Assembly (NCBI GenBank): GCA_017506865.1
Contig: JAFCMP010000096.1
Location: 186,001-250,000 of the forward strand
Source: Tribonema minus
Lineage: Eukaryota; Sar; Xanthophyceae; Tribonematales; Tribonemataceae
Direction: 5' to 3'
DNA: 64,000 bases
Position 1 is the stretch's first letter, and each line of letters opens with the position of its first letter. Shown piece by piece: positions 1-64,000 of the stretch. Made by a program: the position numbers and the translations under genes. Below the pieces are notes generated by a model, which was given only the letters and a program-made list of their open reading frames with translations, was not told the DNA's origin and did no database searches.

Positions 1-149
1 TTTCAGAAGCGCAGTGTGCATTTGAGCCATGTGTGGTACGTTGAGGCACTAGCCTCAACGCATGATGAGGTCAACTGCTGCCATTCTTGCATGGACGTCA
101 CCACATTCGACCTCACGCCCAACGTTCCTTCCGCAGCGCGGCGTATCCT

Positions 150-690
150 CACCTGCCCCCTGAGCTTGGGGGCCCAACCACATGCTCCCCTACACGGCAT
201 TATTGCGTGCCGCGCGCGCACTCGACCTTCGCCACGCAGCAGCAGCGGCGGCGCGCGCTCTCCGCGACGCGCAGCGTCTGCGACGCCCCAATGACAACAC
301 CGCCGGCAGCACTCGGCCTCACCTGCTCTTGGGGCTCGGGTTCAAAGCGCAAGTTCTCACACGCGCCGCGCGTGAACGCCTTGAGGCGCCGCGCGATGGC
401 TTTGACGGCAGCAACGAGTACCGTCATAACCGTCACAACAGCCAACCACACTCATCCTCGGTGATGCCAACAACAATGATGACAACGTCAGTGCTCGCCC
501 TCACCTGCCCCTTCAGCTTGAGGTCGAACCGCACGTTCCCCCACACGTTGCGCGCCTCCGTTATCTCTACCTGGGCCGCCTCAAGTCGCTGCACGATGGC
601 CAAGATCGCAGCAACGACTACACAAGTAGAGCAACTCAACCCACATAATGACAACAACGACAATGATAACAACAGTGCTCGTACTCACCT
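150..690 (-). repeat. Decayed tandem copies of the exon-3 donor edge (ghost exons)
   Basis: The 3' end of the exon ending at 689 (residues like FDPKLKGQ followed by a gtgag donor) is seen again three times further into the intron. Donor-like sites fall at 688-687 (real), 503-502, 322-321 and 152-151, so the spacing is 185, 181 and 170 bp. The translated copies read LKLKGQ, PEPQEQ and PKLRGQ, with progressively more frame damage. Upstream parts of the exon (AIARR..EAA..EI.EAR) are also recognisable in the first copy. Confidence 0.75.
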
Positions 691-3537
691 GCCCCTTGAG
701 CTTGGGGTCGAACCGCATGTTCTCCTTCACGCCGCGCGCCTCCATTATCTCCACCTTGGCAGCCTCGAAGCGCCGCGCGATGGCCTTAATAGCGCTGTCC
801 TCGCGGCCCTTCTCACGCGCCGTCATAAGCTTCTCCTTGTCCTCCTCCGTCATTAGCGGCTTGACGTCCATGGGCATCTCCCACCGCGCCTTGCAGGGGG
901 GGGGGAAGGGGGCGGGGGGGAGGGGGGGGGGGGGGGGGGGGGAGCAAGTACACACACTGTGACTTGAGACTCAGACCTGCTTCGCACGTATGCTGCGCAG
1001 CAGACCGCGCTGGCGCCATTCGTGCATCACCATCAGTGCTCGGCGGCATGTGCAACCGTTTCCCATCAGCAACACATGTGCCGCTCTTGATCATGCATAT
1101 GTACGTCTCCCACACTGAAAGTGCGCTATGCCATCAAAGCGCCGTGGCGCCGGCGCCTGGCGGCGCCGCGCCGCTCCCTGCGCATACGGCCCATCCTCGA
1201 TCGCCCATCACAGCGCCGATGCTACCTTCGGTCCACCTCGCACGAGACACGGCCACACGCGCGCCATCGCCGCAACCGCTCCAATGATAGTGACGCGTGT
1301 GCAACCGCTTCTCGTCAACATGCACTGCTCCCGACCACGTGTACATGCATACACCCTCTAACACTGCGAGGGCGCTGCGCTGCGCCATCACAGGCGCCAT
1401 CCATGGCAACGGCACCTGGTGGACGCGCACGCACATACCTGCTCCGCGCCGCCGTCGTTGCCCGGCGGCGCGCCGCTGTTCTCCGCGCGCACAGCTCATC
1501 CTCCAGCACACGCCTGGCACCACAGCGACAATACTACCTTCAGTCCTACCTGCACAAGACACGGCTGCAGCGCGCCGCGCCGCGCGATCCCCCCCCCCGC
1601 CCGCATGCGCATGCACACAAACGTCCTCTAAAATTGCAGGTGCGCTACGCATGCCATCAAAGCGCCTCGGTGGCGATGGCGCCTGGCGGAGGCGGCGCAC
1701 CTGCTCCGCGCCGCCATCGTTGCCCGGCGGCGCGCCGCCGTTCTCCGCGCACCACTCGTCCTTGATCACCTCCAGCAGCGAGCGCGACGGCGTCGTGATG
1801 TGCTGGACGCGCACGCTGTGCGTGAGCTCCGGGCAGCGCGCGAGGTGCAGGCGCAGCGACTGCTGCACGCTGCGGCTGACGCCAATGTACTGCAGCGCGG
1901 GCGTCGCGTCGTACACGGCGTACACGCTCGCCTTGACGCCGCGCGCCGCGCCGACGTCGCTCACGAGGCCCTGCGCGCGGCGACGGCGGCGGCGGCAGCG
2001 GAGGGAGGTAGCGAGCCTGAAGTTAAAAGCAGAGGCACAAAGCTGGAGTGGCAGCAACGAGGTACAAAGCTGAAGTGGCAGTACAGAGTGAAGTGGTAGC
2101 GGCAGGGGGGGCGCGCGCACGCAATTTCAATCGGCGGCAGAGGTGAACCTTGGGTCGAAGTAGCGGCGGTGGCGGAGTGTACTGCGACTGTGTGCCGTGC
2201 GCGTTGCGTTGCGCGGCGCGGGGTGTGGCGTGCGGCAGCGCACACGCGGGTGCCGCTGGCCGCTCTGCGCAGAGTCAACACGTCATCAACCAGCACATCG
2301 CCTGCGGCGGAGCGCTGGTGAAGCGGGAACTGAGGCTCATTTGGCAGCGTCGTCCGCATGCTTTTGCTTGCAGCAAATTGATGCTGCAGCGTATGGGACG
2401 CTGAGCTCTGAGCTGCAAATCTCGTCGTCAGTGTTTGGTGGCAATACCAGTGAGTCTCGTCGTCAGTGTTTGGTGGCAATGCCGGTGAACCTTGATGCCG
2501 TATCAGTCTGTGTGGAGGGCCACGGTGCTGCAAGAAGGCCGCAGCACGGGAGCGCCTGGCATGCATACGTCATGTGCCACGGCACTCTGCTGAGAGCGGC
2601 GCTCGGCGCACACCACGTTGTACAGGTTAGCAGCGATGAGCAAAAACATAACAGTAGATGTCAGCACAGCTTTGGCGCCATCTAACCAAGTGGCGACGCA
2701 GCGCCTGAGGAATCAGTGCGACGCCTGAAATAGAATGGTTGGGGGCATGAAGGGCTCACGAAATGGAATTCATTCCGTCGCTATCAGCGTAGCAAATCAT
2801 TTGCCGATCACAACAGGATGCGCACACCTGCATATGAGTTCTGATTCACAAGACACTTTAAAGTGGGCAGTAGCACCAAGCAATGTTCTTTCTGGGCCCG
2901 GACGTCAACTACAACTTGGCAGTCACACCGAACATGTGCAGTGAACATCGCCACGCAGTGCAAATTGCACGGCGCGCGGCTTGCTGACCCTGTCGCACAG
3001 CGGCAAACTAATTCAGCTTTGTCCCGCTATAGATGTGCCTCCGACCGAGCAACAGTGCGCCCTGCCCGGACCACAGGCTCGCGACTTGCACATGTGACAC
3101 CCTGTTCGCAGGTCACACGTCGTCGTACGCTGCTGCTGCTGCTGGCTGGAACACTTGACCTATGCTGCCTACGGTTCCTTGAAATGCATACATGCATGGA
3201 GTGAGTACGCGTTGCACATGCATGCTCAAAAGCTCACCTCCTCGTTGAGGTAGGGTATCATGGGCAGGCTGGACAGCGGGTCCACAGCGGTGTCTCCCCG
3301 GCTCCGCTTAGCCGACTGAGCCGCATCCGCTCTCCGCTTGGCCTCGTAGGCCGCCTCCTTCAGCTTCAGCTGCTGCTTTACGTAGTCGGCGTCCGCGTCT
3401 AGGTTAGATCTAGCCTTGACATGCTGGACGGTGCTGCTCTGCAGGATCCGCGAATGGTGCCGCTGCTGTGGCAGCAGGGCTGAAGCAAATCCCTGCGCCA
3501 CGCCCAGCACCGCAACAATGGGGAGCACAGACTTCAT
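689..3537 (-). CDS. Plastid-targeted GIY-YIG domain protein, 5' three exons (runs off left edge)
   Basis: I join three minus-strand exons, all in phase 0: 3537-3238, 1970-1701 and 889-689. The ATG at 3537 opens a signal peptide (MKSVLPIVAVLGVAQGFASA, then LLPQQ), a type used for complex plastids. A charged linker follows (residues about 40-100). Exon 2 holds the GIY-YIG domain: the VYAVYD and LQYIGVSRS strands, then a conserved ENGGAPPGNDGG stretch. This layout resembles the N-terminal nuclease-like domain of plant plastid glutaredoxin S16; no glutaredoxin domain is seen because the gene continues past base 1. Exon 3 is Lys/Glu-rich and ends KLKGQ at a GTGAGT donor. Introns are 1267 and 811 bp. 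Known: the GIY-YIG fold is a nuclease fold. Inferred: the joining of the exons, from matching phase, order and homology. Nuclease activity is not established. Confidence 0.72.
1122..1740 (-). repeat. About 260-bp tandem repeat carrying ghost copies of the GIY-YIG exon donor edge
   Basis: Three units begin near 1122, 1378 and 1640. Each contains a version of the stretch GTTGCCCGGCGGCGCGCCGC (encoding APPGND on the minus strand) followed, in minus-strand sense, by a donor-like site and the same intronic flank containing TGCCATCAAAGCGCC. The unit ending near 1740 is the functional exon edge (donor at 1700-1699). The other two lie inside the intron and are frame-broken. Confidence 0.75.
2421..2482. 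repeat. Short direct repeat in intron 1 of the GIY-YIG gene
   Basis: A segment of about 25 bp containing CGTCGTCAGTGTTTGGTGGC occurs twice, 35 bp apart (about 2421-2447 and 2456-2482). It lies inside the 1267-bp first intron and encodes nothing recognisable. Confidence 0.7.
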
Positions 3538-4237
3538 GCTGCAACTTGTATGAATGAAAAAAGATCTCTCTGCAGGCCGCCGAGATGCGACTTGAAGTTG
3601 CATACATAGGCGCTTTGCACATGCGTGAAGTTCAGTGGTGCTTGAAGTAAGTGCGGGGGTGTGTGGAAGGTAGGGCTTAGGTACCGATGCACGTGCATTC
3701 GTGAGCCTTGGCCTGGTAGGGGGACCAGGAGCGGTTCAGGATTGTTGCTGTGGACCACAAGGCTGTGATCGGATCAATCATAGCTCGAAGCGGCGTTGAT
3801 GCAGACGCCTACAGCATTCAATGTACTTTTATTATATTTACACTTGTGGCTGTGGAAATGCCATGTTGTAGGTGTGTCGCCTTGTTCTCACTCTTGGATG
3901 TAGCATGCAAAGCTTGCACGCCACACCCCGCCCCCCACATCACCCCCAACAAAGCACCCGCAAGCGACTGTCCCCCACATGCTAGCAGGGATACCAAACA
4001 AAGCTACAAGACTCTCCCCCCACAGACAGACCCGTCTTAGGGCCACCCAGCTCCACGCAGACTCCATCTCAAAGTTTTCATGCAGGCCAAGGTCACCATA
4101 ATGGGCCCTGAACTGGAGATTCAATGTACTTTTTATTAATTCTCGCTCAGGGCGCGAAAAAGCCCAGATGATTGGCATCTAGCTGTAAGGAATCTACATG
4201 TCGTATGACAGTCTGAAAGTGTCGCAACGACAACCAC
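3538..4237. other. Intergenic, promoter side of the GIY-YIG gene
   Basis: No gene is supported here. The part next to 3537 should hold the promoter of the minus-strand GIY-YIG gene; no clear TATA box stands out. C-rich tracts and short A/T-rich stretches occur near 3820-3840 and 4120-4140. Confidence 0.5.
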
Positions 4238-6355
4238 TCAAACGCCGCCGCCGCCAAATGGCATCTCGGGGTCCTCCCTTACGTCCTCCTCCATGTGCCC
4301 CCCCCCCCTGGATTCTGCCATGTGTGTCATGACACGGCCAGAGTACGCCATGTGGAGCGCTGCCGACAGTGCCGAGCGTACGCGCGCCAGGGCGATACCT
4401 TTGAGAGCTTTAGGGCGCGCTCCTCCGGGCACTGACATCCTGCTGGCATACTCCGTCGCCACAGCCTCCAGCAGCTTCCGCCCCTGCTCCCCGATGCTGC
4501 CAAATGACCCTATTGCCAAAGTGGCAAGTTTGTAGCAATTCTGATCATAATGACCAGAATAGTGGGTAGTCTTGGCGGCCTCTTGGTCGCGGCAGCATCG
4601 CTCGGGGTCTGCTGCAGTCTTCGCCGCCCGCGACGCCACCTGTGCCTCGAAGCAGGTAACGTCCACCATGAGCGGTAGGTGGCGTGTCGGGTCGTCGTAG
4701 CCGGTCACCGGGAAGGCGTCGGCAGGCAGCACGATGTCCATCCTGCGACTCCCCGGCGGCCCGGCGGACCCCAGAAACGGCGTGTAGTCCTCGTCCACCA
4801 GTCCCGTTTTGAGGTATTGCCGCAGGAGGCGCTGCGTGGCCCTCTTGACGCTATTGTGGACAATGGTGTCGTGCGCCTTGACGCGTGGCGCTTGACACAG
4901 CCGTGCATGCAGGGTGCCGCCCGGCGACTTCCCGCACAGCTTGCAGCCTGCCGTCTGCTCCTCTACTCCGATGGCGCGTTTGACGGCCAGCTGCCAGGAT
5001 AGGCCATCGAACGAAGCCGTTGTGGAGTACATGGGCTCGTTGAGGAATGCCATGCCGATCGAGTGCATGTGGCGCTGCGACCGGAATCGAGCAAGTGCTT
5101 GCGTGCGTTGCGTGCCCTGCGGCAGCTGTTGCAGGTCCGCCTCCACTTTATCTGCAAGCTCGGTAGCGACGGCATCTGCAAGCGCACTCTGATTGGGGCG
5201 CTTCAGGCTACACTGCAACTGCAGAGCACTGGCGTCAAGTACGCAAGCAGCATCCGCACCAGTGCCACCACCTGCTGTCGGCCGCAGCGGCGGCTGCTGC
5301 GTAGGTGGTTGCTGCTGCAGTGGCGTTAGCGCTGGTGGCAGTATATGTTCCAGCTTGTCACCTGTTGCTGCACGTAGAGATGTGGCAGCTGTGGCGATCG
5401 TCCGCATGAGGGGCAGGCGCGCCACCTCTGCTGCTGCTGCGCCTTGTAGCATTGCTGGTGTGGAACGCGCAGCGCCTGCATTGACGGCTGCCGCTGCTGC
5501 GTGCGCTGGTGCTGCAGCTGCGCCGCCTGCCGTTGCTGCTGCTGCCAGTGGTGTTGCTGCTGCCGCAGGTGTTGGTGCAGCACCTGCCGCATTGGCCGCT
5601 GCCACCGCCATTGCCGCTGTCGCAGCCGGCACGGTTGCGGCGCCGCCTGCCGACGCTGCTCCTGTTGCAGGTGCTGCAGCAGCCCTTAGGCTAGTAGGGC
5701 CTGTAGCAGCTGTGTTGCCTATGCCCGCAGCCGCTGCTGTAGATGCTGCAGTTAGTGATGCCGCCGAGGCCACTTGAGGTGCAACATGTGCTGCCGCTGC
5801 TGCAGCAGCCTCTGATGCTGGAGCAGCTGCCGCTGCCGCCGCTGCTGCTGCCGCCGGAGTAGTTGCGCCGTGCGTCGCCGCTGCTGCTGCTGCCGCTGGT
5901 GCCGCCTGTGCTGCCGCCGCGGCCCCTGATCCAGCGGCAGCTGCGTCGTGTGTTGCCGGAATGGCTGCGCCATAAGCGCGGCCAGCCGCTGATGCAGTTG
6001 CCGCTGCCGGAGCGGTCGCGCCTCCACTGGCAACCGCCGCTGCCGCTGTAACAGTTGCCGCTGCTGATGCTGCTGGTGCTGGTGCTGCTGCCGCTGCTGC
6101 CGGTGCCGCTTGTGTTGCCGCATCCTCAGCAGCGTTGTCTGCAGCCGCTTGAGGAGCCGCCTGCTGCAGCACCCCCGCCCATCCAGAGAGTGCTGGTTGC
6201 AGCGCTTGCAACGTGCCCGCCACATACGCAGCATCAGCGATGTCGCAGGCGCTGGTAATGCCAAGGCCGCCATGCCGTGTTGGGAGTCGCGCTTGCTGTA
6301 AGGCTGGGCCGTGCGCTGCCAGATGGAAGTGGGCCCCTGTACTTCCTGGACATCA
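4238..6355 (-). pseudogene. 5'-truncated retrotransposon-like reading frame (reverse-transcriptase C-terminus)
   Basis: A long minus-strand frame is open from just after a TGA near 6355 to a stop at 4238. No ATG begins it. Its first residues include RLPTRHGGLGITSACDIADA and AAY, a pattern typical of the region just after the polymerase domain in algal and plant non-LTR reverse transcriptases. Next comes about 300 residues of Ala-rich low complexity (GCN repeats, about 5200-6150). The C-terminal part carries a C-x2-C-x8-H-x3-C zinc motif (CKLCGKSPGGTLHARLC) and a later RRMDIVL...LMVDVT pattern resembling a PD-(D/E)XK-type endonuclease core. The polymerase domain itself is missing. The 5' truncation fits reverse-transcribed insertion. 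It could also be a domesticated fragment; the last ~350 residues read cleanly. Confidence 0.6.
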
Positions 6356-7598
6356 CTTAAGACCGTGTCAAAGCCCATCGACAAGGTCTCCAATTTTATA
6401 TACCCAGCAGGTTGTCATGACCAAGTGACTCTAACTGGTTCTGAAAGTTGGTGCATGTGATACAAGCTCTCTGTTTTCTGTGCTAGTTCAGTACAGAGCA
6501 TTCTTTCTCTGCTCGTTAGCACCGAGAGGTGCGGCAGCGCTCGCGGTGGCGCTGATGGTGGCGAGGGTGCATCAGGCAGCAAGGGGATGGGAGATGCTGG
6601 CTGTGAGCAGGAGCTGCGGAGTCGCGTGTGGTGAGGATACGGCTTTGGGCAGCAGCAGGGGATATTGGAACATGGGGATACGGATAGCATCAGGGCACAC
6701 TGTAGATCGTTTGCTTGAACACGCAAGAAAGAGAACCTCGGCCAGGCACGTCAGCGGCGTGCTTAGGCAAGGAATCGAGGACCGGGCGCCTCTGGCCCAA
6801 ATGTATACTAGAGGCATAACCGCGGTCCTCCGGCGTTGTCGCTCAAGAGATGGAGACATCGGCTACGATAGGTGTGGCTCAGACTGGGTGCCGCTGTGTC
6901 TGCCCCCCATGAGTCTAGTACAAGCCTGCAACGCAGGGCTCTAAGGGCCCGTCCGATTTTAGTTTTTTGCAATCTTATCCAACGCATCAAGCCCACCTTG
7001 GGGCTGCTATAAATACAAGATCATAAGTACAGAGCACCAGGGGAGTCGTTCTAGAACCGGACCATTCCTGGGACCGTTCTTCAACTTCAAGTCCTGGCCA
7101 GCACTTCCCTTTTGCTCACTCTTGGTTCTGGCCCTGGGCAAGAGAGATATCCTGCTGGGAGACAGCAAGCCTTTCTGGAGCTGAGCCATTCAAGTGGCCT
7201 TCAGTCCATGTCCACAGAGGTGTGTCTCATTTCTCTTGCTTTTGCTAATGTTTGTCCAGCAAGTTGGCTGCAACTTGGTCTCGCCAGCAGCACTACAGCC
7301 CATTTGCCTTTGGCAGCATGGAAGCCAGGCCGTTTTGCTGTATCACATGCATAATGGGCATGCATCAGTATTACACCGATGTCACTGATTGCAAGTGTTG
7401 ACATCATGCTGCACTCGATCGGCGAGAGCTGCATGCACTTATTTGCCTCTACTCGAGGATCCTCGCCCTGCAGCCCAATGGTTTCACTGAGACTTGTTGG
7501 CAAGTTGACTTGTAGCTGAGGGTTGCCGTTAGTGGCGCAGCCAGCTTCAGCTGCGCTCCGTAACTTGGGAATGGATTGTATGTCATCCGGTCAGTGAC
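6356..7598. other. Intergenic, no supported gene
   Basis: Several short frames exist on both strands, but none shows a recognised domain, clean splice sites or the G/C-rich third positions of the neighbouring genes. A TATATA-like stretch occurs near 6396-6402. Confidence 0.5.
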
Positions 7599-7739
7599 AT
7601 GCAGGTGGCTACTAGGCGCGGATGCCGGTTGCAGCATCCGCGCACGGCTGCCGCGGAGCGCTTGCTACTAGTAATATTAATAGCGTTTCTGAGTGTGGAA
7701 CCCCCCGGCCGGCTCGAGTGTGGTTTTCCCACCAGCAAG
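7599..7739 (+). CDS. Possible first exon of an unidentified membrane or secreted protein
   Basis: An ATG at 7599 opens 47 codons that end in phase 0 at a good donor (AAG|GTATGT, 7740). The residues include a basic N-terminus and a hydrophobic segment, LLLVILIAFLSV (about residues 22-33), as in a signal anchor. No downstream partner exon was identified. Codon use is not strongly G/C-ended. This is a weak candidate. Confidence 0.25.
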
Positions 7740-8487
7740 GTATGTAATGTAGACTATATCACTGTTGAATATAGTAATACGTTGAACTTGTGGGAGAATT
7801 GGTCTCTTTATGCTCCGTCTCGCTGCCAACTTGAAGGGTTGTCGCACAATGTGACACTGTGCCGCCTTGCGGAACCTGAACTATTGCAGTCGAGGCGAAA
7901 GGTGGTGGGCCTTCAGCCACCGCACACGGTTGACGAAAGTGTCATCTTACACCACCACGTCGGGACTTGTGCTTACTGACCATGAACGCCGTTTGCACGA
8001 CAATTCAATTGAAGAATGATACGAATCGTACATCTGAGCCGCGGCGACTGCTCCCGAATCTAGTACGCAGCTTAAGGCTTCATTCCCGCCAAGCCTCACT
8101 CCGTCGCTGTGTCGATCGCACGCTCTGCTGAAGTGCCTCTAAAGTGCCGTGGTTGTATGCATGTTGTGGACCCCTAGAGGCTTTTTGGCCGTTTCTTTCC
8201 ATGAAACGACTGACAAAACGGCGATTGTATGACTTTTTGCAAGGTGAGCTTCTCTCAGCCAGTAGGGCGCCTTTCGGCGTGTTCGAAGCCTGCGACTAGT
8301 GTGTTCTCTCGGTGCTATGCTAGCGGAGCTACATTCTCTCCGCTGACAGCAGGAACAGCACTGCACTAGTTTCTCTCGCTCAATAGCCTGGTGCTCGAGA
8401 GGTGTTGTCGGAGGTACAGTCTGCTGTCAGAGGTACATTGTGTGTCCGCTGGCAGCAGCAGGAACAGGGCGGCAGCCGCAGCCAACC

Positions 8488-9165
8488 ATGCCATACACAG
8501 CTCTGAGACCTTTATCCTTAAAAGAACACGACGACGATCGCAGTACGCGCACAAGCAGTGGCTCCATGGACGAGGCTAGAGCTACAGGCAACCCTGTGCT
8601 GGAGGTGCACCGCCGTGCGGCGGTTGCAGCGAGGCACTCGCAGCAGGTCAAACTCAGCAGGGACCTATGGAAAGCGGGGTGGTCTAAGTCATCACCGGGC
8701 GAGATACCGGTCGAGCACCCCAGCAATCTGCTGACGACTATGGACAGGTGAAATTTAGTTGCACGACATGCTGCTGCTGTCCCCGCTGCGTGTCAACCTT
8801 TCAGCATGCTGCTGCTGCTGCTGCTGCCGCTCGCGCAGCCTACGCAGTGGCATTGGCGACTTGACAACAGCAGGGTGCACTGCAGTGGCCCACTGCAGTA
8901 CGCGTCGCTGCTGCGGTCCTTAGGTGAAGACAACCCTCTGAGGAAGTCTGACCAACGCTACGTGAATATTTCCTGATATGTCCTTCTTCGAGCCGCGTGG
9001 TGTGCCTCACGTACGCAGAGGGCGCCCGCTGTCGCCCAATTTCTTGATTTCAGCAGCGCCTGGGGATTGCACATACTTGGCAACACCAAGCTGAACTCTT
9101 GCGGCCACAATGCGGCATCCCTCAGTGTTAGCCAAGGGAATGGCTCGGCAGTGCTGCTTCGTTAG
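8488..9165 (+). CDS. Unidentified small two-exon protein (about 123 aa)
   Basis: Exon 1 is 8488-8747 (ATG in CCAACCATGC context, ending at AG|GTGAAA in phase 2) and exon 2 is 9054-9165 (after TTTCAG, ending TAG). The phases match and give one open frame of 124 codons including the stop. The acceptor is a CAGCAG pair, so one Ser may be optionally included. The protein is polar, with a middle part reading SRDLWKAGWSKSS and a C-terminus AWGLHILGNTKLNSCG... I do not recognise the family. Evidence is limited to splice-site quality, phase agreement and a protein-like composition. Confidence 0.45.
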
Positions 9166-10358
9166 ATGTCAGTGATGATTCACGTGCAGCCCTCTTGTGC
9201 ACAGCTGTCCTCTCAGCCGGACTCACAGTTTGCTGCTGCAGCGGTGTAGCGGCGGTTACATGCAAGCATCCGCCGACTTTCACCACTACCTCAGCTGGCT
9301 ATGTACCATTCCCAGTTGTGTGGTGGCTACAGGCGGCTCGACCAGCGGGCAGACGCCGTCACCCCGGAGGTTCCAAACACGTTTTGCCCTGCTCAGAGGT
9401 GTTGCACATGTCCAACAGCGCCGCCGTATGACGCGTCCAAAACAGCGGCGTCACCCCGCGCGTCAGTCCACAGGTCTGCGAGTACAGGCGCGCACCAGAA
9501 GCGTCGTTCTGTTCCGCGCGCTTTCTGCCTTGCCGTCGCTGCGTTGACTGGCTGCCGCCTGACCGGCACGCGGCGCTGACCACAGAGATCCCGCATTCCC
9601 GGCGAACCGCGAGCGCACTCAGAATGAAGTGGTCGATGGCGGCAACGAGTGCGTGGTCGCCACGCACCGCACCGTGCGCGGCAAAGCGCGCAGCGGCACG
9701 CGACGAGGCGCTTGTTGGAGCAGGACTGAACAGGCGCGGCAAGAGCGCAAATGCACACCATCCCTCGCGCACCGCGGCGCCGGCAGCGGCGACACGCGCG
9801 CGCGCCCGCGCCGGCGGCGGCGGGCAGCGCGCAGAGTCGCCGTGCTGCCACGGGCGCCGAGTGGACTGCGCCGCGCCTCAGGGCTCACCCCAACCTTGAT
9901 GCTCACCCTAAACCTGGCTCTAACCCTGGCCCATGCACCGCAGTGCTGCACTCTTCACTTGACCACCGCCGCTCAAGCGCGCCGTGCGTGCGCTTGCGCG
10001 GCGGCCGTGGCCGCCGCCCCGCGCTGCTGCGGCCAGTCATACACAGCCACCTCCCCCCCCCTTCTCACCCACGCTGCTCAACCGGTGACCGCGGCCACGC
10101 CGATGCTCGCCTAGGTGGGGGGGGGGGGGGCGAGCATAGGGTCCACAGGCTGTCCACACCAGCTCTCAGCGAAGGGTCGTCATCCCACAGCGCCCCCCAA
10201 ACGCCTAACCTGCAGCCCTCGCATCCACCCCCCCCCGCACGGCTGAGCCGCACACATCTCTTACCTGCAGGATCCTCATGCCCCCCCCTCCCCTCGTCCC
10301 CCCCCCCCCCCCCCCCCCCCCGCCCCGGCGCGGCAGAGCGGACTGCGCCCCCCCCCAG
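9166..10358. other. Region upstream of the 10359 exon; 5' exons unresolved
   Basis: The gene at 10359-12595 must have earlier exons here or in this direction, because its first visible exon starts at an acceptor. A frame near 9630-9750 (VVDGGNECVVATHRTV...) has G/C-ended codons and could be one, but I could not fix its borders. Degenerate CCCTAA-like motifs occur at 9895-9935, and a G run lies at 10115-10130. Confidence 0.35.
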
Positions 10359-10648
10359 ATCCGCGCGCAGCTCCCGTACCTGCTGCAGTGCCCCTTCGTC
10401 GCGCTCACGTTCGTCCCCAAGCCCGGCGCGCCGCCGCCGCAAGGCTGGGCCCACCCGCCTCCGCCGACGAGTGGTACACGCGCGAGCAGGCGGCGGCAAT
10501 GATGGCGCACGCGGGCGCGCGCCTGTTTGCGAGCGCGCTGCCGCCGCGCGGCGACGCCGCGGCGCTGCGCGACGGCACCGTTGTCGCGCACATGGTCAAG
10601 ATGCTGCGCGTCATCGTCGACGGTGAGCAGCGCGCGCGCGCGCATCGC

Positions 10649-10680
<32 letters not shown>

Positions 10681-11686
10681 GCAGCAGCAGCGCTCGCCGC
10701 GCACCGGCGCGCCCGCCTCGAATGATGCATGCGGCCTATGAAGTGGTATATACCGTGGTGTTTGTGATTGGCGCGTCTGCGTGTGTGGCGGTGGAAGCTC
10801 GCGGCGTTGGCGGCGGCGGCGCTGTCGCGTCGCGCAGCTGTGAACCCATGCGTGAGACGACCGCGTGCCGCCGCCAGTAGTGACTTGCTTGGGCCCGGCT
10901 TCTTTCTGCCTTGGGGCACACAGCCCTCCGACGCCTCGTTGCCGTACCGCAGTCTTTGCACCACTTGCGTGATGTGATCTGGCGGGCCACGGCAAGCCCC
11001 CCCCCCCTCTTCCCTGCTGGATGTCCAACTCGCTTTGTACCAGAGTCTACCTACACGCATCGTGTGACCACCCTGAACGCGTCTCAATGCGCGCGTCAAC
11101 GATCACTTCTAAATGACATAGCCACTTACGTACGCACACCCCCGGGGAATGTACGCAACCCCCAATCCTGAGAACAAAGTGCTTTCAGCTGGAACCCTTG
11201 CACTCACCGCAAGACGTATACGCTTTGACGCCGCTTGGCTGGGCTTTTTCGACTCTGCTCTGAGTGCGCCCCCCCCCCCCCCCCCAAATTACTTACATAC
11301 CCCCCCCCCCCCCCCCCCCCCTCCCCTAGGCGCGGCCGTCGAGGGCACAGTTCTCATTGTCCGCGACGGCCACCTCCACGTGCTCGACGGCGTGCACCTC
11401 ATGGTCGGCACCAGTGACCAGCGCTCAGCAACGGGGGTGACGCTCCCCAGCGCGACGGTGTCGATACCGGGCGCAGCGCGCGGCGCGGGCGGCGCGGCCA
11501 AGCAGCTCACCGTGGGCGTTCCTGTTATTGTGAGCGCGTGGCTAGGCGGCGTCTCGGCCGTGTATGAGAGGCGCGAGAGGGCCGCATACCGCGTCAGGTG
11601 CGCGCGTGAGTGTGTGTGTGTGTGTGTGTGTGTGCGTGCGTGTGTGTGTGTGTGCGTGTGTGTGTGTGCGTGCGTGTGTGTGTGTG

Positions 11687-11733
<47 letters not shown>

Positions 11734-12595
11734 CCCCAATGCGAACTGTGGATGGGGTGCACGCTTCTGCAGCGTTAGAGCCAGCATACAGGCGGGTTGA
11801 GTGTTGAAGTTGGACTTAGGGTTACTATTTCTACAGTGTGGTCCGGTCCTGTCTGCAGAGTTAAGATTACTGTGGTGTGTCAGCGCCGTGCTGTCTGCAG
11901 AGTGGGCACGCATATGAAGTACAATCGCGCACAGGCCAGCAGAGTCTTGCCGCGAGAAGACGTGTACCGTGGGGGTATGCTGGTGTGGGGTAGGTATGCT
12001 GGGGCGGCGGCGGTGCACGGCTCAGCGGCCTCTCCGCGCGATGCGCAAGAAGCAGGAGGGCGGTCAGTAATGAGTTCTGTTGGCCTGTCCTGCTGCCGTG
12101 TACAATGGACGATGCGCCAGCGCTTCAAACGCTGGGGAAGCATGCGTCGTTGCCGCCGAGCAAACTTGGCGCAAGTGGAGCTTGACGCACGTGTGGAGCG
12201 TCCCGGGTGGCGTCAGCACGTGCGATTCGGCAGGGCAGCGCTGTGCACGCACTAAGTATCAGAGTCCAAGTGATGAAACGTAGGCGGCCAACAGCGGCAT
12301 TTACTGGAAGCGACGCTGTCGCTGCTGCCACAGCGGCGGCGCGAGCGGCTACCCGCGCCATGCGCAGACATCGAGTACGCCGCGGCGCGCACGCGCCGTG
12401 CCGCGCATCTTCTTCGCTTTCGCGGCGCCCTCACCGACCGACTCGTTTCCCGCCGCCGTGTGTCCGCCCGCTGCTGAGCGCTGCCGCAGGGACGACCTGC
12501 GCGTCGAGCCGAACGACGTCAGCGGCAGGACGTCCCTGTACCTGAAGCGCGCGACGACGGCTGGCGCCGGCGCCGCACTGCTCGCGCCGCGCTAG
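10359..12595 (+). CDS. Unidentified protein, last three exons
   Basis: Exons are 10359-10622, 11330-11597 and 12490-12595, joined by phase 1 and phase 2 introns that agree on both sides, ending in TAG. The acceptors at 10359 and 11330 follow nearly pure C runs. Exon 1 reads [18 protein letters not shown]... then, in another frame, [20 protein letters not shown]... One base appears to be missing (or two extra) near 10440-10450, either a sequencing error or a real break. Exon 2 looks like beta-strand-rich protein ([20 protein letters not shown]). The C-terminus is [21 protein letters not shown] do not recognise a family. The start lies upstream of 10359. Confidence 0.5.
11609..11740. repeat. 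(GT)n microsatellite
   Basis: About 130 bases of TG dinucleotides with scattered GC and CC interruptions, directly after the donor at 11598 of the unidentified gene. The long Cys/Val and His/Thr frames seen across it are artefacts of the repeat. Confidence 0.95.
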
Positions 12596-12979
12596 CCGGC
12601 GGCGCCGGCCGCGCAGCCGCCCTCCTCCCCCCCCCCCCCCCCCCCTTCGTCGCTGCCATCTGTGGCAGTGCTCACAAGGCCGCAGAGAGCGCCGGTCCGC
12701 GGCAAGAGCGCGGACGCTGCCATGCTTGGCGCAGCTGCGCGCGCACGCATCATGTGGCGCTGCCTCTGTGTTTGGCACCTGGTGGCCAGCGGCAGCAGTG
12801 CGTGCCGACGCTCGGTCACCCAACCGCGTGGAAGGTTGAAGTTGACGCGGGGGGGGGGGGGGGGGGGGGGGGGGAGGCTGCCGAGCGTCACTGGGGGGGG
12901 CGGGGGGCGACACGGTGCGGGCGCGTCTGCTGCGGCGGCAATCGGCGACGTTCCGCGTCAGCACGCCGCTTTGTGAGTA
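12596..12979. other. Intergenic with homopolymer C and G runs
   Basis: The stretch follows the stop at 12593-12595. It has a C run at about 12627-12646 and a G run at about 12849-12874. No gene is supported on either strand. Confidence 0.5.
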
Positions 12980-15900
12980 GTCTGTTTTGTAGGCCTGTGA
13001 AGTTGAAGTTAAAGGTGTCACGGGTACTGCGTAGTCCTCTAGCGATTGCTGCACGCCGCAACGCGCGCCTCGTGTACGCCAGCGGGTCACGAAGCCATGG
13101 CCTATGGCGCGTCGAAGGTGTACCAGTATCAGCAGTTGGGGAGGGGGAGGGGGGGGGGGGAGGGGCACGAGTTGTGTGGCAGAGAAGTAAGTGTGGCATG
13201 GTGCCAGGCGCCCCCAGCATACCTACATACCTAGAATATTGACATCCCCATCGAGTGCAGGTTTATTGCGCAGCGCCCCAGACCGGCACTATGTCGGACT
13301 CTGCGGGCGCGCGTGCACCCCACAACTGTTGTTAAGAGCGCCGGCACCGGAAGCATTCGGTGCAAGTTCAAGCGCGTCCGACGTCCACATCCTGCCGCTG
13401 TGAAGCGCAAGTGGTACAATGCACCGCTGCACATCCTTTCATGTGATTGCTGCGTTGTTGTTTGTGCCATGTCCTTCTTGCCGTGAAGTGTATGATGCCA
13501 TGTACTCTACTTGTTATGTACAGTCTTCTGGGTGCCATGTACTGCAATGTACGTTCCATCGACTCTCGTGTACTTGTTTGACATCAGCGCGCGCTGATGT
13601 CCAGCAGCAGTGCTCTGTAGCACATGGGGCGCGTAGCTGCAGAGTGCGCTGTCAGCAGCGCCACTGCTTACTTGTTTTGCGTGGCATGCCGGCCGTCGCC
13701 GGCGCATGCGCGAGGCTGCAGCGCTGAGTGGTTGAAGCAGCGCTCAACACTGGTGTGGCACCACCGATGCATGAGAGTACACAACCTGCACGCTGCGCGC
13801 CGGCGCCGCATGCGCGAGTCGCTCGTCATTGGCCGGCACATGCGCAGCAGTGCTCAATGCGGTGTGTCACCCTCAATGCCTCGCCGTCGACGCGGCGGAG
13901 CGCGCGCATGCAATTGGCACACCCTCTTGCACCGACGTGCCATACCTACGAAGCACACAAACCCCCCAAACAAAACACTACAAATGTCTTTCTTCAAGCG
14001 TGTTCAGATCTTGAATTTGGCCGAGCGCATGCAGTCGGCACCCGCCGTGTTCGGACTGCGCGGCGTCGAAAGAGATCCCGCGTGGTGCACACGCACGGAG
14101 GGGCGACTCGGAGTCCAGGTCTGGGTCAGGGTCGAAGCACTGGCGAGAACAGCCCTGCGCGCTTTGCAGCACGCAGCCCGAAGGTGCGGCAACGCTCAGC
14201 TAGAGGCACCCTTCACCCACCCCCCCCTGCCGGCAGCTGGAGCGCGCAGCCTGACTGAGTCCACAGCGCATGCATATAGCATCATGTACTGCAGTATTGG
14301 AGTTCCAGCCCCCGGGCCAGTGCCCGCACTGCGCGCTGCGACCTGCGCCGCCGCTGCGGATCACAGCGCGCTCCAGCATCGACGGCCCGATGCGCGCAGG
14401 CAGGCGCGTGGCATGGCTCAGCGAGGCCACATCACTGACTGCAGTGGTGTGTTTACAGGGGCCCTGGTGGGACCGGCGCCGCGCCGCCATCGCCCCGCAC
14501 CCGTCGCCGCTGGAGAGATGAGCGCTGCTGCGGCGCGCGAGCGGCCGTCGCCGGCGCGCTGCCGCTCTCGCTGGCAATGCGGCGCATAGACGGCTCTTGC
14601 GTCGTGCTTGAGATGCAATGTCCAGCCTGTCTGACACTCTGAGCAACTACCGCGTCGCAGCGCCCCGACACGTATCGCCACCGCCTGACTCGAGGAGCGC
14701 GCATCCAGCGCTGATGCGCCTGCTATGCAGAGCTGCACTGTGCATTGCCTGCGCGCGCTGCTGCTGCAAGGGGCGGCAGCGCTCATCGTGCGTCGACGCG
14801 ACTGCACGCGCGAACCGTCGGACCGCTGCTAGAGGTGCATATGTACTCACTTGGTGCCGTGAGTGTGCCAGGAGCAGCATGATGCTCTGACAGTGTTGCC
14901 CGGCGCTCTGTGTGTACACAAACGCGGCAGCCGAATGCGCCGGGGCCCAGAGGCGGCCATGTGCCTGAGCGGAGCATTTCTGGCCACGCTGTCAGACACA
15001 CTTCCTCCCTGGAGGGTTGGCGTGCGTCCCAGCAGCAGCAGTGCTCGCCAGGCAACAATCTCCTGTGTTCCACAAAGGGCAGCTGATGGTGAATTTTCAA
15101 AATGTTCTCCAGCCAGTGCTGCAGCTGCTAGGTGGCGGCATCAGATGCCTTCATGTGCTGCAAAACAAGTGCAGCGAGCAGGCCCTCTAAATGATTATTT
15201 CAAACAGCAGCAGCAACTTTTGAATGGTGTAGACGTGTAGACGGCAACCAGCTTGCCTTCAGTCACTGTACGAGGCTTGTGCTTTCATCTCAGACTTTCT
15301 CGCAGTAACATTGACGTCGCACGCCTACTAGGGGATTACATGAGTGCGAGGTCTGTGAATCTCGCAGTAGACGTTGACGCATAAAAGCCGATGATGAGGA
15401 GCCTGAGGGTAGGGTGCAGCCAACGAACCAAGCCGTAAAACGACCCAGAACACGACCACCACACCAGAAACAAGACTCACTACTAGCCTGACGTGCACTC
15501 ACAGCTCCAAACAACATTGCTTGGTTCGGCGACACCGCCTGCTGAGATCTCGAGTGACTGCAATATTATGACGCTGCGAGCATTTTAAATTCTACCTAGC
15601 CAACAGTATACGGCTGCAACATGACGCAATCATCCGTTGGCGTGTACTAGGGTGCCGCTCGGTGACGATCACGAGCCACGCGGAATTTTTTGGAAGCTCT
15701 GCGCCCTCGTTCTCCCTGCTCTCTCTCTGCCTGCCTGCCGGGACCCGCGCCTTGCCGCCATGGTGATCGCCATCGCGCCTGAGTGCGTCAATTAATCCAG
15801 AAAAAAGTCCAATGTGTGCAACGACAACAGCGCTCAGCACTCGGGGTCAAAGAACAAAAGGGTGCTGCTGTGCGCTCTGTGTGCGCTTTGCAAGAAGTGC

Positions 15901-16394
15901 CGACTGTTGCTGTGTGCTCCAGCAAGGTTGCGCTGCAGCAGGCCAGCGCTGTGCGGAGGTGTTGTGCCGCAAGTGTGCCACAGGAGCGCTGTCTCAACAG
16001 AAACCCGCGCTGAAAGAAAGCACACGCCGTTGGGAGTGCACACCGCGGCTTTCAGGCAGCGCGGAGTGGACCAAGCAGGCGCGCAGCAGCGCATGAGGGT
16101 GTTTGGCGGATAGCACCTGGCACCACCAGTGGTGGCTGCTGCCCTGCTCGGGCGCTTCGCACGCCCTAGCACAGCAGGGGGCTTACGATGGGAGGATGCG
16201 GCAGCTCCCAGACTCTGGACGAGCGCGAGGCATGGAAAGTGAGCAAGGAAGTGGATCAGCTGGCGGCACTGAACTTTCGGAGAGAGCAGGTGAGGGCGCG
16301 AGCCGAGTCGGTGGCTTCACAGCAGCCGCGTTGCAATCGATAATGGCGGTGTATCGGATGCATGACACATTTGCACGAGACACCGCCTGCCGCG
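12980..16394 (+). repeat. Tandem segmental duplication, unit 1 (G-alpha upstream region and exon 1)
   Basis: This segment is repeated at 16395-20305. The core (13921-16375) aligns to 17821-20285 with only scattered substitutions and small indels; the offset is 3900 bp at the start and 3910 bp near the end. The first part (12980-13960) is more diverged. Shared landmarks are ACCTAGAATATTGACATCCC (about 13230 and 17055) and the G-alpha exon 1. Apart from that exon no protein-coding gene is supported: the longest frame (13624-14589) is broken in unit 2 by an indel. Confidence 0.9.
16188..16289 (+). CDS. Duplicate first exon of the G-alpha gene (alternative or orphan exon 1)
   Basis: This is 34 codons starting [16 protein letters not shown] and ending REQ at a GTGAGG donor. 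It is identical to the exon at 20099-20200 except for Asn instead of Asp at codon 30. The copy keeps its ATG, frame, myristoylation motif and donor. Because phase 0 is kept, it could splice over unit 2 to the exon at 20723 and act as an alternative promoter and first exon. It could equally be a non-used relic. Confidence 0.7.
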
Positions 16395-19300
16395 TACGCG
16401 AGTTTTGTGATTAGATGAATTCGAGTTGAAGATGAAGTTGTCCTGGATCGGTGCACGTCGCGTACGCCAGCGGGTTAGAGAGCCATGGCCTATGGCGAGT
16501 CGCGTCGAAGGTGTATCAGTATCGGCAGTTGCAGAGGAGGGGGGGAGGGGGCGAGGGCACGAGTTGTGCGGCAGAGAAGTAACGACAGTATGGCGTGGTG
16601 CCAGGCGCCCAGCCAAGTACAGACGGTGAATGATCGCCACGTAGGTGAACGCAATGTGAGCGAGATGAGCAAAGGTGACCCAGAATATTCACTCATCGTC
16701 ATGATGGTCGTTTTCGTACGCAAACGTCATGGCGAGGAAAAAACCACAAGTCTTTGTCCGACACACCGTCAGCGAGGTGAGCTGGCCAGCAGCGGGTGAG
16801 GGCTTTGAGCGCGGTGACCGAGGTGGGCATGATGTGCGCAGCGAGGTCGACGAGGGCAGCGACGTGAGCGTGGTGATCGTGGCCAGCAGTGGTCAGCGAG
16901 GTGAGCGGGGTAACCCGAGGCCATCTCGGTCACCACTCGCCCAGCCGCCGCCACGAATGCGGCTGGTCGCGCTCACCTCGGTGACATCGCTCACCTCGCG
17001 CTCACCTATGCGGGCCCGTTTTACCATCTATACCCTCCCCAGCATACCTCCATACCTAGAATATTGACATCCCCATCGACTGCACTGGCAGGTCTGTTGC
17101 GCAGCACCTCAGACCAACGCTGTGTCGGCCTCCGAGAGTCTGCGGGCGTGCGCACCCCACAACTGTTGTTAAGAGCGCCGATGCCGGATGCATTTGGTGC
17201 AAGTTCAAGCGCGTTTGACCTCCACATCCTCAGGCTGCCGCTGTGAAGCGCAAGAGGCGCAATGCACCGCCGCACATCCTGCCCATTCCATGCGACTGCC
17301 GTGTTGTTGTGCCATGTCCTTCTTGCTGTTGGAGCCTCTGAGTGTATGATGCCATGCTCTACACCTTCTAATGCCATGTACTGTTATTTATGTTGCATCG
17401 CTAGTACTTTTTGTTGGTTCACGAGCACTTGTTTGCAATGAGCACATGTTGACAAGTGCACGCTCAGGCTGCCAGTGCCTGCGGCAGCGGCAGTGCTCTG
17501 CAGCACATCGGGCGCGTAGCTGCAGAGCGCGCTGTCAGCAGCGCTGCCGCTTTCCCTGTTTCACGTGGCGTGCCGCCGATGCCGGCCGTCAGCGGCACGT
17601 GAGCGGGGCTGCAGCGCTGCTGATGAAAAAAGTGCTCAACACAGGTGTGACACCGCCGACGCATGTGACTACATGCCCTGCACGCTGCGCGCCAGCGCTG
17701 GCGCGCAGCGTGCGCGAGTCGCTCGTCACTGGCCGGCGAATGCGCAGCAGCGCTCAATGCGGTGTGTCACCCTCGACGTCTCGCCATCGACACGGCTGAG
17801 CGCGCGCATGCGACTGGCACACCGTCTTGCACCGACGTGCCATACCCACGAAGCACACAGACCCCCCAAACAAAACACTACAAATGTCTTTCTTCAAGCG
17901 TGTTCAGATATTGAATTCAAAAGTTTGGCCGAACGCATGCAGTCGGCACCCGCCGTGTTCGGACTGCGCGGCGTCGAAAGAGATCCCGCGTGGTGCACAC
18001 GCACGGAGGGGCGACTCAGAGTCCAGGTCTGGGTCAGGGTCAAAGCACTGGCGAGAACAGCCCTGCGCGCTTTGCAGCACGCAGCCCGAAGGTGCGGCAA
18101 CGCTCAGCTAGAGGCACTCCCCACCCCCCCCCCCCGTGCCGGCAGCTGGAGCGCGCAGCCTGACTGAGTCCACAGCGCATGCATATAGCATCATGCACTG
18201 CAGTATTGGAGTTCCAGCCCCCGGGCCAGTGCCCGCACTGCGCGCTGCGACCTGCGCCGCCGCTGCGGATCACAGCGCGCTCCGGCACCGACGGCCCGAT
18301 GCGCGCAGGCAGGCGCGTGGCATGGCTCAGGCAGGCCACATCACTGACTGCAGTGGTGTGTTTACAGGGGCCCTGGTGGGACCGGCGCCGCGCCGCCATC
18401 GCCCCGCACCCGTCGCCGCTGGAGAGATGAGCGCTGCTGCGGCGCGCAAGCGGCCGTCGCCGGCGCGCTGCCGCTCTCGCTGGCAATGCGGCGCATAGAC
18501 GGCTCTTGCGTCGTGCTTGAGATGCAATGTCCAGCCTGTCTGACACTCTGAGCAACTACCGCGTCGCAGCGCCTCGACACGCATCGCCACCGCCTGACTC
18601 GAGGAGCGCGCATCCAGCGCTGATGCGCCTGCTATGCAGAGCTGCACTGTGCATTGCCTGCGCGCGCTGCTGCTGCAAGGGGCGGCAGCGCTCATCGTGC
18701 GTCGACGTGACTGCACGCGCGAACCGTCGGACCGCTGCTAGAGGTGCATATGTACTCACTTGGTGCCGTGAGTGTGCCAGGAGCAGCATGATGCTCTGAC
18801 AGTGTTGCCCTGCGCTCTGTGTGTACACGAACGCGGCAGCCGAATGCGCCGGGGCCCAGAGGCGGCCATGTGCCTGAGCGGAGCATTTTTGGCCACGCTG
18901 TCAGACACACTTCCTCCCTGGAGGGTTGGCGTGCGTCCCAGCAGCAGCAGTGCTCGCCAGGCAACAATCTCCTGTGTTCCACAAAGGGCAGCTGATGGTG
19001 AATGTTCAAAAATGTTCTCCAGCCAGTGCTGCCGCTGCTAGGTGGCGGCATCAGATGCCTTCATGTGCGGCAAAACAAGTGCAGCGAGCAGGCCCTCTAA
19101 ATGATTATTTCAAACAGCAGCAGCAACTTTTGAATGGTGTAGACGTGTAGACGGCAACCAGCTTGCCTTCAGTCACTGTACGAGGCTTGTGCTTTCATCT
19201 CAGACTTTCTCGCAGTAACATTGACGTCGCACGCCTACTAGGGGATTACATGAGTGCGAGGTCTGTGAATCTCGCAGTAGACGTTGACGCATAAAAGCCG

Positions 19301-20305
19301 ATGATGAGGAGCCTGAGGGTAGGGTGCAGCCAACGAACCAAGCCGTAAAACGACCCAGAACACGACCACCACACCAGAAACAAGACTCACTATTAGCCTG
19401 ACGTGCACTCACAGCTCCAAACAACATTGCTTGGTTCGGCGACACCGCCTGCTGAGATCTCGAGTGACTGCAATATTATGACGCTACGAGCATTTTGGAT
19501 TCTACCTAGCCAACAGTATATGGCTGCAACATGACGCAATCATCCGTTGGTGTGTACTAGGGTGCCGCTCGGTGACGATCACGAGCCACGCGGAATTTTT
19601 TGGAAGCTCTGCGCCCTCGTTCTCCCTGCTCTCTCTCTGCCTGCCTGCCGGGACCCGCGCCTTGCCGCCATGGTGATCGCCATCGCGCCTGAGTGCGTCA
19701 ATTCATCCAGAAAAAAGTCCAATGTGTGCAACGACAACAGCGCTCAGCACTCGGGGTCCAAGAACAAAAGGGTGCTGCTGTGCGCTCTGTGTGCGCTTTG
19801 CAAGAAGTGCCGACTGTTGCTGTGTGCTCCAGCAAGGTTGCGCTGCAGCAGGCCAGCGCTGTGCGGAGGTGTTGTGCCGCAAGTGTGCCACAGGAGCGCT
19901 GTCTCAACAGAAACCCGCGCTGAAAGAAAGCACACGCCGTTGGGAGTGCACACCGCGGCTTTCAGGCAGCGCGGAGTGGACCAAGCAGGCGCGCAGCAGC
20001 GCATGAGGGTGTTTGGCGGATAGCACCTGGCACCACCAGTGGTGGCTGCTGCCCTGCTCGGGCGCTATCGCACGCCCTAGCACAGCAGGGGGCTTACGAT
20101 GGGAGGATGCGGCAGCTCCCAGACTCTGGACGAGCGCGAGGCATGGAAAGTGAGCAAGGAAGTGGATCAGCTGGCGGCACTGGACTTTCGGAGAGAGCAG
20201 GTGAGGGCGCGAGCCGAGTCGGTGGCTTCACAACAGCCGCGTTGCGATCGATAATGGCGGTGTATCGGATGCATGACACATGCACGAGACACGCCGCCTG
20301 ACCCC
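16395..20305 (+). repeat. Tandem segmental duplication, unit 2
   Basis: This is the second copy of the 12980-16394 segment. It carries an extra stretch of about 400 bp (about 16625-17030) not seen in unit 1, which includes short GAGGTGAGC/GCTCACCTC repeats. The right end lies in intron 1 of the G-alpha gene, just after 20283, where the two copies stop matching. Confidence 0.88.
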
Positions 20306-23300
20306 CGCATGGCTGCTGGTGTTTGACCTCAGCAGCGTGTTATGCTTGTTGCATCGTCTCTGATCCTGCTCCTCGACCAAGATCGGTTTGGCCGAGTACT
20401 CTGGTAGCCTGCCACCAACCCGCCCTTTATCAACACCCACTTGCACACTGGCCAGCATCGTCGCCGCCGACCGAGCACATCTCCTGCTGTTGGAGATTGC
20501 ATGCACAGTGCTTGCATCCGTAGAACATCAGCATGACAAATGTTACACCCGCTGAATCCGTGTGATGGGTGTGTTGCTGGTGTTGGATTGAGATGGGGTT
20601 GGTGCGCTCGTGCAGTTTCACAGGCTGTGAGGTTGTCTTCAGTCGTTGGCAACGTCTCCGAATGGTCTGTCAACAATTCTGAGCGAGTCAGGCGTGCTTT
20701 GTGCTCTCTCATCACCCTGTAGAAAAAGATCAGGCTGCTGCTGCTGGGACCCGGAGAATCGGGGAAGTCCACAATCTTCCGGCAAATGAAGCTGCTATAT
20801 GGGGAGATCACGGAGGACGAAAGGAAGTCAATGGTACGTTCATCGCCCGCGCATTGCGTATGTGTAGTAGATTCACACTGCGACGCATCACGCTCCATCG
20901 TCGACCGCTTCTGAGAGGACTTATGCTGCAAAAAATGGCCACTGCTTGCTACTGCTGCTGATGCTGATGCACCAGTGCTCAGGCGCCGTGCGGCCGCGCA
21001 TCAGCGTTGTGACTGCCACAAGTCATCGGACGAGTTATTCTGATGACTTCTTTGAGCACTGACACGTAGAACAGGGGCGGCGTCACTCTGCCCTCACACA
21101 AGCGCTTGTTGCCAGCAAGCCTTTGTAGTCGCACCAATTGACCCTGCCCCGCACGCGTCGACCAGGGGCCGTAACCGTGCGCCGCTGATCAGCACGCACG
21201 TGCACGTGAAGTACGTGCGCCTGCTATATTATACTGCCGAGTCAGAGTCAAGTCAGCCGGCAGCTCATGTAGGTAGGGCACGTAGGCCGCCGCCTGGTCC
21301 GTGCCCCCCTGTGACATCAGCGCGGCTGTCCATCTGCTGGTCAGCGCCGCAGCGAGCACAGTCGCAGCTGCAGCAGCCGACACAACGTACTAATGGTCTG
21401 TGAAGAGTCATGCAGGCAGTGCAATATTCGAAGCGCAACGGCGCGCGCGCGGCGGCCGCTGCATGTGCAGCAGTGCTCTCAGCGCCGTGGTAACGGCTTT
21501 TGCGCCGGAAGCTCGCGTAGGCGCGCGTGCATCGCAGTGCGTGCTCTGAGGCTGCGGCTGCAGCACTTGCACAGCAGCGCTTGGTACGCTGTTTGTGCGT
21601 GCAGTCATCCGCTGACCGAGCGACAGCGCTCAGCACTGCAGCAGTTTCGCTGAGGCCGCCTTCTATAGGGACCAACAGTGCCATTCAACACGGGTCGGGT
21701 GTTGCCGCATTGAGCCTGCGCCATTCATCGTCACCAGTTCTGCGCCTTTTGATATGTAAGGGCCCCTGCCCAGTTGCGTTTGTCCTTATCTCGTGGCAAC
21801 GGTCAGGTCACTTTCGTCTAACGCTGGCGTGGAAGCATTGCCGCGCATTACTTACTTGGTGCATGCACGCGGAGCGCTCGCACGCGCTCGCCTCCGTGCC
21901 TGGCTTGCCATAGCTTGTACACCTTGACGTTGCATATAATTACGTATATGTAGTAGAATACACAGCAAGGCGTGTACATAGTGGAGTATATGGCAAGGCA
22001 TGCGCATCAGTCACGCAGGCGCAGCCGGGCCAAGGTCTACCTGTATGACAGCTGCGTAAACTCGCGGCCGCTGCCATGCACGTGGCAACTGCTCACGCCC
22101 TTTGTTTGCAGGTACAGTGCTCAGCGCTGCCTACATGTGCTCGTGTTGTCAGCGCGGCGCTGATTCAGCGCTGCCCCAGCGCTCAAACTTAGGGTTTGGG
22201 TTGACTCAATCCTAGGCCATCCCAAGTGTCGGTGGGTGACGCATGGGGGGGGGGGGGGGGGGGACATTCGCAGTCTGTTATTGTGCTGGCCGCCTGGCCA
22301 AAAGTGCAGAAGAGGCAGTGTCCGCCAATCTGCACACCTGTCAATCGCTCACACGCGCGCGCCGTCTCACGCATACACACCTGGCTGGTTTCTGCCTGCG
22401 CGAGCGCACAGGTTGACGCCGACGTGTTGAGCCCATTTTCTAGCCCTACCCCTTAAGAGCCTCGTAACCGGCACGCTTTGCCTGCTTCTCACAGCAGCGC
22501 GCGTGCCCTGCCCTTGCAAGAACGCTGCCGACTCTGCTGGCGTACGTGCTCACACGACGCGCGGCAGCAGCGCGCGCTGCCGCCGCTTAGCGTGCCGCTT
22601 GCTGCCTCGCTGCACAAGTGCTCACCCAGTATGACCGCGCCGCGCCGCTGCCGCCGCCGCCGCCGCGCGCAGACGCCCGTGGTGTACGCCAACATCGTCT
22701 CCACCATGAAGATCCTCATCAAGCAGTGCCACCTCTTTGGGTACGGCGAAGAGATAGAGGTGAGTCACCTGTGGCGGTACCATGCATCGTCTTGACCATG
22801 AAGATCCTCATCAAGCAGTGTGACGTCTTTGGGTACAGCGAAGAGATAGAGGTGAGTCCCCTGTTGCGGTAACGTGCACAGCGCCGTACGCTATGTCTAC
22901 TGTAGTGTTTGCTCACAGGTGCTTGTGGCCACCTGCGATCTTCAATTACATCACCGCCCCCCTATGACGAGCGCTCTTGAAGATAGCGGATCGGGACGGA
23001 GGCTGCGCAACCAGCTGCGTGCGGTGCATTTGTGCGCTAGCCGCTTTCTTGCGAGTGGCGAAGCTGGACTGTACCACTATCTTTCTAGAACATGCACCCG
23101 CGCACATCAGGCCCACTGCAGGACCAGAGCAGCGCTGATTCTGCAACGCTGCGAGCACACGGCACCGGTGGACTACGCATGTACTGCTCGGTGGACACTT
23201 TTCTGAATTACACGTGTACTGCTTGAGGCACATACTTGTATACATCCGCCAGCTCACATTATACCCCGCATCTGTCGTCGCAGGATCAGACCAGCGCTGA

Positions 23301-26300
23301 GACGCTGACGTACTGCGAGGACACGGCGCCGGTGGACGCACTCTGAACCACACGTGTATTGCTTGAAACACCGTTTTTTATAGAACACACGGATACTCAC
23401 GGATGCTCACATCATACCGACGCCTGCGCTTCTGTCATCGCAGGACCAGACGAGCGCTGAGATGCTGACGTACTGCGAGGACACGGCGCCGGTGGACGCG
23501 GAGCTGGGCGCGGCTGTCAAGGCCGTGTGGGCAGACGCTGCCGTCCAGAAGACGTGGTTCCGGCGCAACGAGTATCAGGTGAGCAGCAGCGCTCAGACGG
23601 GGACAGTAGGAGGGGATGGCAGGCACGAATGGTAGGGGGGCGCGGCGGACAGGCGTGTGTGTGGGGGGGGGGGGGATGCTGCCATTCAGAAGACGTCGTT
23701 CCAGGTGCGCAGCAACGCTCAGCAGCAGCAATGCTCAGACAGGGATGGTGGGGGGGTGCGGCAGACAGCTGTGTGCGTGTGTGGGCAGACGCTGCCGTGC
23801 AGAAGACCTGTTCCGGCGCAACAAGCATCAGGTGCGCAGCAACGCTTAACAGCTGCAGTACTCAGACAGGGGGTGGTAGGAGGGGACGGCAGACAGGGGT
23901 GTGTGTGTGTGTGGGGGGGGGGGGGGGATGCTGCCATGCGGATGACGTGACGCCGGCGCGGCAGGTCTGAGGCAAGCAGCACGGGCAGCAGCAGGGTGCG
24001 CAGCCTCGGGGGGCTGCAGCAGCGCTCAGAATGGGGTGGGTGGGTGCGGCACGACGGCTCGCGCACGCCAGCCGCACGGACAAGGAGGTGGCATTCCAGC
24101 CAACCCGGGCACGCCTTGCTCGCGTCACAATGACGCGTGGACGCAGGCGCTGCCAAATTCATCAGCTGATCGTTGCCTCGGCTGCGCATCATCCCCATCT
24201 CCTCCCCTCCAGCCCCCCCCCCTCCCCGACTGTCACCGCAGACACCGCAGCGACGTGCAACCCACCTGGCGGAGTTGGCCGAGTCTTGCTGTGAAAGAAG
24301 GCAGCTGCGTCTTGGCAAGCCTCGGCTCACCTGCACACCTTTTGCCCGGTGTCGCCTTGGCTCTTCTGAGACCCCTCCCCCCCATGCAACCCTTCTCTGT
24401 ATTCCATGTCCAAACGCCTATTGACAAGGACACATTTTCTGTCGGACCACACGCGCAGATTGTGTAGAGCATGTCGCACTACCTGGACAGCATAGACCGC
24501 ATCTCCGCGCCGGACTATCAGCGCCATTGACCCCCTTGCCCCTGATCACGCGCAGATTGTGGAGCACACGCTGCACCTCCGCGCTGAACTATCCATTGAA
24601 CCCCCCACCCCCACCCCTTCGCATTGACCCCGGCTCCCCCCCCCCCCCCCCCCCAAACGCTGAGCAGATCGTGGAGAGCATGTCATACTACCTGGACAGC
24701 ATAGACCGCATCTCCGCGCCGGACTACGTGGCGGACATCAACGACGTGCTGCACGTGCGCATCCGCTCGAGCGGCGTCGTCGTCGACCGCTACACGATCG
24801 ACGGCTTCACGTTTGAGATGTACGACGTCGGCGGCCAGCGCAACGAGCGCAAGAAGTGGATACACTGCTTCGACAACGTCACGGCGATCATCTACGTCGC
24901 CGCGCTGTCCGAGTACGACCAGGGGCTGTACGAGGACGCGCAGACCAACAGGTGAGCGCTGCTGCAGCTGCTGTGGTGCGCTGCTGCTGCGGTGCGTTGC
25001 TGCTGCTGCGGTGCGTTGCTGCTGCAGCGGTGCGTTGCTGCTGCAGCGGTGCGTTGCTGCTGCTGCAGTTCGCTGCTGCTGCTGCCGGTGCGCTGCTGCT
25101 GCTGCTGCTGCTGCTGCTGCGGTGCGCTGCCGCTGCTGCGGTGCGCTGCCGCTGCTGCGGTGCGCTGCCGCTGCTGCGGTGCGCTGCTGCTGCTGCAGTG
25201 TGGGTGCTGAGCGGTGATGCATTGAACGGTCCTGACTGTCACGCGTCGCACCACTCAGCGCCGCCTGTGCGCGCGGTTGACTGCAGCCACCGGACGACCT
25301 CAATGAGATGTGGAAACGGCGCGTGGCTCCGGGAGGCGTGCATGAGAACGGCCTTTGCAGTGCACGCCTTGCACCCGTATGTTACGGCATGTGTGCGGTA
25401 GGCGATCACTCCATGACTTGCTTACGCAAGAGTGAGTCGACTCGAATTGCCCCCCCCCACGATATCACGCTGCGCTGCGCAGGACGGTCGCCAGATGTAC
25501 TCGAGTATATGTGTGCATACATACAAGGTACCTAGAAGAGAATTACTTCAAGGTATACATGTGTGCGTACGTACTGCGCACTTGCATACAGGGGGCAACA
25601 CAACAACCTTATCCCCCTCCCTGCTCTTCAGCCATCTCGCTGTTCCATGAAATCACGATCGACCCGTTAGCGCAGGATTGTCGCCAAATACACTCAAGTA
25701 TGCATGCACGTGCGTACAGCGCACACTACAACAGCAGTAATGCCAACAACTACCTACCCCCCCCCCCCCCCCCCCCCCGCGCCTGCGCAGAATGGTGGAG
25801 GCCATCTCGCTGTTCCGCGAAATCGCGCACAACCCGTTCTTCATTCACTCGAGCCTCATCCTCTTCCTCAACAAGAAGGACCTCTTTGAGGCAAAAGTGA
25901 AGGTGAGGGCTGCTGACCCGCACCTGCCAAAGCGCTGCTGTCGACGCCAAGTTTCAAACAATGACACTACCGCAACTGTGCCCGCAACGCCTCCGTGCGT
26001 GTTCAAGCATGCATCGTCACATACTCGCGCCCTCGGCTGCGATTTCAAGAAGGGAGGCTGCGTTGCACTTCAGGCGCGGGACAGCGGCAGCACATGAGGA
26101 GACGTGCCTCTTGCAGCATCGCTCATACTTGAAGTTACTTGAAGCCTGCTTTCTCACCGCCCTCCGGCACACGCGCGTAGCCGCCGCTGCGCGTTTTGCC
26201 GCGTACCCCTGCTGGCCACTGGCGCCGCTCACTCTGTTGCACTCTCTATGAAGCAGCAGCAGCAGCACCTCCAAGGCCACGACCCGACCCTCTGCATAGA

Positions 26301-26679
26301 TGTAGTTAGTAGCTACCCCGCCGGCCGACCCGGTTCGCAATGTTGTCACATAGTTGGTGGCTGACACCCCCCCCCCCCTTGTAGCCCTCCCCCTAGGCCT
26401 GCAATGTAGTCACATGCTCACCCCCCCCCCCCCCCTCCCCCCCAGGTCCGCAACATCGCGGACGTGCCGCACTTCTCCGACTACGGCGGCCCGCGCAGCG
26501 ACCACGCCGCGGGGACGACGTACTTCCTCAAGAAGTTCCTGGCGCACGCGCGCAGCGAGGACCAGGCCGTGTACCACCACGTGACGTGCGCGACCGACAC
26601 GAGCGCCATGCAGGTCGTCCTCATCTCCACCAAGGACACGGTGCTGCGCCAGAACCTGCAGCAGCAGGGCTTCATCTAG
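20099..26679 (+). CDS. Heterotrimeric G-protein alpha subunit
   Basis: Seven exons: 20099-20200, 20723-20833, 22673-22759, 23444-23578, 24668-24951, 25791-25902 and 26446-26679. All phases agree and give 354 aa, the usual length. N-terminal MGGCGSS fits myristoylation of Gly2 and palmitoylation of Cys4, so it acts at the inner membrane face. GTPase motifs: G1 GPGESGKST (43-51), switch I Arg at about 176, G3 DVGGQ (198-202, catalytic Gln kept), G4 NKKD (267-270), G5 TCAT (324-327). The helical domain lies between G1 and switch I. Odd points: the switch I threonine that binds magnesium is serine (RIRSSGV instead of R-x-x-T-T-G), and the C-terminus is QQQGFI, without the Cys modified by pertussis toxin in Gi. 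Exon 1 is also present upstream at 16188-16289. Nearly every intron holds ghost copies of exon edges. Confidence 0.96.
22783..22851 (+). repeat. Ghost copy of G-alpha exon 3
   Basis: Bases from the ATCGTCT..ACCATGAAGATC stretch through GAAGAGATAGAGGTGAGT repeat the 3' two thirds of the exon at 22673-22759, including the donor, 92 bp downstream. It is still open ([12 protein letters not shown]) but lacks an acceptor. Confidence 0.9.
23118..23443 (+). repeat. Two 163-bp tandem ghost units of the G-alpha exon 4 acceptor edge
   Basis: The acceptor and first half of exon 4 (GACCAGACGAGCGCTGAG... to GCGCCGGTGGACGC) occur at about 23118, 23281 and 23444 (real). The spacing is exactly 163 bp, and the intron tail between them is also repeated (CACACGTGTATTGCTTGAAA-like). 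The nearest ghost still has CGCAG before it; both run into stops where real exon 4 continues. Confidence 0.92.
23579..23970 (+). repeat. Three ghost units of the G-alpha exon 4 donor edge
   Basis: The last part of exon 4 (GACGCTGCCGTCCAGAAGAC ... CAG, then a donor) recurs at about 23676, 23787 and 23927, each followed by GTGCGCAGCAACGCT-like sequence and a G-rich tail with GTGTGTG. The first two keep a GT after CAG; the last is strongly decayed. Confidence 0.9.
24459..24667 (+). repeat. Two ghost units of the G-alpha exon 5 acceptor edge
   Basis: The segment ACGCGCAGATTGT then GAGCATGTCGCACTACCTGG occurs at about 24459, a shorter decayed form lies at about 24546-24590, and the real exon starts at 24668. 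The first ghost carries an in-frame TAG at its third codon, so it cannot be used as an exon in this frame. Confidence 0.92.
24955..25200 (+). repeat. GCT/GCG trinucleotide-rich tract in G-alpha intron 5
   Basis: The intron starts GTGAGCGCTGCTGCAGCTGC and continues for about 245 bp as units of GGTGCGCTGCTGCTGCT type. The Cys/Ala-rich and Gln/His-rich frames here are artefacts. Intron 3 of the PRPP synthetase gene begins the same way (GTGAGCGCTGCTGCTGC at 43771). Confidence 0.9.
25459..25700 (+). repeat. Ghost units of the G-alpha exon 6 acceptor edge
   Basis: At 25627-25672 the sequence CAGCCATCTCGCTGTTCCAT plus a decayed Ile-Thr-Ile-Asp-Pro stretch matches the start of exon 6 ([13 protein letters not shown]). 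The following CGCAGGATTGTCGCC is matched by CGCAGGACGGTCGCC at about 25479, giving an outer unit about 194 bp upstream. Confidence 0.75.
26330..26445 (+). repeat. Short ghost units of the G-alpha exon 7 acceptor edge
   Basis: The exon start GGTCCGCAACATCGCGGAC is echoed by GGTTCGCAATGTTGTCAC (about 26334) and GGCCTGCAATGTAGTCAC (about 26397). Both are separated by C runs like the one in front of the real acceptor at 26444-26445. Confidence 0.6.
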
Positions 26680-27930
26680 GCGCGCTGCCGTCGCGCCGCG
26701 TGCCGCTGCTGCCGCCGCCGCCGCCTGCCGCAGCGTGCCGCCGCCGCCGCCGCTGCTACTGCAGCCTTTCGAAGCGGCGGGGCGCCAGCGGCAGGCGGCG
26801 GCGGGGGCGGCGGCGCCAGCAGCGCCAGCAGCCCATTTCACACCTTCAGCACCGCCGCCACTGCTACTGCAGCTCTCACAGCGGCGGGTGTGTCGCCGAC
26901 AGCGCGGCGGCAGCAGCAGTGGCGGCGCGGAAGCCGTCGTTGCTGCCGCCGCTGCTGCTGCTGGTGCCGCTGCTGCAGCGTCCGCGCGGCGCCGCCGCTG
27001 CCGCCATAATGCGGCAGCGCTGCGTGCTGGTGCCGCCGCCGCTGCGGCGCGCTTCATAGGTCTAGGTCCCTGCCCTTGCCTCTCCTCCCTTCCCCCGTGC
27101 CCACCCCACCCTCCTCTCTGGCCCAAAGGTCTTGCTTGGTGATGGCACTGCACGCAGCAAGCGGGGCTGCCGTTCAGCGTGCTGCTGATCGTGCTGGACC
27201 TGCATTTGGCATTTTACTTGGGGCAGGCACGGCAGCAGATGAAGGGGGGGGGGAGGGGGGGCGGGGAGGGGGGGAGGGCAGACGCCGATCCAGAGTAGCC
27301 CGTGCATTTTTTATGTCCCAGCTTCTGCAGCAGAATGGTCGATCCGGCCTCCACTGTTATGCCGCCTCCGCACCTCACATGAGAGCAGTAGTGCTCGCCC
27401 CCCCCCCCCGCTCCCCCCCCCGCAGACTCCCTTCATAGCGTTAAATTTTTACTTTGCGTCTGCCGCTCGGGCGTTGACACCAGCAGGCGCCAGCGGCAGT
27501 CTGCTCTGCAATCGCGCACACGCGGCCTCCGTTGGGAACAAACACTTTACATCAGTTACCTCTGCGGTGTCGTTGGCCCCCCTCGAACGTGCCTCTCTCT
27601 CGCTGTGCTCAGCATGAACCGTACCTCGATGCAGTGCCGATTGAGGGGGCATTAGGGGGCATTTATGGTGCCCCAGAAGGGGCATCATGCACCTCTTTTG
27701 AGCGCTGTCATTGGTGACTGTGTAGCATACATACCGCTGTGTCTCACGATCTAGTTGGTGTCCCTTGAAGGTGCGCGGGGTGGGCGCATTCCATCCACTC
27801 GCATTCAAGTTGAGAAGCGCGCAGCGCCGCGTCATTGTTCGGTACACCATGTGCATGCATCTGCGAGATCATGCTCAACTCGTCTAAGCCTGTAGCAAAT
27901 GATGGATCGTGCCCGACGAGCTCTGATCAA
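26680..27930. other. Intergenic; GCC/GCT-rich tract then unassigned sequence
   Basis: From 26690 to about 27060 the sequence is a degenerate GCC/GCT trinucleotide tract, which makes long Ala/Arg frames on both strands. G-rich and C-rich runs follow near 27245-27275 and 27395-27425. I see no gene. Confidence 0.55.
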
Positions 27931-27938
27931 ATGCTCTT

Positions 27939-28032
27939 TATAAAAAAGGACTCGTGTGTAGGCTAGAATAAACAGCACAAGCAAGCAGCGCGATGGATCT
28001 TGGGTCAGATGGGCCTCCCAGCTTTGGGGCAG
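27939..28032 (+). promoter_or_regulatory. TATA box and possible short first exon
   Basis: A TATAAAAAA box (27939-27947) stands 54 bp before an ATG (27993) that opens 13 codons (MDLGSDGPPSFGA) and stops at a GTATGT donor (28032). This looks like a promoter and first coding exon on the plus strand. A possible continuation near 28680-28830 was seen, but frame and borders are uncertain, so no gene is claimed. Confidence 0.3.
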
Positions 28033-28967
28033 GTATGTATGCCTATATGCATACGTACCCTCCAGCCGTTGTTTGGCAGCGCTCCACGGTTCCTTTCATC
28101 GCACTAGAAGCACGAATGCCAATGGCAGAGGCGGGTGGGGGGCATCACTACAGTAGGCCACCATCACCACGATGACGTCTTCATGTCGTTGCTTGAGAGT
28201 CGCGGGCTGCATCCCGCCCCGAGCAGGGACGAAGCTCAAGTGCCACAATTAAGGGCTCAAAGCAACTTGTGATATGCTGGGGCTAAGAGACTGCAGCAGA
28301 CCGAAGCGGGTCTTAAGTGCATCCTTCTAGTGGTTTGCGCCTCCTGATGTATCTTTCGTCCATGTTGTGAAACGCAGACGCTTGAAGTTGTCATAACGTT
28401 CAAGGCCCTGCAGGGACGTGCACTCCCGCTCTTTGCACGCTGGCACGTCCGTCGTTCACGTTGGAAGGCACGCTTGAAGTTGTCAGAACGTTCCAAATGC
28501 ACGCTTCGCTCGCGACATGCACTTTGCTCGCAACAGCGCTCAACACGGGCTCCACAAGCACAGCATCGACAAAAAATCCATCGCGCCCGGCTGACTGCGT
28601 GTAGCCTATTGGACCGCGCGCTGTTTTCTCTCTATGAGGCGCGCACATGGCTCAATGCTATGGCGCAGTGCTCAGCGTGCCTTACGCATGTGCTGCGGCA
28701 AAACGGGAGCGCGGCAAGCGCAGAGCAAACTACTGAATCAGATGGAGAGGCTGCTGCCGTCAACGATGCCTGAGGTCGTCTCCTGTGTCATTCGCACGGG
28801 ACTCCCTCTCCCAGTGCCGAAAGGCGCAAACATGCACACGGGGGCGTGCGTGCGCATGCCGCGGTAATCAGCATGACGCTGAGCACGAGGTCGCTTCTGC
28901 GCAGCGCATGAGCACATGAGCATAGCACACCAGTGACGCCAACTGCGCACACGTACACAAACACACA

Positions 28968-29000
<33 letters not shown>

Positions 29001-29474
29001 GGAGAGAGTAGTAGCGCTCTCAGATGTCCGCGTTGAAGGTGCGTTATGATAGCTCAAGGCTTGGCGCACGCTTGCGTGCACAGCGGTGCAGCGCAGCGCC
29101 AGTGCCCGCGGCTGCGTGCGGACGACAATCGCGGACGACGCTACCTAGCTCAATGAAACACTGTTGCCATGCATCTTAACACAATCCGTATGTACCTCTA
29201 CACTGAGACGGGGGTGGCTGCGCCGTGCGGCAAGGGCAGTAGCCCATGCACAACACCGGCCGTAACAGCCAACATCGACGCTGTGGCAGCGGCTGCTGCT
29301 CCGGTGCGGCTGCTGGTGAGACCGCGTACTGGTAGCGCTAGCGCCGCTGCGATGGCACGGTGCCTTCGCCGCCACGGCTGCGGCAATGGTCTGCCTGCGA
29401 GTCCCGAAATGTTGTTTTGCCCTCCCTCCCCTCCCCGCCCCGCTCTCCATGCTCCTGTGCCCCTCCCCCGCGCT
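28033..29474. other. Mostly unassigned sequence
   Basis: Two similar segments containing CGCTTGAAGTTGTC then AACGTTC occur at about 28379 and 28468. A frame near 28690-28800 (KLLNQMERLLPSTMPEVV) has G/C-ended codons and might be an exon, but no firm splice sites were found. Confidence 0.4.
28956..29008. repeat. (CA)n(GA)n microsatellite
   Basis: About 26 bases of AC repeats run directly into about 20 bases of AG repeats. There is no coding support. Confidence 0.9.
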
Positions 29475-30146
29475 TCAGTAGACATCAGGGGGTTGGCGCT
29501 CCATGAAACCGCCGCCCTCCCCCCCCATCCCCTCCATCTGCTGCACGCGCACCCCCAGCGCGTAGTTCACCTGCTCCACCCTCTTGGCGTACGCCGCCGC
29601 CGCCGCCGCCGCCTCCTGTGCCGCCCCCAGCTGCGCCTCCACGTCCTTGCAGCGCGTGTTCTGGATGTTCACCGCGCGCTTGAGGATGCGGTTCTCCCCC
29701 TGGAACCGCTCCAGGTCGCGGGCCAAGGCGCCCATGGCCTCCCGCATCTGGCGCTCCTTCGCCTCCAGAGCCTGCATGGCCTCGGCCCTGACGCGTGCGA
29801 TCTCCGTCTCGAGCGCCCGAGCTGAGTACAGTGGTCTGTCCTGCGGGTCCTGCTGCTGCTGCTGCTGCGGTGAGCCGAATGCCCCCGCAAAGGAGCCGTG
29901 GGAGAAGGCGCCTGACGTTCGGTGCCGCTTCAATGCTCCGCCCTGATGCTGCTGGTGCTGCTGTTGGTGGGCGCTGCTGCTGCTGCCACAGCTGGAGAGG
30001 CCTGACGCCCCTTCGGTCATGCTACAGTCCCCCTCGTCCCCATCGGAGAAGGGCAGCCGGCGCTTTCTGCCTGCTTCGAACAAGCTCGGGTGCTGAAGCA
30101 TGGCAGCGCCCAGAGGCAGGGGGGATGAGCTGAACACCTGGGCCAT
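29475..30146 (-). CDS. Coiled-coil protein, single exon (223 aa)
   Basis: The frame runs from ATG 30146 (ACCATGGCC context, MAQVFSSSPL) to a stop at 29475 without introns. Residues about 20-100 are low complexity, with basic KRRLPF and LKRHRT clusters that may act as nuclear signals, plus Ser- and Gln/His-rich stretches (QQQHQQHQ, QQQQQQ). From about residue 105 a long coiled coil follows: LETEIARVRAEAMQALEAKE, then ERFQGENRILKRAVNIQNTR. The ENRILKRAV-IQ pattern is shared with a family of uncharacterised plant and algal coiled-coil proteins. The C-terminus is Gly-rich. It is divergent from the Maf gene, 507 bp away. The function is unknown; a nuclear role is only a guess. Confidence 0.8.
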   Translation of the reverse strand: MAQVFSSSPLPLGAAMLQHPSLFEAGRKRRLPFSDGDEGDCSMTEGASGLSSCGSSSSAHQQQHQQHQGGALKRHRTSGAFSHGSFAGAFGSPQQQQQQDPQDRPLYSARALETEIARVRAEAMQALEAKERQMREAMGALARDLERFQGENRILKRAVNIQNTRCKDVEAQLGAAQEAAAAAAAYAKRVEQVNYALGVRVQQMEGMGGEGGGFMERQPPDVY

Positions 30147-30653
30147 GGTCACTCCGCCCTGATCCAGTCAACAGCTTATGAGTAACTCTAGAGACTCCCT
30201 CTCGGCTCAGCGTGGGCGCGTTGGCTTCCTCCTTCCCCGCCCTCTCGTAATGATGTTTTGAAGACCTCTATTCGCCTATGGACTTCTCTGGCACTCGAAT
30301 TCTCGCGGAGTACTGACTGTGGTCCCGCTGCAGGCCTGAACGTCAGATGAATCTCGGAGGATGCTGCCGCTGCGAAGTGGCTGTGCTTACGTGCCTGAAA
30401 TACAACACATTTTTTTTCACAACCGATCCTCAGTGCTCAGTTTCCAGGGCATAAAAAAATGAAAAAAAACAGCTGCATCAACGAGCGGGGCGCCCTCGGA
30501 TCGCGAGCGCGAGCGCAGCGCAGGAGTGGAGCTGCCAGGGCCAGGCCCGCCAGGATCTTCTTTTGCACAACTGGTAGATTTGGGTCCGCAGACAGACAAA
30601 GGTACCGAAACAAACTCAGTAGTGCAACAGCAACCAAAAAAGAGGCCGCCACG
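30147..30653. promoter_or_regulatory. Divergent intergenic region between the coiled-coil and Maf genes
   Basis: The 507 bp separate two start codons that point away from each other. An A/T-rich stretch (30400-30475, with TTTTTTTTCA and AAAAAATGAAAAAAAAC) is the most AT-rich part. No clear TATA box is seen. Shared regulation is inferred from the geometry only. Confidence 0.45.
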
Positions 30654-33600
30654 ATGGCGTCCCTCAGGAGACAGCTGTCCGCCTCTCAGATGAGAGTTTT
30701 GAAGCTGGGCGCAGAGGGCGCAGAGGGCGTTCCAGCCCCCCCGGTGCCGGAGAACATCCCCATCTCGCCCACCGACAACAACCTCAGCCCGTGCAGCAAG
30801 ATGCTGTGGATGCCTCGGAAGCCGAGCCATCCGGATGTGAAGGTGCAGGTGCCTGCTCCGCGCAAGTGGGCGGCGGAGGCGGGCGGGAGCGATGGCTGCG
30901 ACAGCTCGGACGAGGACTCGGGGGAAGAGTCCGCCAGCCCTGTTGTGCAAGTGACGGTGAGTGGGATCGGCTATCGCCAGCTGCACGTGGTCGGCGCGCG
31001 GGGTGCGCTGAAGTCTGGAGTTTTTGTGGTGACAACTACGTTATCTGGCGGCGCGTCATGCACTCCGTGGTGAACTGAATCAAAATTCGGCATCATAGGT
31101 CAGCATTCCGGCCCTCTCAAGACAGTTGTTGCGCTCCCCTTTGCTTTCATGATGCTCTGAAAGCATGGCGTACAGTGTCTTGGCTTTCAGCTGCTGCGTT
31201 TCATCGGCGCATACACTCACCGCACTTTCAGCGGAGGATCGTCAGGCATGCAAGTCGGTGACAGACCGGGGAGGCCAGATCCCCTGCTACACCTGCACCA
31301 GTACTAGCGCATCATTTGCAGTTGTCGCCGACGTCAACCCCAAATACTTCGATGACCAGCATTCAGTTTCTCCATCGCCACATGACCAAAATGCCACTTG
31401 CCAGAACGGCTGCAGTGCATCGCGGCGGCAGCGGCGAGACTGACGCACCACTGCATTCTACGCCGGGCCGCGTCAGCGCTCGCCGCAGTGTTGCCGCGCT
31501 CCGCTCATTCGTCATAGCGCGCCCCTTCGATGCCGCGGTGGCAGCTGCGCCAGGTGCCAGACTCGAAGTGACGTGCCGCAGGCAGCAGACCCCCACCAGC
31601 ACAGCCCCTAGCAGTACCATACATGCATTCGCGCAGCAGCAGCGCTCGCACCGCGCGCTGCCAGTCCCATTCACGGCCTCTTGCCCCCCCCCCCTTCACC
31701 GCGCCCCGCAGGGCGATGAGTCCGGAGCGTTCTTCGCGGGCAAGGCAGAACTTCAAGTTGTTGCCGTGCCGTGCCCCACGCGACTTCCGCTGGTGCTGGG
31801 CACTCCCGGCACGCACGCGAAGGCCATTCTGGAGGCGCTGGGCTGGACGTACACGGTGGCGGAGCCCGCTGCGCCGCCCGCCTCGGTGGAGGCCGCATCA
31901 GGGTGAATGACGCACATCAACTTGAAGTACAGGGTGTGCATGAGTATGTTCTGTGATTTGTCGACAAGGCACTCACCGCTCTTGTAGCAAGAAACGTGGT
32001 GATCAACGGGACTGTGTCGCCTCTCCTAGTGAGTAGGAATACAAGGCGCGGGGTGACGCAGCGCCCACATCCGCCGCTGCGGCAGCGCAATGCAGTACAC
32101 GTGCTGCCACGAGCGGCGAGACTGACATTACTTGGGGCAATGGCGAGCAACTCTTTTGATGCCAAGATCACGGTCCTCCAGCACTCCAGGAGCGCCTCCT
32201 GTGAGCCTCCTCTTGGGTGCCCCCATACACGCGCACCCACCGCGCGCTGCGCACCGCACGTGTGTCGATCCTGCTCGGCACAACAACAAAGCAGCCTGCT
32301 ACTCTTTTGACCGCTCTGGAACGATAGGGTGCGCTGCTGAGGGCGTGCAGGGGGCGGTTGAAGGGGCTGAGGAAGCGACGAGGAGTCGCAGTACAACATC
32401 CGGGACATGAGTACATGGTAGCACATGCGTGCACTCGCGTGACTCGCTCCGAAGCGGCCAAAGTAATGTGTCATCCAATCGCCAACACAAAGTCCAAGCC
32501 GGCATCCGATGCAGCAGAGCCCGCTGCGCAGCCGCCCAGCGGCGCGTTGCATCAGCGCTCCGCGTCGCCCGCCTCGCTGCGTGCTCTCCGGAGAGCCAGC
32601 AGCTCCAGCCGCGCCGCCGTCGTGTGCGCTGCAGAACCCTACCGAGCTTGCAGCGCTCAGGCCAGGGCAAGGTGGCGCGTCATCCCCTCAGATTGTGTAT
32701 GCCGCTTGTTGTAGTTGTAGCTGCCGCGGCCGCCCGCCGGCGTGCGCCTTAGCATGGCAGCGCTCTTCGGCGCAAGCGCGCTGCTGCGCAGCGTCGCGCC
32801 GTCGCCGCAGCAGCAGCAGCAGCAGCCGGTCCAGCACGTGTGCGGGGGCGGGTTCTGCGGCGTCGGCAGCGCCCTGCGCTGGGTGCGCCCGCGGCGCAGG
32901 ATGCTGCGCGCGTCGCACGCGGGCCGCGCCGCTGATCAGCTGCTGCCGCACGCCTCGCAGACACCCCTCAGGGCTCTGAAACGCGTCGAGCTGTGTGTGG
33001 CGTAGCGTGCACACGGGCGCGTGCAGCGGCGGCATCATTGATGCCAGCAACCTTGAAAAGTAGGCCCTTGTTCTGCTCTAGTGCCTATGAAGTGCGGACG
33101 TACAGCGCTGTGTCAAGGGACAACCCATTGAGCCTCCGTAGCGTCGCGCACGCATCGGTGCGTCAGTCACGCTTTTCGCGCCGTGAGCGGCACTCTACAT
33201 GCGCAGCGCCGAGCGCACGACGCAGGGGTAGGCACGTATCGCTGCGCATCGCTCCTCACCCCACTTACGCACATTCGTACTTGCCCGCCGCCCCCGCGCA
33301 GCAGCGGCGCCGATCCCGCAGAGCGCGTGCGCGCGCGCGCGTGCGCGGCGGCGGCGGCGCTGGAGGGCCGCATCCCACGACCAGCCGCGCTCGTCACCAC
33401 GGCGCAGCTGGTGTGCCTGCAGGAGGAGGAGGGGGGCGGGGGAGGGGGAGGGGGCGGGGGGCAGGGGGCGCGCGGCCCCCCCGCGGACGCGGCGCAGGCG
33501 CGCGAGTTTCTCGCGTCGTGCGCGAGCGCGGGCGCGGCGGCGGTGTACTACACGGCGGTGGCGGTTACGAACAGCGAGACGGGCGCACAGGCGTGCGCGG

Positions 33601-35304
33601 TCGACGAGGTGCGCGTGGAGTTCGGCGCCATCAGGTGAGCCAGCCGCGCGCGGCGCACGCGCGGACGTGCATGAAGTTGAAGTTATAGTTGTGACGAGGT
33701 GCGCGTGGAGTTCGGCGCCCATCAGGTGAGCCAGCCGCGCGGCGCGACGGGCATGAAGTTGAAGTAATAGTTGAAGTGTCATATGGCTGGTACAGCTGCA
33801 CTGGTGGGCGTGTGGCAGCCTGCGGGCGCGCTCTCGCGGGTCTTCCCGTCGGTGGCAGCGGCTCAGGAGGGGTTTGCTGTGCGTGTGCCTTTTTCCTTGC
33901 CACATGGGGCTTGGTATGCATCTGTCAGGCTCCGGTCACTCCACCGAGTCTTCCCGTCTTTGGCAGCGGCTGGTGAGAGGATCGCTGTGCGCATCATTTT
34001 CTCCTTGCCATATGTGGCATGCGGCGGGAGCGGTTGCCCTCTGATGGCGGCAACTGGAAACAGATCGGCATCGAGCGCAGGCTTCTGCAGTTGAGCAAAA
34101 GCGCATCATGTCCAGGGACGGCATGTGACCAGTAATGCTGCTCGTCAGTTCCTTTCGGTTGCAATTCCTCTTGTTCAGGGCTTGGTTTTCCTGTCTCGCA
34201 GTATCTGGCAACAAAATGGTCACAATGGCCAATGGCCGGGGTAGCAGTTGAGGGCTGGTGGCGGTCCGCCACAGCAGTGGCATGTATTTGCGAAGACCGC
34301 AGACGGCGCGCCTGCGCCTTGCACGTCAAATTCAGTTCTCACAGATTCCGCCGTCATCTGGCGAGCGGACCGCACGCACACTTCCCAAGCCTGCACTTGG
34401 GCTGCCTGACCGTCAAACTGGATGCCTCGAATCCGCGCTACTGCGGCATTGCTTGGCTGGTCGTTGCTGTGGCAGTGCTCAGTGTGCGCGGCGCGTGCGC
34501 AGGCTGCTGTGGCGCCGCTCGCTCGCACTTTCTTGCACCTCCGCGAGCACTGCACGAATGTGCCTGTACTTGTCGCCGCCCACGCCCGTTGAGGCGCGGG
34601 CACTCTGGGTGGCCATTGCGCACCTTGCCGTGTGCAAGAGAGAGGCGCGCTTGTCAGGCGTGCGCACCACGCCCCGCTGTTGTATGACCCAGTTTCATCA
34701 TCGCCCGCGTCTCATCACTCTTCTCCTGGCATGGCACTCTGCGCGCTGCGCCGACGCGTGCACTGCAGCACCGGTGCCGTCGCGCAGCGCACCCCTCCGC
34801 ATGCCATCCCCCCCCCCCCTCTCATCCCCCCCGTCTTGCTGCTCCACTCATGGTCTTGCTCCCCCTCTCTGACGCATGCGCCCCTCTCCTCATCCTCACC
34901 GTTCCTGTGTCATGGCTCCGCACGTCGCCTCTCACGCTCTCAGCGGCGTCCGATGCGCCGTACTCCATTCTTTGCAGGTCGTAGACCAAAATTTCATGTT
35001 TAAACAACTGACATTAAAGGACAAATCAAGACTTTGACGGCAGATGTTGGGACCAATATATAGAAATGGTTACGTAGACTGTGCCTGGTGACTGCATTCT
35101 AATGAATGCCGCGCCGCCGCCCGTAGCAGCGCGGACGCGATGGATCGCATCGTCGCGCGCCCTGCGGTGCTGGATTGCGCCGGCGCGCTGTGCCTCTCGG
35201 ACGCGGACGTCAAGGCGAGCGTCCTCGCGGTGCGCGGCGCCGTGGACTCCGCATGGGGCCTCCCCGCGGAACCGCTATGCCAGCTGCTGCGCCAGGTCAC
35301 GTAG
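30654..35304 (+). CDS. Maf/HAM1-like nucleoside triphosphate pyrophosphatase with long N-terminal extension
   Basis: Four exons, 30654-30956, 31712-31902, 33302-33634 and 35130-35304, join in matching phases (0, 2, 2) and encode 333 aa. The Maf domain starts near residue 126 (LPLVLGTPGTHAKAILEALG), continues with the central ALVTTAQLVCL strand and VYYTAVAVTNSETG, and ends VLDCAGALCLSDADVKASVL ... DSAWGLPAEPL, matching the family's CAGG...DSVxGLP end. Known: Maf proteins hydrolyse non-canonical or modified nucleotides. Odd points: about 125 residues of extra N-terminus including SPCSKMLWMPRKPSHPDVKV, a Gly-rich insert after LQEEE, and the usual S-x-S-P-R-R start is replaced by GTPGTHA, so catalytic competence is uncertain. 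Linking exon 1 to the Maf exons rests on phase and context. Confidence 0.75.
33603..33775 (+). repeat. Ghost copy of Maf exon 3 donor edge
   Basis: The stretch GACGAGGTGCGCGTGGAGTT...CATCAGGTGAGCCAGCCGCG, ending with ATGAAGTTGAAGT, occurs at 33603 (real donor at 33635) and again 91 bp later at about 33694. The ghost has one extra C that breaks the frame. Confidence 0.92.
33810..34030 (+). repeat. Two-copy tandem repeat in Maf intron 3
   Basis: Segments containing GGTCTTCCCGTCGGTGGCAG and GAGTCTTCCCGTCTTTGGCA, followed by similar GCTGTGCG...TCCTTGCCATATG flanks, repeat about 115-120 bp apart. Confidence 0.75.
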
Positions 35305-35530
35305 GCGCGCGCGGCTGCGGCGGCGCGGCGGCGGCATCGCAGCGGCAGCACGGCGGTAACGGTGGCGCAGCAGCGGCAGCGCGGCGGCGGCAGCGCGGCG
35401 GCTGCATCGCAGCGGCAGCACGGCGGTAGCGGCGGCGCGGCAGCGGCAGCGCGGCGGCGGCAGCGCGGCAGCGGCGGCGGCGCGGCGGCGGCGGCGGCGG
35501 CGGCGCGGGCAGCGGCGCCGCCCGCATAGA
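35305..35530. repeat. GCG/CAGCGGC minisatellite after the Maf gene
   Basis: About 225 bp of interleaved CAGCGGCAGCACGGCGGTA-type and GCGGCGGCG units directly follow the Maf stop. Low-complexity frames here are not genes. Confidence 0.9.
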
Positions 35531-37230
35531 CGGCCGTCCGCGGTCCCCTTCAGGTCACATTAGGCGGCGGCGCGGCACGCGCGCCCTTTGAGCGTCCGCC
35601 CAGTTGTTTGTACAGTACGGAGATTCAAGTGCATGCATTGCGCTCGCGCATGGAGCGAGGGGTGGGGGGTAGGGGGCCTTTCTTGATGGCTGTGCCTTCT
35701 AGGGGGATAGTGCGTACCCGGTGGGGGGGTCAGAGGCCCCTCATGGCAATTGCGGGAGTGGTCAGGGAGGGGAGGGGGGGGGGGGGGGGGGGGGCTTGCC
35801 CTGCTCGGCAGGCTGCTCAGCAGCTGTACAGCAAGCGCGCGTGGGTGCAACGGTGAGCTCCAAGGCGCTCGCCCATCCCGAGCGCTGCCTCACCGACGAC
35901 GGCAGCCCTGCACGACGTGCGCAACGCGCCTCGACGCCGTCAGTCTCTCTCTCGCTTCCTGGGATGAGTGCGCCTGCTTGCGGCATGGCAACCCCGCAAA
36001 GGCAGGGGCCTTATGCAGGGGGAGGGGAGGGCGGGGGGGGGGGGGAGGGGTGTAGGGGGCTAGCACCACACCAGCAGTTCCTGTGTTATTACCGGCGACT
36101 TTTTCTAGAGAGGCGCTGGCCGCTCATTGTCTGCGGCCAGCTGCTGACATGCACAAACTCCGCGCGGAAGCTGTCGAAGCGCTTCTCCTTACATAATGCA
36201 TCGAGTAGTGTTTTTGCTGCACATGAAAGGTATTTGTCATCTGTAATTGGTGCCCGTCTGTTGCTTATGGTGCCGCCCAAGGTTATTGTCTTGTGTAGCC
36301 TGTGCTTGTCTGTGTGTAACTGGTGCATTCTGATGAAAGGGGAGTTTTAATCCGCTGGAGTGATGGCATGTGCGTCTTTCTAGTTGCTTGCATGATGTGC
36401 GGAACAACGCTTTCACGCATGGCTCCCCTCTTTTGCATCTCATGACGCACATCGAGGCTGTGATCATTGGATCCAGGTTGTAGCGGCGAAAAGAGGGTTA
36501 TTTGAGGTAGTCCAAACAGCTGTGGCAGCGCCGATGGACCAAAAACCGAAAATTCCGCTGTCCTTCGCAGTGAGGCTCGCTGCAGCATGGATTGGCCTTC
36601 ATGCATCCCCCTGTACAAAGCAGCCCCCCCCCTTCAGTAAAAATGAAAGGGGGGGCAAGTAACTCTGGGGCGGAGGTGTGACATGACATGGGCTCTCAGT
36701 GTGTGGATTCCGTCACAGCGCTATCCACTATAACATGGTATCAATCTGACATACTTCAAAGCATGTGGAAGTGGACTGTCCCAATCAAGTTCGCATGCGT
36801 CACAGTATGTACCAGACATCTTTGTCTGTAAGCGGCATAGTCCACACGTGGCGTACTTGCAGTTTGATACTTCAAGTATTTGAAAGATTGCGCTCAACGC
36901 GCGAAAAAGCCCAGATTTCAAGTGTTGCCTTCAAGGCTTGCTGTAGAGTCTACAGGCACCCCTGTGACAAAGCAATTCTCGATATGCTCATTAACGCTAC
37001 GCACATGCACAGGCACACTAGCTGTGGGTACGCCTGGGTCGCAAGCAATGGCACGTGCTGCTGCGATCGCCAGCACCCCGAGCAAACAGTCCCAATAAGC
37101 AGCGCGTGAGAGGGGGGAGGCAAGCCGCTCGTTTCAAAGAGGTTACGTATTAGATGTCATATGTGATGTTCCCATGTACACCGCGCGCTGCCGCCGACGA
37201 CAAACAGCAGCAACGCTCAGCTCTCGCCGC
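35531..37230. other. Intergenic, no supported gene
   Basis: There are G runs near 35766-35792 and 36020-36050. Short frames on both strands lack domains and splice support. This is the 3' side of both the Maf gene and the PDZ-ferredoxin gene, so the two transcription units converge here. Confidence 0.5.
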
Positions 37231-37754
37231 TCACCGCGTCCACTGGTCCCTGCCGATGGGCGGAAAGATCTGCACCGTGATGTCCTGCGGCAGCGGAGGC
37301 GCGCGCATGCGGCAGCACCAGCGGTCAGCGAATGAATTCTGCTGGCGGTGTGCCGTGATGAGCATCTTCATTTCAGTGAAGTGCAGAAGGAGAACGTGCA
37401 CAGGCGTGTCATGTGAATGCATCACTGTGTTGCTTCGCACGACGCGTGCCGCGTCGGAGCAGTGGCGCAATCGACTGCGCGTGCACTCGGCGGAATGCGA
37501 GCGCGGGAGCTCAAACGCACTGCCTGGAGGCATGAAACCGCGCAGGCGCAAATGACAGTGCTGCTACAGTACGCCTCGCTGCAAGCGCGACAGTGCGCAC
37601 TTGCCAAGCATTTCGGCACAGAGCTGAAATCGCCGCTGCCGAGGTGGCGGCTGCGGCGGCTGAAGCAGCAGCAGCTGCAGCAGCGAGAGCAGCATCAGCA
37701 GCAGCACCAGCGGCGGCGGCCGCAGCAGCAGCAGCGATAGCGGCGGCTGCTGCC

Positions 37755-37823
<69 letters not shown>

Positions 37824-40231
37824 GCGGCGCGGCGCACCTTGTAGACGTTGGTGACGCAGCTGAGGCGGTACGACGGCGGGTTGGAGCGCAGCGTGGAGCG
37901 CTCGTCGACGCTCTTGATCGTGCACGCGTCGGACGCGCCAGCGACGTCCACGATGCACGTGCCGCACAGTTGGCGCCCCTTGCAGTTGGTCCAGCGCGTG
38001 AGCGACTGGTACACGTTGACGCCGTTGCCGACGAGCACGTCGCGCAGGTTCGCGCCCGCCGCGCACTCTATCACGAGGTCCGCCTTGCCCGGCTGCTGCA
38101 CGGTGATGCGCGCGCGCTCCGCGTCCGCGCCGTCGCCGCCGCCGGCGAGCGCGCGCAGCTCCGCCGTGGTGCCGCGGAAGAAGGCGAGGTCGACGTCCGT
38201 GCCGGTCGCCTTGGAGAAGAGGGACATGACAAAGTCGAAAGGGGCGCCCACGCAGGACTCGCCATTGAAGCTGACGAGCTGTTGAGTGTGGGGCGGAAGG
38301 GGGGGGTGGGGGGGGAAGGTTGTCATGGGGGGGAGAGGCAGGCTGCATGTATGTGCAAGCTGCTGAAGGGGGGGCGAGGGGGGGGGCGGGGGAAGGGGGG
38401 GGGAGGAAGGCGGGCTGCACAGGCTTGTACATGTCCGTTGTGAGTTGAGAGTTGAGATGCGGCTATACCCTTGCAACAATCCGTGGCGCTATGCTGCTGC
38501 AGCGGCATGCTGCATCGTCGGCGCCTGTGTGCATCAGGAGCCGCGTCTGTGCGCCCCCCTCAAGCATTGCCTTTGGTGGAGAGCCGAGCGGCAGCAGCGA
38601 CCGGCAGGACGACGCAGCTCATTGAAAAGGTGCAGGTGCGCCAGAACTGCGCACATCCACATTTCACCACAAAAGAGGGCATGCCGTGCGCATTGCATTG
38701 CGGAACCATGGGCAACGTTCCCGAAGGGTGTGATTGATGCCGGGGTAGGCGTAGCACATCAGGAGTGTGAGGCCAACTGTGCTGTTCCTCAGCTTTGCGG
38801 CATGCGTGGCCGAGAGTGGCCTTGTTCAAGCCAGGTGAGTACAGCTGGTTGACCCCGAGAAATTGGTCATCATTTACAGATGGGCCTCCATCGTGCACTT
38901 TACCGAGCTAGCCGCTGCTACTTGCTGGAAGCGTAGCTGAGGATAATACGAAGGGGATAGCTGCGGCTGTTCTTGGCTTGATGGCCGGGAGAAAGACCTC
39001 AGGGTTAGGGTTAGGGTTAGGGTCCCTTCGTGAACAATGAATTGCTCGAGCTGCAGGCAACGCGCCGGTAAACAGCCTCAGCCAATCGATTGGTTGATAC
39101 CTGAAAACACGGGTCTCAAATCATGAGCGTGATCCGTCGAGAACTGGACGACGGAGTGCCGACAACGCACATCCGCACTGCAAAGCTATTCATTCTTGCC
39201 TACAAAGCGTTCATGTGGCATGTAACCTTTCGCGGGCGATGACGTTAGTGAGTAGAGTAAAAACAATAGTAACGAGGAACGTTATCGGAGTGCCCTGTGA
39301 AGGAATGTCTGGTAAAAACAATGGTAACGAGGAACGTTATCGGAGTGCCCTTTGAAGGAGAATGTGTGGTTCTTGGAGTCAACCAGCTGTAGCATTGGAA
39401 CCATCACAGATGCTGAGGTGTCATGCATTTCTGTACTTCAACTGCGCAATACCACTGCAAATTGCACGTTGTCAAAGGAGTATGAGGTCAAGTGGGGCCC
39501 AGATCCTGCAGCGGTACATCATTGCCGCGGTCTTGTCGACCATTTCACATCAAACATGTGAGCAATTTCTACATGCCGCAAGTGTACCCCGTTGACTGCT
39601 GGACCACCGCGTACACTCAAGCTCAAGTAGATTGTTGCTCTTCTGCTGCAAATAATTTCTTGAACACTTGCTGGGAGCAGCGCATCACGCAATGTCTGCA
39701 CAGCACCAGACCTGGAGCTGGTGGTAAACATGATCCATCACGAGCATCGCAAGATCTTGGATGCACCCATCATCCGGCTGCATGCCAGGCAGTTGATTGC
39801 ACAGATAGCAAGGACGGTCACTTGCTACTCAATCGACTTGGCGTTACCTGGTCGCCCTTGGACACCAGCCCTGTCCTGGCAGCGCTTCCGTTTGGCTCCA
39901 GAGCCCGGACGTACACCCAGCGGAAGCTTAAATCCGTGCCCCAATCTATCCCCGTCGCCCTGCTGATGGTGGCAGTGTGAAGCCTGGGGTCGTCTTCCTC
40001 TGCAGTCTCCTCCTCTTCGCCAGAGTCTGCGTCGCTGCTGGCCTGAAGGTGAGGCCACCTGCGGTGTCTACAGCAGGCGTGTCTGTGTGCATAATGCCGC
40101 AGCCCGTGCTGCTGCGCTGCTGGTGTCGCAGCGGCTGACGTAGCTAGTGCAGGCCCTGCAGCACCTGGCAGGAAAGCCAGGCAGCCAGCGCAGTGCAGCG
40201 CAGCTGCTGCCACCAGCAACGCGCACCTCAT
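37231..40231 (-). CDS. Plastid-targeted PDZ-[2Fe-2S] ferredoxin fusion protein (292 aa)
   Basis: Three minus-strand exons, 40231-39848, 38278-37838 and 37284-37231, join in phase 0 and end in TGA. The N-terminus is a signal peptide (MRCALLVAAAALHCAGCLAF then LPG), as for complex plastids, followed by an acidic linker. A PDZ domain is split by intron 1: FRWVYVRALEPNGSAARTGL, VSKGDQ, then LVSFNGESCVG and FDFVMSLFS. Next is a ferredoxin fold with cysteines at about 227, 233, 236 and 269 in NCKGRQLCGTC ... LSC. The C-x5-C-x2-C spacing matches the ferredoxin-like chloroplast NDH subunit PNSB3 type rather than the C-x4-C-x2-C of soluble ferredoxin. The C-terminus is DITVQIFPPIGRDQWTR. Inferred role: plastid electron transfer or complex assembly. 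Start codons of this gene and the PRPP synthetase are 244 bp apart, divergent. Confidence 0.85.
37753..37822. repeat. (CAG)n microsatellite in PDZ-ferredoxin intron 2
   Basis: An uninterrupted run of about 23 CAG units lies just inside the donor of intron 2. The run sits within a longer GCN-rich tract (37620-37830) that produces false poly-Ala frames on both strands. Confidence 0.95.
39001..39023. repeat. Interstitial telomere-type (TTAGGG)n
   Basis: Just over three perfect TTAGGG units inside intron 1 of the PDZ-ferredoxin gene. Confidence 0.9.
39256..39360. repeat. Two-copy tandem repeat in PDZ-ferredoxin intron 1
   Basis: The segment GTAAAAACAAT.GTAACGAGGA through CGGAGTGCCC and GAAGGA occurs twice, about 58 bp apart. 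Confidence 0.9.
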
Positions 40232-40475
40232 GTGGCTCTTAGGTATACGTAGCACTTCACGAGATTGGCATGAAGTTGAACTATGAGGAAGTTCAGACCT
40301 CGCCTCCCTATTACTCGCCGCACGTTGAGGCTACCTGCGTTGCCGCCGTATCAGTGAGCTGCTCGTCTGGTATCAGTGCAGGATCGCCAAACCACAGTAA
40401 TCGGCGCGCGAGCAGCGTCAAGCAGCGTGCCTGTAAGTGCAACCAGACCCACGAAATCCTCTTGAGACCCCAGAG
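40232..40475. promoter_or_regulatory. Divergent promoter region, PDZ-ferredoxin / PRPP synthetase
   Basis: The 244 bp separate two divergent ATGs. An ATGAAGTTGAACTATG stretch (40270-40285) is an instance of the TTGAAG motif common in introns of this window. No TATA box is clear. Confidence 0.45.
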
Positions 40476-43400
40476 ATGGTGGCGACAGCAGCCTGGAGGC
40501 TGGCTAGCAGAGCAGCAACCCGGCAACGACCATTGGCACCATCATGGCTATGTGCCAGTGGCACCACAGCGCAGCACAACAGCAGTGGGAATAGGGACAG
40601 CCCCTATGGCGCTGCCACCCTGCTGGCGGCAGCACTGGCAGCGACCCTGTTCGGCGCACAGCAACGACAGCAGCAGCCAGCGCAATGCGAGGAGGTCCAC
40701 GTGCATACGCCCCACTACAAGGACCGCAAGGTGGAAGCGGCCGCTGCCGGTGGCGACACTTACTTCAGCAGCGACTACGATTACTTGAAGGTCATTTCCG
40801 GATCCTCCAACAGGAAGCTGGCGAAGGAAATAGCGGATCTGCTTGGCGTGGGACTGGGCGATTGCGAGCTGGGAAGGTATGCCGATGGGGAGATCAGCAT
40901 CAATCTGGGGGAGCAAGTACGAGGGAAGGTGAGAGTGCCGCCGGGCGTCCCGCGCGCGCTGATCTCACTTCAAGCATTCGCCCTTGTATTCAAAAGCGCT
41001 CAGAGTAAGCACTGCGCAGCACTGCATATGGCGTTTTCTAGTGCGCGTCTGTGGTGTCAATGCGTTGAGACCCGGAGAGCGATATGTCACTGAGCAGTGC
41101 CACCAGTGAGCACATGGGCTGTGCGCTGTCTGTGCTTCCCAACTCGATGCAGGCACCATGAGCCTCAGCTGCCGTTTGCCGGCACGCGCTTGAGCGACGC
41201 GCGCGCAGTGCACATTTCGCGCGCGCGGTATACTCAGTGCCCAATTCTCACTGTCCATCAAACAGTAGGCGCTGAGCACGCCCGAGCTGACCAGCGGTGG
41301 GGGGCGTTGCACTCCCGACGCGGCGCGATGGTAGCTGGCTCCGCAAATAAGCGTCTGAAAAAAGTGGGGTGAACTCGTGCAGGAGTGCAGTGTCTAAGCA
41401 GTGCACGACGTGGGGTGACGGAAGTCGGCACACTGGTCTCACTGTGGCGTGCCGGCATGCGCGTTTACATACCGGAATGCGGTGCGCACCGTGCAAGCCT
41501 TCCATGCGACTCTCTGACCGCGAACTGAATTTATGCCCTTGGCACGTACGTATACATGGCAACAGCAAGCGCTGCTGCCTCGCTGCAGACTTTGTGCGCA
41601 GATTGTCCATGTGCACAGCGTCGCTGCGCGCGCCGTGAGTACCAGCCCAGCAGTACACCTGTACTCTACGAGTTCAGTTGAAGCATTGTCAAATCGGCGC
41701 TCTGCTCTGCAAGCGCCAGTCCGCTACCGTTCGATGAGCGTTGCCAGTGCGCAGACAGTGGCGACAGTGCCGCTGCGCATGAGCTGCGCACCGGCATGCT
41801 GAACAGCGACACAGCGTAGCTCATGACGCAGCAGGTTACCTGTCCTCATGAAGCCCAATTGAAGCTGACTGCCCCAGAATGCGCCATGTATATTCAGCTC
41901 TGCAGGATGGCCAACGGCTGACATCTCAGATGCAGTCCCTTGGCTGATGCACGACGATGACCGTAGCGCAACCCTGAGGGGTGAGCACTCACGTGCGCGT
42001 GGGAGGTGCCCGCGATGTGCAGCCGCTGGCACGTAAGCCTAACCCTAATGACACCCTCTCATACCAGGCAGTGCCTACAGTCAACTCGCCTTGCCATCCA
42101 CGGGGCTTTACGCACCTGTATTTGACTCATACCCCAGCCCCAACGCCTGTTGTCACATGCCCCTCAACTTTGCCGCTCGCATACAAAACGCAGCCGGCCG
42201 TGCGACTGACCACTATTCCCGTCTATCGTTGCCGCCGCCTCCGCCGCCGCTGCCGTCGCTGCCTCCGCTGCCGCCGCCGCTGCTGCCACCGCCACCGCCG
42301 CCACCACTGCCGCTGCTGCCGCCTCTGCCACCGCCGCCGCCGCTGCCGCCGCTGCTGCCGCCGCCGCCGCTGCTGCCGCCGCCGCCGCCTCCGCTGCCGC
42401 CGCCACCGCTGCCGCCGCCGCCGCAGGACGTGTACGTGATGCAGAGCGGGCAGCGCCCCGTCAACGACCACCTCATGGAGCTGCTGCTGCTCGTCTCGAC
42501 GGTGCAGCGCGCGAGCGCCAAGCGCGTCACCGCCGTCATCCCGTACTTCCCGTACAAGCACCACCGCCGCGGCGTGCCCATCAGCACGGGGCTCAACTCG
42601 CGCTTCCTGCTGAGCGCGGCCGCGGACTTTGGGCACTGCCTCGAGGTGCGACGCGGTGCGCGTGTTTTTCGCGGCGTGGCACGTCGCCACGGGCATTCAT
42701 TTTCTCGATGTGTGGGTTTCTTTCGTGCAGCATCGTTCGCTGTGTGTGCGGATTCCGTGCCGTGCGGCATTGGGCACTGCCTTGAGGTGCACGCCTCTTT
42801 CGCGCGCGCGACACGCCGCCTTGGACATCTGTTTCTTGATGTGTGGAGTTTATAGTCGTGCGGCGCGCGCGCTCGCCCCAGCGCTCGGTGCGCCTGTCGC
42901 GCGCGCTTGCGCGGGCCTTCGCACTGCTTTCTTTGCACTGTCTCATTCGGTTACGCCATTGTGGAGGCGCAATGCGACGCGTCGTCGACCGATGCAGCTG
43001 TCGTCCGCGCTCCGCTCGCGTCTGCCGCTGAGTGGGGCGGGGTAGTACTTCGGCCGCCGCATTTTAAAGCCAGCCTGTCAAAAAATGCAATCTCCCACAG
43101 CACGCATGCAAGCACCTTGCGGCGCATTGCCTCAGTAGCAGCCCCGTCGCGATCGCGCTTACTTCCACACACGCAGTTGCACTTCTGCGGAAAGCGGCGG
43201 CAACTTCAACTTTAACTGCCGCAGGTGTTGGGCATCGACCGCATCATCGCCGTGGACCTCGAGCGCCCGGGCTCCATCGCACTTCCACACACGCAGTTGC
43301 ACTTCTGCGGAAGCGACTTCTCACACGCCCTCCCCCCCTCCCCCCCCCCTGCCCTCCCCCACTTCAACTTCAACTCCAACTTCAACTGCCGCAGGTGATG

Positions 43401-44335
43401 GGCGTGGACCGCATCATCGCCGTGGACCTCGAGCGCCCGGGCTCGTCCAACGAGTCCAACTTCTTCTCGCCCGGCGTCCCCGTGGAGACGCTCCTCACGA
43501 CCAACCTCTTTGCGCACCACATCGCGCGCGCGGCGTTCCCCCCTGCGCACGGCGGCGACATCCTCGTCGTCTCCCCGTCCAGCGCGCTTATGAAGAAGTC
43601 GGTGGGGTTCGCGACGGTGCTCGCGCGCGCGCTGCCGAACGCGGACGTGCGCGTGACGACGTTCGTCCACTCGACGGCGCGCGCGGGGCCCGTGGACATC
43701 TCCACCAACGAGCTCATCGCGAGCGGCGACGTGCGCGGCCGCGACGTCGTCCTCGTCGACGAGCTCATAGGTGAGCGCTGCTGCTGCTGCCGCCGCTGCT
43801 GCTGCTGCCGCTGCTTGGCGACTGACTTGCATCTGCTGCCGCTGCATTTGCTGCTGCTACTGCTGCCGCCGCTGCCAGGTGATTGACTAGCTGCTGCTGC
43901 CGCTGTCGCATTTACCGCTGCCGCTCCTGCTGCTGCTGCCGCGGCTGCGGTATTTGTTGCTGCCGCTGCTGCTGCTGCCACTGCCGCTGTCGCCGCCGCT
44001 GCCGCGCGACTGACGCCGCCGCTGCCGCTGCCGCCGCCGCCGCAGACACGGGCGGCACGCTCGCGACGCTCGCGCGCAAGCTCAAGGAGATGGGCGCGCG
44101 CGACATCTACGTCTACTCGAGCCACGCGCTCTTCAACAACGACTGCCTGGAGCTGCTAGAGCGCGCGCCCATCACGCGCGTGTACGTGTCCAACACGATT
44201 GAGCACGACCCCGCTGCGGTCGCCGCGAGCAGCAAGGTGGAGGTCGTGTCGATCGGGCCGCAGCTCGCCAAGCTGATCTACGCCGAGCACGTGCGCTCCG
44301 CGGACATCTTCAAGGAGGAGATGACGTTCGGGTGA
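40476..44335 (+). CDS. Divergent ribose-phosphate pyrophosphokinase (PRPP synthetase-like)
   Basis: Four exons, 40476-40928, 42427-42645, 43395-43770 and 44046-44335, with matching phases (0, 0, 1), give 445 aa. Residues 1-70 look like an organelle presequence (RLASRAATRQR) followed by a hydrophobic segment (AATLLAAALAATLFGA). The catalytic body then begins at YLKVISGSSNRKLAKEIADL and includes RYADGEISINL, RPVNDHLMELLLLVSTVQRA and RVTAVIPYFPY. The PRPP loop is VDELIDTGGTL. Known function: making PRPP from ribose 5-phosphate and ATP. Several usual active-site motifs are changed: YARQD is YKHHRR, DLH is DLE, and PDAGG is PSSAL. It may be a distinct class or a regulatory, non-catalytic homologue. 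The family's usual length is about 310-330 aa. Confidence 0.88.
42768..42800 (+). repeat. Ghost copy of PRPP synthetase exon 2 donor edge
   Basis: TTGGGCACTGCCTTGAGGTG at about 42768 repeats the exon 2 end TTTGGGCACTGCCTCGAGGT, 140 bp downstream of the real donor at 42646. The flanking TTTC..GATGTGTGG.GTTT sequence is repeated too (about 42702 and 42830). Confidence 0.88.
43156..43394 (+). repeat. Ghost copy of PRPP synthetase exon 3 acceptor edge
   Basis: The acceptor and first 50 or so bases of exon 3 (CTGCCGCAGGTGTTGGGCAT ... GCGCCCGGGCTC) occur at 43225, 170 bp before the real exon at 43395. The preceding intron part CTTCCACACACGCAGTTGCA is also present in both units (43161 and 43281). 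After GGCTC the ghost jumps back into intron sequence. Confidence 0.94.
43771..44045 (+). repeat. GCT/GCC trinucleotide intron
   Basis: All of PRPP synthetase intron 3 (275 bp) is a degenerate GCTGCTGCCGCC tract. The 3' 200 bp of intron 1 (42225-42426) has the same composition. Confidence 0.85.
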
Positions 44336-45542
44336 GGGGCTACGCAAGGGAGGGGGCTGCTGAGGGGGGTTAGGGGTTAGCTGAAGCTAAGGGGGGGTGG
44401 TGAAGAGGGATGGGGGTAGTTGTGGGTGGCAGGGGTATGTTGGCATGCACCATGAGACTGCCCCCCAGGGTGATTGGGGGTGGCGTTGGAGGGGGGGGTT
44501 GGTAGTGGAGGGGGGGGGGGTAGCTGAGGATTCGGGGGCAGTGCGTAGGGGCATGTTATGGCAAGGCTGCCGGCTACATTGTAGTACGGGTGGCATGCCT
44601 GGTAGAATGGATAGGCTGCGGCGCTAGGCAACACACACATTGTCCGAGCTGGTAATGTGAACACAGCTGCTCAGTCATGCCAGGCCGGCATACTGGCGCA
44701 TTGCTGCGTATCTGTGTTTTGTGCTGTGCCTACAATGTGTTTTTTGCAAGATCCGCCCATGGCGAGCGTGCGTTGTGTCTGCGCTGCGCGAGCGGCGCTG
44801 CGCGTGACGCATAGACAGCGCCAACGGAGGCTCATACACCTGGAAGCATGAATGCAATTGTTGAGAATGAGATGCAGAGCGTGCTTGGCAGAAGGGGCAG
44901 AGGCGTCGATCGCAACAAGCCACTCAGCTGCCGCGCAAATGCGAGTGCCACGCAGCAGGGGCTCCGATTCACCTCGCGCATGCATACACGCCAACACATT
45001 GTTTGCGAGGCCGCTGCATGCACATCCCTTCTGAGAGGAGCAATTGGAGGCTTTTAAGTCATACCAGTTGGGTTCAATGCCAGGCAGGCCTTTTCAGGTG
45101 TGATGATCACATTATCACTTTCAACAAGATGACATGCCTGCTCAATGGCTGCTCAGGGCCTGTATGTGCAAGCAGTTTTCAGTCAAACCGTGGCACGCTG
45201 GCCCACTGCAGCGCCACCAAATGAGTTCAACAGCACCCTGACAAGGCTGTCAGCAACGTACTGGCGTGCAGACTGCTTCCGGCCCCCCCCCCTGCCGACC
45301 CCACCCCCCCCGCTTCTTCTTGACAGTGGCTGGTGGTGCACTTGCTCGGTGCCCAAGACGTCCTGCGGCACCGCAAGCGCAGGAGCAAGCCTGTGTAAAC
45401 AGCAGCTGGCGTGATGCCGCGGTCTTGTCGACAACACAGCAGTATGTAGAGTAGATACCTTGTCGTGCACCCTTCCCCTCTCCCCCCCCTTCTGTAAACC
45501 GCCAAAGCCGTTTACACCCGTGCTTGTACCACCCCAGTCCAG
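44336..45542. other. Intergenic, no supported gene
   Basis: The stretch opens with G-rich sequence (44340-44530) and then has ordinary composition. A frame at 44848-45057 starts with ATG, but no splice or domain evidence supports it. Earlier exons of the 45543 gene may lie here. Confidence 0.45.
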
Positions 45543-45703
45543 GCGTACTTATTGTGTTGTTTGGAGCAGTCGCGGCCTATGCCGGTGCCCCTTACAGCAG
45601 CGGTGCTTACGCCCCCCCCCCGCGCGGTCACTACATGTTGTTGCCGAAGTACGATTCCCATGTGCGCCCCATGGTGTCCAAGCCGCTGCGCGGGATGTGG
45701 TAG
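45543..45703 (+). CDS. Terminal exon of an unidentified small membrane protein
   Basis: After an AG at 45541-45542 a frame reads VLIVLFGAVAAYAGAPYSSG then AYAPPPRGHYMLLPKYDSHV and ends KPLRGMW at a TAG (45701-45703). The start is a hydrophobic segment, so a single membrane span followed by a short tail is likely. An alternative acceptor at 45536-45537 adds Pro-Gly. The upstream exon was not found. I do not recognise the family. It converges with the 3' end of TDP1. Confidence 0.45.
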
Positions 45704-45794
45704 CACCAGGGCTCGTCGCCGGCCTGCGGCGAAGTGCAAGTTGAGGTTCACAATTAGGGCGGACGCTCCGCCGTGTGAGCCTGACCGATCACGT

Positions 45795-48700
45795 TCAACA
45801 TGCACTCTCGTCGACGCTTTCAAGTGACGCATGACATGTTGGTGCTGGAAGTTCAGGCACATTGGCGACGTCCAGCACTAGCCACCCCTGCCTTGCCAGC
45901 TGTCAGCGGACGCAAGACTCGAGTCCGGTATTGATTGCGCTTGATGTGGGATCTTGAAAGTAAATGAAGGTTCAAGCGCGATACGCCCCTGAGCTTGACG
46001 ATGCTTCAGCAGTGTTGCTGGCCATTCAGCGGGTGACCGGTGTGGAGTGGACGTTGAGGCTGCCAGTGAATGAATCAATGAATGAATTGCAAACATGAAT
46101 GAATGAATGGAATACTGCCGCCCCTTGCGACCACCGCAAACCCCACGTCACCAACGCAGGTGGCGCAGCACTTCAGATTGCCACGGCTGAACCTCTCTAG
46201 GAGCCACTGCGTCAGCTGAAATACGACTCAGCCGAGTCCATGTCGCCACACTTCAAGTGGAGAGCCCAATGATTCGACATGAAATGAAGCAGTGCTCAGT
46301 AATGCTCGATGCGTACATACATACCTTAGGGTTGTAGGGCGGCGGGTCGAGGGAGTAGGGTATCGGCAGCAGGTCCAGAGGCAGCCCCACCTCGTCAGCC
46401 TCAGCGCCGAGGCCGCCGTACGTAAGTCGCAGTGCCTGGCAGGAAACACGGCAAGCGGGGGGCGGCAGAGGCGTGAGATGCGTGCGCGCAACACGCGACT
46501 CATCCCGGCGATAATAAAATCTTCGCGAAGTATACGTCCAGAAACATATGCCTTACATGAGCCGCAGCGCATGCGGAGGACGCAGCAGACGGGGCGGCAG
46601 CGGCGTGAGATGCGCTTGCGCGACTCGCGACTCGTGAGACGCGCATGCACGACTCGCGACTCGTGCCGGTGATGAATATACATACGTCTATATACATATG
46701 CCGGGCAACGCCGGCGGAGGACGCGGCAGACGGGGCAGCAGCGGCCTGAGACGCGCGTGCGCAACACGCACCTCGTGCCAACAATAATACATATGCTTGT
46801 ATAGACGACATATATATGTACTTTGAAGTATATGAATATGAGGACCTGAGGCCGACGTATGCGCGGGGCTGATGACGCGGACAAGATCCAGCGCGCGCGT
46901 CGCGGCGCCTGCTGGCGACGCTGTGGCGGCGACAGCGGCTCTGGTACCGCAGTTCGCCGCAGACGAGACGTGGCGGCAGCACGATGATCGTGTGACCGTC
47001 GATGGGGCGTTGCAGCTTAGGGTTAGGGTTAGGGTTAGGGTTAGGGTTAGCGCCGCCACATGAAGGACTGCCCGCAGGTTCGTCAGTCACCCGGCGCGCA
47101 GCACTGCCGCGGGTTAGGGTTAGGGTTAGACACGGCTAAACCTAACTAACCCCAAAGTGCGGCGAGGGCAGCCGCGCTGGCGCCGTGCCTGCGTGAGGGG
47201 CGCCGGCGCGATCCGCAGCGGCGACCGGCAGCAGCAAGCGTTCGAAGGCACAGAACGATTGCGCCTTGACCATGTGTACTTACGAGCACCTTCGTGTGGG
47301 GGTGAGCTCGAGCTTAACGCCAACCCTGGTGCATACGCCCAGCGCGCGGCCGCGACAGCGGTGAGGCCCCAGGACCTGCGTTGCGACGGCGTTGCGGTGA
47401 GGGCCACCACGTCACCAGCGCCTAACCTTAACCCTAACCCTAACCCTAACCCTAACTTAAACCGTACGCCCTCGCACTGCGGCGCGCGACAGACCGCCTG
47501 GCTGCAGCAGCGGAGCCGCCGCCGCGCGTACACGCACCTCGAGGGGGCCCCCGGGGTCCACGGAGAACCCCGCCGTCGCGTCCGGCGCGCGCAGGCGGCT
47601 CGGCAGGAACAGCACGCCCATCTCGTACGACTTGATGCTCAGCGCGCCGTTCGCCTGCAGCTGGCCCCACGCCGTGGTGCTCATGTTGGCGCTCGTCAGC
47701 ATGAACCACGCCACCGTGCCCGCGTCGTTGTCGGTCCCGTAGCCGTTGCCGCCGCCGCTGCTGCCGCCACCGCCGCCGCCAGTGCCCCTGCCATTGCTGC
47801 CGCCGCCATTGCTGCCGCCGCTGCTACTGCCGCCGCCGCCGCCGCTGCTGCCGCCACTGCCACTGCCGCCACCGCTCCCTGCCGCCGCCGCCGCAGGCGC
47901 AAAGTAGCGGCAGTAGCTCTTGATGTGCGGCATGGCGCGCGCGCGGCCGCGGCGCGGCGCGCCGGCCCAGCGGTGCAGGAACGGCGCGACGGATGCGCGG
48001 AGGTCGCGCGTGGGCGCGGCGGCGCGCGCGTCCGCGAGCGCCGCGCCCTTGTACGCGGCGAGCAGGTTGCCGGGCGACGCGGGGATGGAGTTGCCCGCGG
48101 ACCACCCCGCCAGGCACGTCCTGGTTGCGGTGGTTGCGAGCGCGGGGGCGTTTCGGGGGGGGAGGTGAGGGTGCTGCTGACGCGGCGGCGCAGCCGCGCG
48201 GCGGCGGATGCGGAGGGGGCGAGAACGGTGTGCGGCGGGCGCTGCCGCTTGCTGCTGCTGCTACTGCTGCGCGTCTCTCAACGGTGCGGGCGACTTCAGG
48301 CGGCGGGGTCCTGCGGTGCTGCGTTGACGCGATGTCGCTGATGGCGTCGGGCGCTGCGCCCACCCCACCCCTTGCCCCTCTTCCACGGATGAAAGAGCAG
48401 CCAATGTGCTTTGCACATAAAGCACGCATTTGGGTCAGGGCTAGCGGCAAATATAGGGTTAACTTTGGGGTGGGCGCTCACCTCACGGCGGCGACCGTGG
48501 GCCACACGATCTTCATGTCGCCGCGCAGCGGCGGCCCGCGCGCCTGGTCCAGCGTGCCCTTCCCCATCATGCTCTCGTAGAACGTCCCCAGCCACTTGTC
48601 GCTCAGGCTGCCAAACGAGCTGCACTGGCACACGATGACGCCCCTGTCTCCGCCGCCGCTGCCACCGCCGCCACTGCCGCCGCCGCCGCCGCTCTTGCCG

Positions 48701-51700
48701 CCGCCGCCGCCGCCGCCGCTCTTGCCGCCGCCACCGCCGCCGCCGCCACCGCCGCTGCCGCCGCCGCCGCACGCCGCGGGCAGCGGCTCCCTGCTGAACA
48801 GCGCCCTCGCGCGCAGCTGGCCGAAGCGCGTTCGCACCGCGCCCGCGTGCGTGTAATTGGTCCCCGAGCCCGGCGCCGCGGGGACGAGCGCCGCCGCCGC
48901 CGCGGCAAAGTCCACGCGCGCCTCGAGGCGCCGCGCGAGCGCCGCGACGGCGCGCGGCGCGGGCGGCAGCGCGTCGATGGCGGGCGGCGGCGGCGGCGGC
49001 GCGCCGGTGGCGGCGGCGGCGGCGGGCGGCGGAGTTGCGTCGCTGTGGCGCGTGAGGCCGGCGGTGCGGCGCAGGTAGTCGACGAGCGTCGCGCTGAAGT
49101 CGTTCGCGGGCGGCGGGGCACTGCGGGGGGACAAGGGAGTCGGGGGGGGAGGGGGTGACACACAAGGGGGGGCATTTGGGGTGTGATGGGGATGGGGGGG
49201 CCATGTGAACGGCTCGTACCCTCTGGTCGTTGAGCTTCTAGGGAGCATTGCGCGTCCAACGGGTACGTACGCACGGCAGTGCGGCTCGTGGCGCATGATG
49301 GCAGACTCGAGATGCCAGCCGCGGGGGGGGCGCCCGCAGCCCCCCGCAGCGCGCGCGCCGCCGCCGCCGCCGTCGCGACGCGCACCGCCGCGAGGGGCGC
49401 TGCTGGCGGCGAAAGCCCCCCGCGGCGCAGCAGCACTCACTGACGTCAGCGCTCGGCGCAGGTGCGGCGTCCGCGTGATGCTGATACCGAAACCTAACTG
49501 CAGTGTACACACGTGTCCGCTGGCGGCGCGGCGGGGCGCGCTGGTGACCGACTGCGCGATTGCCGTGTGTGCTGTGCACTCCGGATGGCAAGGCTGGCGT
49601 GATGACACTCGGCGCTGAGCACCGAGGCCGTGAGGCCCAGGGCGTCTACGCAGGCCAGGAGCAGACCAATACATAGGATGTGCCTGAGAGTGGCAGTGCT
49701 CTGCAAGGTGAGTGCTGCCGCCGCACTGCTCCCGCAAGCCCTGATCCTAGCCCTGACTCCAACCCTATCCCACACTTGCGCGCACGCACTCCAAAGCGAA
49801 TCGAAGCGCACGCCTGCGCGCGCTGCAGGCCCCACGGCACGGGTGTAGACTACCGGTCGTGACTGTCGCTGACGTGGTCGATGCACGCGGCGGCCAGGCG
49901 ATTCTGAGCAGCGGCGCTGTAACAGCTATGCAAACGTGGCCAGGGGCTGTGAGCGGAGGAAGCTTTGCTGTCGTTTGCGCACACACGTAGCGGGCAGATC
50001 GAGCGCTGCCACTGCTCACATTAGCTGAGGGTGGCACTTTGCCTACGAGCTGAGCGCTGCCGTGGCTTGCGTACATGCCTGCGTACCTGCCAGCGGGGAC
50101 GAGCGGGAACTCCTGCCACCACACGCCCTGCACGCCGCAACAGCAGAGGACGCCACAGGCAGCGGAGCGAAAAATGAGCGCATGAATGGCGACCGCTGAT
50201 GGCGAAGGCGCCGCATGACGACGAACATGACAAATGATTGTCGTGCGGTGCCGCATTGACGCAGCTTTGACGGCACAGGCGGCCGAAAGCAAGCACTCAC
50301 AAGCCTGTGAAAGCCGTGTTGAAGCTGAAGTTTGCAGCCTTGCAAGTAGTGCGATAATCTGTCACACGCCCATGAGCCGTTCGCTACTGCATGTCGGCGT
50401 GTGCATATCGCATCCTGGACGTACGTCCGAACTTCGTGCGCACGCGGGCTGCGCAGCGCGTCACATTGTGTGTGGACCGTCGCGCGGCGTGCGCGCTCGC
50501 AGTCCGGTCCGCAGCGCAAACTTCAACAGTGACGCACCTCGCTCTTCTGGTCCCAGTCCTGCGCCTCGAAGTTGGCGGTGCACACCACCACGCGCACCCC
50601 CGTCTCAAACTCCAGTATGATCATCTTGCTGTGGTGCGTGCCTGCGAGCGGCCGCGCACGCGGCGGGCAGAGTTCACAGCTGAGGTTCACTGTTGAAGTC
50701 TGAGGTGTGGGACGAGTTGAGCGACGCGCGTACGGTGATCGCAGTCACCCACGGAGAGTGCTCGGCCAAGGCGAGTGACTCCCCCCCAAAACTTCAACTG
50801 CTGACCGCGCGTCCCACCGTGGAGAGAGTGAGGCAGACCGTCTGGCTGCGCACGCGTGTGCTTGCCACACAGCTCATGTGGAGCGTCCCCACTTGAGCTC
50901 TGCGGTATGGTACGAACCCCCTGGTGCCTCCATGGCGCCGCGTCCGCCGCCAAGAGTGCCATTGTGCGTGCTGCAGCTGGCGGCGGCGCGGCATCTTTGG
51001 GCGTCGTGGCGTGCGTGTGCAAGCTACCACACTTCACAAGCAAGTGAGTGCATGCACTGGCCCGCTGCACATGCTGCTTGCACGTGCAGACCGCCTCATC
51101 TGCACCTCGAGAGATGCGTGCACCCCAGGGCGATGCTCTGCGCGGCCGAAGCAGCTAGCCCTAACCTTTCAAGTCATCACCACTGGCTCCGCAGCGCAGG
51201 GGTACCTAGGCTAGAGGGTCTGCGACGTGCCCGCGCGCGCGCCACGCTGCGTGGACATCCTTCACAACCTAACTTCAAGTTACACATGCTGAAGCTGAGC
51301 GTCACCGCGCACCGTACGGCGGCAGCCGCAGGCCGTGCAGCGCCACGTGCGGGAACGCCTGCGCCGCGTGCCGCAGCGCCAGCGTGCTCGCGTTGTCGCC
51401 CGTTACGAACACCACGGGGGCGCCGCTCAGCAGCCGCGGGCACTCCCCCACCATCCACTCCATGTCCCATGTGTAGTTGAAGAGCATGGCGCTGGGGGAG
51501 GGGTTTACGGGGGGTGGGCGGGGGGAGGGGGGGGGGGGGGGGGGGGGGGGGCAAGGTGGATGAGAGCATGCATGTGCGCGGCGGTGTGTGAGGAAAGCTG
51601 CAGGGCTCGTTGAGCGCAGCCTGGATAAGGTCGCTGCAAGGGGCTGAGCAGCGTGCATAAGGCGCGCACACACAGCATCAGCTTCATGGGGAGCAGAGTC

Positions 51701-52304
51701 AGGTATGTGTCGCATTGACGTTGTTGGCCTGGCGAAGCGGTTGGTGTGCGAATCCGGAAGCTCAGCACGGTGAGGTGGGTACACGTAACAATCTGACCCA
51801 AAGCAGCAGGCTCTTGGTGGTCTGAGCGGGCAATTACATTAGCTTGCTCGATTGCGCTAGCGGCTCAGAAATCGTGTTGTTTGATGCGACTAGGGAGTGA
51901 CTCTGGAGATGCATCCACTGCGAAAGCTGAAGTACAAGCTTATGTACCACTTGCCTGCTCCACTGCCCGCTCATGAGCTGACCAAATGTTACAGCTCCCT
52001 CGTTGTACTTAGGGTCTATGCCACGTACAGTCGTGAGTCTCCACAGCGGCGGCCGCGATGGCGGGGGCTGCGGCTCCGCGGTCTTCTGTCGCTTGGCTGC
52101 AGGAGTCGCTTCCTCCTCGTCGCTGACCAGATCCACAGCTGCTAGAGCGGATCCCGACACTGCAGAGGGCTTCATGCTCATGATTCTGCTGCCAAAGTTC
52201 GCTCTTGTGACTACAGGCAGAGTGGCTCGACTACCGGTGATGTGCTTCGACACAAATCCTGCAGCTGATTCCAGCACCAGGCACACGCCAAGGCACCGGC
52301 GCAT
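45795..52304 (-). CDS. TDP1: Tyrosyl-DNA phosphodiesterase 1 (TDP1)
   Basis: Minus-strand exons: 52304-51955, 51491-51313, 50641-50538, 50127-50087, 49120-48482, 48120-47538 and 46435-46325; a probable last exon is 45899-45795. All phases agree (about 703 aa). TDP1 removes topoisomerase I peptides and other adducts from DNA 3' ends. Both HKN catalytic sets are present: THHSKM with CTANFE (His180, Lys182, Asn200), and PHIKSY with LTSANMS (His about 503, Lys about 505, Asn about 577). Other landmarks are [24 protein letters not shown] and [12 protein letters not shown]. The N-terminus has a possible organelle presequence before [14 protein letters not shown], a likely nuclear signal. Intron 1 is GC-AG (AG|GCAAGT). 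Long Gly/Ser inserts (about 48640-48775 and 47745-47890) interrupt the catalytic domain. The last exon rests only on phase and a weak [13 protein letters not shown] match. Confidence 0.93.
46455..46830. repeat. Three-copy tandem repeat in TDP1 intron 6
   Basis: Units of about 130-145 bp begin near 46456, 46586 and 46731. Each contains GCAGACGGGGCGGCAGCGGC-like sequence, GTGAGATGCG, CGCAACACGCGACTC and an AT-rich tail with ATACATATGCC. They lie next to exon 46435-46325. Confidence 0.8.
47017..47050 (+). repeat. Interstitial telomere-type (TTAGGG)n in TDP1 intron 6
   Basis: About 5.7 perfect TTAGGG units. Confidence 0.95.
47111..47129 (+). repeat. Interstitial telomere-type (TTAGGG)n
   Basis: About three units, 60 bp after the previous tract and in the same orientation. 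Confidence 0.92.
47421..47457 (-). repeat. Interstitial telomere-type (CCCTAA)n, opposite orientation
   Basis: About 5 units in the reverse orientation to the two preceding tracts, within the same intron and 80 bp from the exon at 48120-47538. Confidence 0.95.
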
Positions 52305-52427
52305 GCAGTGTCAGCAAGTCAACTTGGTTTCTTGCCAACTTTCGTTTGCCGCCATCCCGACTTGAAGTTTGCTTTTGAAAACAAGAGAACTAAAGTGTGG
52401 TGAACGTGAACTGGTGCACAACTGACA
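52305..52427. promoter_or_regulatory. Bidirectional promoter between TDP1 and the WW-domain gene
   Basis: Only 123 bp separate the divergent start codons. No TATA box is visible. The compact head-to-head arrangement implies shared or overlapping control. Confidence 0.6.
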
Positions 52428-54106
52428 ATGTCCGCCAATAGCAAGGCGCCGCCCGGACCAAAATGGGATCCTGACCGCGCAGACAAGCAGGCTGCAGCAG
52501 CAAAAGCCAGGTGAGCAATCACCTGGTGATGTTATGATGTTCAATTAGTTGCCGCAGAGACCTCCGTCTCGAGCGACTTTTCGTGTTGGCACAAACTCAT
52601 GTGAGATGGTCGTTTTCAGGACCACGGTGCTGCAGTAACTTGTCACAACACAAAGCACGCTCAAAAGACCCCAACACAATACTGAAAGTCGTGGTATTGG
52701 CAGCGGCGGCGTCCCAGACAAAGTGGATATTGAATTGTCCTAAGACAAAGTGGATATATTGTTCAACGCTCATGCAGCCTGGCAGTCTCATGCGAGGTCC
52801 GATTTCAATCCTGTGCTCTTGCTACTCGACTGTGGCAATGCCCAGAAAATGCCATGGTATCACATGCTGCACAGCTGGCGAGCTGCTTTAGCACCCAATG
52901 AATTTCAATCATGCAGCGTGATCTGAAGTGCTGTAAGCAAGAACCCAGCTGCAGCAACACGCTCACGTGCTGCTGCGCCTACGAACGGTGCACCCCAGGG
53001 CGAAGGCGCGGGAGTACCTCCTGAGCTCAGGGGAGGGCGTGAGCACATTCCACGATACGGCAAAGCTGCTGGGCGAAGGAGTCGCACAGAGGCTGCGTGA
53101 GGCGACAAAGGGGGGAGGGGACAACACACTGGAAGAGGTGGGTTTGCTCCTCAACACCGCATGGTAAACGCATGTTGTCCACCTGGGTATGTTGCGCAGG
53201 GGGGGCTGGCTGGCTTCTGTGTTGCCTGCATTCGCTGCCGCTCCGTGCTGGCTGCGTGCCCCGTGCGTGCGTAAGCGTGACAGCGATGCGTGAGGGACGT
53301 CGCCCGAGCTACGGACTCTCTCAATGGTGCGCGACGCTGCAGCGCCACATCGCCACGTCGCTACGCCGCCTGCGTCATCGCAGCGCGCGCCGCCTCTCAC
53401 GCGCCGCTCGACGCGCACCACCTGCCGCGCACGCCCACCGCCCCGCCGCCTGCGCGCAACTGACGCGCTACACGCACACGCAACACGCCCTCGCGCCCGC
53501 CAGGTCCAGAAGCGCGCCGCGCTCAAGCGCCGCGCGGAGGCGGACGCCGCGGCGCGCCGCGCCGCCGACGAGGAGGCGGCGCGCGCCAAGCGCCACAAGC
53601 AGCTGGAGGACGTCACGCCCATCGCGCCCGGCTGGATGGCCGTGCCCGCCGCCGGCGGCAAGACGTACTACTGGAACACGGCCACGCAGCAGACGACGTG
53701 GGAGCGCCCGGAGGCCGTGGACGGGGGCGGCGGCGGCGGCGGCGGCGCTGCGGACGCGCCGGCGGCAGCGGCAGCGGCTTCGGCGGCGGCGGCGGGGGGG
53801 GCAGCTGCCGCTCCAGCAGCGGCGGCGGCGCCGGCGGCAACGAAGGCGGCGGCGGCGCAGGCGGCGCAAGGCAGCGGCGGCGGCGCTGCTGCCGCGCAGC
53901 GCGGAGGAGAGGCGGCGCCTGCAGCAGCAGCGGCGGCGGCGGCGCCGGCGGCATCGGAGGCGGGGCAGGGCGCTGTGGTAACAAAACAGGCGGAGCCAGA
54001 ATTATTGCCAGGATGGAAGCACACGCGACATGCCGGCACCGGGCAGGAGTTCTGGGTGCACGAAGCCACCAAAGAGCGACGGCGGACGCCGCCGTACAAG
54101 GCGTAG
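52428..54106 (+). CDS. WW-domain protein (274 aa)
   Basis: Exons 52428-52510, 52999-53137 and 53504-54106 join in phases 2 and 0 and end in TAG. The N-terminus reads MSANSKAPPGPKWDPDRADK. A charged helical region (AREYLLSSGEGVSTFHDTAK ... QKRAALKRRAEADAAARRAA) leads to one WW domain, APGWMAVPAAGGKTYYWNTA then TQQTTWERPEA, with both signature tryptophans and the Tyr-Tyr core. An Ala/Gly-rich stretch of about 90 residues follows, then a conserved-looking tail (LLPGWKHTRHAGTGQEFWVH). Known: WW domains bind proline-rich peptides, often in splicing or transcription factors. The exact partner is unknown; a nuclear, splicing-associated role is an inference from layout. Confidence 0.85.
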
Positions 54107-54861
54107 GTGTAAGTAGCACCTGCCTATATGTTGCCTGTAGTAATGCAATCATAATGCCGTGTGCCAGGCATGAGAGAGGGGGAGTCAATGGCTGCTGGCT
54201 GTTGCAATGCCGCTGTGACGTTGCTGGCTCAAAGTGAAGAGGTTCGCTCGCTCGCGCCTTGGAGTTGCCGGCACTAAACTTGCCATGAGTACAGCTCATG
54301 TGACGCGTTTTGGAGCCGTGTGTCTGATTCCCAAGCAGGCGGGTCACTGTAGCGGCGCGGTGTGCGACAGCCGCAATGCGTGCACATGGGCGCTCGGCGG
54401 GTACGTGACGCCCATATTGCATTTGGAGCTGGCCCTCGGCGCTCATATTTGAGCTGCATACCGTCAGCTGCTGCTGCTGCGGGCGCTGAGAGCTACTCTG
54501 AGCATGCAGACGCATGGCGGCTCAACAGCAGAGGTTGATGTTCCAGCCCTCAACACAAGGGCGGCGCAGCTCATGATGCACACAACATGGCGAACTTGAG
54601 GTGCCTGCGCTGGTCATGTCACAGCAACGGCACAACATATTGAGCAAGCGTCGTTGGCTTCGACGCTCTCAACATGGGGAACATGATGATGCTGCACTGA
54701 TTGTGCCATAGCAACGGGACATCGCGCGGTGCACACACAAGCGATCGCATGGACTGCCGGCATGAGTGCAAGCGAGGAAGGCATTGTAACAGCACAAGTA
54801 GGTACATGAGATCGGTGTGACTGCAAGCGAGCGCCAAAGACGCCTGGACGCACTTCAAGAT
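54107..54861. other. Intergenic, no supported gene
   Basis: Ordinary composition between two converging genes. No domain or spliced structure was found. It must hold the 3' ends of both. Confidence 0.5.
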
Positions 54862-55635
54862 TCACTGCATTTTTTCCATGACATTATATCGTATGGCAGA
54901 GGGCAACAACTCTTGAACACGATCAATTGCGAGCCTTGCCGCCGGCTGGTAATGGCACCAATCCCATCCGTAGTGCGGGCTTGGGGTCACATGAGCACCC
55001 AACAGTACCGGCTCTCTGACCTCTAGCACCGCGTTTGTGTGTTTCCACAGGTCTTGAGACAACGTATACGAAACATCGTTGACTTCTTCATTGCACAACG
55101 CAACAACATGCACACACTCCAGTCTCAATACACGAACAACGCTCTTCCCCTCTTCGCCCAAGCAGAAAAACGCCTCAGTCATGATTGTGCTGGTTGAGTG
55201 ACGCTCCTCGGCTATTTCAACTTCAAATGGAAACTCCCTGGCGCACCACCACCCCCCAAGTGCCCAGTGCATATGCTTGTCCGAGCCACACCTGAGCTGG
55301 CGCTGATAGGTCAAGAGGAGAGCTCCCTTCTTGAACTTGACCTGCGTCGCGTGACGCTGACGCCTCATCAGCGGCACGTCACCACCCGCCGATGCTCTGG
55401 TGGTTGAAGTACGAGCGACATGTGCGCTTGCACGGATGGGGCCGATGAGAACAGCCTTCTTGCCGAGAAGAACTTCATTGTTGAAGTTGACAACTGTCAG
55501 GGCACAGCTGATGCGTCGCCAGCGGCGGCAGTCCCAAACCAAGTCGTCAGCAGGCCCAACCGATACAGGCGCCAAAGCCTGCGCGACAAGCACCAGCAGC
55601 ACAATGGACATTAGAGAAATGAGCAGCGCAGTCAT
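54862..55635 (-). CDS. Unidentified secreted or type II membrane protein, intronless (257 aa)
   Basis: The frame runs from ATG 55635 to a stop at 54862. The N-terminus is a strong signal peptide or anchor: MTALLISLMSIVLLVLVAQA then LAPVSVG. The rest is a mixed, globular-looking sequence with several Cys and Trp residues (VWDCRRWRRISCALTVVNFN; HWALGGWWCAREFPFEVEI). Unlike most genes here, its codons are not strongly G/C-ended and it has no introns, which may mean a different origin such as retroposition or transfer. The frame stays open for another 36 codons upstream, after an acceptor-like CCGCAG, so it could instead be the last exon of a longer gene. The family is not recognised. Confidence 0.55.
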   Translation of the reverse strand: MTALLISLMSIVLLVLVAQALAPVSVGPADDLVWDCRRWRRISCALTVVNFNNEVLLGKKAVLIGPIRASAHVARTSTTRASAGGDVPLMRRQRHATQVKFKKGALLLTYQRQLRCGSDKHMHWALGGWWCAREFPFEVEIAEERHSTSTIMTEAFFCLGEEGKSVVRVLRLECVHVVALCNEEVNDVSYTLSQDLWKHTNAVLEVREPVLLGAHVTPSPHYGWDWCHYQPAARLAIDRVQELLPSAIRYNVMEKMQ

Positions 55636-56563
55636 TGCTGTAAATGTGACGCCATATAAGGCTGCGGGGGGGGGGGAGGGGGACGGGGGGGTTCCTCGCA
55701 GGCGCATTCTGCAGACGCACTTGCAATGCGCCGGGAGCCCCAATTACTGGAATGCGTGGACAGCAATCACTACTGCGATACCGCGAGTCGTCCTTCGTGC
55801 AGTCACGGAACGTCCGCAGGCTACCGCACTGGTAACTGCGATGAGAAGTGGGTGTGGAAACGGCGCTTTCGCACATGTCTGTGAAGCCCGAGCAGCGCAT
55901 GTTGACAAACCAAGGTGGCATGTGGCCCCGATGCGAGGGTGGGGCACAAACGCGCCGCCGCGCCATGGACCATCACCTATCCCAGCCACTAACCCCTGCC
56001 GTGCAAACCTCAACTGCTTCCAACTGCAACAACCGCTGACGCCCCTCGGCAAAGCCGGCCCTGCCGCGCCGCAGAGCGCATGGCACATGCGGCGCCGCAA
56101 CCCTCACTAGCCTGACCACGAAGCGGGAGCGCTTGAGTTGAGAATAGTGACAGGGAGTACCGCCAACGTCACCCCTGCCACTCCGCAGAGCGTCGTCGCA
56201 AAATCCCCGCACTGCTACTTGGTCCGAGCATGAGGCGGCAGCGCTTGAATTAGGTTTGAGGCAGGCGCGCACACGGCACGCGCAGGCTCATGGCGAAGAG
56301 TGCGACGCTGAGCGGTGAGGAAGTGGGCGTGAAACCTGCACATCCCTGAAGCACGCCAATAAGAGTGTTCTCCCGCTGAACATTGAACACCGCAGAGGGG
56401 CTCATTCGCCAGTCTGCCATTGAACGCCGATTGGTGACACCATGCACATTCCACGGTCTGAGGGCGACGCGGTCGCGAGATGCGCCAGAGCGCTTCAACA
56501 AGGGATTGAACTAGGGCTTGAAGTAGGGCTACAATTAGGGTTTGGCACGCGCACGGCACTCAC
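55636..56563. other. Region 3' of the TPR gene; last exon(s) unresolved
   Basis: The TPR gene's final exon should lie here, but I could not place it. A stretch at about 56250-56330 (GCGCACACGGCACGCG ... GCGACGCTGAGCGGTGAGG) looks like a decayed copy of the exon 6 donor edge. Confidence 0.4.
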
Positions 56564-59500
56564 ACGCTCGCGGCGACGAACGCGGCGCTGAGCTTCCAGC
56601 TGTGCGCCTGCTGCGATGCGCGCGCGGGGATCGGCGGCCACGCCACCTGCGTGCCGTGCGCGGCGCCGCTGCTGCCGCCGCCGCTGGATCCCTGCGCGTT
56701 GCGTGAGAAGCGTAGCCATCGTGCGGCGCGGGTGAGTGATGAGCGACGCGCGGCGCATTGCCGTGTCAGCGACTGCATACCCCCAAACGCAGAGAACAGC
56801 AGCATCATAGTATACTTCAAGTAGCTCAATGCACACATACCAGCATGCAAGCACTATTTTTGCATTGAACGTCATCGTACAGTGGCGTCATTGCCCGCGG
56901 CGGCAAGCTCATATTCACAGAAGTGAATCAAAGCGGGGCTTTGTACAGACGGCTTGCACCAGCCATGTCTCGTGACCCTTCGCTTTCGTCTGCAATCTCA
57001 AGTAGAAGTATGAAAGACAATGCCGCCCACGCTATTTGTTGAGCGCTGTCAGTTTTCTACTTCAATATTGCATGCAGAAGCGTCACCAAGTGTCGTCGGG
57101 CGCTGTCAACTTCACCTTGGCAGGCAGAGCGTTACACGCATCATCGCTGTCGCTTTACCTTGGGCCGCCGCAGTGTCAGAACTTCAGAAGCATTGTTGGG
57201 CGCAGTCAACTGCACCTGGGCAGGCGAAGCAACATACTTCAAGTACATCTTCAAGCGCTGGCACTCGGCAACTTCACCTTGGCAGGTGGAGCGTCACTGG
57301 CATCACTGATGACTGAGCGCTGGTGCGTTTTCTCAACTTCACCTTGGCGGGCGGAGCGTCGCACGTGTCGTCCGGCACGTCCTCGCCCCTCTCCAGCTGC
57401 AGTATGTAGTCCACGACAGCCGCGTTCGTGAGGTCTATGCCGTGCTCCTTCGCATCGGCGATCATCTCTGGCGTTGCATTGCGCCAGTCTGCGTCGCAAT
57501 AGCGGCGGCAGAGGGATGCGGGCGGCGGACGCCTCCGATGATGAGCGCTGCTGCATGCGCTCAGCGCTGCTCAACTTCAACATTGACTTCAGATTCAAGT
57601 TCAACATTCCACCGTCTCTCACGTACTTCCGAAATACTCCTCCAAGAAATCGCTTGGCGTCTGCGATCATATCCGGCGTCGCGTTGCGCCAGTCTGCGTC
57701 GCGGCGGCGGCGGCGAAGAGATGCAGGCGGCAGCGGGCGGCTCCATGATGAGGAGCACTGCTGCACGCAGTCAGCACGATGCGCGAGGCGTGCGCCGCCG
57801 CACGTTCTCTGATCAACTTCAACACAAAGCTCAACTTCATGTTCAACATTCCACCATCTCTCAACCTCCTTCCAAAATACTCCAAGAAAGCACTTCGCGT
57901 CGGCGATCATCTCCGGCATCGTGTTGCGCCAGTCTGCGTCGCTGCGGCGGCGGCGGAGAGATGCGGGCGGCGGCAGACGGCTCCATCATGATCTCTATGC
58001 ATGCATATCTGGCACTTTTATGTATGCACTATAGTAAGTGTCTGTATGCATGTATGCACTAACAAGTGTCTATATGTCCCCACGCGCACACTGAGTTCGC
58101 CGCGAGCACTCGTGGAGCTCTTTCGCGCGCCCCAAGCGGTAGTGATCATTTCAATAGGAGCAGTCGTCGGCCTACGCCTGTAGGAAAACGCCTCGCACCA
58201 GTTTCATGTGACTTACCCGAGTAGCACCAACGCTTTTTTTTTGTTACAGGTACTTGAAGTATTTGATGAATTACCTGGCCGCTGCTGGCCCACGGAGCCG
58301 TGGTTCGGCGCGCGCTGCTGCTGCTGCTGCTGCTGCTCGGCGACCGCCTGCGCGAGCACGCCGCGCATGTTGTCGAGCGTCTCCGCAATGACGGCGGCCT
58401 TGTCCTCAGCGCCCTGCAGTTGCGGGATGGTGGTAACGTGGGTGAACAGTACGGCAGCAAATCACGCGACAATGGTGGCATACAGCGGCGAACCAGGTTT
58501 GCAATATGGAGACACTGCGTCTAGACGCATCTGACAGTCTCAGTGTGCGTGGCCTGAAGGGAAGGGGGGCCGGGGAGGGGGGCTCGCAGGACTGAGCGCA
58601 GAGAGCGCGGACGCAACAGCCACAATCAAGCAACGTGCTGCGCAGTACCAACCATGATTTCTGCCCGCTTCGGCGTGACAGCCCATCAAGCATAACTCAC
58701 GTACACGCGCAGCAAGCAGCAGCGCTCACCTCGCGCGTGGCCTCCTCCAGCTCCTTCTCCAGCTGCTCGATCGCCCCCTGCAGGTCGCGACGCGTCCGTA
58801 TTCCGCCGCCGCTGCCGCCGCCGCCGCCGCCTGCCCCACCTGCATCCTTCGCACCCACCCTTTCTGCCGTCCCCACCACCACCTCCCCCCAGCCGAACAG
58901 CCCGCTGAACGCGCCGCGCTCGCGCCGCCGCAGCGCCGCGCGCTCTGCGCGCCGCCGCCGCAGCTCGCGCGCCGCCGCCGCGCCGCCGCCGAGCGCCGCG
59001 GCGCGCGCAAGGTCGGCGACGGCGAGGTCGAGCGCGTGCGCGCCGGCGCCGGCGGACGCGAGGCGCGCCTGCGCGCGGCGGAAGTGCGCCTTGGCGGAGG
59101 TGGGGTGGGTGTGAATGGCGCGCGTGCACGCGGCGACGGCGGCGGCGTGGCGGCCGCGGCGCCCGTACGCGAGCGCGATGTTGAGGTAGCACGCCACCTT
59201 GAAGTCCCTGAGACGGGGGAAGGGGGGGGTGGGGGGTCAATGGCAGGGCCTGACTCTAACCCCTGACCCTTAGTGATGCGGAGCGCTGCGGGCGGCGGTG
59301 CGGAAGCATGGCAGCAGGAGGGCATCGCGCGAGGTGAGCGTGCGACTGCGCGGCGCGCGGCGCGGCGCGGCGCGTGCTGCAGGGGGAGAGGTATGAGCAA
59401 TCGGGATTCGGGTCGACGCCCGACCCAGTTTTCGGCCCCCGACCTGACAAACCTCGAACAGTCTCGAACCTCCAAAATCGTGACATATCAGCTCCCTTGC

Positions 59501-61603
59501 CGCACGGCTACGCTGTTATTGGTGTAGAGTCCGTGGAGACGCTAGCAGCTGCTGCTCATCATGAAGTCTCCAGTGCAAATGCTGATTTAGGAGAGCACGG
59601 CTGGGTCCACAGGGCCGCAGCTGTGCGCTGATGAGCTGCTGGTGCAGGCAACTCTGCCTACCTAGAGTCTTTGATCGTCAGCAAAGGGGCGCCAGGCACA
59701 ACCGAGGTGCACTGTTCCTAGCGCAACCTCGAGGCGGGAGCGGGAGCAGTGAAGGTGAATTGTGCCGCCGACTCTCAGAGACTGGGACCTGCAATCATGA
59801 CCACGCTGCAGCGGGTATGGTGATGAAGCACAGCAGGGTAGACTGTATCATTTCACTGTTGGCGAGAGACCCCGGGAATGCGTTCAAGGAAAGTTCCACA
59901 GATTATTCCAGCCCTAACCCTACTTACCCTAACCCTAACCCTAACTCAAGTAGCCCTAGTGCTAAGCTCACAAAACCTGAATCGCGCCTGGGTTGGCGAC
60001 TGACACCTTACCTTCACGGCACTTGCTCTGAGCCATGCCTGGACGCAGCATGAAGTTCGTGTCACCGGACATCACCGAGTGTAGTCGATTTTGGCCGGTA
60101 TCGGTTCGACAAAACGGTTTGGTTTGCGTCGACCGACCGACCCACTTTTGAAATTTATTTCAACCTGAATCCCGATTGCTCATACCTCTACCCCAGGTGC
60201 CCTTTAGAGCGTCAACAGTCTTGCACAGGGCAGCTGGAGCAGCAGGCGCCTCCAGAGGCACTCACGGGCCGCATGCGCGCCTGCGACGGGCGGACCGCAC
60301 CTGCTCGCTTGGGCCTGCAATTGCTTGTTGTGTCACATGCAGCTGAGCACTGTGAACCATGCTTGTTCAGCGCTGGTGCCGCCGCGCTCCTTGCGCGACG
60401 CCACCCCGCCCCACCACGACCTCGGTGGCCGCCGGTAGGTAGGTATGCACCACTGTAGCATCGGGCGAGAGCGCCACTCGCCTGAGATCGTCCGCGTGCT
60501 CCGGGTCGCCGTCGCAGTCCACCAGCGTCAGGTCCTCGTCCCTGATGCCTCGCTTCGTCCAGTCCGCGTGGCGGTTTGAGACGTACACGACGCATGACAG
60601 GGCCTGCGGCAGCGGCAGCGGCGGCGGCAGCGGTAGCGGCGGCGGCAGCGGCAGCGGCGGCGGAGGCGCAGGTATATGCCGTGAGTCACGCACCGGCATC
60701 AGCGCTCTCGCGGCGCAGCTTGCGCGGCGCGCTGCGCATGGCGGTCAGAGGCCAGCCCTGAGCGCACCGAGCGCGCTTGTGTGCGCCACGTTGTTCGCGC
60801 TGTGTGTGGCTGTGTGTGTGGCAACTTTTGCACGTAGCAACTTCAACTTCAATATGAAAAGATGTAATCATGGCACCAGTTTGCCTGATCGATCTATTGA
60901 TAACTTGCGTCATCATGTGTAGATGTGATACTGCTTCAGCGTGCACGGCACCAGCGGCTGTTGCAGCTTTGCAGACACAGGCTTATGTACGTCAGTTTCA
61001 CAACGGCAAAAGCGTCAAGTAAAAAAATGCCCAAGCTCATATATAACCCTCGCTTCCTGTGTTCCGCAAAAGTGCAGCACTGATCTGTGCAGGCTCAGCG
61101 GCAGCGACCGTGCTGAAATCTAACCTCATCTTACGGGTGCCGTCTCTTTGATCGAAACTTTTTTTCTTTAGGGTAGTGAGTATACGCATTCGCGCACAGC
61201 AGACTGGTGAACAACGTATCGAGACACAACAGATTACGGTTCTGGAAGCTGCAACATGTTGTTGCAGGCTTGCTCGCAGTACTGCTGCGTAACTGGAGGT
61301 TCCCGAAGTTACGCAGTCAAAGTCGGCAAGCAGACACGCACACACCTGCTCGTAACTCGACGCTGCCTCCTCATGACGCTGCTCTTTGAGATGCACATTT
61401 CCCACGTCCTTGAGGGCTGCTGCAGCCTTCAGCCGCTCCTGCATGGGCAGCTGGCGTATGGCGAGCACGGCATCAGGCGCAAAGAGGGTCGACTGTAGAA
61501 ACACCGGCAGCCCATCGAACCAGGACCTCAGAGGCGCGTCCGTGCTGGTCCTCAGCTTCACTGCCTCCTGAATGATGTTGTGGAAGGAGGGCGCGCCCTC
61601 CAT
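56564..61603 (-). CDS. TPR-domain co-chaperone-like protein (3' end unresolved)
   Basis: Minus-strand exons 61603-61346, 60603-60482, 59207-58730, 58413-58275, 57488-57343 and 56691-56564 join with matching phases (0, 2, 0, 1, 0). The start is MEGAPSFHNIIQEAVKLRTS. The first TPR helix pair is LKDVGNVHLKEQRHEEAASS, the linker RGIRDEDLTLVDCDGDPEHA, then VACYLNIALAYGRRGRHAAA and TSAKAHFRRAQARLA. After the TPR block comes RERGAFSGLFG, like the end of the TPR region in FKBP- and CYP40-type co-chaperones, then coiled coil and Gln/Gly-rich parts, and WRNATPEMIADAKEHGIDLT. Intron 2 is GC-AG (CAG|GCGAGT) and holds an inverted-repeat element. Known: such TPRs often bind Hsp70/Hsp90 C-termini. No isomerase domain is seen. 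Confidence 0.75.
57040..57342 (-). repeat. Tandem ghost units of TPR exon 5 donor edge
   Basis: The exon 5 end and donor (GACGCTCCGCCCGCCAAGGT then GAAGTTGA in the minus sense) are echoed at about 57277-57300, 57210-57235, 57150-57170 and 57095-57130, spaced about 65-110 bp. Each reads like CAACTTCACCTTGGCAGG..GAGCGT on the plus strand. Confidence 0.85.
57489..57990 (-). repeat. Two ghost units of TPR exon 5 acceptor edge
   Basis: The segment GCGACGCAGACTGGCGCAAC (minus sense), with the following Glu/Asp-Met-Ile-Ala-Asp-Ala-Lys codons, occurs three times: in the real exon (starting 57488), at about 57655-57700 and at about 57895-57945. Units are about 210-240 bp and include an intronic part with CAACTTCAAC and AACATTCCACC. 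Confidence 0.92.
59388..60188. mobile_element. Inverted-repeat element of about 800 bp (MITE-like) in TPR intron 2
   Basis: A 22-bp stretch, GAGGTATGAGCAATCGGGAT then TC (59388-59409), has an exact inverted match at 60167-60188. Similarity continues loosely inward (GTCGACGCCCGACCCA against a GGGTCGGTCGGTCGACGC complement). No transposase frame lies between. A target-site duplication is not obvious. This fits a non-autonomous DNA transposon. Confidence 0.65.
59911..59946 (-). repeat. Interstitial telomere-type (CCCTAA)n in the TPR intron 2 element
   Basis: About five CCCTAA-like units, two imperfect, inside the inverted-repeat element. Confidence 0.85.
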
Positions 61604-64000
61604 CGTCTTGCCGCCTACAGCACTAGCACGCAGTTTTTGGCCAGTTTTTTTTCCAGTTTTTCGGCTGTCGACTGTCGAGGCCCGGGGGCCCCCCCAAACT
61701 AAAATACATCTCACCAAAAATATGTAGCCGAGAAGTCAGTGCGACAGAGGTTCGTCATTATGTTCTTTTACGTCTGGCTCGAACAGGCTTATGTAAGTTC
61801 TTCACGTCTGGCTCGAACAGCTTTTGCCGGGGAGTCGTGCAGGCGAGCACCTGGGGGGCGCCATGGCAACACATGCATTCGTGAATCGATAGGAGCATCG
61901 CCCTCTCCTCACACCACAACCAACAACCCATCAAACCCTACATCCAAATGCGTCATTTGCCCAGCTCATTTGTGCTACCTTGTCTGTTGGGCGCATGGTG
62001 AATGCCATTCTGCGTGTACAAGCACTATGTATCATGCCCGAACTTGCAGGTAAGCCAGACGGGGTGCATACGCCAGCAGAGGCAGGTGGAGGCTTCATTT
62101 TCTGCATCGACGATGATTGTAAGGGGGTCCAGCAGCCTCCGACGCTCCTTGTTGTATCAGGCCAAAACAGCCCAGTGGCAGTGCACAACATACGCCACGC
62201 CACAAACGCTTGCGGCAATGCGGACACACATCACCATGCACCTGGCACATGCACAGCTGCCACCTTGTGCAGCTGCAGAGGCGCATAAGCATGCTTTCTC
62301 AAACATCAACATGCTCATGCAGCGTACGACAGGTTCAGCATCAGACAGAAGCAAGTGGTGTGGCCAGCACAAAGAGTTGGTGCGCGCAGCAATCACCGCT
62401 CCTTCATGATTAAACCCGGCTTGATTGTTGCGGTGTGCCTTGCAGCGCGTGAGGCCTGGAAGTTAATGAAGTATGCTGCGGTAACATTGCCAAAAATGAA
62501 GGCGCAGCCGCTGACACAGACAAGCCCGCAAGCGCCGCCGCGGCGCAGGAGCATGCCTAAGCGTCATCAGGGAGGTCTGCGCACAAGGTGGCGTGCCGGC
62601 TTGGCAAAGGAGGGGTGCCAGGAGGATGATGCCCCGGGTGCTCACACCGGTAACCGCTTGTGCTTTACATCGACGGTTCCGTGCTCCTTGTGCGTGCTGC
62701 ACCACCGACGTGGTGAGCCGTCCTTGGCGGCGAAGGAGGGATTCTTTGCCGCACCCCGGGTGCTCACACTATTTGTGGAGCACGTCGACGGCTCCGTGCT
62801 CCTTGTGCGTGCTGCACCACCGACGTGGTGAGCCATCCTTGGCGGCGAAGGAGGGATTCTTGCTGCACTCGGCGACCAGGCACACTGCAACGGACACGGC
62901 ATTGCAAGGGCGGCGTCAGAAGTTTCCAGACCAACGCGCCAACATGCCATGGGGTCAGTCTGTGAAAGTTGCAGAGATGTTTTATTTGCATTCCAAAAAC
63001 GACAGGGCTGTAGAAAGAGGTGCCAAACTAAGAGACTGACTGATACTTGTAGGGCTGCACAACTCTGTATGCAAACTTGCGTGCGGAGGCGTATACACAT
63101 ATTCAAACACGTATCTCAGTCAGCGCATACGCCGCAAATACGGTACTGAAGCTGACCTGCCAGGGGCATTCCGTCGCAGGTGCTGGAAGCAGCAGCCCGA
63201 CAGTGCACCAGGAGACTGACAGTATGCTTTTGAACATTGCCTCGTTACCCCTCTGCAAATGCCCGCGGTGTGCTTGACAAGGCAGAGTGGGCAACGCCGC
63301 CTCCCTCGTTCTTGTCAATCGCCCTCTAGCGCTTGTCTCGCACCCGAACTCGAATAGTTTATTCAATGTAGTCCATTCTCCCGAGGTGTAGATTGTTTCA
63401 GCATGTACAATACGATGGATGGCAACACAGCCGATGGATGGCCACACAGTCAGCAATGTTTGTTCAAAAGTTATTGTGGCAGCTGCAGAAACCCTCACCC
63501 TGCCTCCAACCCTGAGCGCCTTGCACTAGCACACACACAGCAAAAAGCATGTGTGCTGTGTGTGTGACGCCAACCTCAACTTGAGGCATGCTGCATGCTG
63601 CCTGCTGCCAGTTGCGTGCACCACGTGCCAGATTGCCTAAATACGTTCAAATGCGTCAAACATGTTCCTTACATACGCCGTATTTAAACACGGTGTATTC
63701 ACTCATACAAAAACTGTGATGTGCAACCCCACATCACACTTCTGAAGTACTTGCCAACATGTTGCAGCAACAGGCAGTCGACACTTTGTTTCTGAACAGT
63801 ACAGCTGCCAAGTATACACAGCACTGCATGATATCGTGCAGAAGCTGCTGGCAAGTGCAGTATACATGTAGTTATATGGCACTTGCGGGTAGTGTGTAAA
63901 TAATGCACACCGTAAAGGCTGCAACTGTTCGCGCTGAACGCTCATCAGGATGTATCACGTATAAATCACATAATTCAGAAGCCCTGCATCTGTCATTGTC
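61604..64000. other. Promoter side of the TPR gene and unassigned sequence
   Basis: No convincing gene. A frame from ATG 61995 to 62288 (98 codons, containing GFIFCIDDDCKG) has a protein-like look but no other support. A short duplication around CGTCTGGCTCGAACAG lies at about 61768 and 61806. Confidence 0.45.
62632..62870. repeat. Two-copy, about 121-bp tandem repeat
   Basis: A unit starting CCCCGGGTGCTCACAC and including TCCGTGCTCCTTGTGCGTGC, ACCACCGACGTGGTGAGCC and GGCGGCGAAGGAGGGATTCT occurs at about 62633 and 62754, nearly identical in its second half. Confidence 0.9.

Follow-up and report, generated by a model that had tools for sequence, protein, structure and literature searches.

Exon edges in the alga Tribonema minus are found copied, together with their splice sites, into the adjoining introns. 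The repeats copy the exon end, the splice site and intron sequence together and in the same order, and the copies are head-to-tail neighbours inside one gene. The copy continuous with the remainder of the exon is here called real, and the others are called ghosts. Such repeats occur in many unrelated genes, they span exon–intron junctions more often than uniform placement predicts, the exon parts of ghosts are far closer to the real copy than the intron parts, and ghosts present in one paralogue may be absent from another. The explanation we prefer, to which we give a nearly even chance, is that local tandem duplication is general, that copies at junctions persist, and that ghost edges are re-templated by the selected exon through gene conversion.

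Copies of Exon Edges in the 64-kb Window

The window, i.e., the whole stretch of 64,000 nucleotides analysed, lies on contig C96; the genome comprises 158 Mb in 554 contigs. Self-comparison of the window by blastn (E ≤ 1e-3) gave 39 direct repeat pairs, and 33 of these survive a complexity filter. Local pairs, with copies at most 536 bp apart, make up 28 of the 33; the rest are three distant simple-sequence matches and two pairs in a 3.4–3.8-kb duplication. The edges were then compared individually, a 40-bp exon part being matched against the flanking intron. Fourteen edges were tried and two anchors were not found, which leaves 12. Nine of these 12 have one or more ghosts that carry the edge, a proportion that is not unbiased, because the edges were picked where the sequence-only reading or the self-comparison showed them repeated. 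The nine cover all five genes for which that reading had claimed repeated edges and splice sites, namely the GIY-YIG, G-alpha, Maf, PRPP synthetase (PRPS) and TPR genes, so the claim stands. The copies are as follows.

1596..1750, reverse strand: GIY-YIG-like exon 1 end and donor, real copy; last exon base 1701
1330..1488, reverse strand: ghost of the GIY-YIG-like exon 1 donor edge; edge 1439, exon part 95%, 262 bp downstream in the intron
655..785, reverse strand: GIY-YIG-like exon 2 end and donor, real copy; last exon base 689
468..601, reverse strand: ghost of the GIY-YIG-like exon 2 donor edge; edge 505, exon part 85%, 82% over 134 bp including the intron part
312..372, reverse strand: weaker ghost of the GIY-YIG-like exon 2 donor edge; 75% to 678–738, edge near 323 by eye
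147..196, reverse strand: further ghost of the GIY-YIG-like exon 2 donor edge; edge 153, exon part 80%
22693..22786, forward strand: G-alpha exon 1 end and donor, real copy of a 92-bp unit; last exon base 22759
22785..22878, forward strand: ghost of the G-alpha exon 1 donor edge, directly tandem; edge 22851, exon part 90%, 89% over 94 bp
23405..23499, forward strand: G-alpha exon 2 start and acceptor, real copy; first exon base 23444
23252..23339, forward strand: ghost of the G-alpha exon 2 acceptor edge; edge 23284, 85%, exon part 93%
23118–23173, forward strand: older copy of the G-alpha exon 2 acceptor edge
23525..23696, forward strand: G-alpha exon 2 end, donor and intron start, real copy; last exon base 23578
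23779..23948, forward strand: ghost of the G-alpha exon 2 donor edge; edge 23831, exon part 88%, 76% over 180 columns
23702–23911, forward strand: additional match to the G-alpha exon 2 donor region, 70%
24664..24726, forward strand: G-alpha exon 3 start and acceptor, real copy; first exon base 24668
24455..24517, forward strand: ghost of the G-alpha exon 3 acceptor edge; edge 24459, exon part 90%, 94% over 63 bp
25631..25668, forward strand: partial copy of the G-alpha exon 4 start (25801–25838); 84%, edge not kept
33603..33691, forward strand: Maf-like exon end, donor and intron start, real copy; last exon base 33634
33693..33773, forward strand: ghost of the Maf-like donor edge, tandem; edge 33725, 87%, exon part 85%
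43371..43444, forward strand: PRPP synthetase exon start and acceptor, real copy; first exon base 43395
43201..43274, forward strand: ghost of the PRPP synthetase acceptor edge; edge 43225, 93%, exon part 93%
43161–43196, forward strand: PRPP synthetase intron part, matching 43281–43315 at 97%
57448..57558, reverse strand: 'TPR' exon start and acceptor, real copy; first exon base 57488
57653..57991, reverse strand: two ghosts of the 'TPR' acceptor edge with intron parts; edges 57693 (exon part 82%) and 57933 (exon part 85%)

The young G-alpha unit at 22693–22878 matches in both its exon and its intron parts. An edge-bearing ghost is absent at three of the 12 edges: the G-alpha exon 4 acceptor, where a partial copy lacks the edge, and the PRPS acceptor at 42427 and the 'TPR' donor at 57343, where short echoes can be seen by eye below the score threshold. 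No complex local repeat appears in the self-comparison at the TDP1 gene, recognised by Pfam in three ORFs (47457–51838), so that the claim of repeats in almost every multi-exon gene is already too strong within the window.

The sequence-only reading also stressed that donor ghosts always lie downstream and acceptor ghosts upstream. This rule carries no evidential weight, since the copy adjoining the rest of the exon is the real one by definition and all others fall on the intron side. As to the gene names, G-alpha is backed by its profile. The exon at 23444–23578 covers G-alpha profile positions 104–136 and the next exon begins at position 136; this run-on from exon 2 into exon 3 supports the exon boundaries. 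Three names are less secure: the GIY-YIG assignment comes from a weak Pfam hit that misses the cut-off (E 0.053), the Maf Pfam score is below its cut-off, and the 'TPR' exon at 57346–57486 matched no TPR model, giving a weak RraB hit (E 0.13). TPR models match elsewhere, at 58697–59236.

Other repeats were noted in the window. A further local tandem repeat lies at 62632–62868 (86%, unit about 122 bp), where there are long open frames and no gene was assigned. Long GCN trinucleotide arrays occur in introns of the PRPS and G-alpha genes (42231–42424, 43777–44043 and 24956–25200), two of them reaching near an exon. Telomere-like TTAGGG and CCTAAC arrays of opposite orientation are found at 47017–47050 and 47421–47456.

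Frequency and Placement of Repeats Beyond the Window

The sample beyond the window consisted of kinesin, CCT/TCP-1 and LHC genes of the same genome, located via exon matches. The chlorophyll-binding (LHC) family has 92 exon-level matches in the genome; the loci used are the best 30 of these 92 and the best 30 of 132 kinesin matches, together with four hand-picked CCT-type regions, and thus the overall gene sample is non-random. For one LHC protein that was compared, the nearest PDB entries are 9jj8 and 8z11, which we take to be haptophyte photosystem structures. Splice sites were set from reading frame, profile continuity and GT/AG signals. Exon pairs lying outside a single fetched stretch, or with profile gaps of more than 18 residues, were skipped and are uncounted. 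Of 51 introns modelled, 50 are distinct, one duplicate having been removed (L026 copies L025). Six of the 51 models are off the expected join by seven residues or more, and none of these six is junction-spanning.

A junction-spanning repeat was found in 17 of the 50 introns and in 10 of the 28 genes, donor-edge repeats in 11 introns, acceptor-edge repeats in 10, and any local repeat in 23. The duplication of junction-spanning segments in many unrelated genes therefore extends beyond the window, at a frequency well short of almost every multi-exon gene. The sample is small, 50 introns from three gene families, and a single gene, L074, contributes eight of its 21 junction arrays. No local repeats were found when seven GIY-YIG loci were compared. 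The spacing of the local tandem duplications is roughly 90 to 370 bp.

Of 100 exon edges of 45 bp from these genes, 17 are copied in their own intron, against one of 739 comparisons with unrelated introns, a control that also supports the repeats of the window genes. Own-intron copies are rare for exon interiors (1/100) and less frequent for mid-intron pieces (9/188). The preference for junctions that the sequence-only reading implied is borne out: 21 of 31 arrays span a junction, where uniform placement with at most 60 bp of exon overlap predicts 6.9, and none of 20,000 draws was as high. The expectation is 9.9 if 100 bp of exon overlap is allowed and 4.9 at 40 bp. When the richest gene is dropped, 13 of 22 arrays span a junction (5.2 expected, p 2e-4), and with the three richest genes dropped, 8 of 16 do so (3.7 expected, p 0.011).

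Two alternatives bear on this excess. The first is that transcription, splicing or chromatin at exon–intron borders provokes duplication there. The strength of the excess agrees with such junction-targeted mutation, as does the finding that arrays with a best identity of at least 85% are junction-spanning in 15 of 15 cases (4.0 expected); moreover, among the 10 arrays that span no junction, five have an end within 14 bp of one, in one case exactly at an acceptor. In L072 (intron donor C279:44172), a tandem copy of the final ~80 bp of the intron stops exactly at the acceptor AG, with no exon sequence. Near-identical tandem repeats also occur away from visible exon edges, however, in L061 (97%, in a long intron) and L038 (97%), and we know of no mechanism for duplication targeted to junctions. 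We consider targeting unlikely.

The second alternative holds that tandem duplication is followed by plain decay with no conversion, that a constrained exon partner makes ghosts easier to detect, and that the junction excess is mostly this detection effect. When placement is allowed such a bias, however, 12 of 19 arrays still span a junction against 4.7 expected (p 1.5e-4). The density of non-spanning arrays, seven in 49.6 kb of introns with 150-bp flanks, is close to the background of eight in 40 kb (four arbitrary 10-kb stretches); thus, the excess consists of the 18 arrays that are junction-spanning at the threshold of the density test.

Identity of Exon and Intron Parts

Ghosts were compared in two parts, a 45-bp exon part and a 45-bp intron part past the splice signal. 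In 33 real–ghost pairs the exon part is 87.8% identical and the intron part 62.6%. The same holds among ghosts (26 pairs), with 86.1% for the exon part and 59.1% for the intron part; unrelated intron pieces are 50.7% identical. Restricting the intron part to sequence within the unit gives 0.878 versus 0.612, the exon part being higher in 32 of 33 pairs and in all 17 arrays. The identities of the two parts show no clear co-variation (Spearman 0.24, p 0.17, and 0.00). Along the unit, identity drops from about 0.9 on the exon side of the junction to 0.71–0.75 in the 25 bp next to it on the intron side, and to about 0.55 at greater distance. In five of nine arrays with at least two ghosts, the nearest ghost is not the sole most similar one.

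Location of ghosts through their exon part favours exon identity, and the neutral simulation was therefore conditioned on the exon part. For the eight pairs with an exon part of at least 95%, the neutral model expects an intron part of 91% (5th percentile 73%), and 65% is seen. For the 11 pairs at 88–95%, it expects 82%, and 66% is seen. For the 14 of 33 pairs below 88%, 0.690 is expected and 0.646 seen, so there is no conflict. Thirteen of the 33 pairs fall below the neutral 5th percentile. Thus, the older ghosts agree with duplication and subsequent uniform decay, and the most similar ones do not. The sequence-only reading held that inner copies decayed; this agrees with the pairs below 88%, which lie near neutrality, and not with the step between exon and intron parts.

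The main rival, and a serious one, is that intron DNA next to junctions, being pyrimidine-rich and repeat-rich, diverges fast by slippage, so that plain tandem duplication and decay would suffice. In its favour, the introns are rich in C-runs and GCN repeats, the older pairs agree with the neutral model, and the per-site level of changes private to ghosts resembles that of silent changes in the real exon. The identity just past the junction, which is above chance, indicates that intron parts were copied too and is a further point in its favour. The step nevertheless persists in the 13 pairs whose introns are complex (exon part 0.847, intron part 0.594), a split made with the laxer complexity threshold since no pair passed the stricter one. 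A noncoding control is provided by the 3.2-kb direct duplication 13212–16389/17037–20300, which aligns over 3274 columns at about 92% identity, with 18 gap events. There, a segment of at most 70% identity lies beside one of at least 95% in none of 898 cases, and beside less similar segments in 18–20%. With these points against it, we hold fast intron divergence without conversion to be somewhat unlikely.

Copies more alike than their flanks allow are the mark of concerted evolution, and the ghosts show this, with a reservation for the older pairs. The sequence comparisons suggest gene conversion with the exon as the putative template. No conversion tract was caught directly in the arrays compared. 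Against refreshing, several ghosts lack silent changes that their exon has acquired recently. Synonymous changes present in the real exon are missing from its ghosts in L010 and L065, which indicates that these ghosts were not refreshed recently.

Splice Signals and Selection in Ghosts

The possibility that ghosts are functional, as decoy splice sites, as the spare splice sites proposed by the sequence-only reading, or as selected alternative exon ends, would draw on the good conservation of their exon parts and on the splice dinucleotides, which are retained in 27 of 33 ghosts. Of the 14 donor ghosts, 10 keep GT, and of the 19 acceptor ghosts, 17 keep AG; two more have GC. This retention would, however, be about what ~12% divergence alone leaves. 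Ghost-private changes fall at the three codon positions as 21/20/31, with no significant bias (p 0.21), in contrast to those found in the real exon alone (1/0/7, p 0.005). When all real-versus-ghost differences are pooled (45/43/88), a lean to third positions appears, which we ascribe, short of proof, to silent change in the real exon. The exon parts of the 33 ghosts carry 10 indel events, and use of a ghost site would put intron sequence into the mRNA. Ghosts are thus probably without function, and a functional role is in our judgment very unlikely. Whole-exon tandem copies with the frame kept were not seen among these repeats; edges only, typically tens of bp, are copied. Gene predictors should be warned that one exon edge can match several sites within one intron.

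Paralogues and the Origin of Intron Sequence

Comparison of paralogues shows ghosts coming or going. The same LHC intron is 660 bp long without ghosts in L015 and 966 bp long with two acceptor ghosts in L016, so that the proposed lengthening of introns has the support of one paralogue pair. Repeat- or ghost-bearing introns of L018, L028 and L049 are missing from their paralogues L008, L019 and L042, respectively. Absence of whole introns from paralogues speaks for two further candidate origins, introner elements and the birth of introns by duplication of exon sequence containing AGGT. Both were rejected. A single cross-match (45 bp, 84%) was found between different introns among the 50, with no shared intron family, and intron birth by exon duplication predicts arrays linking donor to acceptor, whereas none of 31 arrays joins a donor to an acceptor junction. 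We give these origins next to no credence. The same applies to an assembly artefact, of which no supporting sign was found: the copies differ by 5–40%, lie in many genes and contigs, and are gene-specific in content.

CAACTT/AAGTTG-type octamers are over-represented in the introns, with CTTCAACT found in 7 of 50 against 0.38 expected. They occur in introns of L008–L075, often within ghost units, and in the window at, e.g., 33674, 43202, 43366 and 60839. The idea that introns pair end to end through complementary AAGTTG/CAACTT arrays was tried and rejected, as the octamers are present in 12 of 17 ghost introns versus 15 of 33 others (p 0.14). The idea is weakened further by the CAACTT-type copies, which have no clear acceptor lean (37/64).

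Relation to Known Systems

In the literature searched (titles and abstract openings, with few subscription papers covered), no report of a pervasive junction-centred pattern was found. The nearest documented event among these sources appears to be that of the potato RdRp gene, where, in outline, a tandem duplication across an intron–exon boundary made a new intron (PMC4974935). As in the alga, the duplicated segment reaches over a splice junction and brings splice signals with it. The potato case, as outlined there, concerns an additional intron in one gene, whereas the alga has arrays inside existing introns of many genes, with exon parts kept similar. The Rogers/Gao–Lynch/Hellsten model, as summarised in the same source, derives an intron from a duplicated AGGT-containing exon. 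It shares with the alga local tandem duplication as a source of intron sequence and splice sites, and it differs in that the surroundings of donor and acceptor would be mutual copies, which is seen in 0 of 31 algal arrays.

In Cryptococcus, repeat expansion is described as making introns (PMC2395259). The likeness lies in slippage, unequal exchange or conversion among repeats altering gene structure; the account of Cryptococcus has whole introns multiplied within coding repeats, whereas the alga copies partial exon edges into introns. Introners, in the outline given in PMC9860276, likewise represent a widespread process adding intron sequence, but as dispersed similar copies, whereas in the alga similarity is local to each gene.

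A Model for Junction Copies and Its Implications

The preferred reading, re-templating of ghost edges by the exon, can be set out as follows. Short local tandem duplications of whole units would arise throughout the genome as a first step. A duplication that spans a junction would add a partial exon edge, a splice site and some intron sequence, so that the intron lengthens and the outer copy continues coding. Unlike intron-only copies, a junction-spanning array would have one partner held by selection, the real exon edge. Local recombination, by gene conversion or repeated re-copying, may then refresh the exon part of a ghost from the exon, and the intron parts would drift apart as the exon parts stay recognisable. 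Refreshing of exon parts would yield both the identity step at the junction and the persistence of such arrays, and persistence would yield their excess.

A bolder form, possible although doubtful, is that exon edges serve as undying templates, from which recombination stamps fresh exon ends and splice sites into neighbouring introns genome-wide. If this is true, introns would grow from their own junctions, carrying a renewed stock of splice-competent edges. Intron lengthening and the gain of new splice sites without transposons are poorly observed. The alga offers junction duplications of differing ages, in which exon and intron parts act as mutual internal controls, and with such a genome one could measure the rate of duplication, conversion and the reuse of splice sites.
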